A model generated the notes under the pieces. It worked only from the letters and a program-made list of their open reading frames with translations. It did not search any database and was not told the DNA's origin. A stretch of DNA of 64,000 nucleotides, taken from Ptychodera flava. Lineage: Eukaryota; Hemichordata; Enteropneusta; Ptychoderidae. Each line of letters begins with the position of its first letter. The first letter of the stretch is position 1. The DNA is taken from assembly GCF_041260155.1 (NCBI RefSeq), contig NC_091932.1:3867501-3931500 (forward strand). The letters run 5' to 3'. This document shows positions 1-64,000 of the stretch, piece by piece. The position numbers were made by a program, and so were the translations under genes.

Positions 1-420
1 TCCGTGTTTAAATGGAGGTGAAATAGCTGATCTTCTGGTGTTCCCATAGGGAACCAAGAAAGGTAGTTATTGTTGTCATGTGTATTGTTGTTTATGATGA
101 TATTAGTCATGCTGTTGTCGTTGTTGACCAATAAAATTCAACGAACATACTAGTAACTAAACCAAAAAGATTTCCAACGTAGGTGGCGTCCTCACCACTT
201 CTTGCAGGGTGTATTTTGATAGTGTCACTCAACTTGCAAACAAAGTCATAAATCAAGTAATTATACATCCGATGTAAATACTCGTTCTTGTGAGGAATAC
301 AAATTTTTGATCAGACCATTGACAGTCTTACAAATATTCTTTCAGGCAGTATGTGTCGTCTCACCACAGGGAACTCAGGCTCCTTTTTTGTTTAAGTTTG
401 TTTATGAGTGTTTGTAATAG

Positions 421-890
421 TTGTATTTACGTTCATGTTTGTCAGTAAAAAATGGTGTTTGTTTGCTTACTTATTTGGTTTTATTTGTTTGTTTACAGGT
501 ATAGTCAAATGATACTTTAAAATTTTCTAATACAATCTAATATATGAATTAAACCATACCCTGCCTTTGCCATGAGTGGTAAGCACTCATGTTTGTCCAC
601 GACTCTCTGAATACTCACACTTTCTAATAACTCTGGCTCCTTGTTTGTTTGTTTATGCATGTTCGTTTATTTATTTATTATGTATGATTATTTCTGTATG
701 CGATAAAAACTGGTAAAGAGTTGTATTTGTGTTCATATTTGTCTATAAAGAACAGTGTTTGTTTGTTTGTTTACAAATATACTCAATAAATAATACTTTA
801 AGAAGTTTTTAATACAATCCCACATATGAAATAAAGTATACCCAGCCTTTGCCATGTGTCTACCACTCTCTCAGAGAGTATTCAGACCTA
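421..890. repeat. Two-copy tandem duplication, period 300 bp
   Basis: The segment starting at 421 (TTGTATTTACGTTCATGTTT) recurs at 721 (TTGTATTTGTGTTCATATTT). Similarity continues through a TTTGTTTG-rich tract, a TACTTTAA segment and a GCCTTTGCCATG segment. The copies differ by many substitutions, so the duplication is old. No coding content is seen. Confidence 0.75.
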
Positions 891-3464
891 ATGGGTAAGA
901 CAACATTCAATGGCAAACACGAAACAAATCTGAGAGATTGTCCTCCCAAATGACATGATAAATAATTTTCTAAATGTTGGTAAGCAAACTTCCCACATTT
1001 GTTACAGAATGTTTTAGCAATCCACACAGAAAGCAAAGGACAGTACTAAGTCTTAATCAGCAACCTACACTTTAAGGCTGAATTTTGCCATAAAGCAATG
1101 AGTTGCATAAAACAGATTATGGGGAATTTCTACATGATGTATCTCCTAAATATGGGAACAGCCATTTCCCTTATTGTATTTGTCCCACATCTTTACCTAC
1201 AGCATTGTAAAGAAAATGATGATTCTTTTACATAGGATTTCTTTGCTAAGCCTGATGGGATACTTCTATCATAGTGAAAGATATCAAACGATGTACCTAC
1301 TTGGGGTGAGACACAATATCCTACCATATTGTTAAAATTTCTGATTTTGCATAATTTAGAAATCTTGTAATGATCACACAAAGTCAATTCCTTACAAGAT
1401 ATTGTTGTATGGTCACAGTGAAAATGAGAACGAGGGACATAACTGTGTTTGCAATGCATAGGTATAGTGAGGACAGAGTATAAATTGTATATTATAAATT
1501 ATAGTCTTCACTTCATCGATGTCATAGATGATGATAGCATACACAGTGACAGGATAGAGTCTATGATCTTGCAACATTATTTTGATTGATTTCCTGGTAG
1601 ATGTTATCTATTTTATCCATTATACTGATTCATGCTTGGTTGTTGCAAATCGCAATTCTGTTTTCATTTCTCTCTACGTGTAAGTCGTGTGTGATCAAAG
1701 TCATGATATGATGCATCACAGTGATATTCAAATTTAAAAACTGTCACATTGTCACTTGAAATAATTAAGACCAAAATAACAGTACCGGTAGAAGATGGTG
1801 ACATATTGAGATAAATGAAGAGACGAAGCAAAAGATTATTTCCAAATAGGAAAGATGCATTGCATATCACATATACGTGGTGTTGATTCAACAATAACCA
1901 CTGAAGAAGACATTGAGAAATTTATAAATCTATGTGCAAGTTGTTACATCCGACTCTAAATCAATCAAAACAATGTAAAAAGAGATACGATATGATGCCA
2001 CAAAATCTTTCTCAGACACTCATTGATACTAAAATAGTCTACTGGCTATTTTGTGCCGAACAATACCAAAAATATTAAAAATATAAAATGCGCACACTGT
2101 ATTTTGCATATGGCATTATTGAAATGTGATGATATTTGGATAATAGGTAGCAAATTATGTCTCCACATTCTTGTACAGTATACCACTACTACAGCGCAAC
2201 CAGGTGATTATACAACAATGGATCTTATACAGAATAATTAAACATGACTCAACATATCCTACAAGACTGTCAGATTTTACTCATGTTTTCTTTGTGAACA
2301 CTTTAAAGTATATTTAAGTCAATAGTTCAATATTCTATCTTTGAAAGACTAAATGTCATGGCGATACAATCATTATGAAGCTGAAGGATGTTTTCGTGAC
2401 TTGAATGACCTTCCCATCTGGTATTTCACTTTCAAATTTCAAACTACAGTGAATGGATAGTGAATGACAATGGAAAAGTAATTCAGAATTCCTACAAAAT
2501 GCAAAAACCCATTGACAGTTAATGGCTGTTACTGGGTGTTCAATCAAACTATGAGACTCATAACACTGAAATACTACTATGTGAAGTCTTGTAAGGGTCC
2601 TATAATGGATAATATTTTATGACTTTGTATGATTTCGTTACACTATTTATGAATTGTGAACGACACCACCGGCAATGCTGTACCGGTATGTCAATGTTAT
2701 GTTGTACACTGTTTGTCATAACATGATAAACCTTATATGGTTAACTTTTCATTACAAATGTGCAAAAATTACATCTATGAAAGCATGAAGACTATATAAT
2801 ACTGGAACAGTCATTTTTGGAATTAACTTCATCAAAAAATGATAAAACAATACAATATTACTATGAAGGCTGTTGATTGGATCAAATCAACAATTTTTAA
2901 ACATAATAACAAAGTTGGAACAACACAAAAAATGCTCAGAAAATGATAAATTGAAGACGTTTGCTGAATTTATTTCAAATGTGTGTGGGATACATATGCA
3001 CCAAAGAGACCACGCTGAAATAACTTTTCAGGCAAGAAATGCCATGAAAGAACATTCTATATGACCACTACATAGCATTACATAGCTTCTTAATCATGTT
3101 GCAATGTTGCAATTCTCTGAACAAAGAAAACTATGGCAGTTTCTTGATCAATTGAAATTTATTGCAGAACCTGTCAGATTATTCGTCTCTTTTGAATAAC
3201 ATAAATATTTCACCAAGATTCATGCAGAGATCACATATCTTCATTTATCATTGTGAGTTTATTGGTATGTAAAACAGTCTGATGGTCTAAACTATATTTG
3301 ATAAACTTGAGAGTTATACACTCTCATTATTCCAAGCTCACATTAGATGACTTGTCTACTCTAGTCTCTGTGGTTCAGTCAAACTCTTTTCATTGTTGGA
3401 TATACAGATAACAACTGCATCTGTCATGATGTAGTTTTTGATAAAGTGCCGACGACATATTAAA

Positions 3465-3905
3465 GCCGCACTTTTCAATCCCAGGTTCTCGCATTAGTGG
3501 AGTTCTCCTCCCAGTCAACACATGGCCAGTACGATGTTTGATTTCTATTACATTAATTACACAAACTGATTTCAATCTTTTGTCACCTTTTGCTAATCCT
3601 GCAAATAGAGCTTATATAACCGTTTGATTGACGGTCGGTTTCAAATTGCCAACGGTCATTTATTCCCAGCACCACATTCGAATTTCCTTAAAACGTCTTC
3701 CAGTCACGTTAGAATTTGAATATAACCACTGAGTTCGATCGGCAGCAGCTTCGGGCTGGCCGCTTGGCAGTCTGTCAGCGTTTTTGCGTCCGGGGAACAC
3801 TAAAAAGTGGCATTTTCTGGAGCGTGTGCCCTCATGTTGCCTGTTTGGTGTCCACTTACACAATGAATGCCGCCATAGGTTGGCACCCTTTTAAAGGGAG
3901 GCTCC
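3465..3905. repeat. Interspersed repeat, copy A
   Basis: This about 440-bp segment shares its start (GGTTCTCGCATTA, then GAGTTCTCCTCC) with 7760-7811, and its later parts with 12574-12660 and 14050-14130 (TGGAGCGTG, ACAATGAATGCC). It is a dispersed repeat with two copies in this window. The second copy is longer and is interrupted by the foldback element at 7816-12556. The family is not recognised. Confidence 0.65.
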
Positions 3906-5801
3906 GCCTTTAAAATTAAAAACAGTAACAGAGAATGGTAATCAGTAAGAAACAAGAAGCAAACTGAACATAACTGCTTTTCAATCAATGACGTTTGCAA
4001 TCAGATTTCATTCACTCAAAGGTTGTGAAGCAAATATTTCATAAATGTCAAACCTTGATTGGAAGAAACATTTGGACAGAGTTGATTGTAGAGTAAGACT
4101 TGGACGTATTGACTCAATAATTTGAGTTGAGACATTATTGAATCTTTGTGGATACACTCTATGTACACAATCACTATCCTTGTTTCAATCTGGTGTTCTT
4201 AAAATCACATGATTATGGACATAACCTGAACACAACACTGAAAAATTAGAACACACATGGCACTGTAGGCTTGATAAACTAAAAATTCAAATAACTATAG
4301 GAAGGACCACCCACACATCATTATTGAAATGTACAACAAACCAGCCATTATCTTATGGAAACACTTAGACTGAGTTGATGATATACAAAATTACTTCGTC
4401 AAAATCATAGAAAATGGCAGATAGCACTTTTTTTAAATGAATATTCTGAATAAAATAATTTTCAAATTAAGTTGAATTCTGAGTTTTTGAAATTAATTAA
4501 ATTATTCTGATGGCCATAAAATTGTAGCGATTTGTTAGGAATGTTAACTTTTTGACAGAAATATCAGAATGACCTTAATTAATGAGACTCTTGATAATGG
4601 AATTTTAATAGTTTCAATTTAATGCAGCATCTAACTTACTACATACAAATATCCGCTGAATCTAAAAAATTACAAATACTCCATGCATTTCCATAATAGC
4701 TATACTGTGGGCTACCTCACAGATCTTACCAAAACAATTATCACTCTATCAAAATATTTCAATAATATATTCTACACATTAAAAATTTCAAATATGTACA
4801 TATAAATCAGCATAAAATTCATCTAAATCTGTTGAAATATTTAAGTACAACTACTTGGATATGAGTTGAGAGTAATAGCATATTAGAAATTACCATCATA
4901 TGTTAATCAAATCATATGTTACCATAAAAATCATTTAAGTTTAATCTCCAAATCAATAAAGTGTCACATTGTAGTCAGGTATAACATTTTGTCACATTAA
5001 TGTGTCCAATATTTCACATTAAACACAGTTTGTGGATGAAACTTGATCTACAGAAATCAATGCGCCTTGGAGATCAACACACATTTACATAAAGATGCAA
5101 TTATTCCAGGCAACAGTACTTTTATTTCATTCTGACAATTTCAATAATTGTAGATTCATTTTAACAACAGAAAGTGGAAAGGAATTCAGATCTGGGTAGA
5201 TTATGCAGAACACAATTCACTGAAACCTGCAAAATGAATGATATTTGCATTTTAAAGATAGCTGTCTAATTTACATGTTGCTATGGAAAGTTTACACAGT
5301 GGTTGTCACAACAGGATTACAGGTCAATAGTGAATATCTGTTGGACTCTGGAAATCTGTTGGACTGTGGCAGATATCACAGACATGCTATAGAATACTGA
5401 GATAAAAACTTGAAGAAATCTCATCTAAATTACATTTTACTGCTATGCAAATGCTCAAAATGATAGCACACGGTCATAATAGTGTATCGATGTACATATA
5501 GAAATGTGGAATGACTGTAACAATTGTAGATACTACACAGGTCTGATATGCACTGCCTGTGTTCAATATGACTATTCACAGAGTCATAACAATCTCAAAT
5601 ATTGTGATTTACTTTCATTGAATTCACTTCACCATAGCCCCTAACATTTTGCCGTCTCATATCAGTTTACACTTAAAAGGCACAAAATCTTTGTTTTGAA
5701 GATAGATATTTCAAATACAAGACTGTACTAAAGACTGTAATATGCATGAATGCTGTGTCTAATGAAATACTGTCAATCATAAGTTTATATGAACTTATAC
5801 A

Positions 5802-5845
5802 TTTAAACATAGACCCTCGTTTTTCTCGAGGGTCTATGATTTAAA
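5802..5845. repeat. ATAGACCCT hairpin, copy 1
   Basis: An inverted repeat has TTTAAACATAGACCCTCG on the left, a 7-base loop, and the complement on the right with one extra base. Related hairpins lie at 7204-7247 (right half decayed) and 60705-60737. The recurrence suggests the end of a dispersed repeat family rather than a local accident. Confidence 0.6.
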
Positions 5846-6436
5846 GTAGTGCATTTAGATCATCTACTTTGTTTTTAAAAGGTTGCTTAATTTATTTATT
5901 ATGGGAATTTCTATTTTCTTTGAATAACTCTACTTTAAATTGGCTGTACACTTTTGCATAGGTAATGTATAGTTGCAATAAGAGCTGTAACTTGGCAGGG
6001 ATTAAAATGCTAGCGCCCTCATACACATTTAGTTTCTTTCACTTTGTTCTTTTAATTTGAATTGTTCTTGAGAGTACATGTTGTCAAAAGAGTAAATACT
6101 CTTATTTCCATTGATCAATGTAAAACACTGACATTCTAGGCACTTCATTATCCAACACATTTTGGTTTATCCTAAAATATGGGGATGTTATGACCATTAA
6201 ATGTTCAATGGAGCAAACACAGTATATCCAATGTAAAACTTGATCCTATGGGCTCCAGACATTAAACAATGAATATATTAAACATTAACCTACAACAAAG
6301 GGATAGAGTCGGTTTGCTATCCAGAAACTCCTCAAAAACAAACAGCTTAAACCATATTGATCAAGTACCGGTATAAGATGTGTATGAAATACCACACTAC
6401 TGTACAAAATTGAATCTTGGATGTTCTTGCTTGTTG

Positions 6437-6734
6437 TCAGGGATGCCAATAGTTAATGGAGGTGGGCAAATGTTTGTTTAAAGCTGATCGTTCTACTGGT
6501 GAAAGTTTGGCTTGTTTTGTTGCATCCTCCTCTGTTTTGCTATTCCGATGACTGCTTGAATGGTTAATAGCAACTTCAACAAAATCCTCAAGGATACTTA
6601 TGCCTGGCATTCATTGATTGTTTCACTTTCTGTGATCCATCCACTTTGCACTTCTTCAATTTTGCTGCAAGATTCTTCTTCCTTTCTTGGTTTTTGAATT
6701 TTCCGCCTATACCCTTCCTGTATGGCATAGTGAT
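6437..6734 (-). pseudogene. Possible lysine-rich terminal exon, unrecognised
   Basis: Read on the minus strand, an AG acceptor at 6735-6736 follows a short T-rich tract. It opens a frame reading KGIGGKFKNQERKKNLAAKL that stops after about 45 codons. Another frame then stays open for about 54 codons (SILEDFVEVAIN, AKLSPVERSALNKH) to a stop at 6437-6439. Both look protein-like, as if one terminal exon had been frameshifted. A third frame (DHYAIQEGYRRKIQ) is also open for about 45 codons, so the true frame is uncertain. No domain is recognised. It may pair with the candidate exon at 7047-7186. Confidence 0.3.
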
Positions 6735-7046
6735 CTGTTCAAAAACAAGTGCATCAATTTGTTAAATAATTAAACGTAAGGAAACTCATACATGCCCTTA
6801 TAGTAGTTGTAACTTATTTTTGTCCAGTATATGGACTACTTTTTACCTTAGTGATGAGCTGAAAATACAGTGTTTCAAAATGTTTTGCTAATGTAGAAAA
6901 AGAAAGAGTAGTTAGAACACTGAAACAAAAATGCTGAGAAAATCATTACAGCTACTGTCCCAAAAGACAAATGGCAAAATATATGCATGTGTATAATTAT
7001 TGTATCTACTGTGACAATGCCAAATGACTCCAATGTGGAGGGTCAC

Positions 7047-7186
7047 CTGCACCTTGTCTGTTTCAATCCCAGTGATTCACATCCAGATCTATGTACCATT
7101 GTCATTTCCACCTTGTCACGCATTTTATCTCCACTGTCAGCGACTCTGAGCTTATCTAATAGGTGCATTATGGCATCATCAAGCCT
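7047..7186 (-). pseudogene. Possible minus-strand internal exon, unrecognised
   Basis: On the minus strand an AG acceptor precedes an open frame of about 47 codons (LDDAIMHLLDKLRVADSGDK, then VHRSGCESLGLKQ). It ends at a GT donor (AG|GTGACC) in phase 2. The composition is amphipathic and protein-like. Joining it to the lysine-rich frame at 6437-6734 keeps phase if the downstream acceptor is at CATACAG. It could be a chance open frame; no family was recognised. Confidence 0.3.
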
Positions 7187-7203
7187 CTGTCAACTTTTAT
7201 ACA

Positions 7204-7247
7204 TTCAAACATAGACCCTCAAGAAAAATGGAGTTTGTGATTCAAAG
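7204..7247. repeat. ATAGACCCT hairpin, copy 2 (decayed)
   Basis: ATTCAAACATAGACCCTC matches the left arm of the hairpin at 5802-5845. The right arm is recognisable but degenerate (GAGTTTGTGATTCAAAG). It is in the same orientation as copy 1. Confidence 0.45.
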
Positions 7248-7254
7248 ATTCTTC

Positions 7255-7500
7255 TTCAAAACAGCCAGTCTGGTTCCTTTAATATTTGGAGTACAGGCCC
7301 CCAGAGATGACCTTCATTAGATTTCATTCAATTGTGATATTGATGAAATATGCAAATTTGTATTTTTGAGGCTACTTTTGCTATTTTTGGGGAAAAATAT
7401 TCTTCTCCTTAATGGCTGGTCAGACAGCTTTGATATTTGGTATAGAGATCCTCAGGGTTAATCTGATACAGATTTGTTCAAATTGTGATAAAATATGCAC
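7255..7500. repeat. Short tandem repeat, two units of about 170 bp
   Basis: Two units share a GTCTGGTT / GTCAGACAGC segment, TTTGATATTTGG with AGAGAT, then TCAATTGTGAT and AAATATGCA. Spacing is about 170 bp. The units resemble TATGCAAAT-bearing dispersed repeats seen elsewhere in the window, such as 32300-33000. There is no coding potential. Confidence 0.5.
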
Positions 7501-7751
7501 ACCAACAATACACATTATTATGTATCAACTGATACTGCTGTAAAATAACACAATAAATGCCACCTTCATATACAGAAGAAATCATGATAAAATCGGGACA
7601 CAGATCCAATTACACTTAAATCAACATTGTATTGCCGCTGTAACACGTGTTCCAGCGATATTTCAACAAATAAGATGCTTAGTTAACCAGTAACCTTGCT
7701 TCTCTCTTGCCTTAATTATCATTGGAACTCGTGTTACAGCAGCAATTTTAA

Positions 7752-7811
7752 ATCCCTGGTTCTCGCATTAATTAGTGAGTTCTCCTCCAAGGTACACACT
7801 GGGTCCATTAC
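7752..7811. repeat. Interspersed repeat copy B, left piece
   Basis: TCCCTGGTTCTCGCATTA and GAGTTCTCCTCC match copy A at 3480-3510. The piece ends in TACACACTGGGTCCATTAC (7793-7811), which is repeated exactly at 12555-12573 beyond the foldback element. Copy B was evidently cut by that insertion. Confidence 0.65.
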
Positions 7812-7815
7812 GAGC

Positions 7816-7960
7816 TATGTGAGAGGTCAGAAATCGATAGTCTGCGCCCCCAATCTGCGCTAGCGCATTCCAATCTGCGCTATCAATCTGCGCTACCAAT
7901 CTGCGCTCCCATTCTCCGCTATCAATCTGCGCTACCATTCTGCGCTCTCGAACTCTCAGG
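7816..7960. repeat. Left inverted arm of foldback element
   Basis: It contains repeats of AATCTGCGCTATC and variants (CATTCTCCGCTATC, CATTCTGCGCT) and is the reverse complement of 12405-12556. The units are about 13 bp and pair into 26-bp higher-order units. Confidence 0.85.
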
Positions 7961-8820
7961 GTACAGATCATGGAGTGAGTAGAATTCAAAGAATATCCAA
8001 GGTAAAAGAGACAACATATTACATTATTGTTTTGAAAACTTGTATTTTTGTCCATTATTTTTTTCCCGAACGACTTTGCTCAAACTGTTAACTTTGTGGT
8101 AGATGGTTTGTTGCGTTATATGTGTCCGCACAGTAGGTCAACCTAATGTCCCCAAATAAAAATACATGGGTGAATGCAAGTGTTTTCACTGGCTAACTAA
8201 TTTTTCTCACTAAGATCTGCTTTACCTCAGTCAGAAAAGATCGGACTGAACAGTTTCCGAGTTTGCCGAATCGGCACAAGATCTTGCTGAGACACGCGAA
8301 GACCAAATTTGACTGTCGTGTCTGTTTTCAAAAATATCTTTGCACAGACGTATGCATGAACTGTGTTCAGAAAGGTAGAACACTGCAGGACTACACTGTG
8401 GTCACTGAAAAACTAGAATTGTCATTGTGGAACAAAAAACAAAATTAAATGTCATCGTTGACGTGTCATTATGTTAAAAATCCAGTTCCAAAAATGACTG
8501 TAATAAGTCACCAAAGTATCGGGAAAGTCAACTGCACAACCTAACCGATCGGGTATTTCCCCATGAAGGAGCGACTTTGCACAATTTTTAAATATTGGTT
8601 ATTTACTGTCCAGTATCGAAGTTTGACGTCCCATATATTTCTGTTATAGATAGATATATATTTCTGTTATAGATAACAGACTTGGAATATATGTTGAGTC
8701 CCATATCAATACTAGACGTCACCACAACGACGTACCTTGTATCTGGGCACGCTGGGTCTGCGTGATCGTCGATTATCCGATTTTTATCGGCGATGTTGGG
8801 ACTCTAATACCGAGACTACA

Positions 8821-9130
8821 CTTGTCAAATCGCTGGTAATTCTATTCGATAAATATCTGAGATTTCACCCATGAATAGATCTGGCTCAGCTCGGCGTTGT
8901 CAGTCTAACTCTAACTTTGATACAAGCACTGTACGAAAAGTCACATTTGTCATATGCTTTACCTGGGTGATACAAGACTTGTCAAAACGCAGGTAAGTAT
9001 ATCCAATGTAGGTGCTACTGGAGATTTCATGCTGGTTCAGCCCGACGTCGTCAGTCTGATTTCATTTACAATACTAGACAATACTAAAGACTTGTCAAAT
9101 CACGGGTATTTCCCCTCTTCTAATATCCGA
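8821..9130. repeat. Degenerate internal repeats of the foldback element
   Basis: The motif CTTGTCAAATCGC..GGTA recurs at 8821, 8978 and 9091. Between copies lie similar segments (GAGATTTCA, CTGGCTCAGCTCGGCGTTGTCAG and its variant at 9030-9055). This is an internal array with uneven spacing (157 and 113 bp). No protein coding is evident. Confidence 0.5.
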
Positions 9131-9199
9131 TATATCGAAGATTTCCCCTCTTCCTCATATCTGACTCAACAATCCTAATTTCCTGAAAATATCCGATAT

Positions 9200-12100
9200 C
9201 ACATAAAAGTGCAATGTCGCAGTATCCTAGTGTCTACTGTCTATACCGCTGAGCATGACGTCGTCGTCGGTAAGATATGATTCCAGGTTTCTGGTGGATT
9301 AGAGCATACATGTATACTGCTGCATATGCGGCTTTGTTTGACCAGGAAACATGACGAGATACGACAGTTCTAAATTACCATGAGGGATACCTCTTCTGTT
9401 TTTAGCTCCATGGTATTACACAGCATCGTCTTTCCACAGTTTGTCGAGGGACAGTGTCAAAAGTTATGACAGAGGGACCGTGATACAAATTGTAAAAGTT
9501 CTCAGAAACTCATGTCGATGCGATGTGCAATGATGACCAGATGCTTTTACAGACCCAGCAAGCTGAAGAACTAAATTCGGGACTATCTCTATCAGTTTTA
9601 AGCTACTGATCTTCACAGCAACAAGCGTTCGTAGGCAAATAAATAACGTCAAGAACTTTTGGGATAGACGCTAGTCGACGTAGTATTCTTGTGAACGTCC
9701 TTGAACAAGAACCGCGACCTTTATTTTTGATGCGTTCCGTTGTGAAAGAATTCATAAATGTATCGAAATATACAAATTCACGTGACTGAACTAGTTTCGT
9801 GGTTGGTACAATTTAGCTATTCGAGGTTTTGGGGGTCAAAGATAAGCATTACGTAAATGATTCTATTTTGTCGAGATGGTGAAACATCACCTGCTGTACC
9901 TTCTGTTCTGAATAGAACCGCCGGTTTCCATGGTGACCATGCGACGTCTGGGCTGTTGCCCGATTTTCCCAGCGGGTTTCTAATACATGTAGTAACTGAC
10001 TCTCTTGCTCCATTGCTAGTATTGTTGAAAAAGGGGATCAGATGTACGAATCTCTCTTTTATAAAATCCTTGACAAAGACTACCAGCTGTTTTCTTGTAT
10101 GTACGTTTCACTTCGCAAACGGGCTCAATTTGAAAATTAAAAGCTAAACACCAAGGGTGTAAAACATTTTAGTGGGCACTCTCGCCGTACTACCAGCGGT
10201 AGCGAAGACAAATTACATGGCATCCTTGTATGATTGCCTCGTGTGCACGCACTGTTGACAGTACAGTGGTCATGACTTTCTCTACCGCGAGTTCCACATA
10301 TTGTCCATTTAGGCCCTATATGTAATATTTCACGCAGGTGCCTGGCTGAAGGGGCTTCGCTACACTTCAGCGAGATTTTTCCAATCATAACGTAGTCAAA
10401 GGGGGTCTTTTTAAATCTCCATGTTTTAAAATAAATCGTTTGCCTTAAAGTTGCTCTCTATTTTCGAATTGAACGTGCCCTGTCGCGCAACCGTTTTCCT
10501 TGATATAAGGTTGTAGCTAGTATTGGTAAAAAGACGTCAAGTGCAATCGCCCAAAACGCAGAGATATGTTTTGGCTAGAGTTGGATATTTCGTCTTCACA
10601 TCAGTAGAAAAGTTTGCAGTAATCTCGAACGAATCTATTTAGTTTTCACCACTCAAATTAACTGTTTTATGGGCTTAGCTACTGTAATAGTGATAGTTGG
10701 GTTGAAAATGAGCTGATAGAGATGCTCAGCTTGTGAAATTATTGAAATTACGGGGACATGCTCGTGAGGGATTGTGACTAGAGAAAGATTTACGAACTGA
10801 CCATTGTTTACAAGAGTGGAACTTCAATCGCAATGTTTGTGCTTGTTAGTTCAATCGTTCCGTATGAATATGGTTTCAACAATCGAAAGAGAAGGAGCAC
10901 ATGCATTTATGAGAGAGTGTGTGTCTATGGAATTATAGTACGTAATTTATTATCTTTGCAGACGTGACACCACCTTGCCTTGATTATATCAGGACAGGTT
11001 GACGCGGTGACAAGGGAGTACATTGTCGTTTCTGACCTCCTCGCATGATATAAACATAAAGCTAGAACGGATGTCATAATTTGTTGATCAATGCCATCTA
11101 CGATCATACATGAAAACAAGGGAGCAGCATTGAAAGTGCCACAAAAGTTATGCAGTTTTAGTCGTGGGTCGTCCTTGTGGACAATTGAAAAAATTATTTA
11201 CAGCTCGAACCAACCACTGAAGTTGAAATGACTGGTACAAATCAGAGTGTTCCAAGTCACGGGCATTCACTTCTTGCATGATAGGACTACATGTAAATCG
11301 CCTTCTTGTTATCATGTGCAAATCTTGAAAATCGCAAACATCTCGAGAAAATATATCTATCATTGTTTTTACTTGTCTTCTGCGATGTGTTATGGCATCA
11401 ACTTACCTAATCGTCACCGTCATAGTATCAGTTTTCTTCGACATCACATCTCTCAGATCAGTGATGTCATCTTTATTTGAGAAATTCATTGAAACCTCAA
11501 TCTGAGTCAAACTCACAAGGTCAGCACACGGTCAGAGACAATATTTATTGTGACAGGCCAGGCATCGTATTGCGTTATGTGAAACAGAAAGACATGATTT
11601 ACATTTCCCTTCACGATTTTCGCGATTTTGTGCACAATTACTGTGAATTATTTACTTCCTGATCAGTACATAAACAGATAGCCATTGTGTCACGTCATCT
11701 ACAGGTCACCGACCGCACACGCGTGTATTCAGTAGCTTGACGTCACTGGACGTAACTTGCCAATCATCATAAAGGACATTGCGAACAGGCTAACGTCAGA
11801 ATTGTCGGGCTCAAACGTTTCTCTGAACATGAACAGAAATGCTCAATATCGACAGAAAAATCGTAAAAAAGTTTTTAATAGTGACGGTAACCCAGACCAA
11901 AAGTTTGTATCCACTTGCGCTTCCGTTGGCCATCCTACAAACTGCTTCAATCAATGTCGCAAGGTTGCTGCAGTGCTGGTAGCAAGCCCTGCCACTGCAC
12001 TCCCTCTGCTGTGCGTTGTTGGGCTGTCGACTAAGTCGTCGTTGACTTGTAGCAAGGTCTACCATAATTGTAAGCGTACTTGACTTTGCGCTTACTACAT

Positions 12101-12400
12101 GTACTTGATCATTTCTCAAGCTTTTTATATGAGAAAGAAAATTCATCGAATGTCTTCTTCATAGCCCTAGGATCCATGAGACTATAACTTTATGTCGCGC
12201 TTGATTCGGAATTGCATTCGATCGTACATAACATTACTCAATAACTAGTCTTCCTGACACTCGGTATGCTGTACAAGTGTCGGTATGCTGTACAAAAATA
12301 CAAATCTATTTCAACACTAGACCATGCCATGTATCATCTAGCGGGCAGCTATATCGCGGCAATGTCATAAATGCCACCGTAATGACTAAAATCAAAACAT
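9200..12400. other. Foldback element interior, nothing coding recognised
   Basis: Frames here are at most about 110 codons, overlap on both strands and match no recognised domain. The sequence has many CG dinucleotides compared with its surroundings. Two 18-bp copies of TCGGTATGCTGTACAA lie side by side near 12260-12292. Nothing else can be supported. Confidence 0.5.
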
Positions 12401-12404
12401 TCAT

Positions 12405-12556
12405 GGATCGATAGCGGAGAATGGTAGCGCAGATTGATAGCGGAGAATGGTAGCGCAGATTGATAGCGCAGAACGGTAGCGCAGATTGATAGCGCAGATT
12501 GAAATGCGCTAGCGCAGATTGGGGGCGCAGACTGTCGATTTCTGAACTCTCACATA
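12405..12556. repeat. Right inverted arm of foldback element
   Basis: Successive units read AGATTGATAGCGG, AGAATGGTAGCGC, AGATTGATAGCGC and AGAACGGTAGCGC, ending in GGGGGCGCAGACTG and CTCTCACATA. This is the inverse of the left arm. The 13-bp units alternate in type, making 26-bp pairs. Confidence 0.85.
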
Positions 12557-14140
12557 CACACTGGGTCCATTACAATGTTTAATTTGCCCCAACACTTGTT
12601 ACACAATTTATAGCAACCGTTTGCCACCTCTGCTAATCCTGTTGACATATTGCCAGTTAGTATTTGCCAGGTTTATAATTGTGCTCTGACATGGTCTCTA
12701 CCATGTACCAGACTTCAAACCTGTGCTCAGAAGTTGTGATGTAAACCCTAATGTGACAGCAAACCACTGATGAAAACAGATATCAAACTTAGCTCTAATA
12801 GGTGCATTGCTCTAACGACAAAGAAGCTGGATTTTATAAATTCCAGAACAAATGATACTAAATCTACATGAAATTTTATACACCTATCTTTCATGATTAG
12901 ACATAAATGGAGGAAAATCTGAAAAATTTTCGAATGTATACTTGTGTCTCCATTGTTTCGGCGATAATGGCGTGTTGCCAACAAGGTTTTGTTCTGGTAA
13001 TTTTGAAGTCTTTCAAAATGAATGGTTGATCGATGTGATCACGACTACAAGGTCTGAAGCATTTGCCAGACAGCTTGAAAGCTACTACTCCTAAACAGGG
13101 CCTAGGTCTACTGCTGTAGGTTGCAAGTCAAAGTCTGTCCTCTCAGATTCATGGCTATTTGAATCCATGTAGATAAACCTTACGAGCAAAGCGTCACTAT
13201 TTTCCAATCTGCAGAGCATTGATGTAATTTATGTCCATGGGTAGAGCATTTACCTTTTTTTAGCTAAATGCTAAATGGAACTTCTCTTTTAAAGGAATTT
13301 TTTATTGTTTCTGATAGATAAGAATGAACACATGCTGCAAAACTTTGCAGAATTTACTTGAAGGGATAGTTTTGATTTTTATTGTACAATGATTAGTGGA
13401 CTTTGTTGTCTTTGTCTAAATGTTGTCAAACGGTTGAGGTGGGTTGACCTTTTGATGACCCTCACTGGCAATAAAATCCTGTGAGATATTTGGTGGTAAG
13501 CACAAAATCACTGATATATCTGAAAATATCTTACTTTTCTCAATTCCAGACTTTAAAAAAAAATTCCAGACCTAAATACCTTATTGCTGACAGACTAGGC
13601 TAGGCCTGTTCCCCATTCTGATTTAATTGCTTGACGTGGCTCAAAGCAAGTGCATTGTTTTTTCGCCTTTATACAAAGAGGGAAATTGATGAATTTCCAT
13701 AAATTTTCGCGATTTTAGCTGGTTTTTCTCAGATTCTCGAGCTTTGCGTAATAAAGGGAAATACCTTAGAGTCAGGGGATTTGAACTAGACTAGGTTGGG
13801 TAACAGGAAACACATTTTTTCCAGGTTGCATTCAATTTTGTTCTACCCAAATATGACAAACTGCCAATGGCTATGAAGATGCACAAGTGCACAAGAGCAT
13901 TTTCGCCACGGATGCATGAAAATCCTAAAATATCCTCCTCAGGTTTTATCAGTTTTAGATTGTATCATGAGTTCATTACTTGATTGTAAATATACTTGAA
14001 CGATGATGTAAGTATATGTGACTTTATGCGATGGATAAAGGCGAAAACAGCCGCATTTACTGGAGCGTGAGCCTGTGTGTTACCTCTACCGCGTCTAAGT
14101 TATACAATGAATGCCATTGCCTTGCCCCTTTTCTATGCAT
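12557..14140. repeat. Interspersed repeat copy B, right piece
   Basis: After the 19-bp direct repeat, AATGTTTAATTT, GCTAATCCTG and later TACTGGAGCGTGAGCC and ACAATGAATGCCA match copy A (3465-3905). About 1.4 kb between the matching segments is absent from copy A or too diverged to see. No coding exon was found. Confidence 0.5.
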
Positions 14141-14278
14141 GACATTGCTGAGCATTTCTCATATTACAGTAATTCAGTATCAAGATACGTTTGCTGAAAA
14201 AGGGACATAAACTCGACTGGGCTGATATGACACACAGCTACAGTGTATAGAAGTATCCTAGCCACATACAAGTATGGC

Positions 14279-14327
14279 GAAAGTGTCCGGCTTTGGCTAC
14301 GAGGCGTAGCCAAAGCCGAACACTTTC
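14279..14327. repeat. Perfect-stem hairpin
   Basis: GAAAGTGTCCGGCTTTGGCTAC (shown here as a 22-base arm, with one mismatch) pairs with GTAGCCAAAGCCGAACACTTTC across a 5-base loop. It is probably a small foldback remnant. Confidence 0.7.
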
Positions 14328-14439
14328 ATCATATTCATAGGGCATAGAAGTACCCCTACCGCAGAGTGGCATGTATGTGTGAGTGCATATACAGGTGCCG
14401 CTTACCAAGCTGTTCATGCAAAAATGTGTTCGTGTGAAG

Positions 14440-14580
14440 TTTTTTCAGCGGGCAGGCAAATTTTAAAACTAATCAGCAGGCTGGGAGAAAATATCGATAT
14501 TTACTGTAGGCGGGGAAGAAATTTCATTACTTTCAGCAGGCGGGGAGAAAATTGTTGACAGTGGGCACCGGAAAATACGT
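14440..14580. repeat. G-rich short tandem repeat
   Basis: TCAGCAGGCGGGGAGAAAAT and variants recur three to four times at 30-40 bp spacing (near 14447, 14480, 14510 and 14537). The following 250 bp are also G-rich (GGGCAGTGGGCA). The function is unknown. Confidence 0.5.
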
Positions 14581-15020
14581 AGAGGGAGGGGAAAGCAGCG
14601 TGGCTGATAGAACTTGATGAGAAATAAAATGCCTCACTTAGAGGGCAGCAATGTTCCAAGGTATACTGCTAACTGCTCGCATGGTTTTGCGTTGATCTGG
14701 GTTGCCCAGTGGGCATCTACTAGTTGGCAATGGGGGTTTCAGTAGTGGGGAGAGGGCAGCGGGGCGTTTGAATTGTTGTGGGGAGCAGGCAGACTGTAGA
14801 TAACGGAGGGCAGTGGGCATCAAAATTCACTGGGAGGACACATTTTCAGTGTATGCCAGTGGAACTTGAAGGGTAGTTACGAACAGCTCTACTTTCCCCT
14901 CAAAATTTTAGGTCAAGGTCAAAAATAAGAAAAATCGGTATATCAACCTTCAAAACATGTTTTGTGATGATTTTGCGAAAGTCATGAACTTTACCAGTTG
15001 GCGGCACCTGCATAGGCCTA

Positions 15021-16080
15021 CACTCAGTGTGACAGTTTTCGGACAGGGTTGTGAATTTCGCCCAAATTCGTTTCGTAAATGACCAGCAATACGAAATCTT
15101 ATTACCATACATTTCGAAACTTTATTGTGGTTATCCTCAAACTCAGTTGACACGACGGGAGTGGTATTTCGGGGCCAAAGTTTTGACCCCATGTTGAAGG
15201 CGTAATAATCGGACTGCAATCCCAGAAATCGGAGGTCGTGTTTTGAATGTGATTAGGAGCTAAGTATTGATAATTTGAACTTCAAACCACCAATTTTTAA
15301 TTTCGATGTGTTTAGAAAACTGTATATAAGAATATTTCGTGATAATTAGTTATGTTTAATCCATGGACGACTCAACTATATTTCGACGTGTATAGCGCTA
15401 GATATCGGACATAGGCTGCCTCTGTGTGTGTTGCTTTCGGCACCTTTTATCGTACGGTGTGGCTAACGTCGCTAAGTTTGTTCAGTGAGTATTACTTATA
15501 ATTGTTTCCATTGCATATTTTGTTTGTATTAGAATCGCACAGGCATTATTTAATAAAAATAGCGAGTATATTTCATCGTATGACATTATTTACCTGTCAA
15601 GTTTTTACGCGGTAAGTCACTTACTACGTTTACACAATTATGCTAAATATTGTCTGTCCGAAAACTTGTACACTTCTTACATTCATTGCGCAGTTTTCGT
15701 TAAAAAACTACATGCAGATCGTAGCGAACAATGGAAATAATATTTTCAAAATCATTATTCTCCCCCACATTCAAAATTCAATGCTAAATAAGGACTTTAG
15801 TCAAAATTTCAGTTACTTTGACCTGACGGCAGTATGTTGACAGTATCACTGACGCGGTGTCAGACGACAATTTGTGACCGCCGCTAGCCGCTCATAGCGA
15901 ACTCAATAGCTTCTGCCAAAAAAACTATCGAAAACGGGACAACAGTGTCACCTGACTTAATATGAGGTCACATGATCTGTAAATCGCTATCGATACGGAG
16001 CGAAGTGAGTGTGGTGTAACTAACAGCATGTCACTAAATGTCCGAAAACTGAGGTCGTCCGAAAACTGTCACACTGAGTG
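15021..16080. mobile_element. Non-autonomous TA-flanked DNA transposon, 1060 bp
   Basis: The ends are perfect 24-bp inverted repeats. The left begins CACTCAGTGTGACAGTTTTC and the right ends in its complement, GAAAACTGTCACACTGAGTG. TA lies directly outside both ends (15019-15020 and 16081-16082), the target duplication of the Tc1/mariner group. A second copy of TGTCCGAAAACTG lies just inside the right end. No transposase frame is present, so this is a deleted derivative. Perfect ends suggest recent activity. Confidence 0.8.
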
Positions 16081-16083
16081 TAT

Positions 16084-16119
16084 AGCTCGCCAGCGACTAC
16101 ATGTAGTCGCTGGCGAGCT
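16084..16119. repeat. 36-bp perfect palindrome
   Basis: AGCTCGCCAGCGACTACA is followed directly by its exact reverse complement, with no loop, centred on CATG. It starts 3 bp from the right end of the 15021-16080 element. Its role is unknown. Confidence 0.9.
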
Positions 16120-16740
16120 CTATGCGCTCACACATTCTTTGTATTTCATGGACAGTAAATGGGAAGTTGACCGTTACTTACCTTTTATACACTAACTCGT
16201 TGAGGTATAAACTAATCAACAGAATCAAACAAAATCGACGAAAAGCTGCTGTAAAGGTGACGATCATCAGTCGAGACGATGGAAATTTGGGAAGTGCTGT
16301 GTATGGTCGAAGCTGTAACTGTGACGTGGTTCATTCGGGATCGCCACAGCTTCAGTGTGGGATTCGAATCATGACTGTTCACTGCCAACGTTGCGGGTTC
16401 AATGTGGGAATTTTTTAAGTTTATATTGTTATTTTAATGCTTATAAATATCATACAATCCCTTTTAAAAGGAATGCAATGTTTCTTTCATGTGTTTTTTA
16501 GAATGAATAAACATTTGCGGTTACAGAATCCGCCTTCCATCGGAATGACAACTTATAATGCTGAAAATAAGGTCATTTCACTTTGCTGTGGTCTACCGCT
16601 CAGCAAAAATCGATTCACACTGTTTTAATCTAATTATTCCAAAGGAGATAACTTGTCGCTTCTTCACAGTTCTTTTGACCTTTGAAAAAGCTTCCCATCC
16701 TTTCTCTCCGTACCGGATACCGACCGATCACTCCGATGCG

Positions 16741-16860
16741 ATGGAGCGATTGAGCATGAGCGGCCAGGAACAGGGATTTCCTTATGTGCGCCCTCTGGGA
16801 GATCGTTTGAAAATGAGGCGGGATATCCCTCCAGCCAGCCTGGAAGTGCAAGCTGTGTAA
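16741..16860 (+). CDS. Possible short coding segment, unrecognised
   Basis: A frame beginning ATGGAGCGATTGAGC encodes MERLSMSGQEQGFPYVRPLG and ends about 39 codons later. CG-rich codons and the composition look protein-like. There is no recognised family. It may be the first exon of an unseen gene, but no downstream partner was identified, and the Harbinger-like insertion at 17045 follows at once. Low confidence. Confidence 0.2.
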   Translation: MERLSMSGQEQGFPYVRPLGDRLKMRRDIPPASLEVQAV

Positions 16861-17044
16861 CTGTAGAGACGGAGGGACCCTGATACAGCTAATTGACGTT
16901 GTTAAATACTGATATTGACAAATATGGTGGGCAACGGTGGATAAGGAACCACACGTTGAGCGTAAAGAGAACAGTAGGGTAAGTACTTGGTGTAGCGATA
17001 ACCGATTGTTTGATTCTCGATCGTGGTGAAGTTGATAAGCCTAA

Positions 17045-19651
17045 GGGACGATTCAGAATTTACTTCCGGGGGGTGGAGGATTTTCAGGGGGGGGGCACCC
17101 ATTTTTCCCAGGAAAATTTAGGGGGGGCAGACAAAAATACCACAATCTTTTAGGGGGGGCCAAGGAAAAAAAACATCAATTCAATATTTGCCCAGTATTT
17201 CTGATCAGTGATCTCTACAAAAGAGCACCGTAGACGCTACCTGGGTGACAGATAAACTCAACATGTTTAGTTAAACTCCTTTAGCTGCCAAATTCGGTAA
17301 TATTCACAGTGGTTTGTTTTATGCATCTACTGCAGTATCTTGTTCTCCTCCCTGAAGTGTTATGAAATGTCCAGTATTTAGCGTGTCAATACAAACCATA
17401 CAGTGAACAGTCAGGGTTGTTTTTGTTGAAAAGAGATCTCAGATCAAGTCCAGACTAGAATTCATTTATCAACAATAACAATGGTCATTTATGTTCACAC
17501 TGTTATGTTGCTAAATACAGCATTGGGTGTTCTATGTAGTGATAGAATAACAAACAAATGCTGATACACAGAGATGAACATTGAACAAATGCTAAAAATT
17601 ACAGCAAATGTCTTTTTAAGGTTGGGTTTACCTTGTAGCTTGTAAAGCAGTTGAAAGTTGCATGATAAAGAAGTGTTAATTTATGCAAATGTATGCAAAT
17701 CACCTGATTTCTTGGCTTCTTTTGCCTCCCAATTTCAAAATTTCCAACGAATTTAACTCCACTCCGGCTGGGTCAAATTTTCTGAAATTTCACATTATGT
17801 TTTTTAAATGCTATATAACACAACAACTATCAATTGGTTTTGTTTGGCAATAAAGCTCTTACATTTTTAATAAGAGGCATTTTGAATAAGAGGCATTTTA
17901 ATTTTGCTGATCATGATTTTAATCAATTATTAGAGTGTCAGTCTTTAAACCCCTACAATTTTAAAATGAAGATGGATAATGCCAAGTAAAATAGTTGTTT
18001 TTTTCTACATGAATAATATCCTTTCAAGTGAAATTTTTCATTTCAGAAAATACTGTCTAGTTTTCGACTTAAATTAATTTTTATCATTAATACAAAAATT
18101 GAGGTTTTTTACCCCAAATATACACCCACTTCATCCTTTGAGTAAACTACTGTTAATGCTACTCTTCTTTTCCTCTCCTTTTTTCTATGTTTCATTCTCA
18201 TCAATTTTACCCTTTCTAAATTTTTTAAATGTTCTACATAACTTTTTACAGTGCTTACATCTACTATAAACTTTTTTGAAAATAAATTTATGGCCGTCTC
18301 ATCTTCAAGGTGCTTTTCAAGGAATAGGTTTTAATGTTGAAAATAAAAATATTATGTATTACTGTCAAAAATATATGGTGAAAAATTTACAAAAGGGTTG
18401 ATTTTCCAATAATCCTGTATGTGCATCCAGAAGATCATGTGGCACTGCACCAATGCTATGGTGTTGGATTGTTGAAATATTGTGTACACAAGAAATTTGC
18501 TATAGTCCAAGAAGTGATCTCAGTGTGTATGAGGCTAGGAGAAATGTGGATAGGCTTACACATTGTGTATTGATGCTAATACTTTTGTGTCCCATTCATT
18601 CTGATATGTATAATCAAAGATTTCACAGTGGCGGCTGGCAGAAAAGGCAAAAAAACAAATTAACATGTATTGTTTCGTGTCATCTGAAAACATGCACATC
18701 ATGACTATTTAAAAATTAAAGTTTGTTAAAAAAAATTTGAAATATGAATGCTCTGTCAATTTTGAAAAATACTGCTGACAAAATGTGAATTTTGACTTGC
18801 ACAGGGTTATCTGCATTTTAATATGAACATTGGATTGTGAATGGAATGAGCAGAATAACATGTGAATTCATGTTTTGGATAAGGTGTTTTGTTCAAGAAA
18901 TGTTCTAAAATATTCCTCAGCATTGTTGCTTTCAGTGGCAGCAACTTGGTTTTATGACAACCAAATTAGAAAAAAAGAGAAAATTAAAAACAAGTTGGCT
19001 TTCACCAATTTTAATTCCTAATGTTTAAAACTTTCAACGTGAGTCTGCAAATATTCAGCATCATCAAATGAAAATGTATGCTGAACGTGTGCATGTACAT
19101 GTACATCTCACTTTCCAGAAATATCTGGATATCTGCAAATGATGTACAATTAAACTTCTAGATATATATCACTTTGCCAATTATCTGCTCCTCTGATTTT
19201 CTGTTCACCATTTCTAACTGACATCTTTGCTTGTCTTTGTGTGCATCATATGTATCAGTGAGACATAACGAAAAAACTATTCATATTTAGTAATTAACTT
19301 TTCTTCAGAAATTTACAACCAGATATGTTTATTGCTACCCTTTCCAAAAGTGTGCCACTTGCAGTCCCTGCAAATCATTCTTTTTATAGTCATATAACCC
19401 TGGAATGATTTGTTATATCATCGATTAGATGTCCACTACAGTTCCTGCAACTTGTTAGACTGGATATGTCTATAATTTATAAGCATGCATGTATATATTC
19501 GGGGGGGGGATGGAAAAAAACAGGAAAGATGAGGGGGGGGCCATAGATTTTTTCTATAATTTACTAAGGGGGGGGGGGGCCATGGAAAAAAATCACCGAG
19601 AAAATAGAAAATCCTCCACCCTCCCCCTGGAAGTAAATTCTGAATCGTCCC
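17045..19651. mobile_element. Harbinger-like non-autonomous element, 2.6 kb
   Basis: The inverted ends begin GGGACGATTCAGAATTTACT and remain alignable for about 40 bp into a G-run. TAA flanks both sides (17042-17044 and 19652-19654). A 3-bp TAA duplication with G-starting ends is typical of PIF/Harbinger. Just inside each end are repeated runs of 7-13 G next to CCATGGAAAAAA or similar. No transposase frame was found. A dispersed repeat copy (17620-18153) lies inside. Confidence 0.75.
17620..18153 (+). repeat. Dispersed ~500-bp repeat, copy 1
   Basis: From GGTTGGGTTTACCTTGTAGC to AGTAAACTACTGTTAATGC it aligns along its length with 23818-24307. It sits inside the Harbinger-like element. The copies differ by many small changes. 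The family is not recognised, and no reverse transcriptase or transposase is seen. Confidence 0.8.
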
Positions 19652-19654
19652 TAA

Positions 19655-21352
19655 TGGCGGCCGGCGGCTCCACGCTCAATGTTTATGGAACGCGATCGAC
19701 GGGTTTGAACAAAACCCCAAAACAGTCATGTATACAGCTTTGCGTTAGGCCCTACTAGTAAAGATTCATTTTCGCGGAGTTCATGGGTGCGTATAAATCT
19801 GATTATCTGACATCTGTACCGAGCCGTTTTCTGGTTTGTAAGTCTTATTTGTCTTAGGGCCATGCAGATGTATGGGTCCTATACATGCACCTTGCGTGAT
19901 GGCGTATACAGACAGAGCACAACTTGTTCAAGCCTTGTAATTTTATGCGAAGAAGATAACTAAGGCAATAAAACATATATCAAGGATCAGCAAGCCTTTC
20001 CTAGTGTCTCTATAATTTTGAATTGTATGACTTTAAAATTATATACCTTTTCATTGTCATTCGTAGTATTTCCGCTACTTACTGTTCACGCCCACGAACT
20101 ATGAAAGTGTTTTATGCTGAATTTATATGACACAAGAACGAACAAGAGAAAAGAAAGATTAATAATAATCTGACATCTTAGAATGTGATCATGGCAGCGG
20201 ATTTTATTGGGTATCCTTCTCTGAACAGACAGACAAACAACACAACACAACACAACCAAAATAATATTCTACATACCGTGTCATGAAATTTGTGACTGGG
20301 GTCTCTGACAGACTTGCCATATATTTTTTGAAGAGATCAAATGTCGGAAGAACAATAATATAACTGAATAAATGTAATATGAAGAAATCGGTAGGCATAA
20401 TCTCTGAATCAATTGATATAGGGGAACCAAGCAGTTATAGTATGCATGCTTGTAAAAATGTTGCAAGTCGACATCTGGCTTATTGAAAATATAATATTTA
20501 TGGGGTAATGACAGATAAAAAAAATGTGCATATCGGAGGAAAATATGCCGTGATTCACAATAGTTAGATCAGGGAACAAACTCAGAAATTATCACAGTCC
20601 CTCCATCAAAGACTTGATTGTTTAGAAGTTATATTTGTGTATGTTTGTAATATTAAAGCTAAAAAGCATGCCCGTAATTTGTCAAAGTCAGGAGACCATC
20701 ATTTTGAACCGGAAAAATATATAGGGCAATTTTTTTCCTACTGTGAGGGATATAAACCCAAGAACTCCGGCAGTAGTATTTTATTACATGCTCTCCTCAG
20801 TTAACACTATCTGGCATTTAGTTGCATGCGGGGCATTCTCGAACAAGTTTACCATTATTGATCCAAGAAAGATGAATGATCCTATTTGATTTACAGCTTT
20901 CATTTCTTGCTGTTCAAAAGTCTCACACTTAGTGAAGTTTTCATTGAAGAGAAATTGTACCCAACAAAGGGACATACATATGCCTCTTATATTTGGAGGG
21001 ATTGCAGATCACTTTGTCAAAACATCAATCCAACATGATGTTGGATTTGGTCAAGCAAGAAAAATGTGAAACATACATTATCTTGCTAGCTGATAACATT
21101 ACTTGCAGCAATGGGTATCTGTTAGAAAACAAAATTAGGAAACTATAAGATGTGATTGCATGGCTTTTGTGATACAGTCATTGTGAAAGATATGTAGTCC
21201 TCTCTCTGTCTTGAAATCCTGGAAATTTTTTTCAAGTCAACTGTCCAATATAGATAACACAATGTAGACTTTTTCAAAACTCATTCAGTTCATAATTTTG
21301 GTTAGTAATTTTTTCATAAATTGATTTTCATATAATATCTTTCTCATCACAG
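19655..21352. other. Stretch upstream of first recognised exon
   Basis: The first 200 bp, flanking the Harbinger-like element, are CG-rich and the rest is AT-rich. The first recognised exon at 21353 starts in phase 1, so at least one upstream exon with the signal peptide must exist. No candidate could be identified here. Confidence 0.4.
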
Positions 21353-21736
21353 AGCTACTGCCCACAAAACCACGTGGTGAAACAGACATGGTCCTGAAGC
21401 CTGGCTCAATACTGTACATCCAGTCACCAAATTACCCAGCAAATTACCACATCAACTCATGGTGCATATGGAAAGTGACAGCTGAGTCAGGAAAACCAAT
21501 GACCATCAACTTTAGAGATTTCGCAACTGAGAAGGGTTACAATTGGGTAGACATACCGGTAGGTGGAGGCAGTACGTGATGAAACTGACCTGTCAACTGT
21601 TAGCTTTGGCTTTTAGGAATGGATTACATACCACCTTGTGTGACAGACTCTAGCAGTTTGTGTATCACCTTAAGCAGTGATGACACTGTCAACTTCAGAG
21701 GATTTCTACTGTATACCAGTATTGATGAAAGGCACA
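21353..21736 (+). pseudogene. Exon: CUB 1, frameshifted
   Basis: The acceptor TCATCACAG opens in phase 1 and the donor GTGAGT follows at 21737. The frame reads ELLPTKPRGETD, then IQSPNYPANYH and CIWKV, a CUB first half, and NFRDFATEKGYNWVDI. After DI the octamer TACCGGTA (21554-21561) adds codons Pro-Val compared with paralogues (VDIG). The frame is then lost. DETDLSTVSFGF appears in one frame and SDDTVNFRGFLLYTSI in another, so at least two frameshifts are present. The closest relative in the window is the exon at 54722-55090 (ELL..., DETDLTT). Confidence 0.8.
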
Positions 21737-22040
21737 GTGAGTAGTGCATGTATTCCTAGTTGTGATACAGTCATGATCTTTTGAAAAGTGAAAGGATTTG
21801 TACTTAGTTACAAAAATATGTATTCCAATATTTTGGTATTTACCTTGTACTCCTTTTGTCACCAAAGTTTGTCTGACCTAATTCTCTTTTAACAAAATGA
21901 AAAGACATGCATAATGCAAGACTGATAACATACAACATAAAGAGATTAAGTGCAATTGATATGCTTTAAAATCCAAATTGTAACTATGGCAGAGATTAAG
22001 AGTTATTGAAATTTGGTCAAAATTTATTCTATCACTGCAG

Positions 22041-22257
22041 CTGATATAAGTGAACCTAAACCAGACCCTACGGCAACTTCCCTGCCACCTCAGCCTTGTG
22101 GACAGCATGTTATTGTTCCTGCCAGTGGCAATGTCAACATCACTGCCCCAAACTACCCTCGTTACTATGACAAAAAACTGAACTGTGAATGGACATTGAA
22201 TTCTACAACAGGAGGGCGAATCATAGTGACTTTTATTGACTTTGAGACAGAGTAAAG
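22041..22257 (+). pseudogene. Exon: linker plus CUB 2 first half, nonsense
   Basis: A phase 1 acceptor leads to a Pro-rich linker (EPKPDPTATSLPPQP), then CGQHVIVPASGNVNITAPNY and CEWTLNSTTGGRIIVTFIDF. The exon ends FETE, stop (TAA at 22253-22255), then AG|GTAAGT. The stop sits where paralogues have an ordinary residue, most simply CAA to TAA. Phase 2 at the end joins correctly to the next exon at 24539. Confidence 0.85.
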
Positions 22258-23817
22258 GTAAGTGACTGATGTGAGTAACTTTTGTAAAAGCTCAGGCAAC
22301 AGACAGCTCATCGTCACTGGCTAATTGTGGCTTGCTGACTGCAATATATGCCTTTTTCATCATCCAGAAATAGTTTGTACTGCCTGGGCTTTGCAGTGAC
22401 AAAGTTAAACATTCAAAGTGTCCATTTATAGAGCTTCAGACATACAAACCCTGTATTTGTCAATATTTATAGATGCCTTTGCTGTAACTGCATAGCACAT
22501 AACAATGGGAAATTCAATATGTCAGTTTCAAGTTATGTGGAAAATACATCCTGTAAGAGATTTTCAACTGTCATCACTACAGGCACTGCTCAAGCACTTT
22601 GTTTGACTGGAAGTGGGGGCTAATTGTATGTTGTGTTACCAGGTGATATGTAAACAGGGACTACAAATAGCCTACTCTTATTGACTGTAACCTGTATTGT
22701 AATGCACTCAGGTGCGATGCAGTTGCAACAAGGCTGTAAAACTTGAAAAATATGCATGGAAGAAACTCACTTTCCACCAGTTCCCTGTCGTGGGTGTGTG
22801 GAGAACATTGACAGTGGAGGGTTTTGTCTATGCAGAGAATGAAATCTTTGTAAAGACAGGTGAATGAGCTGGGTTCACTATACCATACCCATGATGAAGC
22901 TATCCAAACTAAAAAGGAGAAACTTGGCTTCGTCTGTGTAAAAAGGGATCAAATATGAAATCAATAAATCTGCAACATATTATACATTTGAATTTTCTAA
23001 CATTGATCCTGGAAAGCAAATATTTTGGTTTTTAATGGCAAATGTAAGATAAACATGTTGTTACGCCATAAAGCATGGGTTAACCCTTGTCAACGTAAAT
23101 AAATATCAAACATTGTGTTTCATCAAGTATAGCATCTCATACTTGATACAGCAGAAATGATGTAGGGATCTGACTTGATTTTTAAAACATTGGAAAAACA
23201 TCTCTCATTCATGTCAATTTTTCTTACCACTTTGCTTGTAGTATTGTGATCATCAAGCCATGGTCTACAGTGCCATAAATTTTAGCCAAATTTTGGAAAA
23301 ATGTAGGGTTCCCTCATGCGAAGAAGTAAAAAATCTCTGCACTTCCTGGTTACCAACCTTCAAGTACATATACTTGGAAGTGTACATCCGTGCATGGGGA
23401 GTATCTCGAAGTAAGCCAATAGACAACATGAAAAACAGATGAATTTTTGATTTTTGAAAAATTGACAACCATAACATGAAGTGTTGTATGAGTCCAGGAA
23501 TATCTTTCAAAAGTATATGGATACTCCACCATACATCTTATACTAATAAGCTGTAAGGAAGGCATACATGAATATCATTACCTCAACTCTCACTGTGACC
23601 TTTTGATTCATTTCTGTTTGACACAATAACATGATAAATTGATTTTGATCTGTTCATATCAATTTGAAATGCAATGATTTACTTTGAATGTTGCAAGTGT
23701 GCAAATGATGACCAAGCAAGGGGTGTGTGTTGTCATGCTGAATCCAACACAGCGTATTTTGCTCAAAAATCACTTTTTTGTAATATTCATATGTTGTTAA
23801 CCCAAGATTAAAATATT

Positions 23818-24307
23818 GGTTGGGTTCACCTTTTAGCTTGTCAAACAGTTGTAAGTTGCATGATATAGAGGTGTTAATTTATGCAAATGTATGCAAATCA
23901 CCCAATTTCCTGATTTCTTTTCCTCCCAATTTCAAAATTTCCAAAGAATTTACCAGGTCAAATTTTCTGAAATTTTTACATTATGTTCTTTAAATGCTAT
24001 ATAACAAAACGCTATTTTGTTTGACAATAAAGTTCTTACATTTTAAATGAGAGGCATTTTAATGTTGCTAATAATGATTTTGATCACTTTTTTTAATGTC
24101 AGTCTTTCAATCCATGCCATTTTAGAATGAGGATAGATTGTGCAAAATAAATTAGTCTTTTTTCTACATATTCTCTTCTTTCAAGTGAAATATTACATTT
24201 CAGAAAATAGCATCAAGTTTTTGACTATTGATGTTTATCATTAATACCAAAATTGAAGTTTTTAACCCCAAATATACCCCTTTCATCTTTCGAATAAACT
24301 ACTACCA
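23818..24307 (+). repeat. Dispersed ~500-bp repeat, copy 2
   Basis: GGTTGGGTTCACCTTTTAGC through GAATAAACTACTACCATAA aligns with 17620-18153. It lies in the intron between the two halves of CUB 2. Confidence 0.8.
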
Positions 24308-24538
24308 TAATAAACTTTACACTCCCGGCGTTTTAGAAATATATAGTATGAGAGGTTCCCTTGTCATCTTTCATGAGAAATATTGCTTTGAAAAAAACTG
24401 TGTTGGCAACATGCAGCGCCACCTTAATCTCATGAGGTCAGCCCCATTGTGATGTTGGTTTTGATAAGCTGTTATTGCCCTTCTTACATGATTAATTTGC
24501 ATTGAACATTGTGACATCAATTTGACCATGTCTCCCAG

Positions 24539-24723
24539 GAAAGATTATCTTGAAATTGGTGATAGCAATGATGTCTCTGACAAGTCCAGCAGACTTAGGG
24601 TTATCTCTGGAGAGGAAATTCCAAATGCATTCATATCTCACCGATCTCAAATATGACTGCACTTTGTCACTGATGATAGTGAAACCAGAAGAGGCTTTCA
24701 TATTGAGTTTGAAAAAGACACAA
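24539..24723 (+). pseudogene. Exon: CUB 2 second half, nonsense
   Basis: The acceptor CTCCCAG and phase 2 complete an Arg codon. The frame reads KDYLEIGDSNDVSDKSSRLR, then VISGEEIPNAFISHRSQI, stop, LHFVTDDSETRRGFHIEF. The TGA at 24654-24656 replaces the Trp found here in paralogues (VWLTF, LWMKF). The exon ends phase 1 at GTAAAT. Otherwise the exon is undamaged. Confidence 0.85.
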
Positions 24724-25256
24724 GTAAATGAATGCTATAATCATTAAGATACTCTGTACTTAGCTTTGCATAGGTTATCCTGCATTAGAATGAGTTTCCA
24801 AAATGCATCTACCGTATTCTCCACAATTTAAACACCTAGACCTGAACCAAAAACTTAGGGTATCCATTTGAATCACAGAACATAGGTTTCTTGACATGAA
24901 AATAGAGTGTACTTTTATATTTATCCCTTCCTAACCTTCAATGAGGAAGATTCCATGAAAGAAGTATTTACCTAAATGAATGACAAAACTTATGTTGGTC
25001 AAAAATAACACAAAGCTTGTCACTGTCTGAGCAAGTTAAGTATTTTCATTTAATTTTCACAGATATACTGGTAAAAAAATATAAAAACCTTTTCAAAGTT
25101 GTCAAATTACATCATTTTTGGATGCTTTGTTTCGTACCATTAAGAGAAGTATTTCACCTTTAGGTGGTTAGTTTTGATACTGTACTCTATATAGATAAAT
25201 ATTTGTACGGTATATGTTAACAGAGCATTTAATTCTAATTCTTGTTCCTTCTTAAG

Positions 25257-25360
25257 GTTGTGAAAAGCAGTTCCAAATTCTTCCTGGAACCCCTCATCAA
25301 TTGATCCATGTTTCATATGGAAACAATGAATTTTGCAACTGTCAGTTAAATACATTGTAT
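25257..25360 (+). pseudogene. Exon: CUB 3 first half, eroded
   Basis: A pyrimidine-rich tract ends in TTCTTAAG, and the phase 1 frame gives SCEKQFQILPGTPHQLIHV, then YGNNEFCNCQL. This fits a CUB beginning (Cys, then the NYP..Y..N..C region) with a few residues missing. The donor TAT|GTACCT is weak, and the exon ends phase 0 while the next needs phase 1. It is the least certain of the exons. Confidence 0.45.
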
Positions 25361-25668
25361 GTACCTGTAATATAAGAGTGACAGTCACATATTTTCAAAC
25401 AGGTATGTGTAACACTGCAACTATGATAAGTCCCTATATTAGTTATCAAAGCCATTTTTTACAACACTCTGCATTTTAGTTCAAGCAGACTTTGATCTTT
25501 TCAGAGATGTTTCAAATTCAAGCTAGAGCTGAACAGGCATCATCGCAGATATAGTGACTTAGAGGTCAGGTTGTTTTTTGAATTTGAACTAGCTATCATC
25601 ATACCCCTGAAGTGAATTACTGTACTCATCTGACATCAATATTTAATCTCTTTACTTCAACAAAACAG

Positions 25669-25854
25669 AGCCATTCTTTGACTGAGTGGATATTGGTACA
25701 GGCATAGATTCATCCTATTTATCAAGTTGTCTAGTCCATTGGTCTGGGACCATATCGGGGTATGAGTTCATCACAGATAGCAACCAAGTATGGACTACAT
25801 TTAGATCAGATGAGGATATCACTGCTGGAGGTTTTATTTTAACTTGCCATGATG
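25669..25854 (+). pseudogene. Exon: CUB 3 second half, nonsense
   Basis: The acceptor AAAACAG is followed by EPFFD, stop, VDIGTGIDSSYL, then GYEFITDSNQVWTTFRSD and ITAGGFILTC, a CUB second half. The TGA at 25683-25685 stands at a Trp position (compare YDWLYIGEG at 51610). The donor GTATGT follows at 25855 in phase 1 and joins cleanly to the exon at 26652 (HD|DAYVPEEF). Confidence 0.8.
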
Positions 25855-25957
25855 GTATGTATGATGTCTAAATGCTCATAGACCATCTGGTTTTGGTAGA
25901 AACTCAGTAGCTTATTGTTGGCACTGTAGGCAAGCCAGTTCCAACTGTCATATGCAT

Positions 25958-25985
<28 letters not shown>
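25958..25985. repeat. (GT)n microsatellite
   Basis: An uninterrupted GT run of about 13 units is followed by GTATGTGTGTG, in an intron. Confidence 0.9.
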
Positions 25986-25991
<6 letters not shown>

Positions 25992-26651
25992 TGAAATATT
26001 TTCAGTAAACTGAAGTTCGTGCAAGTTCTTAAGCACACAGATATTTGTATAAAAATCAGGCTCAAACCTCTGTGGTATTTGCATAGATATTACCAAATTA
26101 TTATGTTATTCCTATCTCCCTTATTAGAAAGTTTTGAACATGTGTTGATCAATTTTAGTTTAGCATCTGCTCTTAGGATACTGAGTGTGCAATAGATTTG
26201 TACCTGTGGTATCTTATCGTATGGATGCAATTCTACGATTGTAATAAAACATTGAACTCTTACCTCAAAATTATATCATCCATAGTACTAGTGCTAATAG
26301 CAGCAGTATGTTGTGAAATCATGTGCTTTGACTTTGAGTGCTACAAGATGAGGTTTTTGGAAATTAAACTCATTCTAGGTGTGGTCTGGTTTTGTTCATT
26401 ACTTTGTGATTTTTCCTTTGACCTGTTACTTACCTCAAACACTTTGGTGACAATCATTTAATTTGCAATATTTGTCATAAATCATTTTAAGGTTACTTTG
26501 TTAATGACTTTGAGGCAATAATATGTTTCTCACGCAAGTCTTTTATAGCTGTAATGTACAATGCAAATTGTCAAAATTGCAATCAATAATCAAAGAAGAA
26601 TGTCAAGTACCAGTATACTCCAAAATGATGGAATCTTGCTTACTTTGACAG

Positions 26652-26872
26652 ATGCCTATGTGCCTGAGGAGTTTACTGACAAATCAGGGTCCATAGAATT
26701 ACCTAGCTATGGTCAGCCAGTGAACTATCCACACAATGCAGACTGTATCTGGACCATCACGTACTTGCCAGGATATCACATTCACATCACCATTGAGAGT
26801 TTCCAGCTGGAGAATCGTTATGATAAAGTTCTTATTGGTATTGGTACTGACCCAGACTCAGAGCTTTATACT
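26652..26872 (+). CDS. Exon: CUB 4 first part, intact
   Basis: A phase 1 acceptor (TTTGACAG) leads to DAYVPEEFTDKSGSIELPSY, then NYPHNADCIWTITYLPG and FQLENRYDKVLIGIGTD. The frame is open throughout and ends SELYT|GTAAGT in phase 0. The same split is used at 42244 and 53864, and this exon starts the first CUB-lectin-FN3-CUB cassette. The usual first CUB cysteine is not visible. Confidence 0.85.
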
Positions 26873-27632
26873 GTAAGTTTGATTTTCTGATGCATATATT
26901 ACTTGTTTTGTAAACTTCACAAATTGAGGTGAAATGAAAGGCACAAGTCATCCAAGATAGAAAAAACATCTGATCCTATTACATTCTTTTTCAGTGGAAA
27001 GGACTCAACTTTAACTTGCAAGGTACAATTATCATGTCAAACTAAAAGTTTTATCATGAAGGATATCTGCAAAGTGCATTTGCATATTAAACTATGAATA
27101 GTGTAATTTTGTTGTATGACTATATTGATATAATACTCAGAAATGTGTTTTCTCTTCATAGAATTTTAAAGTTTTGTCGGTTATAACAAACATGGCTGCT
27201 AGATTTGTTTGACTGGATACGATTATGCATACCAACAGGTCAATAACTTTTCAATTAGTTCATTAGTTTGCCATTCAGCAAATATTTGTCTCAAATTTAG
27301 ATCAAACTGTCTTGCCCTTGAGAAGTTCCTCTGTAATAGATACCTAGCATTGTAATGCTGACTTTTTTACCCCCAAAGTAGATATGACTAGCAGCAATGT
27401 TTCTCATGGTCACTTTCATCAAATATATTTGACATGATTAGACTGTGATGAAACATTCTCTATTAGGTTATCTGCAATGGCATGTAGATAATTCAGTCAA
27501 TTTGCATGTGAATAGGCAAAGTTAATATAAGAACATGTGAAAATGCAAGTTTTGTATCAAGATGCCAGCGTCCTTTCTTGATTTGAGTGGACACTACAGA
27601 AGATGTCATTGTGATGATTCTTGTCTTTGTAG

Positions 27633-27756
27633 GAACTGACAGGGACAAAAGAGAAAGGTGAAACTGAAATTGTACCATCACATTAAGTATGGCTTTGATT
27701 TAAATCTGATTGGACCATCACTGACTCAGGATTCAAAATAGATTACATAGCAGAAT
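27633..27756 (+). pseudogene. Exon: CUB 4 end, two stops
   Basis: A phase 0 acceptor (TTTGTAG) opens ELTGTKEKGETEIVPSH, stop, VWL, stop, FKSDWTITDSGFKIDYIAE, and then the first base of a Cys codon at the donor GTAAGT. The stops are TAA (27684-27686) and TGA (27696-27698, most simply from CGA, Arg). Alignment with the exons at 34004 and 46342 supports the frame. Confidence 0.8.
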
Positions 27757-28046
27757 GTAAGTATATCATGCATTACTAATTACATAAATTTCAAACTATG
27801 TGTATGGCCATGTTGTCAATGAACAGATATTGTACAGATAATCAATGAAATCAATGGCAAAGAATCACGTTTGCAAGGTGTAAGTAACTTTGCAGAAACT
27901 TTTCCTGATGATCTTTACTGTATCAGTGAACTATCAATCACTTCAAAAGATCAAAGATCATATGCACTACAGAGTACCCTGCAATATATACTTATTTTGT
28001 CTTTGTGCTTTTTTCAAGATCATTGTGAGTTACAATTGATATAAGG

Positions 28047-28242
28047 CAATAATTGCATCTGGTTATGTAATCTACCATGAGAACAAAGTCTATAAATTTG
28101 TCAGTGATCTGTTGCCATGGAAGATGCTGGGGATGACTGTAGAACAATGACTGATTCAGACCCTGTAATTATAAATGATGACAATGAATTGAACTACCGT
28201 ATGTAGAGTCTCAAGTTGGAGCTGGTACAAGCTATTAGATAG
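28047..28242 (+). pseudogene. Exon: C-type lectin 1 first half, frameshifted
   Basis: SGYVIYHENKVYKFVSD and PW align with the intact exon at 38373 (CYKFVSDPKPW). After the Trp codon (28118-28120) the frame shifts, and DAGDDCRTMTDSDPVIINDD continues in another frame. The expected Cys before YKF is Val. A further stop lies near the end (TAG at 28206-28208). The donor position (AG|GTAATT) is conserved. The exon start is not exact, since no clear acceptor was found. Confidence 0.65.
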
Positions 28243-28654
28243 GTAATTCTCCATGTTCCCTTCGTATGGCTTTTCTTTGATGACAGTCTGATTAGTACAG
28301 TAGTCGGTTTTCAAAGCATTTTTTTCTGAAGTGTTTAAACAAGACAAGAGTGTAACCAACATTTTATGCACATACAGTGTATCCATAAAGTTTATTCTGT
28401 AATATCACCTGTTTAGGTCATTAACATTGTGTATACATTGTATTGTACAAAGTTTTGCAAAGTGTGGTGTTGTCACATGTGACAACAAATCAGACTTATG
28501 TGTGCGTTGGTTTCTGGTGAGCATTTTAATTGTACATTGAACTTTGAGGTAGACAAATATTATTTTCAAGAAATGTTAAAATTCTTGGAACATTATCCAA
28601 CACTTGCTAGGTTCTTCAGAACAGAAAACAAGTTACTAGTAGCTTTCACATTTT

Positions 28655-28706
28655 CAGATGTAGTTCTGTACCTTTCAGTGGCCTGAAAGGAACAGAACTA
28701 CATCTG
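28655..28706. repeat. Hairpin, 24-bp arms
   Basis: CAGATGTAGTTCTGTACCTT and the rest of the arm pair with 28683-28706 across the loop TGGC, with one mismatch. It is intronic and resembles a small foldback insert. Confidence 0.8.
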
Positions 28707-28850
28707 TACATGTATCAGTCTTCAGCTCAATTGCAGAGCATACCGTGTTTTAGTCTGGATATCAGACCCAACCAGCTAGACACAGAAAGAAATTTTGGAA
28801 TTAAGGCATCTCGTGGAACTTAAAAATAATTCTTTTTCATCAACTAACAG

Positions 28851-29048
28851 GTTATTAAGATTGTGCTGTTGAAGGTGACTGGAGATGGATCGACTGTTCC
28901 CACCCTACAGAGTGGCATCTCAGTCTCTGGGCAAGTGGACAACCTAGCAATGGTTCTGGGGAAGACTGCAGTAGATCACTGAATCAACATTTCTATGATT
29001 TGTGTACTACTCACTTTGAATATATCTTTAAGATAAATCCACATAAAA
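28851..29048 (+). pseudogene. Exon: C-type lectin 1 second half, one stop
   Basis: The acceptor CTAACAG and phase 1 complete a Gly codon. The frame reads Y, stop (TAA 28856-28858), DCAVEGDWRWIDCS, then SLWASGQPSNGSGEDCSRSL and FYDLCTTHFEYIFKI. These are the GQP.N, ED and C positions of a lectin fold. QPS replaces the classical QPD or EPN motif and the WND motif is not present, so classical calcium-dependent sugar binding is doubtful. The paralogue at 48721 has GYSDIA here, pointing to TCA to TAA. It ends phase 1 at GTAAGT. Confidence 0.85.
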
Positions 29049-29568
29049 GTAAGTATCAACTACAATATTTCCAGGTTTTGAAGAGGAAGTATCAAAAGTC
29101 TGTGTTTTCACAGGTTTGATCAATTTTAGTGTTATGTGCAACTCATATCAAACTTGTAATATTGTTGACAAAATAGAAAATGTCCAATGATCAAATATAG
29201 GGTTTGGAATTTGATGTTGCCAAGTCCATACTCTGCCATTATCCTCTGTATGTTAAAATATGCTTATTATAAATGTACAAAAGTAAAGCAAGTACAAGGA
29301 TATCGTGAAACAGCATAGTTACTTTGATATGGTAAAACAATTTTATTTGCAAATATTTTGCATGAAAATGTAACAAATTTGATATACTATCATACTGTTT
29401 TGCAATACAAGTTATTGTCATAAGCTATATCTACTCTAATGAAGAGCATTGTGTTGGTGAAGTTATAAATACAATTGTGGAGTCTAAAAATCTGTATTCA
29501 ATATGATAATACTTGTCAAATATACAATGGTTTATTTTTTCTGTCTAATATCTTCTTCTCTGTATAAG

Positions 29569-29868
29569 ATCTGACAAAAGAAGATCAGAACGTCCAATCA
29601 GTTGATGTTGAACCCAGATCAACATTTGAAATTGATGTGTGGTGGCAGTTAGCAGATAAGCACTGTGATGTGTTAGGTTACAAAGTCGGGTACCATCCCA
29701 TTGATTACAGAAGTTGTGTTTGGGTAATTGACATAGAGGGCGCTAATTGCAACTCTGTGAGGCTAACCCAACTGGAATCAGCCACCTGGTATATGATGTA
29801 CATTGCTGCATACACCCACAGGAATCAGCTGGAGTATGTGTTAGGATATCCAGTACAAACCTACAAAG
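29569..29868 (+). CDS. Exon: fibronectin type III 1, intact
   Basis: The acceptor TGTATAAG opens in phase 1. The frame is open for 99 codons: DLTKEDQNVQSVDVEP, EIDVWWQLADKHCDVLGYKV, then VRLTQLESATWYMMYIAAYT. The WWQ, GYKV.Y, L..L...T.Y and AAYT positions match the fibronectin III fold. The exon encodes a single whole domain with phase 1 at both ends, so it can be duplicated without breaking the frame. The donor is G|GTAATG. The paralogue at 49353 is frameshifted. Confidence 0.85.
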
Positions 29869-30257
29869 GTAATGCCATAATGGTTTTACATTACATTTGA
29901 TATAGGGAGGAGGAAGATAGTGGAAATAAACAGGGTGATATTTATAAGCAGTGTGAAAATTTATGAAGCTCAAAATCAAATGAGATAAACAGTTTTCAAT
30001 AAATAGTCAAGTGTTGTCATTGATGCTAAGAAGTCCTGGCTCAATAGTCTAATGTTGACGTCAATTATTTTACTTTTGCACATTTTTGCATTCTTAACAC
30101 ATAGCAGCCATTTATGTACTTCATAAACTATGCTAACGGTATATTTTCCTTGTGCGAGTCCATTTGTAACTTTGAATCAATCAAATTAACTACCTATTTC
30201 ATTATAGAATAAGTGATACCATTTGTTCTTTTTCTCCCAATTTTCTACATCTCACAG

Positions 30258-30379
30258 TGGCAAGCCCTCCCTATCAAATACCTGAACCTATGAAGTGTGG
30301 CGGCGAATACTCTGTAAAGAATGACTCCTTTCTACAAATCATCTCACCAAACTATCCAGATAGATATGACAATCTTGAG
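30258..30379 (+). CDS. Exon: linker plus CUB 5 first half, intact
   Basis: A phase 1 acceptor (TCTCACAG) leads to VASPPYQIPEPMKCGGEYSV, then FLQIISPNYPDRYDNLE|GTAAGC. It ends phase 0 directly after a GAG codon, the same split as the exon at 50169. It encodes the CGG and SPNYP..Y signature of CUB. Confidence 0.85.
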
Positions 30380-30508
30380 GTAAGCTACAGTGGTTAACTT
30401 TGACGCATTGGCATTACGCAAAGTAGACATATTGTCTAAATTGAGATGTTGTCAACACTGTCAGGTGTAATTATCATCCGAGCAGTAATTGAAATCAATC
30501 ACCGTGAA

Positions 30509-30690
30509 ATCAACTCTGCCAAAGTCGAAACATTGTCTTTCAGGTACGGTGGTCAGGCATATAGTCAAAACAACTACACCTGAAAGCAAGTGATATGACT
30601 TGGACAGTGCTTGGACGTATGTGGTGGTGTTGTTTTGACTGCGTCTGACCTCCTGCTAGATAATATTGTTTCGACTTTTGCAGAGTCGAT
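30509..30690. mobile_element. Small foldback element in intron
   Basis: Inverted arms of roughly 75-90 bp start ATCAACTCTGCCAAAGTCG and end CGACTTTTGCAGAGTCGAT. They contain ACTACACC / GGTGTTGTTTTGAC segments and meet near ATATGACTTGG. There is no coding content. It is a MITE-like insert; the ends are not exact enough to define a target duplication. Confidence 0.65.
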
Positions 30691-31261
30691 TACTTTATGA
30701 TCAATTCATATTACTGCTGTAATTTAGCAAATACCATTTTTATTAGCGACGATGTTCAGGAACAACACATTTTACATTTTATACACAGAAGCAGACTCTA
30801 TGCCAGTGTTTGCCAAGAGATATCTCCAGGTAATTGTTAGAGAGATGTTGTACTTTTGTTCTGACTCTTACTTGGTTATATGTTGGAATGTATGATGCCT
30901 GTAAGCTTGTGACTTGTGTCTCAGTCAAAGTATCAGGTACTTTGAAGACCAACTGCCCAAGCTCAGGCATGTTACAAAACTAATTAGTACATTGGAAAAA
31001 AAATAGTTTGACACACGCCCTCTTTTATCTTCGTGGAAGTGATAATGAATAGGCATTTAGATCTCTTGATTATCTGATGTGATGTATGAATACCATTCCT
31101 CTTGTATCTTATTGTTCAGTGTGTCACTTACCTGGTCAGAGTTCAGATAGTTTTCTGCATGATGAATTACACAAGTTTCTGTAGTCTTACTGAATTTGAT
31201 CATTTTAATCATATATTTGCATCCAACACCCATGCATTGTAAATTCTTACTTTGTTTCCAG

Positions 31262-31529
31262 AGCTGTGAATCGTTTGTGAGTGCATCTTTAGGCAAGGTG
31301 ATCGCAGTCCACATCCATGACTTCAGCACAGAGCCTTGGTTTGACTATCTGGACATAGGGGAAGGCTCCAACAACTCAGATTCCAGCTCCAGAATACACC
31401 ATCTGTCCGGAATCATCGAGCCATGGGAGTACTGGAATTTACAGACCAATGAGCTCTGGCTTACATTTATCACAGATGGATTCATAAGGTTGAGAGGTTT
31501 TATGATTGAGTTGGAAGAGATCAATGAAG
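31262..31529 (+). CDS. Exon: CUB 5 second part, intact
   Basis: A phase 0 acceptor (GTTTCCAG) leads to SCESFVSASLGKVIAVHIHD, FSTEPWFDYLDIGEG, RIHHLSGIIEPWEYW, then ELWLTFITDGFIRLRGFMIE. It is open for the whole exon and ends phase 1 at GTACAG. It completes the first cassette. The best match is 51529-51799, which has the same length class and positions. Confidence 0.85.
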
Positions 31530-31659
31530 GTACAGTTGTGTTGATCATATTTTTATGCTCTATAGTTATATTCTTTGTGGTTGTAACATATACAGTATAA
31601 TCTTTATTGTCCTTATCTAGGCAATTAATGATATCATGGTTACCAAATCACACATGAAC

Positions 31660-32145
31660 AACTATTATAACAAGAAGAATTAATGAAAATTGTAATTTGT
31701 GCTCTGTTGTTTCTTTCTTTAAAACATTCGTCCATGCAAAGCTTTGTATGCTTTATCCCTCAAAATTCCAGTTAATCAGTTTGAACGTTCATGCAGAGTG
31801 CTTTCACTTATCCATTAGAGCGTCTGTGTCCTTGACATTTTGATGTGTAACAAATGGAAAATCAACAACCTTGACATTACTTGTGTTGTGTAAACTTTGA
31901 GAAATCTCTGCCAGAAATTCCAGGGAGATCACAGTCCTTTCCTTGAGAATACTACCTTTTACGTGTAGCTTATTTATTATTTGGTTAAAAAAATAACAAC
32001 TGCCATACTAACATGTCAATAAAACTTGCTAATTTCCAAATACCTTGTCTTTAAGAGTTTGAGAAAATATTACAATGGTACATTTCTGTGTTTCAGAACT
32101 ATTATAACCAAGAAGAATTAATGAAAATTGTAATTTGTGCTCTGC
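31660..32145. repeat. 45-bp direct repeat about 440 bp apart
   Basis: AACTATTATAACAAGAAGAA and the following AATTGTAATTTGTGCTCTG occur at 31660-31706 and again at 32098-32145 with one extra C. The segment between has no recognised content. It could be a duplication scar or the flanks of an insert. Confidence 0.6.
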
Positions 32146-32299
32146 CAACAGAGTCATATTTGGTATGATGGGAGACCTTATGACATCACATCCTGTACCT
32201 AATTAATTATGCGCATATGTAATTCTGAGCCAGCCAATAGATCTAGAGGTCTGATTTTTGGTATATAGGGATAACTTAGCAACACAATTTAACTTGATT

Positions 32300-33000
32300 T
32301 TAGTCATTGAAACTTGCTATATACATCAAAGATACTGTGATATAACATTATTGAAAGTCAAAAGACGTTTTTACTTCAGCCAATTCCTAATTTGCATATT
32401 AAATGAATTTTCATACTTAGGGATATTCATCTGAATTGACTTGATCAAAATTGATGTAACTTGCTATGTACATTTCAGACACTGTAATACAATATTATGA
32501 AAGTCATTAAGCATTTTCTCTTCAGCCAGTTCCTAATGCATGTTTAATGAACTTTCCTTATTAGAGATATATATCTGAATTGACTTGACCAAAGTTGACA
32601 AAACTTGCTACATATATTGCAGATACCATGATACAACATTATTGACAATCATTAAGCATTTTTACTTAAGTCAATTCCTAATTTACATATTTAATGAACT
32701 TTGCTTATTAGGGATATATACTGGGATTTACTTGATCAAAGTTGGCAAAACATGACAACATTGATGATTATACCTGGTTTAAACAATATCGAAAGTCATT
32801 TCACATTTTCATGTCAGCTAATTTACAATTTGCATATCTAATGAGCTTTCACAGCTCGGCATATATGGCTTGAAGGACTTGGCCAACGGTAATTACACTT
32901 GCTATATAAAGTGGTGATACAATGACAGCAGTCAAAGAACTTTAATATTTTTTTTTCAGCTAATTACATATTTGTATACTTCATGACCTTTGAGAATTAA
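32300..33000. repeat. ~145-bp tandem repeat, about five units
   Basis: The motif CTTGATCAAAGTTG and variants recur near 32440, 32583, 32730 and 32878. Each is followed by ACTTGCTA, AACATTATTGA.AGTCATT and CCTAATTTGCATATTTAATG. Units are diverged. It lies in the large intron between CUB 5 and CUB 6. Confidence 0.75.
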
Positions 33001-33524
33001 TCGGCGGTGATTATTGTTCATTATGTTGATCATAATACTTTCAATTAAGTTGCAAACATGTGGCAAAGGTTCAAATTTACACATAACTGTATGAAACACG
33101 TGAGCATTTTCAGTTCATATCTAGTCTTCTGATTGTCTTAGCCAGGACTCAACCGGTACAAATTAAATTTCTGCCCTAACAAACTCAGATTAAATTCAGC
33201 CTGCAACTAGTCAGTTAGAGTTCCATAATGATATTCAATAATGCGCTAGTTCGTCAAATGGACAAATATAAATGTCTGGTCTTTTGTCAAATTGTTTATT
33301 TGAACAGACTGCCTTACCTATATAGAAAGATTTATTATCTGAGAATACATGTATGTGACATAGGTTTACAGCAAGGTATGCTCTCGGTAAAATTTGTGAT
33401 TTTCAGTGTGACGTGCAGCATACTGCTGTCTAACAATTTGGTATGATTGTGGTGTATGATTTTATCTGTGTCAACCTTTCGAGAAAGTCATTAACATGTC
33501 AATTTTCATTGACAGTACATGTAG

Positions 33525-33775
33525 TATAGTAAACTAGTTTACATTATTCACCATAGCAGTAATCATTGGTCACTGTAAAAATCACACACAAGTTAGTACA
33601 GTGTTGGTATAGTAAACTAGTTTACATTATTCACCATAGCAGTAATCATTGGTCACTCTAAAATCACACACAAGTTAGTGCAGTGTTGGTATAGTAAACT
33701 AGTTTACATTATTCACCATAGCAGTAATCATTGGTCACTGTAAAATCACACACAAGTTAGTGCAGTGTTGGGTAT
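33525..33775. repeat. Three-copy tandem repeat, 82-83 bp
   Basis: TATAGTAAACTAGTTTACAT starts units at 33525, 33608 and 33690. The units are nearly identical and each contains the palindrome GTAAACTAGTTTAC. High identity points to recent amplification. Intronic. Confidence 0.9.
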
Positions 33776-34003
33776 GCCATGAATTATATCAGGACTAAGC
33801 CTATGTGCAATCTACATGTGTTCTGTGTTGTTTTGTATCTTTGTCCTGTCCAGCCCTGGTGCTTGGAGAGCAGTCCACACTATGCAATTGTAGAAACATG
33901 TACATTTCAGTATCATCACTGTGCAAATACCCAGACATTGTCAGAGCCTTGACTAGCAACTTTGACTCCTGAGTTTCCTTTCTCTCTGTATACTTTATGA
34001 TAG

Positions 34004-34562
34004 ACAGTAACTGGATCTGACCTACCAGACATATACATCAGTGGAGATAACACTGTTTGGTGGAGATTTGAAAGTGACTGAAGCACAGCCACTCTGGTTT
34101 CAACATTAACTGCATCTGACCAACATTAACTGGATTTGACCAACATTAACCTGATTTGACCTACCAGACATATACATCAGTGGAGATAACACTGTTTGGT
34201 GGAGATTTGAAAGTGACTGAAGCACTGCCCACTCTGGTTTCAACATTAACTGCATCTGACCAACATTAACTGGATTTGACCAACATTAACCTGATTTGAC
34301 CTACCAGACATATACATCAGTGGAGATAACACTGTGTGGTGGAGATTTGAAAGTGACTGAACCACTGGCCACTCTGGTTTCAACATTAAGTGCATCTGAC
34401 CAACATTAACTGGATGTGACCAACATTAACTGGATGTGACCAACATTAACTGGATTTGACCTACCAGATATATACATCAGTGGAGATAACACTGTTTGTG
34501 GAGATTTGAAAGTGACTGAACCACTGCCTACTCTGGTTTCAACATATCCTATGATGCTAAAT
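34004..34562 (+). pseudogene. Exon: CUB 6 end, tandemly amplified and dead
   Basis: The acceptor TTATGATAG opens TVTGSDLPDIYISGDNTVWW, then RFESD, stop. The segment is then repeated: CCTACCAGACATATACATCA-type starts lie at 34021, 34160, 34300 and 34460 (139, 140 and 160 bp apart). The last unit continues to YSGFNISYDAK and a normal donor (T|GTAAGT). All four units carry the same in-frame TGA at the Trp position (34079, 34218, 34358 and 34517). Each unit also ends in three or four copies of a 20-bp CAACATTAACTGGATTTGAC motif. No first half of this CUB was found upstream. Confidence 0.8.
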
Positions 34563-35040
34563 GTAAGTATGCTGAATGAGATTAGTGATGGAATGAAATA
34601 AAACTGTTCAACAAAAATAACGTAGGAAGCAAATACTAGCCATAAAATAGATATACAGCAGAATACTAGCTAAATGTTGTGAGACTTTTGAAATGTTTTC
34701 AAATGTTTTCACACTGAATGTAACAATTGGAGATTAGATTAACTTTTCATTACAACCTGTGTATGTGTAATGTGCAATTCTGTTGTGACCAACTTTGAAA
34801 GTCAAGCTTCAATGTAATGCCAATACATATGTTGTTTTTCATGTATTGTAACTTGTAAGTACAACTAGTACATTGTATTGTATGCATTGAAAGTGTATAT
34901 GATTAATATATACTTTTCAAATGCTAACTAAATGTAGGTGTATGAGTGCTTTGATAAGGAGTGGCAGTTTTGTGTCAACAATCTCACATTGCCAGTATAC
35001 ATGTATAGTAATCTGTAAAACCTTATCGGACCTAATTTAG

Positions 35041-35248
35041 GTCCTGTTGTTTATGAATCTGGCCTTGACTACAAATGTTACAAATGCTAGCGATGAGCCA
35101 TTGCCTTGGGAATAAGCCAGAGAGATCTGTATGGAGACAGTCAATAGTGATCAGGTCATCATACCGGTAGATACAGAGGAATATGAATATCTGCATTTGA
35201 AGACAGATTGGAGTATTGTCAAAAGTGGATTCAATCTGACGTTTGAGT
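35041..35248 (+). pseudogene. Exon: C-type lectin 2 start fused to CUB end
   Basis: The acceptor CCTAATTTAG in phase 1 completes Cys, giving CPVVYESGLDYKCYK, the start of a lectin domain as at 46724. A frameshift follows. SDEPLPWE, stop, AREICMETVNSDQVII matches the lectin SDPKPWDEGREDC region. TACCGGTA (35162-35169) follows VII. The exon then reads EYEYLHLKTDWSIVKSGFNL, which is the end of a CUB (compare RLKTDLTNTKKGFEL at 46400), and leaves in phase 1 at GTGAGT. It looks like a chimera of two exon types. Confidence 0.7.
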
Positions 35249-35302
35249 GTGAGTACATTATCCATCAATGAAAGTTGTCAATGGTTTTGTGTAGATAGAT
35301 TA

Positions 35303-36962
35303 GGCTGCATTCACAAATAATGATTTTGGGGGGGGGGGGGGGGGGGCGCTGGAGGAATTGCGATTGAAATCTTTTTTTTCAGATCCCCCCTCAGTCCCCT
35401 AAAATATTTAAAATCCCCCTCTATATGATCAAAATTTTTCAAGTCCTCCACACCCAACTATCACAAGCTCATATATCAGTAAAAAATGTGCGCACAGAAA
35501 AATAAACACGTATTGTGCCATCCACTAACCAATGTTCAACACTACCTGTTATTAGCAATTTGTAAAGTCATATTCCTGAGGCGAGTTCTTAAATTGATTC
35601 ATTTTTAAACGCATCAGCAACTTTTGGATTTATCAGTCTAAGCCAACTTGAGTTAATCCAACTCTGGCTAGGTCAATTGCTCTCGCTGAAAAGCACACAA
35701 AATGACGATAATGAGAGAGTAGGCAAATTGTGAAGTCTGGCTAATTGTCATACTGTAAAAAATTGAGCACAGCGACATACTTAAAATTTGTTTCAAAAGT
35801 ACAAGACATACATGTATATAAATTAGATGCCACTCAAAATTGACAGTACTGGAAGGTTAAAATATTCAATCAAATAAATGTTTTCATCTCTGAAATTTTG
35901 GTTGTAATAATGACAAATTTGGTAAAAAAATGACAAATTTGGTAAAAAAATAAATAATTCCATTCAATTACACATTTCTTCATTTAGTCTTTACTGTTCA
36001 AAGCTTTGCTTTTGTATTATTTTATGATGAGAATTTGAAAATTTAGAAAACAAGCATGGTGACCCTATCTTTTTTATTTAACATTTGATTATTCTCATAT
36101 GCCAGAATTCAAAAATCCCTGATAACTTTTCAAGTCTCCTGGTCTTCCTTGTATTTCTGTCTGGCCTGATCTGGTGTACAAGTATGTCAGAGCATCATTT
36201 GAACCAAACTCTTCTTCAACTACCATGTACATCAGAGTAAGAGCTATCTCTGTCACTGCTCAGGTATGCAGTGACAGTAACACTACAGTAGCAGGGCGGT
36301 AGCTGATAGTGACACAGCTCGCAGAAAGTAGCTGTATGAACTTTGATAATTTTAACAATATTTTTGTTCAGTTTATACAACTGTGTTCCTGTTCTACTCC
36401 CTACAGCATGTTGAACTGTCCAGTATTCAGCTTGCTATCACAGCCTGTGTATATGTACCATGAATTTGTATCATTGACAACTTTACTGTCAGTCTGGTTT
36501 ATTAAATTATCACATGGTACATATTTGTATGTACAGGCTTTGTCAACAAACTGAATATTGTGTGTTTGAGGATGCTGTAGGGAAACAACAAGAAACTGTA
36601 GTTCATATATTGCACAAAAATATTGCAAAAATCATCAGCAGTTGCAGCTTCTGCCCTGTTACTAAGGCTCCAGTTTGTCTTTTTTACGCCAAATTGTACA
36701 TGTTAAGATTTTTTCAAGATAAAAGTTATGGAATATGACAAAATGTTTCTAGATTTTGTTAAACTATTACAAACATTACAACAATTGGATGACATAAAAA
36801 TGGTGTTCATTTTTCATTGAATTACCTACAAAACTTGGAATTGGAAAATTTAAAATGTAAAAGGGAACCAAAAAATTTTCAAGTCCCCCCTCCACTACCC
36901 CAAAACTTTCAAATCCCCCTGTATTCCTCCAGCCCCCCTAACCATTTTTTGTGAAGGCAGCC
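35303..36962. mobile_element. Non-autonomous DNA element with poly-G ends, 1.66 kb
   Basis: Inverted ends: the left begins GGCTGCATTCACAAATAATG and runs into 19 consecutive G (35328-35346), then GCTGGAGGAAT. The right is the complement (CCTCCAGCCCCCCTAACCAT, GTGAAGGCAGCC). C-rich AATCCCCCT motifs repeat inside both ends. No exact target duplication is seen (TA on the left, GTA on the right). There is no transposase frame. Its layout resembles the Harbinger-like element at 17045. Confidence 0.7.
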
Positions 36963-37043
36963 GTATAATATCAGTGTTTTAGCTGTGTGCTATCTCTGTA
37001 CTATTTTAGTTTTTGTTTGCCCATATCATTGGTTATGTTATTA

Positions 37044-37371
37044 AAGGAACAAAGTCGGCCATTTTACAGGAATTTTGTTTGATACGACATACTACTTATA
37101 TTGTTTGACATGTTGAAAGATACTGAATGAATAGGTGACCATGCATATATTTGACCCCGGTTTTAGACAAATTAAATGAAACCATCGCAAAAATGAATGA
37201 ATGGTCGTGACCATTCATTCATTTTCGCAATGGTTTTGTTTATCACGTCTAAAACCAGGGTTGAATACATGCATGGTCACCATCAGTATCTTTCGACATG
37301 TCAAACAATATAAGTACTGGTAGTATTTCGTATCAAACAAAATTCATGAAAAATGGCTGACTTTGTCCCTT
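37044..37371. mobile_element. TA-flanked foldback MITE, 328 bp
   Basis: Almost the whole element is an inverted repeat. It begins AAGGAACAAAGTCGGCCATT and ends AATGGCTGACTTTGTCCCTT, with the centre at GGTCGTGACC. TA lies on both sides (37042-37043 and 37372-37373), as in Tc1/mariner-type MITEs. No coding. Confidence 0.85.
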
Positions 37372-37669
37372 TAATTGTTTGGCTCACGAATGAGTGAGAT
37401 AATTGTTTTTGAACACACGCTGTTTTGATTAAAGACCCAATCTAAAAAAGACAAGTTGTACCAAGTGAATTCCATGATATATGTCCATTTCATGCCAACA
37501 TATATTGAAGCTCTGTTGCCATATACCAATACTATGATGCTGTAGTGTTTTAACAGTCATTCATTGATGAGTATGCACAACTTTGTAAACTTTTGGGATT
37601 AAAAACTGTGTATTGCTGGTATATGTATTTTACTTGTCTTTTAGTAAATGTCTATTGCTGGAATATATG

Positions 37670-38184
37670 CACTATAGGGAAAAAGTGCGTGACTTAGAGC
37701 GAGAAACTGACGCTTTCTCGCAATCGGTGAGAATCTGTTCTTATTCTCACCGCTGTCGGTGAGAAAATTTTAATCTCCACTGGAGATTGGTGAGAAATGC
37801 ACTCCTTGGCGAGAATCAAGTGTTAGAACAAATTCTCACCGGTGAGAATGGAAATTCTCACTAAGTACAGCGAGAATGGAAATTCACTGGCGAGAATCAT
37901 CAAGACTCGCCGTTCATTGGCGAGAATCATAAAGACTCCGAACGGCGAGTCTTGATGATTCTCGCCAGTGAATTTCAATTCTCGCTGTACTTAGTGAGAA
38001 TTTCCATTCTCACCGGTGAGAATTTGTTCTCACACTTGATTCTCGCCAAGGAGTGCATTTCTCACCAATCTCCAGTGGAGATTAAAATTTTCTCACCGAC
38101 AGCGGTGAGAATAAGAAAAGATTCTCACCGATTGCGAGAAAGCGTCAGTTTCTCGCTCTAGTCACGCACTTTTTCCCTATAGTG
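37670..38184. mobile_element. CACTA-ended foldback element, 515 bp
   Basis: The element is one long hairpin with arms of about 240 bp. The ends are CACTATAGGGAAAAAGTGCG and its complement, and ATG is duplicated outside (37667-37669 and 38185-38187). CACTA ends with a 3-bp duplication fit the CACTA/EnSpm group. Each arm carries about ten copies of GGTGAGAAT / GGCGAGAAT in both orientations, like the subterminal motifs of that group. The loop is about 26 bases near 37930. The arms are nearly identical, so the insertion is recent. Confidence 0.85.
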
Positions 38185-38372
38185 ATGTCTGTATATCTGT
38201 ATCTAAGACCCTATTTCTGTCTACCTATCAAGACATATTTTTCCTTGTATCTTTGCTGTGTGGATCATTTAGTGCATGCTAAATTGATCATTGTGTTGAG
38301 TTTCCCATATCAATTTACATCATGTCTGATCATCAGGTGTTCAACTCAAACTCTTTCAATGCTGCATTTTAG

Positions 38373-38564
38373 GTCAAGAAGGCTATGAAAAACACTGGGT
38401 TGGAAATCAAGAAAGATGTTACAAGTTTGTCAGTGATCCCAAACCCTGGGATGAAGGCAGGGAAGATTGTTTGGCAACTGAGAATGGTGATCTTGTCATC
38501 ATCAATGATCAAGTGGAAGTGGACTACGTCAGTGGAGGAATGAACACCAACAAGTATTGGATAG
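38373..38564 (+). CDS. Exon: C-type lectin 3 first half, intact
   Basis: A phase 1 acceptor (GCATTTTAG) leads to QEGYEKHWVGNQERCYKFVS, then DPKPWDEGREDCLATENGDL and VIINDQVEVDYVSG. These are the start, first disulfide region and helices of a lectin domain. It ends YWIG in phase 1 at GTGAGG. The second-half exon that should follow is missing. The next recognisable exon (38972) joins in phase and encodes a Thr/Pro linker. Confidence 0.85.
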
Positions 38565-38971
38565 GTGAGGTGTTATCTGTATCTGTAGCTGTGTGCATGA
38601 ATTTTACCTTTGCTCCTTTGACTCATGCATATCTTTGCCCTGCCATATCTTGGCCCATACCTTACAGAATTATAATTCAACACAGTAATCTACTTAACCA
38701 ACTAGATGGAGGCTTGCTCAGCATGGCAGGATAAGTCTTGGCATGTCAATTTCATAGCAAAACTGACTTTGAAATTTATGACTTTAAACAGTCAAAGATC
38801 TCATGATTGATGATGATATATAAAAGGATGATTAACAGTAAATTATATTGGATACCTAATGATCTTAACTTGGTTAAACAGAAACATCTAGCCTGCAATC
38901 GCAGAGTGTTCATTGGTTTAAAGTGTGGTATGTGGCTTTTAATCCATTGTATTGTTGTTTCTTTGTGACAG

Positions 38972-39199
38972 CTGATACAACTACACCTCAGCCACCATTG
39001 ATGACAACTCCAGGCCCACCACTCACGACGCCAGTTTACCCAACCACACCGACACTTATCTGTGGTGGACACTATCTTTTGTCATCTGTTGGAGTTATCC
39101 AAGTTGAATCTCCAAACTATTGTTGTGTGAGCGGACTTTTGAAACCGTAGGAGGAAAACGTATCAGGGTTGATGTTTTAGACTTCAAAATAGAAAAAAG
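38972..39199 (+). pseudogene. Exon: Thr/Pro linker plus CUB 7 first half, damaged
   Basis: A phase 1 acceptor (TTTGTGACAG) leads to ADTTTPQPPLMTTPGPPLTT, a mucin-like linker, then CGGHYLLSSVGVIQVESPNY. The stretch between SPNY and the second Cys is deleted and out of frame. CERTFETVGGKRIRVDVLDF follows in another frame, with Arg where CUB has Trp. It ends KIEKR in phase 2 at GTAAAC and joins correctly to 39668. Confidence 0.8.
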
Positions 39200-39667
39200 G
39201 TAAACTTATGCAACTGTAAAATTTGAAATTATTAACCCATATTGCCTTGGTGCATACGGTACTGTAACTTTTCAATATTTGCTTCCATTATTTGCAACTT
39301 TCCGATGGGTTGCTGGAGTAGAGAAACATACAAGTTCAATGACATAATACTGATAGTAATATCCCCGAGAGTGGATAAAAATGACACAAAATGATTACAT
39401 TTGAAATCATGTCTTGTTTTATTTACCCACTATTAATTTCTATTAAATGGTATCATTTATGAAACCAGACTCATGATGATGAGGTTGCATCACGTAGTTT
39501 TTTGTAAAACAGATCAGTGCTATATACCTGTTCTCTTTGTTTAAACAGAGAGAAGACATTTGGTGACCAGTACGTGTTGTTGAATTTCCTAGAGTTGGTT
39601 GATGCCATGATTGTTTCATTGTTCAAATCTGAAATGCATAGATTCTTTACTTTGTTGCTTTGTGTAG

Positions 39668-39869
39668 ATATGGCTACCTTGACTTTGGCAATGGATTGGA
39701 TCTGTATGATAGAGATAGCAATTCAAGTTCAAACGTCTTGATGGCAGTGAAGAGGCTCATATCTTCACAACAGTCACCAATGAATTGTGGATGAAATTTG
39801 TCACACACCATTGCAAGACATGGTACATGTACACTACCGCTTTCAGTATTGAATTTAGTGAAGTAAATG
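39668..39869 (+). pseudogene. Exon: CUB 7 second half, frameshifted
   Basis: The acceptor TTGTGTAG opens YGYLDFGNGLDLYDRDSNS, then the frame shifts. RLDGSEEAHIFTTVTNELWM, KFVTHHCKTW and AFSIEFSEVN follow in a different frame. It ends phase 1 at GTAAGA. Apart from the single shift near 39725, the domain is complete. Confidence 0.8.
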
Positions 39870-40379
39870 GTAAGAATGACTGTCTAATTAACAATTGCAA
39901 AGTAATCCCAAGTACCCTCTGACAAATTTCATGTTCCAAGGATGCTTTGTACCCATTGTAATTCCCTGGCACCCATTGACAGTTTTCACTTATGCAGGTT
40001 ATACCAAGCAATCCTAAGTACACATTACAATTTCATCTACCCAGGATGTAACTTAGTCTTCCCTAACAAATCTCATGTATCAATGCAGTTTAGATCTGAC
40101 GTTTTATAGGTGCTGTGCTCAGGTCATTTAATACTTTTTTTTAAATCTGAATGATGAATCCTGATGAATCCTGACAAATAAACATTTTTCCATACCAATA
40201 AAAGGATGATGAAAAAGTATGTTAATTTTTCCTCCGTATGTGTTACATACCGGTAGATTTCCAATGTGATAGAGATTGATGTTGTCTCATTAGCTGGAAA
40301 TCCAACATGGAGAAGCTGTGTGGTAAAGTCTTCACAATATTCAGAAAAATATCACAACTGCTTTTATCCTTCAATTCAG

Positions 40380-40535
40380 ATTGCTTTGACAACCTGACCA
40401 TATCGACTGGTGGCACACAGGTAGTGAAGTCACCAAACTATAGTGATGACTATAATGATGATGAATTCTGTGAGTGGCTGGTAGATGCTGACTCCAGCAA
40501 GAATATTCGTGTGCTCATCAAGGATTTCAGAACAG
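40380..40535 (+). CDS. Exon: CUB 8 first half, intact
   Basis: A phase 1 acceptor (CAATTCAG) leads to DCFDNLTISTGGTQVVKSPN, YSDDYNDDEFCEWLVDADSS, then VLIKDFRT. It is open throughout and ends phase 1 at GTATTT. The SPNY..DY and FCEW positions match CUB. Confidence 0.85.
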
Positions 40536-41089
40536 GTATTTTTCATCAGGGTTACTCCATTCCTTACTGAAACAAATACCATAAAACAATAGCACCACCA
40601 ATATCTCTGAACAGTTTACTTTGTGAACACCACAGAGTTGTTCCCAATTACCTTGCAAATGGTTCATAAATTCTTGGTGCCTTCAAACTCAATTTACCCT
40701 TACACAGCAAGTTGTAGTGGACTTAGTAATATCTTGAAGTATCTTCACATGAATTATGTAAATTAAAGTGTTTTGTACTGGAGATAGCTTTCCTATAATC
40801 AAAGGCAAGTCAATTTAGCTTTAGCAAAGACATAGTGCATTTACTGTACATAGGCAAAGACGGTGCAGTATCAGTAAATTAAAAGTAAATGACAGCCATC
40901 ATCTCAACACTTCAACAATACTACTCTCAGTGTTCATTCATATTTATTAAAGCTTCGTGCTTTTCCGATTACTATATGTGTGTGTACTGTGTACTGTGTC
41001 TGTGTGTCGTCTACTCCACGCACACCGTGTTGTTCGGTCGCGCACAGAATTGCAACATCTCAGTCGGTTACTGTGACCAACTCTTTTGG

Positions 41090-41180
41090 GTTGGAAGCAG
41101 TGGCCGACTGGTTTTGTGTGAGGCCTAGCAGCTAGGCGATGTTGCCGTGAGTGTGTGGGGGTTCGAATCCCGTTTGGGTT
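41090..41180 (+). ncRNA. SINE-like tRNA-related fragment
   Basis: TGGCCGACTGG (41101-41111) resembles an RNA polymerase III A box, and GGTTCGAATCC (41160-41170) is a perfect B box, spaced about 50 bp apart. GTGGGGGTTCGAATCCCG can form a T-arm. The 5' half does not fold into a full tRNA cloverleaf, so a tRNA-derived SINE or tRNA pseudogene is more likely than a working tRNA. Confidence 0.5.
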
Positions 41181-41442
41181 ATAGTAAAATATTTATTCCT
41201 TCTTTGAATCAATAATTATGACAGTTCATTAACTGTAATATTTGGTCATAACTCTACACCAGCATGTGTTTATTGTAGATTCCGTATCATTCCGGAGGTT
41301 TGGATCAATAAATTCAAAGGTATTGTCACAAAGACATAATAATCATGCAGCCATGAATACAAAGTTTCCATTAGAATTTCCATGCCGGATTTGCCATCAT
41401 ACTGCTTGTGACATAACTATCTACTTTCTCTGGCTTTTACAG

Positions 41443-41640
41443 AAAACAACTATGATTGGTTATGGTAGCAATTCCATGGCTGGCCTTACCAGAATCATAC
41501 ATGAATCAGGCAGAAACCATGGCAACAAACAGTATGAATTCTATGCTCAAAGTAGCCAGGTGTGGATAACCTTTTCCACTAACTACAGTAAAACCTACAG
41601 AGGTTTTGAGTTATAATACATAATTTTGAGTTGGACAATA
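41443..41640 (+). pseudogene. Exon: CUB 8 second half, frameshifted
   Basis: The acceptor CTTTTACAG continues ENNYDWL in phase, then the frame shifts near 41460. GSNSMAGLTRIIHESGRN, EFYAQSSQVWITFSTNYSKT and YRGFEL follow, then TAA at 41614-41616. A GTGAGT donor lies at 41641. Paralogues continue a few residues past GF.L, so the TAA is probably a lesion rather than the natural end of the gene. Confidence 0.75.
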
Positions 41641-42029
41641 GTGAGTGCTATCATGTAATACTGTCTGCAATAACCATAAATTGTATATTTTAACCATAAA
41701 TCAGTATTATCTTATAGCAGTAGGTTCAGATTAGCCTTGTCAACAACCATATTCCTAAAATAGACCTACATAGAACAAGGTGCTTGGTTATTGTTTGTAC
41801 AAATGTGATCATAGTAGGAAGGGTTCGACAATGTACAGTTATCTTGATTGACAAATGATCTGTTGCATAAAAATTGTGTACTACTGACTACATTTTATGT
41901 ATTTTGAATAATAACACTCACGTACAAAACCATCTTTAGGTTCTAATTCCACTGTCCACAGGACACAATGACTGCCCTTTCTCTGTCATACAGTAACTCA
42001 CGAACTTCAAAATTATGGTTTTTAATCAG

Positions 42030-42244
42030 GTGGATGTGTCCATGAAGAATTGACAGACAGAGAAGGGAACATAACATCAGCCAACTACCCTGATGATTAC
42101 CCACACAACTGTGACTGTGTCTGGCAAATTGTAATGAATGAAGGACAACAAGTTCAGATAGAATTCCGACATTTCGACCTGGAGAGAAACTATGATTGGC
42201 TTCTCATTGGAGAAGGAATTGATCCAGAGTCCGATCAATATACT
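42030..42244 (+). CDS. Exon: CUB 9 first part, intact
   Basis: A phase 1 acceptor (TTAATCAG) leads to GCVHEELTDREGNITSANYP, DDYPHNCDCVWQIVMNEGQQ, VQIEFRHFDLERNYDWLLIG, then SDQYT|GTAAGT in phase 0. It has the same split as the exon at 26652 and begins the second cassette. Confidence 0.85.
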
Positions 42245-42486
42245 GTAAGTAGGAACTAATTACCATTGATTAACTAATTGACATAACTGTAGTGATTGCA
42301 CCTCTTGTAATGACTAACAGTCTGAGATATGGCAGGTTCAAATCCTAATGTTGTGACCAGATCTCTCACAACTACAGTCACAGAAGGTGGACAATCGTGT
42401 ATACATTACGTTTACTTTTTTGTACGTCACACAAGTTTTGTAGATAACATTGTAGATATAAGAACCAACTCTTTTGAGTGTTTGTA

Positions 42487-43985
42487 CCCTTACGAAAATA
42501 GTCTGTAGATATTCTATTGAACTCTGATATTCTATAGAAATTCTGTATATTTTATGGAAATCTGATAGAAATATGCTTCCATTGAAATTCAATTGAAAAT
42601 TTTCAATACAATTCTGTAGAAAAATTTAAATTTTATGAATTTTAATGTGTATAGAAACTTTAAATTCTATTGAAGTTTGCTGATAATTTTCTGTAGAAAA
42701 TCTGCAGAAATTAAACATATTTTTATGGAATTTTTCAGTTCCATAGCTTTTGTGGAAATTTTTTTTCTGTTTTTTTTCCCCACAGTTTACACTGTTTCAG
42801 ACTTAAGTTCATGTTTTTGCATGTTGGCATGAGCTTTGATAAGAACTCAGTGACATATATATAGCTGGTTTCAATATGGAAAAGGTAGTGACATATACCT
42901 ATGGAGAGTTCTAACATTCTCGTGTACCCTTTAATTCTGAAAAGTTATTTTCATTTACACACATGTGCCAGGAAAATGTATACAGTTTCAATTGTACCAT
43001 TCCTTTTGTACATTTCATGACTGTACACAGACCAACCTGACTCTCTTTGTTAGATCCTAGGTCAAGTGAGCTGACCTGTGCCTTTGCTTTGTTATGCAAA
43101 TAGTTTCCTGCCTTTACAATGGGCTGATTACATAATAGTGTAGCCACGCATTATTCCTTTGAACTTGAGGCAGTCCACAGTGCACATGGCTCTTATGAAA
43201 AGTACTAAAGTTCAACTCCAAATTCCATGGAAAATTAGGATCCAAGGTCCATTAGCAAGATTCTAACAGTGTTATGGAGAAGGGAGCTCACTAATATGTC
43301 ACAACTGTAAGGATCCACATTGCAGCATCAACTGAAAATTACGTGAGTTAAGGTACACAACACTTTAATTATGCACTTGGCTGAGTTGACAACTCAAAAC
43401 TGCTAGACTGGAGAGGTAGGCCAGCTTGCATTCATATGTGTAGGTTGCTTTATATTTTGTAGTCCCTGTATGTTTCATCAAGTTTCGAACGATTGTTAAT
43501 CATAATTCTTTTAGAAATAAACTACATGTTTATAATTTACTTGCTGCCTGATTTTTTGTGAGTTTTTGCAGTAATTCATTGCATTGGTATCTATGGCAAT
43601 ATCATAAGGTGGTACTCCTTACTTAATAAAAGTTTAACACATATTGTTGTCATACTTTCTAAGAGATTGAACTCGTATAAGACAAACAAACTTCTGTAAA
43701 AGAGTGCAGAAATTAAATATAGTTCTACAGAATTCTACATAAAAATTCTGTAGAATGTGGTATAAATTCAATATAGTGCTACAGATATTCTGTAGAACGT
43801 GTATCGAATTTACATAGAAATTCTGTAAATTCTACAGAAATGATACAGAAATTCTGTTGAATTTCTACAGAAAAAGGGGGCCTTTCCATAAAGGTTCAGT
43901 AGAATTTCTGTAGAAATTCTGTATCACTTTAATTGAATTTTGTCATCAATTTCAATAGAATTTCTACAGAAAATTTTCATAAGGG
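42487..43985. mobile_element. TA-flanked non-autonomous element, 1.5 kb
   Basis: Inverted ends: CCCTTACGAAAATAGTCTGT on the left, complement of CCCTTATGAAAATTTTCTGT on the right, alignable for over 30 bp. TA sits on both sides (42485-42486 and 43986-43987). The terminal 250-300 bp on each side are packed with TTCTGTAGAAATTC-type motifs in both orientations. The middle carries no transposase. It fits a Tc1/mariner-type deletion derivative and lies inside the intron of CUB 9. Confidence 0.75.
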
Positions 43986-44019
43986 TATAGAATACACAAG
44001 GGAAGTGCTAAGTTACTTA

Positions 44020-45410
44020 AGCCAGGGTTACACGTACATTTGTATATTTTTTAAAGCCAGAGGGGATCCGATTAGTCACTCTGTAAATATTCGTTATCAG
44101 TGATCTAATCGATCTCACGTTTACACGTCAATCAGCAAGGTATAAATTTAGTTCAGTCAAGCGCCCTCAGCGGTATTAACTGGGCCACAGAATGACTGCT
44201 AGCCGGCAATGCCGGACACAAACATCGGACAGCTGCTGTCTATGCTGTTTTTGTTTTCAATCAACCCATAAAGACTCCTTCGGCGAAGACATTTACAAGA
44301 AGAAGAGAATTTTGATGGCTTTACCCCGCCTAATGTCGATATCCATTCCACTTAAAGATTGATGAGTCGCCGTCGAAGAAGACGATCAAGTTAATGTTTC
44401 CTTTTTCTCATCAAAGGGCCACTCTATCAACTTTTGTAACACCATATAGGTCCTGCTGCATCTCACCACAAGCTTTCCCACAAAAACAAAACACAATTGT
44501 ACGTATTAAAATAAACTTCCCTACACATATCCTAAATGAAAACAAACACTATTGTAACATGTAGGGATCCTACTTCACACATATCCAAAATGAAACAAAC
44601 ACCACAGTCACCTGTGGTCTATTCCGCTCTGCATCTATGCGCCCCATGGTACATATGCCTGAGAAGAAGCACGTCTATGGGGCACATAGACGCAGAGCGG
44701 AATAGACCACAGGTGACTGTGCAAACGCCCATGCAGCACAAATTTTTGGATAGTAAGGTGGGGAGCCTTTTCACATTCACACTTTTGTACATCTCGTCGT
44801 AAAATGGCATCGTTTTTCCTACCACTGCCACTATGACGGTTATTGTCGGACACAGTTTTGAATTGGGCTCACAACCATTCGATTTTATTGTGACATTACT
44901 CTGTGTTTCTCTCGAGTCACTTCTCCCTAGCCCTGGCAGCGATGACCTCATAAACTTGCCTATGCCTTGCCCACAGACGTATAAAAAGATATTTTACGTC
45001 CATGCCTCGATGTGTCGTCCATCATACTGATGACGTTTTCATCTCTCCAGGTGGAAATGAGTAGTGTGATTTCATCATGGGACCAAATGTTGCCGGGTTC
45101 GCGTGAACTTTTCGCTTTGTGCATTCTTTGTGCATGTTGTGGTACTGGTAATGGCCGCAAGCCTGAAGACAAGATATTAATTAAGTTAGGCATTTAGTTC
45201 GGCGTTCTGATCACACGTGTAAATAGGCCATTGTTTGGTACGGAGCGCCAAGCCTGAACCAGCCCTCCGACACCGAATTAATTTAGTTCTTTTTTAGTTT
45301 GGTGTTATCTGGTCACACGTCCAACTGACACAGGTTTAAATTAAATCCAGTGTCAGCTCCGCAGTAAACACGCACATGTAAACCTCACTTTATAGAGTTG
45401 ATTTAGAGAC
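44020..45410. other. CG-rich intronic block, possible insert
   Basis: The block starts near CAGGGTTACACGTACATTTG and ends near CACATGTAAACCTCACTT, which are weakly inverse to each other. CG dinucleotides are common compared with the flanks. A 45-55 bp segment (ACACATATCCTAAATGAAA) is duplicated at 44525 and 44578. It may be an old DNA transposon; ends and duplication are not firm. No coding exon is seen. Confidence 0.4.
44603..44721. repeat. Hairpin with ~45-bp arms
   Basis: CACAGTCACCTGTGGTCTAT through GCGCCCCA pairs with TGGGGCACATAGACGCAGAG through CAGGTGACTGTG, with a few mismatches. The loop is about 27 bases. Confidence 0.85.
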
Positions 45411-46341
45411 TGAATTAATTAGGACAGCACTTTGGCTTGACTACAATGTATGCAGGTATGCCATTCTGTTTTTATGGACATGCATGAATAAACAATGGAG
45501 TGGAGTGTCACTTAGACATCTCCCTCTGCCAGAGACAAGTTTTACTTCTTCGTAAATGCATGCCTTTAAACTTTTACACCACACAAATCAAAGTGAAGAT
45601 ATTAAGAAATACGAAACTGAAATTAAATATCGGTATATCATTCAATTACAATGTTTCAGTCATTCCATTCTCTGTTTATCCATGTGTCTTGCAAAAAAAC
45701 GGATCAGCATCATTCTGCACTCATTGTACATATACCATGTTTCATCTACCCAGAGTGTTGATGTATTAACCAGCAGCAAACTCTTCAGATATCATCAACA
45801 TGGTAAGTATTTCAGTACCACACTTGTGTGTTCTATCGAAACATTCAAATGAATCGGTTCTTCTTAATTGCAATGTTATCTACAAAACTTGTGTGCAACG
45901 TACAAAAAAAATTGTCCACCTTCCGTGACTGTAGTTGTATCTTTCTGTCCGAGTTTGATCTCTGCGATTGTGTTTCATACTTCGCCATTGATTGTTTGTC
46001 AAATATTGGATATGTGGATGAGTTCTTTGGACTTAAGATAAATATGTTAACAACCTCTCTTACTTGCCATCACCATTTGTTTTAGTTTTCTGTTCAAAAT
46101 TTCATTAGCTACTGACAGAAATGTAATTATATGAGTTTAGATAGAGTTTTAGTGTGTTCTCATTTGCCCCATTCAGTATATGAAATATTGAATCCTCACA
46201 GATTGCACCATATCATTTCCTTCAATACTGAAGTAGTTTGAGGTCAGTGGGCATGTTGTAGGAAGAAATACCGGTATGTATGTAGGGCATGGCCACTTAG
46301 TCTCCCTAAAACTAGATCTTTAAATTTTCTGTCACCTGTAG

Positions 46342-46466
46342 GAGTACACCGGCAACAGACTTCCAGATGATTACATCAGTGAATCACATCCAAGGATGGA
46401 TTAGATTAAAGACTGATCTGACCAACACAAAGAAAGGATTTGAACTTACCTATGAAGTGTTTGAAT
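46342..46466 (+). pseudogene. Exon: CUB 9 end, frameshifted
   Basis: A phase 0 acceptor (CACCTGTAG) leads to EYTGNRLPDDYIS. A shift follows, then NHIQGWIRLKTDLTNTKKGF and ELTYEVFE in another frame, and the first base of a Cys codon at GTAAGT (phase 1). It is the partner of the exon at 42030 across a 4.1-kb intron filled by two inserts. Confidence 0.8.
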
Positions 46467-46723
46467 GTAAGTAAACCTATGACATCATTGCAAAAGTACT
46501 TAACACCAAGTGTCTGATTCACTCTTACATACTGAAAACTTTCTCGCCATCTGTACAGGTACAATGCAAGAAAATATTTGTTCTCATTTGGAAAGAGTAA
46601 GTTTGTCCTTATTTGTCAAGGATAGACATTAAAATTAATGAGCAATGGAACTAGTGGATACTTTAGATCTTTTTTGAGTGACTTGCCAAATTGCATTCAA
46701 TTTTGATTTGAATGGATCTATAG

Positions 46724-46906
46724 GTCCTGAAGGCTATGAGCCTGGATATGACTTTGGTTGCTACAAGTTCATCGGAAATCACACAGAGTGGAAGGATGCT
46801 AGAGAAGAGTGTCAGAAGACAGCAGATTCTGATCTTGTCATCATTGAGGATGGAAAGGAGTTAGCATACCTGGTTGATAGGGTCGGATCGGATCTACAGT
46901 GGATAG
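46724..46906 (+). CDS. Exon: C-type lectin 4 first half, intact
   Basis: Phase 1 (GGATCTATAG acceptor) completes Cys: CPEGYEPGYDFGCYKFIGNH, TEWKDAREECQKTADSDLVI, then IEDGKELAYLVDRVGSDLQW and IG at GTCAGT in phase 1. Cysteines, the W.DAR.EC helix and the QWIG strand match the lectin fold. Confidence 0.9.
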
Positions 46907-47250
46907 GTCAGTGTCCCTCTGTGGCGTGAACACTGAATTAATTTTGTTTTCATCAAAGATTTTAATGATGCAAATGCAGTCCTGTTTAGCACATTTATAG
47001 GAACTTCAAATCTTTCTTAGCCATTGATCATGAAAGAGTTACCCAGTCTGACTGCTTTGAATCATCAATTTCTTCCATAAGTACTTTTTGTAGCAAAAGA
47101 GGGCTGTTTTTTTATTATTTCTAAATAAACTGTTTAACAGGATACAAAGGTATTACTATCATATCAATGTCAACAAGTACCGGTACTAATGTGATAACCA
47201 GGGATTTACGATTGTTGCTTCAACTATGTACCATATCATGGGTACAACAA

Positions 47251-48552
47251 CAGTTCGTTGCCACTCTTAATTTGGAGGTTCGTTTGCGCAATCGCAGATT
47301 GTATGACCTCGTGAACTTTGATACGCGCATGCCTATTCAATCCCGATTACACAGGGTACAGCGCAGCGGGAATCAGCTGTTGAACTGTAATCACTCGGAA
47401 ATTGACTAGTGAACAGCCACAGTGCAGGCGGGCAGGTGGTAATAATGCCGGGACCGATCACTTAGCGAACAGGTTGTTTTCACACAATTTCAAGCTGATT
47501 AAGACCTCAAGTTTCGCTTTGCCGTACATTTTCCTCTGTGTTCATAACTGAGCTCCCATTCTTTGGTAAATTCCCGGGGACAATTCATTGGTATTATCAC
47601 TGTATGTACTACAATGATGAAGTTTCACTTTCAGAATGCGAATTTAAGTTGATGGCGACATGCAAGTAACTGATTTCACTCCATGCCCAATGTGTCTGGG
47701 TCGGTTCTGAATGTGTGACAAACACGTGTTTGACTAACAGCAGTGTATCTGTATTAAAACATGTATCTCGAGCATGCTGAAGCTTCAACATATTTACGAT
47801 GTGGTTTAACTTTATAAGGGACAGTGGAAAGTACGAAGTCAATGTCAACCCCTACCCACGTACTACCCTAGTGTGGGGTATTAGGAAATAGTCTTATGAA
47901 GTTTGTCAAATGCCTCAAGCCCGGGAAAGACAACTTGGAAACATTCAGTCAATAAACATTTTGGTAGCTCTTTATCAAAAATCTGCACTTCCAAAGTCTT
48001 TGAACCATCCACAGTTCGGCGATCATCAATTTCGCTGGCTTGACCAGGCTAAACGAATACAATTTGGAAGGGTAACCGATTTTCAAAAATGTCCCCCAAT
48101 GTCCCCCGTCAACGTAGCTCAATGAAACTGCCATCCTTTGTTCATCTATATTTATCGATTGAATAACTCGAATGAAATTGCTCACAAACACATAAGTATG
48201 CGAAAATGGGACTTTTTTGAACTGCACGTGCTTGACCTGTCACTGCCAATACTAAAAACATCGAGGTGACAATCGCACTACTTCAAACAGAAAGCTCGAA
48301 AAATTGGCAAATTACGACTTATCATGCTCTCTTGCTGCCATGATGTTGTAGTGAGGTTAGTCACGAGGTTCACCATTACCGAGTTTGTCCTAACTTGGCC
48401 TTGCATAGCGTTAAAACAATTGAAAGGCCGAAAGTAGCCGATGTCCCAAACCAAAAACGAAGACTTCAAAGTCAGTGACGTAATCGAGTTGAGATCTGGG
48501 CATGCGCAGTCGTTCGAAAACGAACCTCCAAATTAAGAGTGGCAACGAACTG
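47251..48552. mobile_element. Non-autonomous DNA element, AACAA target repeat, 1.3 kb
   Basis: Inverted ends begin CAGTTCGTTGCCACTCTTAA and stay alike for about 35 bp (to GGAGGTTCGTTT). AACAA flanks both sides (47246-47250 and 48553-48557). Taking the element out restores GGTACAACAACAGGG-like sequence. CG content is higher than in its surroundings. Ends starting CAG recall hAT, but hAT normally duplicates 8 bp, so the superfamily is uncertain. No transposase frame. It splits the lectin 4 intron. Confidence 0.75.
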
Positions 48553-48720
48553 AACAACAGGGTAAGTATCACTGTGTTCAGCAAGACATCATGACAGGGA
48601 CTTCTATGGACGCTGTCAAATTTTATTTAATTCTAAGGCAAACTACATAAACGTACCAGTTACAACCAGTGGCAGTGTGACACAGGCTTAGCCAATATTT
48701 CCTGTGTTTCCCCATGTTAG

Positions 48721-48900
48721 GTTACTCAGACATTGCTGAGAGAAGTCAGTGGGTGTGGGTAGACTGCTCACCATCCTCTGGTTGGCATGATGACAACCCA
48801 GTGGTGACGGCAGATATGTAGCTCTGGACTATGGTGAATGGAATGCCCTGATGTGTACAGACATGCATCCATTTATTTGTGAGATCACAAAGAAACATAA
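48721..48900 (+). pseudogene. Exon: C-type lectin 4 second half, frameshifted
   Basis: The acceptor CATGTTAG in phase 1 completes Gly: YSDIAERSQWVWVDCSPSSG, WHDDNP. One base appears lost near 48802. SGDGRYVALDYGEWNALMCT and DMHPFICEI then continue in another frame, the classic WNA..C....PFICE lectin end. The Cys expected before VAL is Tyr. The donor region (CATAA|GTGAAG) is eroded compared with CATAAAA|GTAAGT at 29048. Confidence 0.85.
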
Positions 48901-49352
48901 GTGAAGTACCTTCTCTTATTGATGGTAAGAAAACAAACAAATTTCACAGACTTTTTATCATGTTGCATTCAAATGAAGATTGTATCTCAAACCTCTGAAT
49001 TTAGTACAGCTTTATTTAAAGGCAAAATTTTACCTTGAAGAAAAAGATTATAGGGACGCTGGAAGCAGGCAGAAACTCCGTAATCAGCATGAACTTGTTG
49101 ACTTTGTTTGAAAGTATAATTCAGGGTTTGTTAGCACACTATGATCAACTGAATGTTGCTGGACATAAGCTTTCAAAGACGTATAGTCTCTTTCATCAGA
49201 TGCAAGATTTAAACCTTTGCATTTGATGAAGGAGACTATTATATTGTTTTGAAGATCAACATGCCTATATTCAATTTGTCTTTTGTTTGAAAATGGAATT
49301 TAAGTGTTTGCATGCATTGTTCACACCTCATCTCTTTTTTTTATTTTGACAG

Positions 49353-49675
49353 CTTTCAGTGCCTCTGATGTGAATGTAGAGGCAGTCTACCGTATGGCAC
49401 AGCACTCTCCCCATACAGTATCTCTGTCTCATGGGACATCCCACAGTCACTACATTACTGTGACATTGCTGGCTACAAAGTGAGAGATACCACAAAAGGG
49501 ACATTGCTGGAGGAGTCAGAGTGATCAATGTGGAAGGTGGTACATCAGACTACACAGAGATAGAAGGGTTGAAACCATCAACACTGTACTACATCTACCG
49601 GTATGTTGCTACTGTCACTATTCATTCAAACCCAGATGGATTAAGTACCGGGAGATCCTGTCACGACACATGAAG
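49353..49675 (+). pseudogene. Exon: fibronectin type III 2, three frameshifts
   Basis: The acceptor TTTTGACAG in phase 1 leads to FSASDVNVEAV. In successive frames come SVSWDIPQSLHYCDIAGYKV, RVINVEGGTSDYTEIEGLKP, STLYYIY and VATVTIHSNPDGL. TACCGGTA (49596-49603) adds Arg-Tyr between IY and VA relative to the intact paralogue (MMYIAAYT at 29569). It ends GDPVTTHE|GTAAGT, phase 1. It is the equivalent of the intact FN3 exon in the first cassette. Confidence 0.8.
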
Positions 49676-50168
49676 GTAAGTCTAATCAGCTATAACCACC
49701 TTTAATTTTCCTCAGCCACATTGTTGTTGGCAAATATCTATGTATGAACAGACGTTAAAAAGTATGGCCACATAAAACTTCTGTTGTCAAATCCTATACA
49801 AGAAGCCCTAATTCAGACGGCTAAGTCTACTACAATAACTTATATTTTGTTGTGAAGTACACTTTATGTGCTGTGTTTGTTTGTTTCCATAAACACCTAG
49901 TGTGTGCTTGTTTTACAGACTGGTACTTTACTAACTCATTAACCGTCCCTTGAGTTATACAGTATCAATATTAATTTTATTGTGATGTCGTTTCATATAC
50001 TGTGAGTGTTCCAAGCTAGTAATCTATTAAGAAGAGTAAACAGTTGATGTTTCAAAGTTCACAGGTTCTACCCACATCATATTGAATATGTGATGAGCAA
50101 GTAATGTAAAAATAATGTTTTATGGAAAGTGAATGAAATCAGTGTTATTTTTATTTACTACTTTCTAG

Positions 50169-50293
50169 TTGTAAAACCACCTGAACCTCAAACGGAGCCA
50201 GGAACACCATGTGGTGGAAACAATACCACAAAGAATGACACAGTACTTTGTATCACCTTGCCTAATTATCCTGACAACCATGACAACAATGAG
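50169..50293 (+). CDS. Exon: linker plus CUB 10 first half, intact
   Basis: A phase 1 acceptor (CTTTCTAG) leads to VVKPPEPQTEPGTPCGGNNT, then TVLCITLPNYPDNHDNNE|GTAAGA in phase 0. It is the same type as the exon at 30258 (PPxxxPEP, CGG, GAG|GT). It has an extra Cys (VLC), while the next exon lacks the usual Cys (YFEW), so the first disulfide may have shifted. Confidence 0.85.
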
Positions 50294-50469
50294 GTAAGAA
50301 TAATAATTGCAATCATACCAATCCATAATCCAATGACAGTAGGTCAGAATTCGCAAGACAATAGTTGTAAACATAGACACAAAACAGCACAGAAGAGACA
50401 GTAAATAGACGGTACACAAACAAAGTCATATTCATGAAAGAAAGATACGGTATATGGACCTCTAGCCAG

Positions 50470-51350
50470 AAGACCAAGAAGTGATGTCAGGTGTTTCGAA
50501 AATAGTAAGCGCATCCTGCCCCACATGTGGCACCCGCCATATACCAATCTATAAGTCAGATAGGTAGTGGTCACTAACTAAGGCCCAATGTCACCAATGC
50601 CATCAGTGATCATTTGTCGAAGAGAGTATTTATCTACCAGCTTGCGATACCTGCCAAAAAAGCGTTTGAATGTAGAGACAAGTTTTGCTCTGGTGTAACC
50701 TTGATTTAATAGTTTGTAAGAGAGATGGCCATGTCTCTCTACAAAATCACCATATGAACTGCATGCTCTAGCATATCGAATAAGCTGGGAAATGTATACC
50801 CCATAAGCTGGTGAGAGTGGAATATTACTTATGAGGTGTGGAAAATTGATGATACTAAAGTTAAAATCATCTCTCTTGTCATATAGCCTAGTAGAAAGGT
50901 GACCATTAGAGTCAAATTCAAGTAAAATGTCCAGATATGAAGCAGAAAAGGCCGTTTCTGTAGTTTCTGTAATCTCCAATTCTGGAGGATAAATCATAGC
51001 GAGATATTTACTGAATTCAGAGTTATTCATAGAAATAACATTGTCTATGTATCCATATGTTAGATTGAAAGTTCGAGCTACAGAGACTTTTTTCTGTTTA
51101 ATTAAGTTCTGGATAAATTCTGCCTCATATGACAACAGAAATAAGTCTGCAAGCAAGGGAGCACAGTTAGTGCCCATAGGAATTCCTATACACTGTTGGA
51201 AAATGTGCCCTCCGGATACTGAAATCCAAGTTGATTTTGTAGTGTCATAAGGAACTATCAAATTTACCAGAAATCTTGATGAAAGCAACATTGATCCCTG
51301 TTGGCTTTGTGCATAGGGTCTAGCTTTGGAAAGCCTTTTGTTTTTTGCCT
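50470..51350 (-). mobile_element. Penelope-like retroelement fragment
   Basis: The block carries a partial reverse transcriptase (50578-51291) and beyond it on the minus strand a GTGCCACATGTGGGGCAGGA segment. It is 5'-truncated: only the C-terminal part of the polymerase domain remains. It lies antisense in the intron between the two halves of CUB 10. Boundaries are approximate and no target duplication was identified. Confidence 0.7.
50578..51291 (-). CDS. Partial Penelope-like reverse transcriptase
   Basis: An open frame of 237 codons. Recognisable parts are QQCIGIPMGTNCAPLLADLF (polymerase motif with GIPMGTNCAPLLAD), YGYID (the catalytic box region), then LDILLEFDSNGHLSTRLYDK, GVYISQLIRYARACSSYGDF and the LLNQGYTRAKL segment. 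This order and wording are typical of Penelope-like elements, which copy RNA into DNA at new sites. The finger region is absent upstream and no GIY-YIG endonuclease was seen downstream. The frame is open, but the fragment is too short to work. The first methionine is only the first in the open frame. Confidence 0.8.
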   Translation of the reverse strand: MLLSSRFLVNLIVPYDTTKSTWISVSGGHIFQQCIGIPMGTNCAPLLADLFLLSYEAEFIQNLIKQKKVSVARTFNLTYGYIDNVISMNNSEFSKYLAMIYPPELEITETTETAFSASYLDILLEFDSNGHLSTRLYDKRDDFNFSIINFPHLISNIPLSPAYGVYISQLIRYARACSSYGDFVERHGHLSYKLLNQGYTRAKLVSTFKRFFGRYRKLVDKYSLRQMITDGIGDIGP

Positions 51351-51528
51351 TTTAATAATCTTATCTAATTACTTGGAAGTCAATGTAGAGCTGGACATTT
51401 TTCATGGAAATTCCTTCTTGTTCATTCCTCATTTCTACAAAATTTGAATACATGCATAATGATTGTTAATTGCTATCTGTAATTGAATCATGAGAAAAGA
51501 AGATTGTTTTTCATGTTTTATATTTTAG

Positions 51529-51799
51529 TATTTTGAATGGATAATCAACAATACGTATACAGGAAGTAGCTTCCTTGTACATCTAGGTGATTTGAAAACT
51601 GAGAGATGGTATGATTGGCTGTATATTGGTGAAGGAGATGACATTGATGATGAAGCCACCAGAGTTCACTATGTGTCAGGGAGAGTCAGGCTGTGGCTGT
51701 ACTGGTCTTCAGAGTCAGATCAGCTGTGGACAACATTCTATACTGATAGTGATATCACATACAAAGGATTTGTGAAGGAAATTGAAGAGATTGTGGCAG
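51529..51799 (+). CDS. Exon: CUB 10 second part, intact
   Basis: A phase 0 acceptor (TATTTTAG) leads to YFEWIINNTYTGSSFLVHLG, DLKTERWYDWLYIGEGDDID, RVRLWLYWSSESDQLWTTFY, then TDSDITYKGFVKEIEEIVA. It is open throughout and ends phase 1 at GTAATG. It pairs with 50169 and is the closest paralogue of 31262-31529. The CUB Cys before the Trp is Phe. Confidence 0.85.
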
Positions 51800-52128
51800 G
51801 TAATGATAATTGCAATGCTGTAGCCTCTCTGTGTGTATGTTGGATTGATTTTGAATGACTCAAGAATTTTGGTCCGCAAACTCAATCGTTAGGAAGACAT
51901 TTGTAAAATTTCCTTTGCGAAAATTTAAGAAATGTCAAGTTCAACAAGATTTTCATTTGTAAAATCAATTTTAAAAAAAGACCTGAAAAATACTGTATTC
52001 GAAAAATGGCATCAGAAGTTTTTTGCATGATGAAATGTTTAATTTTTCTATATTTGTCATTTATGCAAACTCATAGTTTTAGAGAAAAATATCTAAAAGC
52101 AAAGATTCCATTTTTCTCCTTTACATAG

Positions 52129-52545
52129 AAGAACCTCCTACCCTTAAGTCCTTGCCAACAGAGCCTGTACCTTTAGACCCTGTAGTAGAGTGTGGTGGAA
52201 ACATGACCATCTCAGAAAGTGGCCAGGTGGACATCAGATGACCCAATCATCCTGATGATTATACTAACAACTTGTACTGCGTGTAGCTGGTTGAGACTGA
52301 CAGCAGACTCAGAATAGATATAGCCTTTGCTGATTTTGAAACTGAGCCATACAATGACTGGGTTGAGATTTGAAATGGCTTTGATCAGGAGGATCTGACA
52401 ACAAGTGCCCTGAGAGTGTCAGACAGTTTGAATGATGTACCAGACAACCACAAGTCAGCTGGCTTCAGGATTTGGATTACATTTACCACCGATTATTCCC
52501 ACGTCTTCAGAGGGCTCCACCTGCGCTTAACAGAAATCACTGAGT
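52129..52545 (+). pseudogene. Exon: linker plus CUB 11 in one exon, three stops
   Basis: A phase 1 acceptor (TTTACATAG) leads to EEPPTLKSLPTEPVPLDPVV, ECGGNMTISESGQVDIR, stop, PNHPDDYTNNLYCV, stop, LVETDSRLRIDIAFADFETE, NDWVEI, stop, NGFDQEDLTTSALRVSDS, then FRIWITFTTDYSHVFRGLHL. The stops are TGA 52239-52241, TAG 52284-52286 (at Trp) and TGA 52371-52373 (at Gly of EIGNG). No frameshift is seen. It ends phase 1 at GTAAGA. Confidence 0.85.
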
Positions 52546-52924
52546 GTAAGAAATCTTATATTCTGAGTGCAATCATGAACTTTTATGCTACACCCAACTT
52601 GCTTTGAAAGTTTTTGTGAAAAAAGGTCACATAGACTCAGAAATGGAATATAATTTCAATGATTTCTTATACCACATTACATGTTACCATTTCAGGAAAT
52701 GTATTATTCCAGGAAGTAGCAAATGTAAGCTGTAATTTCCTGCTAGAGCCTTCACAAGCATATCGATCTTGAAGTAATAAAATGTCAGATATTATTACAT
52801 CCTGAGCATTATGTATATGGAATCCAAGATTTTCAGTTTGACAAAATCTACAGATAGCATCAAAAAGTCAGGCAGTCAATTCAGATTGTGTTCATTAACT
52901 TGTGAAATGTTTAATCTTTTTCAG

Positions 52925-53322
52925 CTGATTAATGTGGTGATCGAGGACTACGGTACATCATAGATGCTGTGGTTGGTTCATCCGTCACCATTCCATCACC
53001 AAATTTTACTACAACAATGAAGACCTTTGCAGATGGACCATCAGAATCGCCCGATCACTGCGAAGCACAACCAGTGGCTACCACCTGTACATCACCATTA
53101 ACAGTTTTGACATGGAAGCCAACTATGTTTGGCTGGAGATTGGTTCAGGAACCGCTAGGAGTGATTGGTTCAGGAACCGCTAGGAGTGATGACTCATTGT
53201 TGTTCAGTTCTTAGGCTCTGATGTGTCTGGTAGCTTTGCAACAGACAGCGATGCGCTCTGGGCAATGTGGACAAGTGACTGTACCAACACTAGAAAGGGA
53301 TTCCGTATAACCATTTATGCAG
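52925..53322 (+). pseudogene. Exon: CUB 12, stop, frameshift and 25-bp duplication
   Basis: The acceptor CTTTTTCAG opens SD, stop (TAA 52930-52932), CGDRGLRYIIDAVVGSSVTI, PSPNF. A one-base loss follows, then YYNNEDLCRWTIRIARSLRS, HLYITINSFDMEANYVWLEI. GATTGGTTCAGGAACCGCTA with GGAGT is then duplicated head to tail (25 bp, near 53137-53186). The end VSGSFATDSDALWAMWTSDC, TNTRKGFRITIYA is in another frame. Donor GTAATG, phase 1. Confidence 0.8.
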
Positions 53323-53635
53323 GTAATGTTTTCGTTGGACTGTGATGTCTTCATTTTTAATGAGTGAACATTTGACGACATGGTAGTGTAATGCATAATA
53401 TGAAAAGTATAGAGAATGTATTCAAATGATGGAGTAGAATATTTGGAAATCATAAGGTCACATGGTGCCATATTCTTTCGAGCCGTATATTCTTGTTGTA
53501 CATTGCATACATATCGCAATGAAACAACTTGCTCAAACCACTTTGACAATATTAGTGCCCCTCATTTTCTATACATCTCTGTATGTAACATTTGCTTTGT
53601 CTAGTCATTCTACATGGAAAGTAATTCATGAATGA

Positions 53636-53864
<229 letters not shown>

Positions 53865-54279
53865 GTGAGTGCAAATACACTATGCTGTACTGTGTATCTA
53901 TCAGTAAAAGTCATGATACGCAAATAATTATGGTTTTTGTTGCCCTTCATCTGTGTGGAACTGGTCTCTTGTCATTAGAATTGTAACTATCTGACCATGT
54001 ACAATCCAGGCTCTGATTGCCTTTTGATGAACATCAGTGGTACAGTTCAGCAACCAGTATAATATCCTCTGACATTGATCATAACTTCTAAATATTTACT
54101 GAAACTTTTCTGCATATTTCCTTAAAATGTCAATTTTTGTTGAATCATGTTCATCACTCGTGCTCAAGATACCCTTCACGGCAATATAGATGTAGCAAAT
54201 TATTTTTTTTCAAAACTAAAAAAAATAGATGACTGTATATCTGTGTTAATGTGTATTTCTGACTCCCATTGCTTGGCAG

Positions 54280-54406
54280 GAGTTGATTGGTGATGAGTTG
54301 CCTAAAGCACAGATTATTAACACCTACAATTCCTTGGTGCAGTTCACCACAGATTTGTCCAGAAATGGCCAAGAATTCTACCTGACTTATGAGGATTATG
54401 ATGATG
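54280..54406 (+). CDS. Exon: CUB 13 end, intact
   Basis: A phase 0 acceptor (GCTTGGCAG) leads to ELIGDELPKAQIINTYNSLV, QFTTDLSRNGQEFYLTYEDY, then DD at GTAAGT, phase 1. It aligns with 27633 and 46342 but is undamaged. Confidence 0.85.
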
Positions 54407-54721
54407 GTAAGTACCGGGTACAATATCAAATTCTGAATAGCACTCTTACTGTTTGAACACTGAAATACAAAGAGATATCAAGTACTACTGGTATACTGCT
54501 ATGCAACAGCTGTAGTTTTCAGACTTGATTATGGAACTTGTATTTTTCAAGTTTGAAATGAACTTGTATTTTTCAAGTATGAAATGTGAAGATATTGGTA
54601 AAAACCCAAAGGACTTCAATTTTATCAAATGATGAATGATACATCCTTACCATTCATGAATGCGTTCATTAGACAGTAATCTAACATCACATATATATGT
54701 ACTCTTGTTCATTTATTGCAG

Positions 54722-55090
54722 AATTATTGATCGCAAAGCCCTGTGGAGGTGCCTTCTTTACCAAACCTGACACCAGATTGGTGATTCAGTTTCCCAACTA
54801 TCCATCAGACTACTACAACAATGATTGCTGTGTGTGGAACGTCACAGCATCATCTCCAGACACTCAGCTGTAGGTGCGATTCAGAGACTTTGTGACAGAA
54901 CCAGGCCGTGACTGGATGGATGTTGGCAATGGACTGGATGAGACAGACCTGACCACCAGGGAAAGACATCATTCTAGATTTGTGAGACCAATATCATGGT
55001 TATCACCTACTGATGAGATGTTGATGACTTTCACAACAGATAACTCAGTCACATTCCATGGTTTCTTGATATACATTGAAGAAAGAATTA
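54722..55090 (+). pseudogene. Exon: CUB 14 whole, one stop
   Basis: The acceptor TTTATTGCAG in phase 1 leads to ELLIAKPCGGAFFTKPDTRL, VIQFPNYPSDYYNNDCCVWN, then SPDTQL, stop (TAG 54871-54873), VRFRDFVTEPGRDWMDVGNG, LDETDLTTRERHHSRF, MLMTFTTDNSVTFHGFLIYI. One lesion in 123 codons. It ends phase 1 at GTAAGT. The exon resembles CUB 1. Confidence 0.85.
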
Positions 55091-55612
55091 GTAAGTCACT
55101 GTTTTTGAGTAAAATAATTCTACTGTGTCTGTTTGATCCATAGTCAAGCTAATCACAAATGCACAATCACATTGTGAGTGAATGTTGAAACGCACATAAC
55201 CGTCGTTGAAAATTTCTGTGTATTGATTTTGGTTAGAAACTTCAGAAAAACAGGACACTTACTATGCGCTATTTAGCTGTCCTCTGTTCTTGCTGAGAGA
55301 AAACAATTTGCTGACTGAGCTTTTATAAAGTCCTTTTTTGATTACAAATATCTAAACATGACTAATACAAAGGAAAGCCTGGTGTTTGTAATTACTTTTT
55401 GGTATTGGGAAGTTGCAATTCAATCCCTCATCTATTCCTCTGTGCAGACATCTTGATCTGTATGTACTAAGTACTAAGCCGTACCATTGTGAAAAATAAA
55501 CATAAACAGCAACAAGCTACAAATGCCCTCAAGTCTCTACAAATTAGTACCTTTTGACACTGCAGACCATCAAAGGCATATTACTGATATTTAACATCTT
55601 CTTTGCAACCAG

Positions 55613-55712
55613 CTGATACTACCACAGCCAAACCACCTGCAGACATCACCACCAAACCACCATTCATAACAACAACAGCTGTCTTCATAACCAAAAACAT
55701 AGCGCTATTTTA
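55613..55712 (+). pseudogene. Exon: Thr/Pro linker, truncated by repeat
   Basis: The acceptor TTTGCAACCAG in phase 1 leads to DTTTAKPPADITTKPPFITT, TAVFITKN, then IALF and a stop. The start is like the linker at 38972 (ADTTTPQPP), which runs into a CUB. Here the sequence changes at about 55695 into TAGCGCTATTTTAGTAGGTG repeats. The gene therefore appears broken by a repeat insertion, or its remaining exons lie beyond the window. Confidence 0.65.
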
Positions 55713-56330
55713 GTAGGTGATAGCGCTATTTTACAGAGGTGACAAATAGGTGACAAATAGGTGAAAGTTCGGTAAACAGAGCTTTATTTCCAACTGAAAC
55801 AATGGACATCTACTTAAAATCTACCTACACCTATTACAAAACTACAAGCTAACAAGTAGGTCTATCATAGGCGTGTATATCAGCGAATAGTAATTTCAGC
55901 GAAATATTTATGAGATGCAAATTAAGTCATTTAAATATCTACGAAAATCTACTGCACACCTACCACTTGCCTCACCTGGAAAAAGGATTTTAACCTACAT
56001 GATACCTACAGAAATCTACTAGTCACCTACTCAGACACCTACCTTGTACCTAGTACAGACCTACTAACATGCCTACATAAATCTGCAACACACCTACTAA
56101 GATACAACTAGCACCTATTAGTGAACTATGATAGACCTACATTAATCTATTACACAACTACCTACAATAGCCCCAGAGGCCAATCATGTCACTCCTTTCA
56201 AAAATCTACATACACATATCATGAAAATACAGCTAAGTAGTAGGTGTATCATAGGCGATAAGTTGTAATGTCAACGAAATATTTTTGAGATGCAAAATCA
56301 CATCATTTGCACACTGTTGATAACCTTAGG
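55695..56330. repeat. Unclassified repeat with internal duplication
   Basis: TAGCGCTATTTTA occurs twice near the start, and GGTGACAAATA is repeated. The block AAATCTACCTACACCTATTA ... GCGAAATATTTATGAGATGC (55813-55925) recurs as 56200-56300. ACCTACT-type motifs are frequent in between. It may be the end region of the piggyBac-type element that follows. Confidence 0.55.
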
Positions 56331-57000
56331 TCACTTGATGTACCTGCCAAGGTGTTTTATGAGTGGATATCGATATCACAAATGTGAAGAGTCACTACAG
56401 ATACTTCAGTTAATGAATACGAGTTGCTGAAAGATTTGTGGTCTCAAGCAACGCAATAAGAAATTTCGAAGAAGACAATGTATGAGACCACAGTAACTAT
56501 ATTCTAAAAGCATGAAATGCACATTTGATCAAGTAACATTACAATTTATGAATTAAGAATTTTAGCAATCTTACTTTCGAAAATTTCACAAGAAATTTGT
56601 TTTTATGTGCTTGTGCTTAGACTGCAGTTAACTTACATACTTTTAGTTGGCTTGTTTCTGTGGAATAATATACGTCCCTTGAACTTGACCATGGTTTCAT
56701 CTACAGACAAACATCGCTCAGAATTCACACATTTTCTACCGTGATCATGTTCCACAAAATTCGACAAATTTTCCAAAGCTTGTCAAATGCAGGATCATCT
56801 CTTTTATGTATTACTCTGTCAATGTCGGCATAGCACTGACAGCAGGCACTGGATCAAGTTGGCCAGAAATTCAAGCAAAAATATTTGAAAAACAAAAAAT
56901 GCATATCATATTATCAACCAGACCCATCATGGTGTCAGTCCGAATCAAACAAAGTTGAAAATGTTCAATCAAAATGTTCCGGGATCTCAAGATGTTCTCA
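56330..57000 (-). pseudogene. piggyBac-type transposase remnant
   Basis: On the minus strand, frames in order give SRNILIEHFQLCLIRTDT, DDPAFDKLWKICRILWNMIT, then SERCLSVDETMVKFKGRILF with HRNKPTKSM (56640-56720). DE.M..FKGR followed by ..KP.K is the hallmark around the first catalytic Asp of piggyBac transposases (DDE_Tnp_1_7). A weaker ICDIDIHS segment near 56370 may be the later Y.F.IYTG region. There are several frame changes, and no TTAA-flanked ends were found. A dead DNA transposon copy. Confidence 0.65.
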
Positions 57001-57144
57001 GGCCATTTTGACTTAGAATCATTTTGCTTTGCCTCTTAGTGCCTCCATGCTGTTCAGTTGGTTCGCGTATCGTTTTATTCACACATCCATCTCATTGTAC
57101 CTCCATGGCTTCGGGTAAGGATATAGTATGGTGTCCAATCCATG

Positions 57145-57830
57145 CAAAATTACTACTTTGATTTTACAACACAACATGCCATTCCGAATTCTATTTTACA
57201 ATTCAACATGCTATTTCACAACACAACATGCCATTCCGAATTCTATTTTACAATTCAACATGCTATTTCACAACACAACATGCCATTCCAAATCCTATTT
57301 TACAACTCAACATGCTCTTCCCAATTTCATTTGACAACACATCATGCACTTCCAAATCCTATTTTACAACTCAACATGCTCTTGCCAATTTCATTTGACA
57401 ACACATCATGCACTTCCAAATCCTATTTTACAACTCAACATGCTCTTCCCAATTTCATTTGACAACACATCATGCACTTCCAAATCCTATTTTACAACTC
57501 AACATGCTCTTGCCAATTTCATTTGACAACACAATCATGCACTTCCAAATCCTATTTTACAACTCAACATGCTCTTGCCAATTTCATTTGACAACACATC
57601 ATGCACTTCCAAATCCTATTTTACAACTCAACATGCTCTTCCCAATTTCATTTGACAACACATCATGCACTTCCAAATCCTATTTTACAACTCAACATGC
57701 TCTTGCCAATTTCATTTGACAACACATCATGCACTTCCAAATCCTATTTTACAACTCAACATGCTCTTGCCAATTTCATTTGACAACACATCATGCACTT
57801 CCAAATCCTATTTCACAATTCAACATCCCA
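57145..57830. repeat. Minisatellite, 52-bp units passing to 64-bp units
   Basis: The first part has units of 52-53 bp (ATGCCATTCCGAATTCTATT at 57176, 57229 and 57281). From 57345 the unit is 64 bp (ATGCACTTCCAAATCCTATT, then CTCAACATGCTCTT and CAATTTCATTTGACAACAC) in about eight copies to 57830. TTCCCAATTT and TTGCCAATTT variants alternate irregularly. Long open frames here are repeat artefacts. Adjacent units are almost identical. Confidence 0.95.
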
Positions 57831-57884
57831 TTCTAAGCTAGCTCTGCGGAGCAGGGCAGTGTTACTGGCTATCGAACAAGATTC

Positions 57885-57894
57885 AAAATGGCGG
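57885..57894. promoter_or_regulatory. YY1-like AAAATGGCGG
   Basis: AAAATGGCGG is the complement of the YY1 core CCGCCATTTT. It sits at the left edge of a CG-rich tandem block and is not tied to any recognised gene. A chance match is possible. Confidence 0.25.
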
Positions 57895-57897
57895 ACG

Positions 57898-58390
57898 CGA
57901 AATGGTCCCCCTCGCACAGAGAGAGAAATGCGAACTTTGCACAAGTCTAAAAACGCAGCTTAGCACATTGTGTATCTAAACAAGATGAGCGTGCTCGAAA
58001 ACTAGGATCGATCACGATTTTAAATTAAAAATTGGCTGTTTTTGGAAAAGAAACTGCGCGTTAAAATCAGCAGTTTTGTCTATTGTGCACCGTGGGAGGC
58101 TTATCGTGAAAGACCGAGATTTACTATATGGCGCATCTGATACGGATATGGTCCCATCGCATAGAGAGATGAAAGTGGGCTTTGTGTAAGTTCAAAAGCA
58201 CAGCTTAGCTCATCGTGCATCTAGACAAGTTGAGCGTGCTCAAAATAGGAGATCGATCACAATTTTGGGTGAAAAAAACCGATTGTTTTCGGTGGAGTAA
58301 CCGCGTTGCAACCAGTGGTTTTGCCCACAGGCTCTCGACTCATTGCAGGCGAACCGCCAGACGTCACTGATAGAGTTCTGAGTTTATTGT
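57898..58390. repeat. Two-unit tandem duplication, ~249 bp
   Basis: ATGGTCCC..TCGCA.AGAGAG, GCGTGCTC.AAA and GATCGATCAC occur in both units (57902 and 58149 starts), with TTGGCTGTTTT / CGATTGTTTTCGG near each end. No coding sequence. Confidence 0.75.
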
Positions 58391-58399
58391 TGATGCAAC

Positions 58400-59420
58400 G
58401 GACTGACATAGATTTGAAATTTCTTTACATGGTCGGGATTGTTACCTTGGTGCGGTTTGCTCCGAGCTGAGACATTTCATAATTTCTGTACTATACATAG
58501 CGTGTCAGATATTGCAGATGGCTTCAAACTATTGACTTTTCGTATGTATGGACTGTAGATACAGTTTTGAGTTTATTGTAGATGCAACAGACTGCGATTT
58601 GAAATTTGTTTTCATTGTCGGAGTTTTAACCTTGGTGCAGTTTGCTCTGAGCTGAGACATTATTTTATTTTGTACTATACAAAGCTTGTCAGATATTGCA
58701 GATGGCTGCAAAGTGATTGACTTTTCATATCTGTGGACTTTGATCCCAGAGTCCTAAGTGTATTGGAGAATGCTACGGCCTGAGATAGATCAGTAATTTC
58801 TCATCCTTGACGGAGTTTAACGTCAGTGCAGTTTGCTCCGAGCTGAGACTAATAATTTTTGTACCTTTGCAGATAGCTGCAAAGTGATTGACTTTTCTTA
58901 TGTGTGGACTTTCATAGAGTCCTGAGTGTATTGGAGGATTCTGCAGACTGAGACGGATTGGTAATTTTTTTAGCCTAGACGGAGTTTTAACGTTAGTGAA
59001 GGTTACTCGGAGCCGAGTCATAGATTGTCGGATATTGCAGATTGTATAGCTGTGATATCGCAGCGGTATGGCGTGTATCGAACGCGCTCGGGTCATTGAG
59101 GTCATCGCCACAGTGGCGATGACCTCAATGACCCGAGCGCGTTTGATACACGCCACAAGTACCGCTGCGATATCACAGCTATGCAGATTGCAGCAAAGTG
59201 AAACTGAAGACAATAGATAGCCGTGAGCATATTGAAGAATGCTTGGAATTGAGATGATTTCGTCGTTTCTTAACAAAATAGGAGTTTAACGCTATAGTGC
59301 AGGTTACTCAGTTCTGAGATAATTAAATAATTTTGTTACACGCATAGCTGGTGCGGTCAGATAGTACAGATTGCTGCAAACTATTTTCGTGTCACAACTA
59401 CACGCTACTGTAATCTTTTC
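58400..59420. repeat. ~185-bp tandem array, about five units
   Basis: GAGCTGAGAC and variants recur at 58464, 58649, 58840, 59010 and about 59310. Each is preceded by GGAGTTTTAAC..T.GTGCAG and followed by GTCAGATATTGCAGATGGCT and GATTGACTTTT. The longer last interval is due to the palindromic insert at 59045-59182. The 167-codon minus-strand frame across this array is an artefact of the repeats. Confidence 0.85.
59045..59182. mobile_element. Palindromic MITE with 8-bp target duplication
   Basis: A 138-bp inverted repeat with almost no loop: the left begins TATAGCTGTGATATCGCAGC and the right is its complement, with a 4-base indel. GCAGATTG flanks both sides (59037-59044 and 59183-59190). The neighbouring array units have a single GCAGAT(T/G)G at this point, so the pre-insertion state is known. 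An 8-bp duplication fits hAT-type transposition. Confidence 0.85.
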
Positions 59421-59431
59421 AAGGTATTCTT

Positions 59432-59665
59432 GTGTCAACTTTTTATCTCATAATTCGACGAGCAGCATCGAAAAGTTGGTATCTAGTTGCATCACAATGT
59501 ATGTTGTACAATGGAGAGAATGAAATGAAAGCCGTGGAGGAGTTTTCTTTAATCTTCGAACACTTCCTTGACAAGTGTTCACAAAATAACTTTGGAAATT
59601 GCGAAAGTGACCTCTATTCGCAAATACTGTTAACTTTTAGAAATCTCGTGATGTTTTCGTTGTAA
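59432..59665 (+). CDS. Open frame, unrecognised
   Basis: A 77-codon frame whose later part (KAVEEFSLIFEHFLDKCSQN, NFGNCESDLYSQILLTF) looks protein-like. There are no clear splice signals and no recognised domain. It may be chance. Confidence 0.15.
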   Translation: MSTFYLIIRRAASKSWYLVASQCMLYNGENEMKAVEEFSLIFEHFLDKCSQNNFGNCESDLYSQILLTFRNLVMFSL

Positions 59666-59919
59666 ATATTTGCTTAATTGCCATTGAGATAATTTTGACC
59701 CCCTTATCAAAATTGAAAATTAAGCTTGTGAACTTCATAAAGTGTCTGTCTGCCGAGCTTTAATAAAATATTAAAACTTTTTGCAGCGGAAAATATGTGT
59801 TTAGCAACACCTTTTATATGGCTTTCAGCTGGCGTTTCCTGTCCTGTCAAAATGTTAGTCTTTTTCGTTTTATGTAAGCTTTGGAAACCACAAAATAATA
59901 ATTAATATAAGTATTATAT

Positions 59920-60710
59920 AGAAATAATAACGCGAATAATAATAGGTTCAATTTCCGTGAAAATTTCACCATAAGGGTATTTTGGGTCGAAAAGACCAAA
60001 TATGATATCGATTTCACTGCCCCATGTTTCCATGGTAACCATTTTAGGGGTTGAAAATTTCAGTTTTTCTAATATCCCATAAAAGTTACTTTGATTGTTA
60101 TGAAAATTATCTAGTGGGGGAGTTTGGGTCAGACAACACAAAACATCAGACTTATTTAAATGTTTCGAGTTGCCATGGTAACCAGTTTGGGATTAAAAAT
60201 GTTACTTTTTCCCTAATTCCTATTAAAGAACTATTGATTGATGTAAAAAATTGATAATAAGGGTTTTTCTGGTTAGCACACCAAAAAAAATCACACTCAT
60301 TTTAATGTGAGATGTTTCCATGGCAACCATCAGGAGTAAAATTAACAGTTTTTCAAAGATTCTAACTAAAATCCAGTAATCAAAAGAATGTGTTATATCA
60401 AAGGGATATTTTGAGTTAGAAAGACCAAATATCAAGTGTGAAAATCCAATAATCAACAGAAATATTACACCAAAGGGATATTTTAGATTAGAAAGACAAA
60501 ATATGATATCCATTTTTACTGCCCTGTGTTTCCATAGTAACCTATTTGTTTTAAAATTTCAATTTTTTTTCAAAATTCCATTAAAAGTAATCCCAGTAAC
60601 TATGCAAATGCTCTCCTAAGTGTATTTATCACAGCATGAACTCAATGTTCATTTTTGTTTTATGTTGCCATGGTAACCTATTTGGGAACCACAGCTTTTT
60701 TATTTAAAAC
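59920..60710. repeat. ~142-bp tandem array bearing X-box motifs
   Basis: Units share AAGGGTATTTTGGGTCGAAA, AGACCAAATATGATATC, CACTGCCCCAT and a core GTTTCCATGGTAACC. The core occurs at 60026, 60169, 60314, 60528 and 60664 (GTTGCCATGGTAACC in two). It is a near-perfect RFX X-box. Units are diverged by substitutions and small gaps. Confidence 0.8.
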
Positions 60711-60737
60711 AATAGACCCTTGAAAGGGTCTATGTTA
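60705..60737. repeat. ATAGACCCT hairpin, copy 3
   Basis: AACAATAGACCCTTGAAAGGGTCTATGTT (two halves of a short hairpin) matches the family at 5802 and 7204. Confidence 0.5.
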
Positions 60738-60802
60738 AAACATAATTCACTGTTTTTTATTTATTTTATGGATTTCTAAGTAACAACTTTTAACGTTTGT
60801 TC

Positions 60803-60853
<51 letters not shown>

Positions 60854-61345
60854 TGTAATTTCTTTGCCTTCATTCTAGGAAGAATAATTAAGATAATGTA
60901 CATTGGGGCCATTGTTATCAAAATTTGTTTTCCGTTTATTTTAGTGTGTTTGAATTAATTTTATATAGACCAGAAATAATTTTTCAAACATTTTTAATTT
61001 TGTTTCATGCAGTCATCCCAAATAAGTGTTATAGAGTATAGTACCAACTTATTATGCATTCATCGAATTAATTTTATGCCTTCAAATTAATTTTATGTGC
61101 TAAAATTAATTCTACTTGAATCTCAAATTAATTTTATGAACCCAATTCCCTTTATCACCCAATGTACCATTATTTATCAGAAACAGTAACAGTAGCGCAC
61201 AGTTTTTTTTGTTTTATTTAAAACATAATTCACTGGTACTTATTTATTTTACAGATTTATAATTAACGACGTATAATAATGTTCATTTTATAATAATTTA
61301 TTTTGATTTCTTTGCCACATTCCAGGAAGAATAATGAAGACAAAT
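60735..61345. repeat. Two-copy duplication, period ~490 bp
   Basis: AACATAATTCACTG, TTATTTATTTTA.(G/A)GATTT and GGAAGAATAATTAAGA occur at 60735-60895 and again at 61222-61345. The first copy has gained a TAA microsatellite. Confidence 0.65.
60804..60852. repeat. (TAA)n microsatellite
   Basis: About 16 uninterrupted TAA units. Confidence 0.95.
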
Positions 61346-62470
61346 TATTTCTGATTGTTAAACAAAAGTAAAATTATGGCCATGTAGTGGTGCATTATTT
61401 TTTGTGTGACCTGGCGTGACCCCATAAACTCTATGATTCTGATGATTAGCTAGATCTCCCCTTTCCATGGTAGCAATGGCTAAATTTGAACATGGTCCCT
61501 GTATACCTTGAAACATTTTTTTTAAACCCAGCAGGCCAAGACAAGGGGAAATATTACAAGTTAAATGTTTCATGTTTAATATTGCCCAGGACTGGAAATT
61601 AACTTTTTTTCCCTGGTAGTCCACTTGGGCTTAACCATATTCTGAAGTTAGTAGCCCAGCTTTCAGCTTGGTGAAAAACGCATTTATTGATTCACCAAAG
61701 GCCTGTGGACTCGCTTATTTTTGCACAAATGTGCTACATGGACATATGAAAAAGTTGTTGAATACTCACTGTTTCAGTGAATCCCCCATGATGAGAGTTC
61801 TCAAATCAAAAACTGTTGCCGAGCTCGAATACAAAGGTCTTCTCATTAAATTACGTCATTGTTATACAAGAGTTAGCATTCCAAAGTCTGTCACCCTGAT
61901 TTTTTCAAAGTTTGGAGAAGGCTTGCATTTCCATCTGAATGATTGAACGACGTGAAACGCAAAATTCCATCGCATATTATCTGGCAATATGTACAGTAGA
62001 AATACTGTATACCGTCGCTCCAGGTACGTATAAGCTTATACTCCACAAAATGGCCACAGGCGGCGTGAACTTTCCGAAAGGATTTCCTAAACGTCCCACT
62101 TGTTACCTTAGGGACTCACTTGTGATGTCCTGAAAAGTATTCTCTGCAGTAATTCCAGTTTCTGTCAACATGCAAAGCTCAACGACAAGATTATAGCACG
62201 AGACGTAGTGTACAGACTACACATTCACGCGCAGGTAAACTCAATTGCGCATGCTCATATTGGCAGACTACACTGGCAAACGAGTGCGCATGCGTGAAGG
62301 TATATTTGCAGCAAATACACTGGCATAGACTCCACAGTTGCTGTGCCTTGTTTTGTTCGCGCCCACGACTGCCTTGATAGGCCTGCATTCGAACACCTCT
62401 TTTTCAGAATTTCCACAGCTTCAATGAACTGTTATTAGATTTCTATATAATACTTATAGCCCCTAAACTT
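61346..62470. other. No recognised gene
   Basis: Frames up to about 90 codons are present, but none has a recognisable domain or splice context. Two short GGTGCATTATT / CTCTATGATTCTGATGATTAG segments look like old repeat sequence. Confidence 0.5.

Positions 62471-62471
<1 letters not shown>

Positions 62472-62508
<37 letters not shown>
62472..62508. repeat. (TAA)n microsatellite
   Basis: About 12 uninterrupted TAA units. Confidence 0.95.
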
Positions 62509-62509
<1 letters not shown>

Positions 62510-62689
62510 CAGGAAATCAGAACGGAAGAATTTCCTCTCTGCTTTTTGATCGTAACGTACAACTTTTAAAATATCACTGATTAGGTATTTAGTTGTAGGA
62601 AATTAAATAATTCCTTTCAGGGGAAAGTTTTCTATTGGCGACAGGGTTTTTCCTCAGTTTCCAAGGGTTGGTAAAGTAAAACAGAATTA

Positions 62690-63410
62690 CAGTCAACTCG
62701 CACTTTCAACCCGCCCAGAACCAACTCGCCCGATTCAAACTCGCCCAATACCAACTCGCCCGTTGTTTTGAGATAGGGTGTTGTAGATTCCATGTACGCT
62801 AACCCGATGGCCCGAGGCCAGCTATTTTCATGTCATGCCAGGCCAGTAACTCGTGAAAGACGGTCCTGCTGTTCCTAAAGAAGTGAGCCAGTACGCAGTA
62901 ACTATCCCTATACGTAAAGAAGCCGAACGAAATTTATTCTTTCAAGAGATTTGCAAAACGTGAAATTCGCAAATAAAAAGTTTTCCGTGTTGGCACATAT
63001 TTCAAGCCGCACCTGTGGTTCTCTATGTTAGAAATATTTATTGTTAGAAATAAAACGTTTTATGCGTACCAGTTGCTGCGAAAACGAGCCCTGCCACTCC
63101 TTGACATGTTCTTCCACTCCAATGACCAAGCTATCCGAGTGGCAAAGGCTACGGATTCGCAGCAAGCGTACCAGTAGCTCTGCATGGCAGGGCTGTGTGT
63201 TTACCGGCGTTATACGGCCTCCGTATAGGCCTAACGCCGGTAAACACACAGCCCTGCCATGCAGACCTAGCGTACCAGGTACTCATAAAATTGCAAAATA
63301 ATATCGGGCGAGTTGGTATCGGGCGAGTTGGAATCGGGCGAGTTGGTATCGGGCGAGTTGGAATCGGGCGAATTGGTTCTGGGCGGGTTGGAAAAAGTGC
63401 GAGTTGACTG
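62690..63410. mobile_element. 721-bp foldback element with tandem-repeat arms
   Basis: The ends are CAGTCAACTCGCACTTTCAA on the left and its complement on the right. Both arms continue through repeats of CAACTCGCCCGATTC or its complement (about 15 bp; three units on the left, six on the right). An internal hairpin lies at 63179-63265. No coding. TA precedes the left end and GTA follows the right, so the target duplication is unclear. The design matches the larger foldback element at 7816-12556, though the sequences differ. Confidence 0.8.
63179..63265. repeat. Hairpin inside foldback element
   Basis: TCTGCATGGCAGGGCTGTGT through GGCGTTATACGG pairs with CCGTATAGGCCTAACGCCGG through CTGCCATGCAGA, with a very short loop. 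Confidence 0.9.
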
Positions 63411-63925
63411 GTACCCCGTAAAACAAGGTTCTTTTACAAGGTAAGCGAAAAAATCTTGTAGATTATATTGGCAATGTCTACTTAGCATGCGCAATGAACT
63501 ATGAAAATTGTACGACCTGCTCCGTCACAGAACGGAGATAATGTCTGAGCTTGGAGGGAGGTCAGCGGATACTTATGATTGAGGGTGAATCTCACAGGCG
63601 CTCCTTAGCTGGGTCGTCTACTAAGTAGATCGATTTTCGGATCGATCTATCGATCCCGTAGTCGATATGCCCGCCACTGCAACCTAAATACTCACAAGGT
63701 GTGCAACACAATCACTCAAAAAACACACCACCCGATTTGTCAACTGGCCGTGCGCTCACACAAAACATTCAAAACTACACTCCCATATACCTAGTTGGAT
63801 CACAAATTTAACCATCTTCTCAAAAATCACGCCGATGAATGTATTACTCGCGTCATCTTGAAGAAATCGGCCGTGTTTTGAGACCAAGCGAGGTGAAATG
63901 CGGCCTGCAGAACGATTCTACCATA

Positions 63926-63953
63926 TGACGTCATTTTTTCCACTGCTGATTGG
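63926..63953. promoter_or_regulatory. CRE and inverted CCAAT, promoter-like
   Basis: TGACGTCA (63926-63933) is a perfect cAMP-response element. ATTGG (63949-63953) is an inverted CCAAT box, and a second half-match GTGACGTCT lies near 63972. The last 400 bp are also CG-rich. Together they suggest a promoter for a gene beyond the window edge; no start codon or TATA box is visible. Confidence 0.4.
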
Positions 63954-64000
63954 TTCAACTGTACTTCACCAGTGACGTCTTGCCATGACCTTTGTTTTGA

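Follow-up and report, generated by a model that had tools for sequence, protein, structure and literature searches.

Does a short palindrome that recurs along one stretch of the Ptychodera flava genome mark the sites that DNA transposons have left, or has the word become frequent for another reason? The window, by which we mean the whole stretch of 64 kb that was analysed, contains the octamer TACCGGTA outside recognised exons as well as in the remains of exons, and its origin was approached through its abundance, its flanking bases, the exons that carry it and the elements that might have produced it.

Abundance and positions of the octamer

Nine exact copies of the palindrome TACCGGTA were found in the window, a density of one per 7 kb, whereas the expectation from 100 dinucleotide shuffles of the window was 0.24 copies (maximum 2), and Markov models of orders 1, 2 and 3 predicted 0.22, 0.31 and 0.47 copies, respectively. 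CpG itself is present at 0.52 of expectation. An earlier note on this DNA had counted nine copies where fewer than one was expected in 64 kb, in agreement with these figures (9 versus 0.2–0.5), and seven of its nine positions were correct, but those given as 1793 and 2691 are in fact 1783 and 2681. After repeat masking, with a mask that removed two of the nine copies themselves (octamer sites with at most 14 bp in common), TACCGGTA was the top octamer under orders 1–3. All nine copies read TA-CCGG-TA, which follows from the word's own definition. Relatives of the sequence did not turn up in either of two scans of viral contigs, and the 4-kb slice 20001–24000 gave no phage match.

The unstranded copies at 1783–1790, 2681–2688, 6366–6373 and 47178–47185 lie in no recognised exon, and two more unstranded copies are situated upstream of coding or coding-like sequence: the one at 40248–40255 precedes a CUB exon (40361–40564) and the one at 46269–46276 precedes a coding-like stretch (46337–46456). 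On the plus strand, copies were located in a decayed CUB exon (21554–21561, read as Ile-Pro-Val), a decayed lectin-like exon (35162–35169, Ile-Pro-Val-Asp) and a decayed FN3-like exon (49596–49603, Tyr-Arg-Tyr).

Flanking bases

Among the 18 half-sites around the nine copies, A at −3 or T at +3 was present in 12 (background 0.34, p 0.0045), while neither C at +2 nor A at +1 occurred at all (0/18 each). Himar1 favours A at −3 and T at +3 and disfavours C at +2 at its targets (PMC8525568), and the target consensus of Tc1 is CAYATATRTG (PMC9635669). When scored by the Himar1 rule, the flanks gave p values of 0.0011 and 0.0008; the Tc1 rule at four positions gave 0.0002 against all TA sites and 0.00035 against other TA-N4-TA sites, and at three positions 0.0007 and 0.0018, all of these rules having been picked after the flanks of the 18 half-sites had been inspected. 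No such preference was seen in two control groups, of which one comprised 26 CG-containing TA-N4-TA sites of other sequence (p 0.34 for the Tc1 rule and 0.86 for the Himar1 rule) and the other 32 further palindromic sites (0.13 and 0.73, respectively). The three TAGCGCTA sites showed it in part (p 0.014 and 0.078), and it was absent from the CpG-transition forms of TACCGGTA. Judged from these letters, the flanks of TACCGGTA fit the symmetric insertion preference of Tc1/mariner elements at TA. The likeness to Himar1 and Tc1 lies in the favoured A at −3 and T at +3 and, for Himar1, in the disfavoured C at +2; the difference is that the preference was taken here from presumed scars rather than from resident insertions.

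Copies within exons

The earlier note had placed three copies in decayed exons, and the decay was evident in each case: a frameshift downstream of 21554 in the CUB exon, an internal stop in the lectin-like exon (35092), and two halves in different frames in the FN3-like exon. With paralogues as the sole standard for a 6-bp gain, the insertion proposed at 49596 would agree with a two-residue gap that falls on the octamer relative to the paralogue at 29691 (two alignments, one paralogue). For the insertion proposed at 21554 the agreement is partial: the G-x-G motif is displaced two codons further on relative to six CUB paralogues, but the tblastn alignment is ungapped to its end, and the reading as a 6-bp gain requires another 4-nt gain. 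The extra codon claimed for 35162 was recovered against two paralogues but not against a third match, which aligned without a gap. A reading of the octamer as a splice donor (CCG|GTA), suggested by the sense-strand context, was dropped because the FN3-like frame continues through TACCGGTA at 49596.

A candidate source element

If elements with TA duplications and ends beginning with CC had produced the octamers, as the earlier note supposed, one candidate is available in the window. This unstranded source-type element at 42485–43987 (1503 bp including the TA at each end) has inverted tips that start with CCC and match at 31 of 36 bases, with only 6 of 20 matching beyond the TA, and it is the best among 3,806 TACC/GGTA pairs less than 6 kb apart. 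It contains no open frame of 120 codons. With three mismatches allowed, its tip was matched 11 times in the window, its own two ends counted, against 5.5 expected; 3 of 100 shuffles reached this number, which is thus little above chance. Cut with a 2-nt stagger, the element could yield TACC|GGTA as a product, and it is a candidate that would be tied to the scars by its end letters alone.

Seven TACC...GGTA pairs were listed in total, five of which are foldback arrays, and the pair at 26261–28551 was rejected since its inverted ends do not extend. No element with CCGG ends was found in the window. Outside the octamers, four TACCGG and two CCGGTA motifs are present, and the sole facing pair of these within 6 kb (63202–63242) was discarded as part of a longer hairpin.

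Excision as a possible source of the octamer

These data lead to the reading that we put at about even chances, namely that Tc1/mariner-like elements, which insert at TA and end in CC or CCGG, were excised and left the TACCGGTA copies as scars. A cut-and-paste element of this type would enter at TA and duplicate it, and its exit would leave CCGG between both TA copies, so that the site would end up 6 bp longer than before the insertion. Two routes may be envisaged: (a) an element with CC ends would be cut with a 2-nt 3' stagger, and the overhangs would be filled and joined as TACC + GGTA; or (b) an element with CCGG ends would be cut with a 4-nt stagger, as in Minos, and the self-complementary overhangs would seal to a uniform scar. 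Tc1/mariner excision is described as generating 2- or 3-nt 3' overhangs that are repaired into footprints (PMC3878927, PMC8151067). The excision idea of the earlier note gained support from the flanks, the CC-ended element and the gap or shift in two exons, but the lectin-like exon is longer by one codon rather than two.

Several observations count against excision. Route (a) predicts further products, but TACCTA/TAGGTA was at expectation (25 versus 25.3; flank p 0.20 and 0.16) and TACCCGGGTA did not occur in the window. It is unusual for 64 kb to have nine scars but no more than a single resident copy. The CpG-transition forms of TACCGGTA are enriched (7 observed versus 1.9–3.1 expected) yet lack the flank preference, which TAGCGCTA partly shares. 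Finally, the lectin-like exon has a single additional codon and one ungapped match, and the tblastn alignments of the CUB exon are ungapped. Among other footprint-like words, TACCGTA/TACGGTA was found 7 times versus 3.0 expected (p 0.033; flank p 0.026 and 0.085), and TAC(A/T)GTA was mildly high (27 versus 17.9), its flanks having no target preference. TACATGTA was considered as a second footprint family and rejected: it is enriched (12 copies, 11 after masking, ~3 expected), but its flanks show no preference.

Alternative explanations

Another possibility, which we regard as rather unlikely, is that a longer, near-palindromic protein-binding site (approximately ACATACCGGTAGAT), abundant in the genome, has TACCGGTA as its core; in that case the flank signal would belong to the motif itself, and the copies in exons would be incidental. 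The flanks are indeed non-random by information content (p 0.001 and 0.0014), and up to 14 bp are common to sites, with ACATACCGGTAGAT present at 40248 (plus strand) and 49596 (minus strand). Grainyhead-family factors bind palindromic ACCGGT-type sites (PMC3348937), and GTACCGGTA and ATACCGGTAT are reported as motifs in oomycete promoters (PMC10031896). However, the Grainyhead optimum AACCGGTT has no copy in the window, and the 22 non-CpG single-base mutants of TACCGGTA total 7 versus 7.0–11.1 expected, an absence of excess that is unlike a degenerate binding site. Moreover, a third of the copies (3/9) are found in exons of coding origin, and for two of these a gain of two codons is apparent.

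That some other process makes or spreads TACCGGTA, for example very small templated insertions where TA sites break or mini-elements of which only the tips are left, appears improbable. It would accommodate the excess of TA-outer palindromic octamers as a whole class (37 versus 20–21 expected), within which TACATGTA contributes 11, TACCGGTA 9, and TAGCGCTA and TACTAGTA 3 each (0.6–1.0 expected), but the indifference of the TACATGTA flanks to target sequence speaks against it. To our knowledge, no mechanism specifically inserts CCGG, which also weakens this explanation.

That the nine copies are members of a dispersed repeat or of a tandem array is very improbable: in 12 other highly enriched octamers that were examined, 62% to 100% of copies do lie in arrays or hairpins, but the similarity of the TACCGGTA flanks (100 bp per side) averaged 11.75 versus 11.99 in 40 random sets, and a milder mask, covering repeated 20-mers and tandem arrays, kept 9/9 copies. 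Chance within the window is scarcely credible, since the Poisson tail is 2e-9 at order 3 and still ~1e-4 when corrected for all 65,536 octamers, even though the word was selected after the 64 kb had been read.

Comparison with known systems and implications

The Tc1-like element Minos leaves a footprint made up of both TA copies and four bases from its end, its ends being CGAG, which is not self-complementary, and excision of the internal eliminated sequences of Paramecium leaves one TA and no scar. Minos resembles the TACCGGTA model in its 6-bp footprint gain (PMC10992017) and differs in that the four bases here are CCGG and that no transposase was seen. The Sleeping Beauty and Frog Prince footprint, C(A/T)GTA, likewise keeps TA and terminal overhang bases, although it retains three bases as opposed to the four in TACCGGTA (PMC3878927). 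In Paramecium, too, short DNA is taken out of genes, including exons, but at the TACCGGTA sites there is no evidence for programmed elimination. Cyanobacterial HIP1 is also a short palindrome well above expectation (PMC4390886), but it is bacterial and discussed with methyltransferases, whereas TACCGGTA was counted in one 64-kb window. No title or abstract among the matches listed presented TACCGGTA as a scar or as a word common in animal genomes; papers containing it or the ACCGGT core, as far as their listed text goes, either carried it in primers or linkers or dealt with the oomycete promoter motif, with worm AACCGGTT or with Grainyhead sites.

A stronger form of the excision reading, which we hold to be decidedly doubtful, is that a TA-inserting family or a domesticated excisase has repeatedly left genes with a fixed, in-frame 6-bp palindromic scar, its uniformity perhaps arising from self-complementary CCGG overhangs. 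As a rule, transposons leave few footprints, and these are mixed. If this form were true, scars would outnumber resident copies, and excision in an animal would be near-systematic and possibly programmed. Should TACCGGTA be an excision scar, a uniform scar as the top non-repeat octamer would constitute a fossil record of transposition that is readable from sequence alone. It would also pose the question of why excision is so frequent and so precise, and it would connect the outermost bases of an element with the fidelity of repair after its exit, a connection that is testable.

Abundance and strictness of the octamer

The window contains nine copies of the palindromic octamer TACCGGTA (TA-CCGG-TA), located at 1783, 2681, 6366, 21554, 35162, 40248, 46269, 47178 and 49596; the earlier note gave the same count but placed the first two copies 10 nt too high. 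Its estimate of less than one copy expected in 64 kb was borne out by Markov expectations of 0.22, 0.31 and 0.47 (orders 1, 2 and 3) and by 100 dinucleotide shuffles (mean 0.24, maximum 2), at a GC content of 37% and a CpG level of 0.52 of expectation. In the 12 other comparably enriched octamers that were checked, 62% to 100% of copies were located in microsatellites, tandem arrays or hairpins. When repeats were masked, TACCGGTA ranked first among octamers at orders 1, 2 and 3; seven of nine copies were left, because up to 14 bp are common between octamer sites, and a 20-mer mask kept all nine. The excess is genuine, and an origin by chance is unlikely. The flanks of the nine sites show no likeness past about 14 bp, and thus the sites are not copies of a single repeat.

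TACCGGTA is a strict word, except for its two CpG-transition forms (7 found versus 1.9-3.1 expected); the other 22 single-base neighbours showed no excess in the window (7 in total versus 7.0-11.1 expected). Two further palindromes with outer TA were also frequent in the window: TACATGTA, with 12 copies (11 after masking) versus about 3 expected, and TAGCGCTA, with 3 versus 0.2.

Flanks of the octamer sites

Both strands were read outward from the octamer, giving 18 half-sites, in which the bases beyond TA were T8 G5 C5 A0 at +1, G7 A6 T5 C0 at +2 and T12 A4 G2 C0 at +3. Published work describes the Tc1 target as TA inside CAYATATRTG (PMC9635669) and Himar1 as preferring A at -3 with T at +3, C at +2 being avoided, as is G at +3 (PMC8525568). 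The octamers followed the four-position Tc1 rule (p 0.0002 versus all TA; 0.00035 versus other TA-N4-TA sites), a three-position version (p 0.0007 and 0.0018) and the Himar1 rule (p 0.0011 and 0.0008), these values being somewhat optimistic because the rules were taken from the literature after the flanks had been inspected; an unbiased information test gave p 0.001 and 0.0014. No preference was detected at 26 other CG-containing TA-N4-TA sites (p 0.34 for the Tc1 rule, 0.86 for the Himar1 rule), at 32 other palindromic sites (p 0.13 and 0.73) or in the TACATGTA flanks used as a control (p 0.47 and 0.26). The control word TAGCGCTA (3 sites) was partly positive (p 0.014 and 0.078), and the signal was not found around the CpG-transition forms.

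Non-random flanks would also be expected if the octamer lay within a longer protein-binding motif. However, the Grainyhead optimum AACCGGTT is absent from the window, and the oomycete promoter motif (PMC10031896) belongs to a distant lineage.

The octamer in decayed exons

The window appears to be animal DNA. On its plus strand, exons of CUB, C-type-lectin-like and FN3-like types form a decayed array. Pfam gave clear support for CUB and also supported Lectin_C in the paralogue at 38369, with the lectin paralogue at 46720 slightly under its curated cut-off. Neither the lectin-like nor the FN3-like fragment that bears the octamer matched a Pfam family, and the FN3 label comes from weak matches (fn3 at E 0.16 for the paralogue, fibronectin chains at E 0.08).

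The earlier note had proposed 6-bp insertions in the FN3-like exon at 49596 and the CUB exon at 21554. In the former, MAFFT and pairwise alignment both placed a two-residue gap at the octamer, versus a single paralogue (29691). The CUB exon reads W-V-D-I-P-V-G-G-G, and in six paralogues, chosen by a pattern that already demands such spacing, W/K/Y-x-x-I/V leads directly to G-x-G (in one, a stop replaces the first G). A two-codon shift of G-x-G in the octamer-bearing exon is our own reading of this motif, because tblastn, unprompted, aligned four of the six to that exon without a gap as far as the alignment end. By base count, the exon is 10 nt longer than its paralogues from W to D-E-T; 6 nt are compatible with the octamer and 4 are situated further on.

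The lectin-like exon at 35162 is, as claimed, one codon longer, with Pro-Val versus one residue in two lectin paralogues. A third match (46337-46456) aligned without a gap, so on these alignments a clean 6-bp insertion is unsupported, and this exon does not fit an excision scar. The decayed exon (35092-35265) is C-type-lectin-like in its first half and CUB-like towards its end, possibly an exon fusion near the octamer.

A 257-codon open frame at 50578-51351 (minus strand), which we take to resemble a Penelope-type reverse transcriptase, had no Pfam match, and no relative was found among viral contigs.

Candidate elements and other repeats

The earlier note predicted elements with TA duplications and CC ends, and one such element is present in this genome. 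Among 3,806 TACC/GGTA pairs 80 to 6,000 bp apart, 42485-43987 had the highest tip identity (31/36 bases, versus 6/20 outside TA), followed by foldback arrays and then by 23/36. It spans 1,503 bp including the TA at either end, both ends start with CCC, and it has no 120-codon open frame. A link between it and the octamers, as a candidate maker of the presumed scars, is our inference. Around it, TA-bounded inverted tips CAGTCACAGAAGGT / CAGTCACGGAAGGT lie 3.6 kb apart (42373-45933). No CCGG-ended element was found in the window; the only facing TACCGG/CCGGTA pair within 6 kb lies inside a longer hairpin (63202-63242).

Other repeats comprise a foldback-like element at 62691-63412, in which a 15-nt unit TATCGGGCGAGTTGG forms inverted arrays and which has ends near TACAGTCAACTCGCAC / GTGCGAGTTGACTGGTA and a GC-rich hairpin around 63180-63260; inverted arrays of a 13-nt unit (CCAATCTGCGCTA) 4.5 kb apart at 7816-12556, possibly two ends of a single large foldback element; and a TA-bounded 29-nt inverted repeat CACTCAGTGTGACAG... 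about 1.06 kb apart (15019-16082), perhaps a Tc1/mariner-type non-autonomous element. A nearly perfect hairpin occupies 37695-38160 (221-nt arms, 99% complementary, 24-nt loop), and 64-nt units with 97% matches form a tandem array at 57265-57826.

A possible excision mechanism

According to reviews, Tc1/mariner transposases cut one strand within the element, leaving 2- or 3-nt 3' overhangs, and end joining yields a footprint of overhang bases plus the duplicated TA (PMC3878927, PMC8151067); the Minos footprint is 6 bp (PMC10992017). Two routes to the octamer could be envisaged, the stagger of the cut being presumed in each. In route (a), CC ends cut with a 2-nt stagger would, after fill-in and joining, give TACC + GGTA. 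In route (b), CCGG ends cut with a 4-nt stagger would leave self-complementary overhangs sealing as TACCGGTA, which would best account for the uniformity of the scars. Of the other products due under route (a), TACCTA/TAGGTA were at expectation in the window, with no excess, and TACCCGGGTA was absent.

The misfit of the lectin-like exon, the lack of route (a) by-products, the absence of a CCGG-ended element from the window and the missing flank signal of the CpG-transition forms weigh against the scar proposal of the earlier note; the target-site preference and the one element of the predicted type argue for it. Unproven as it is, excision of a TA-inserting Tc1/mariner-like element is the best single explanation of these octamers, and we would give it roughly an even chance.
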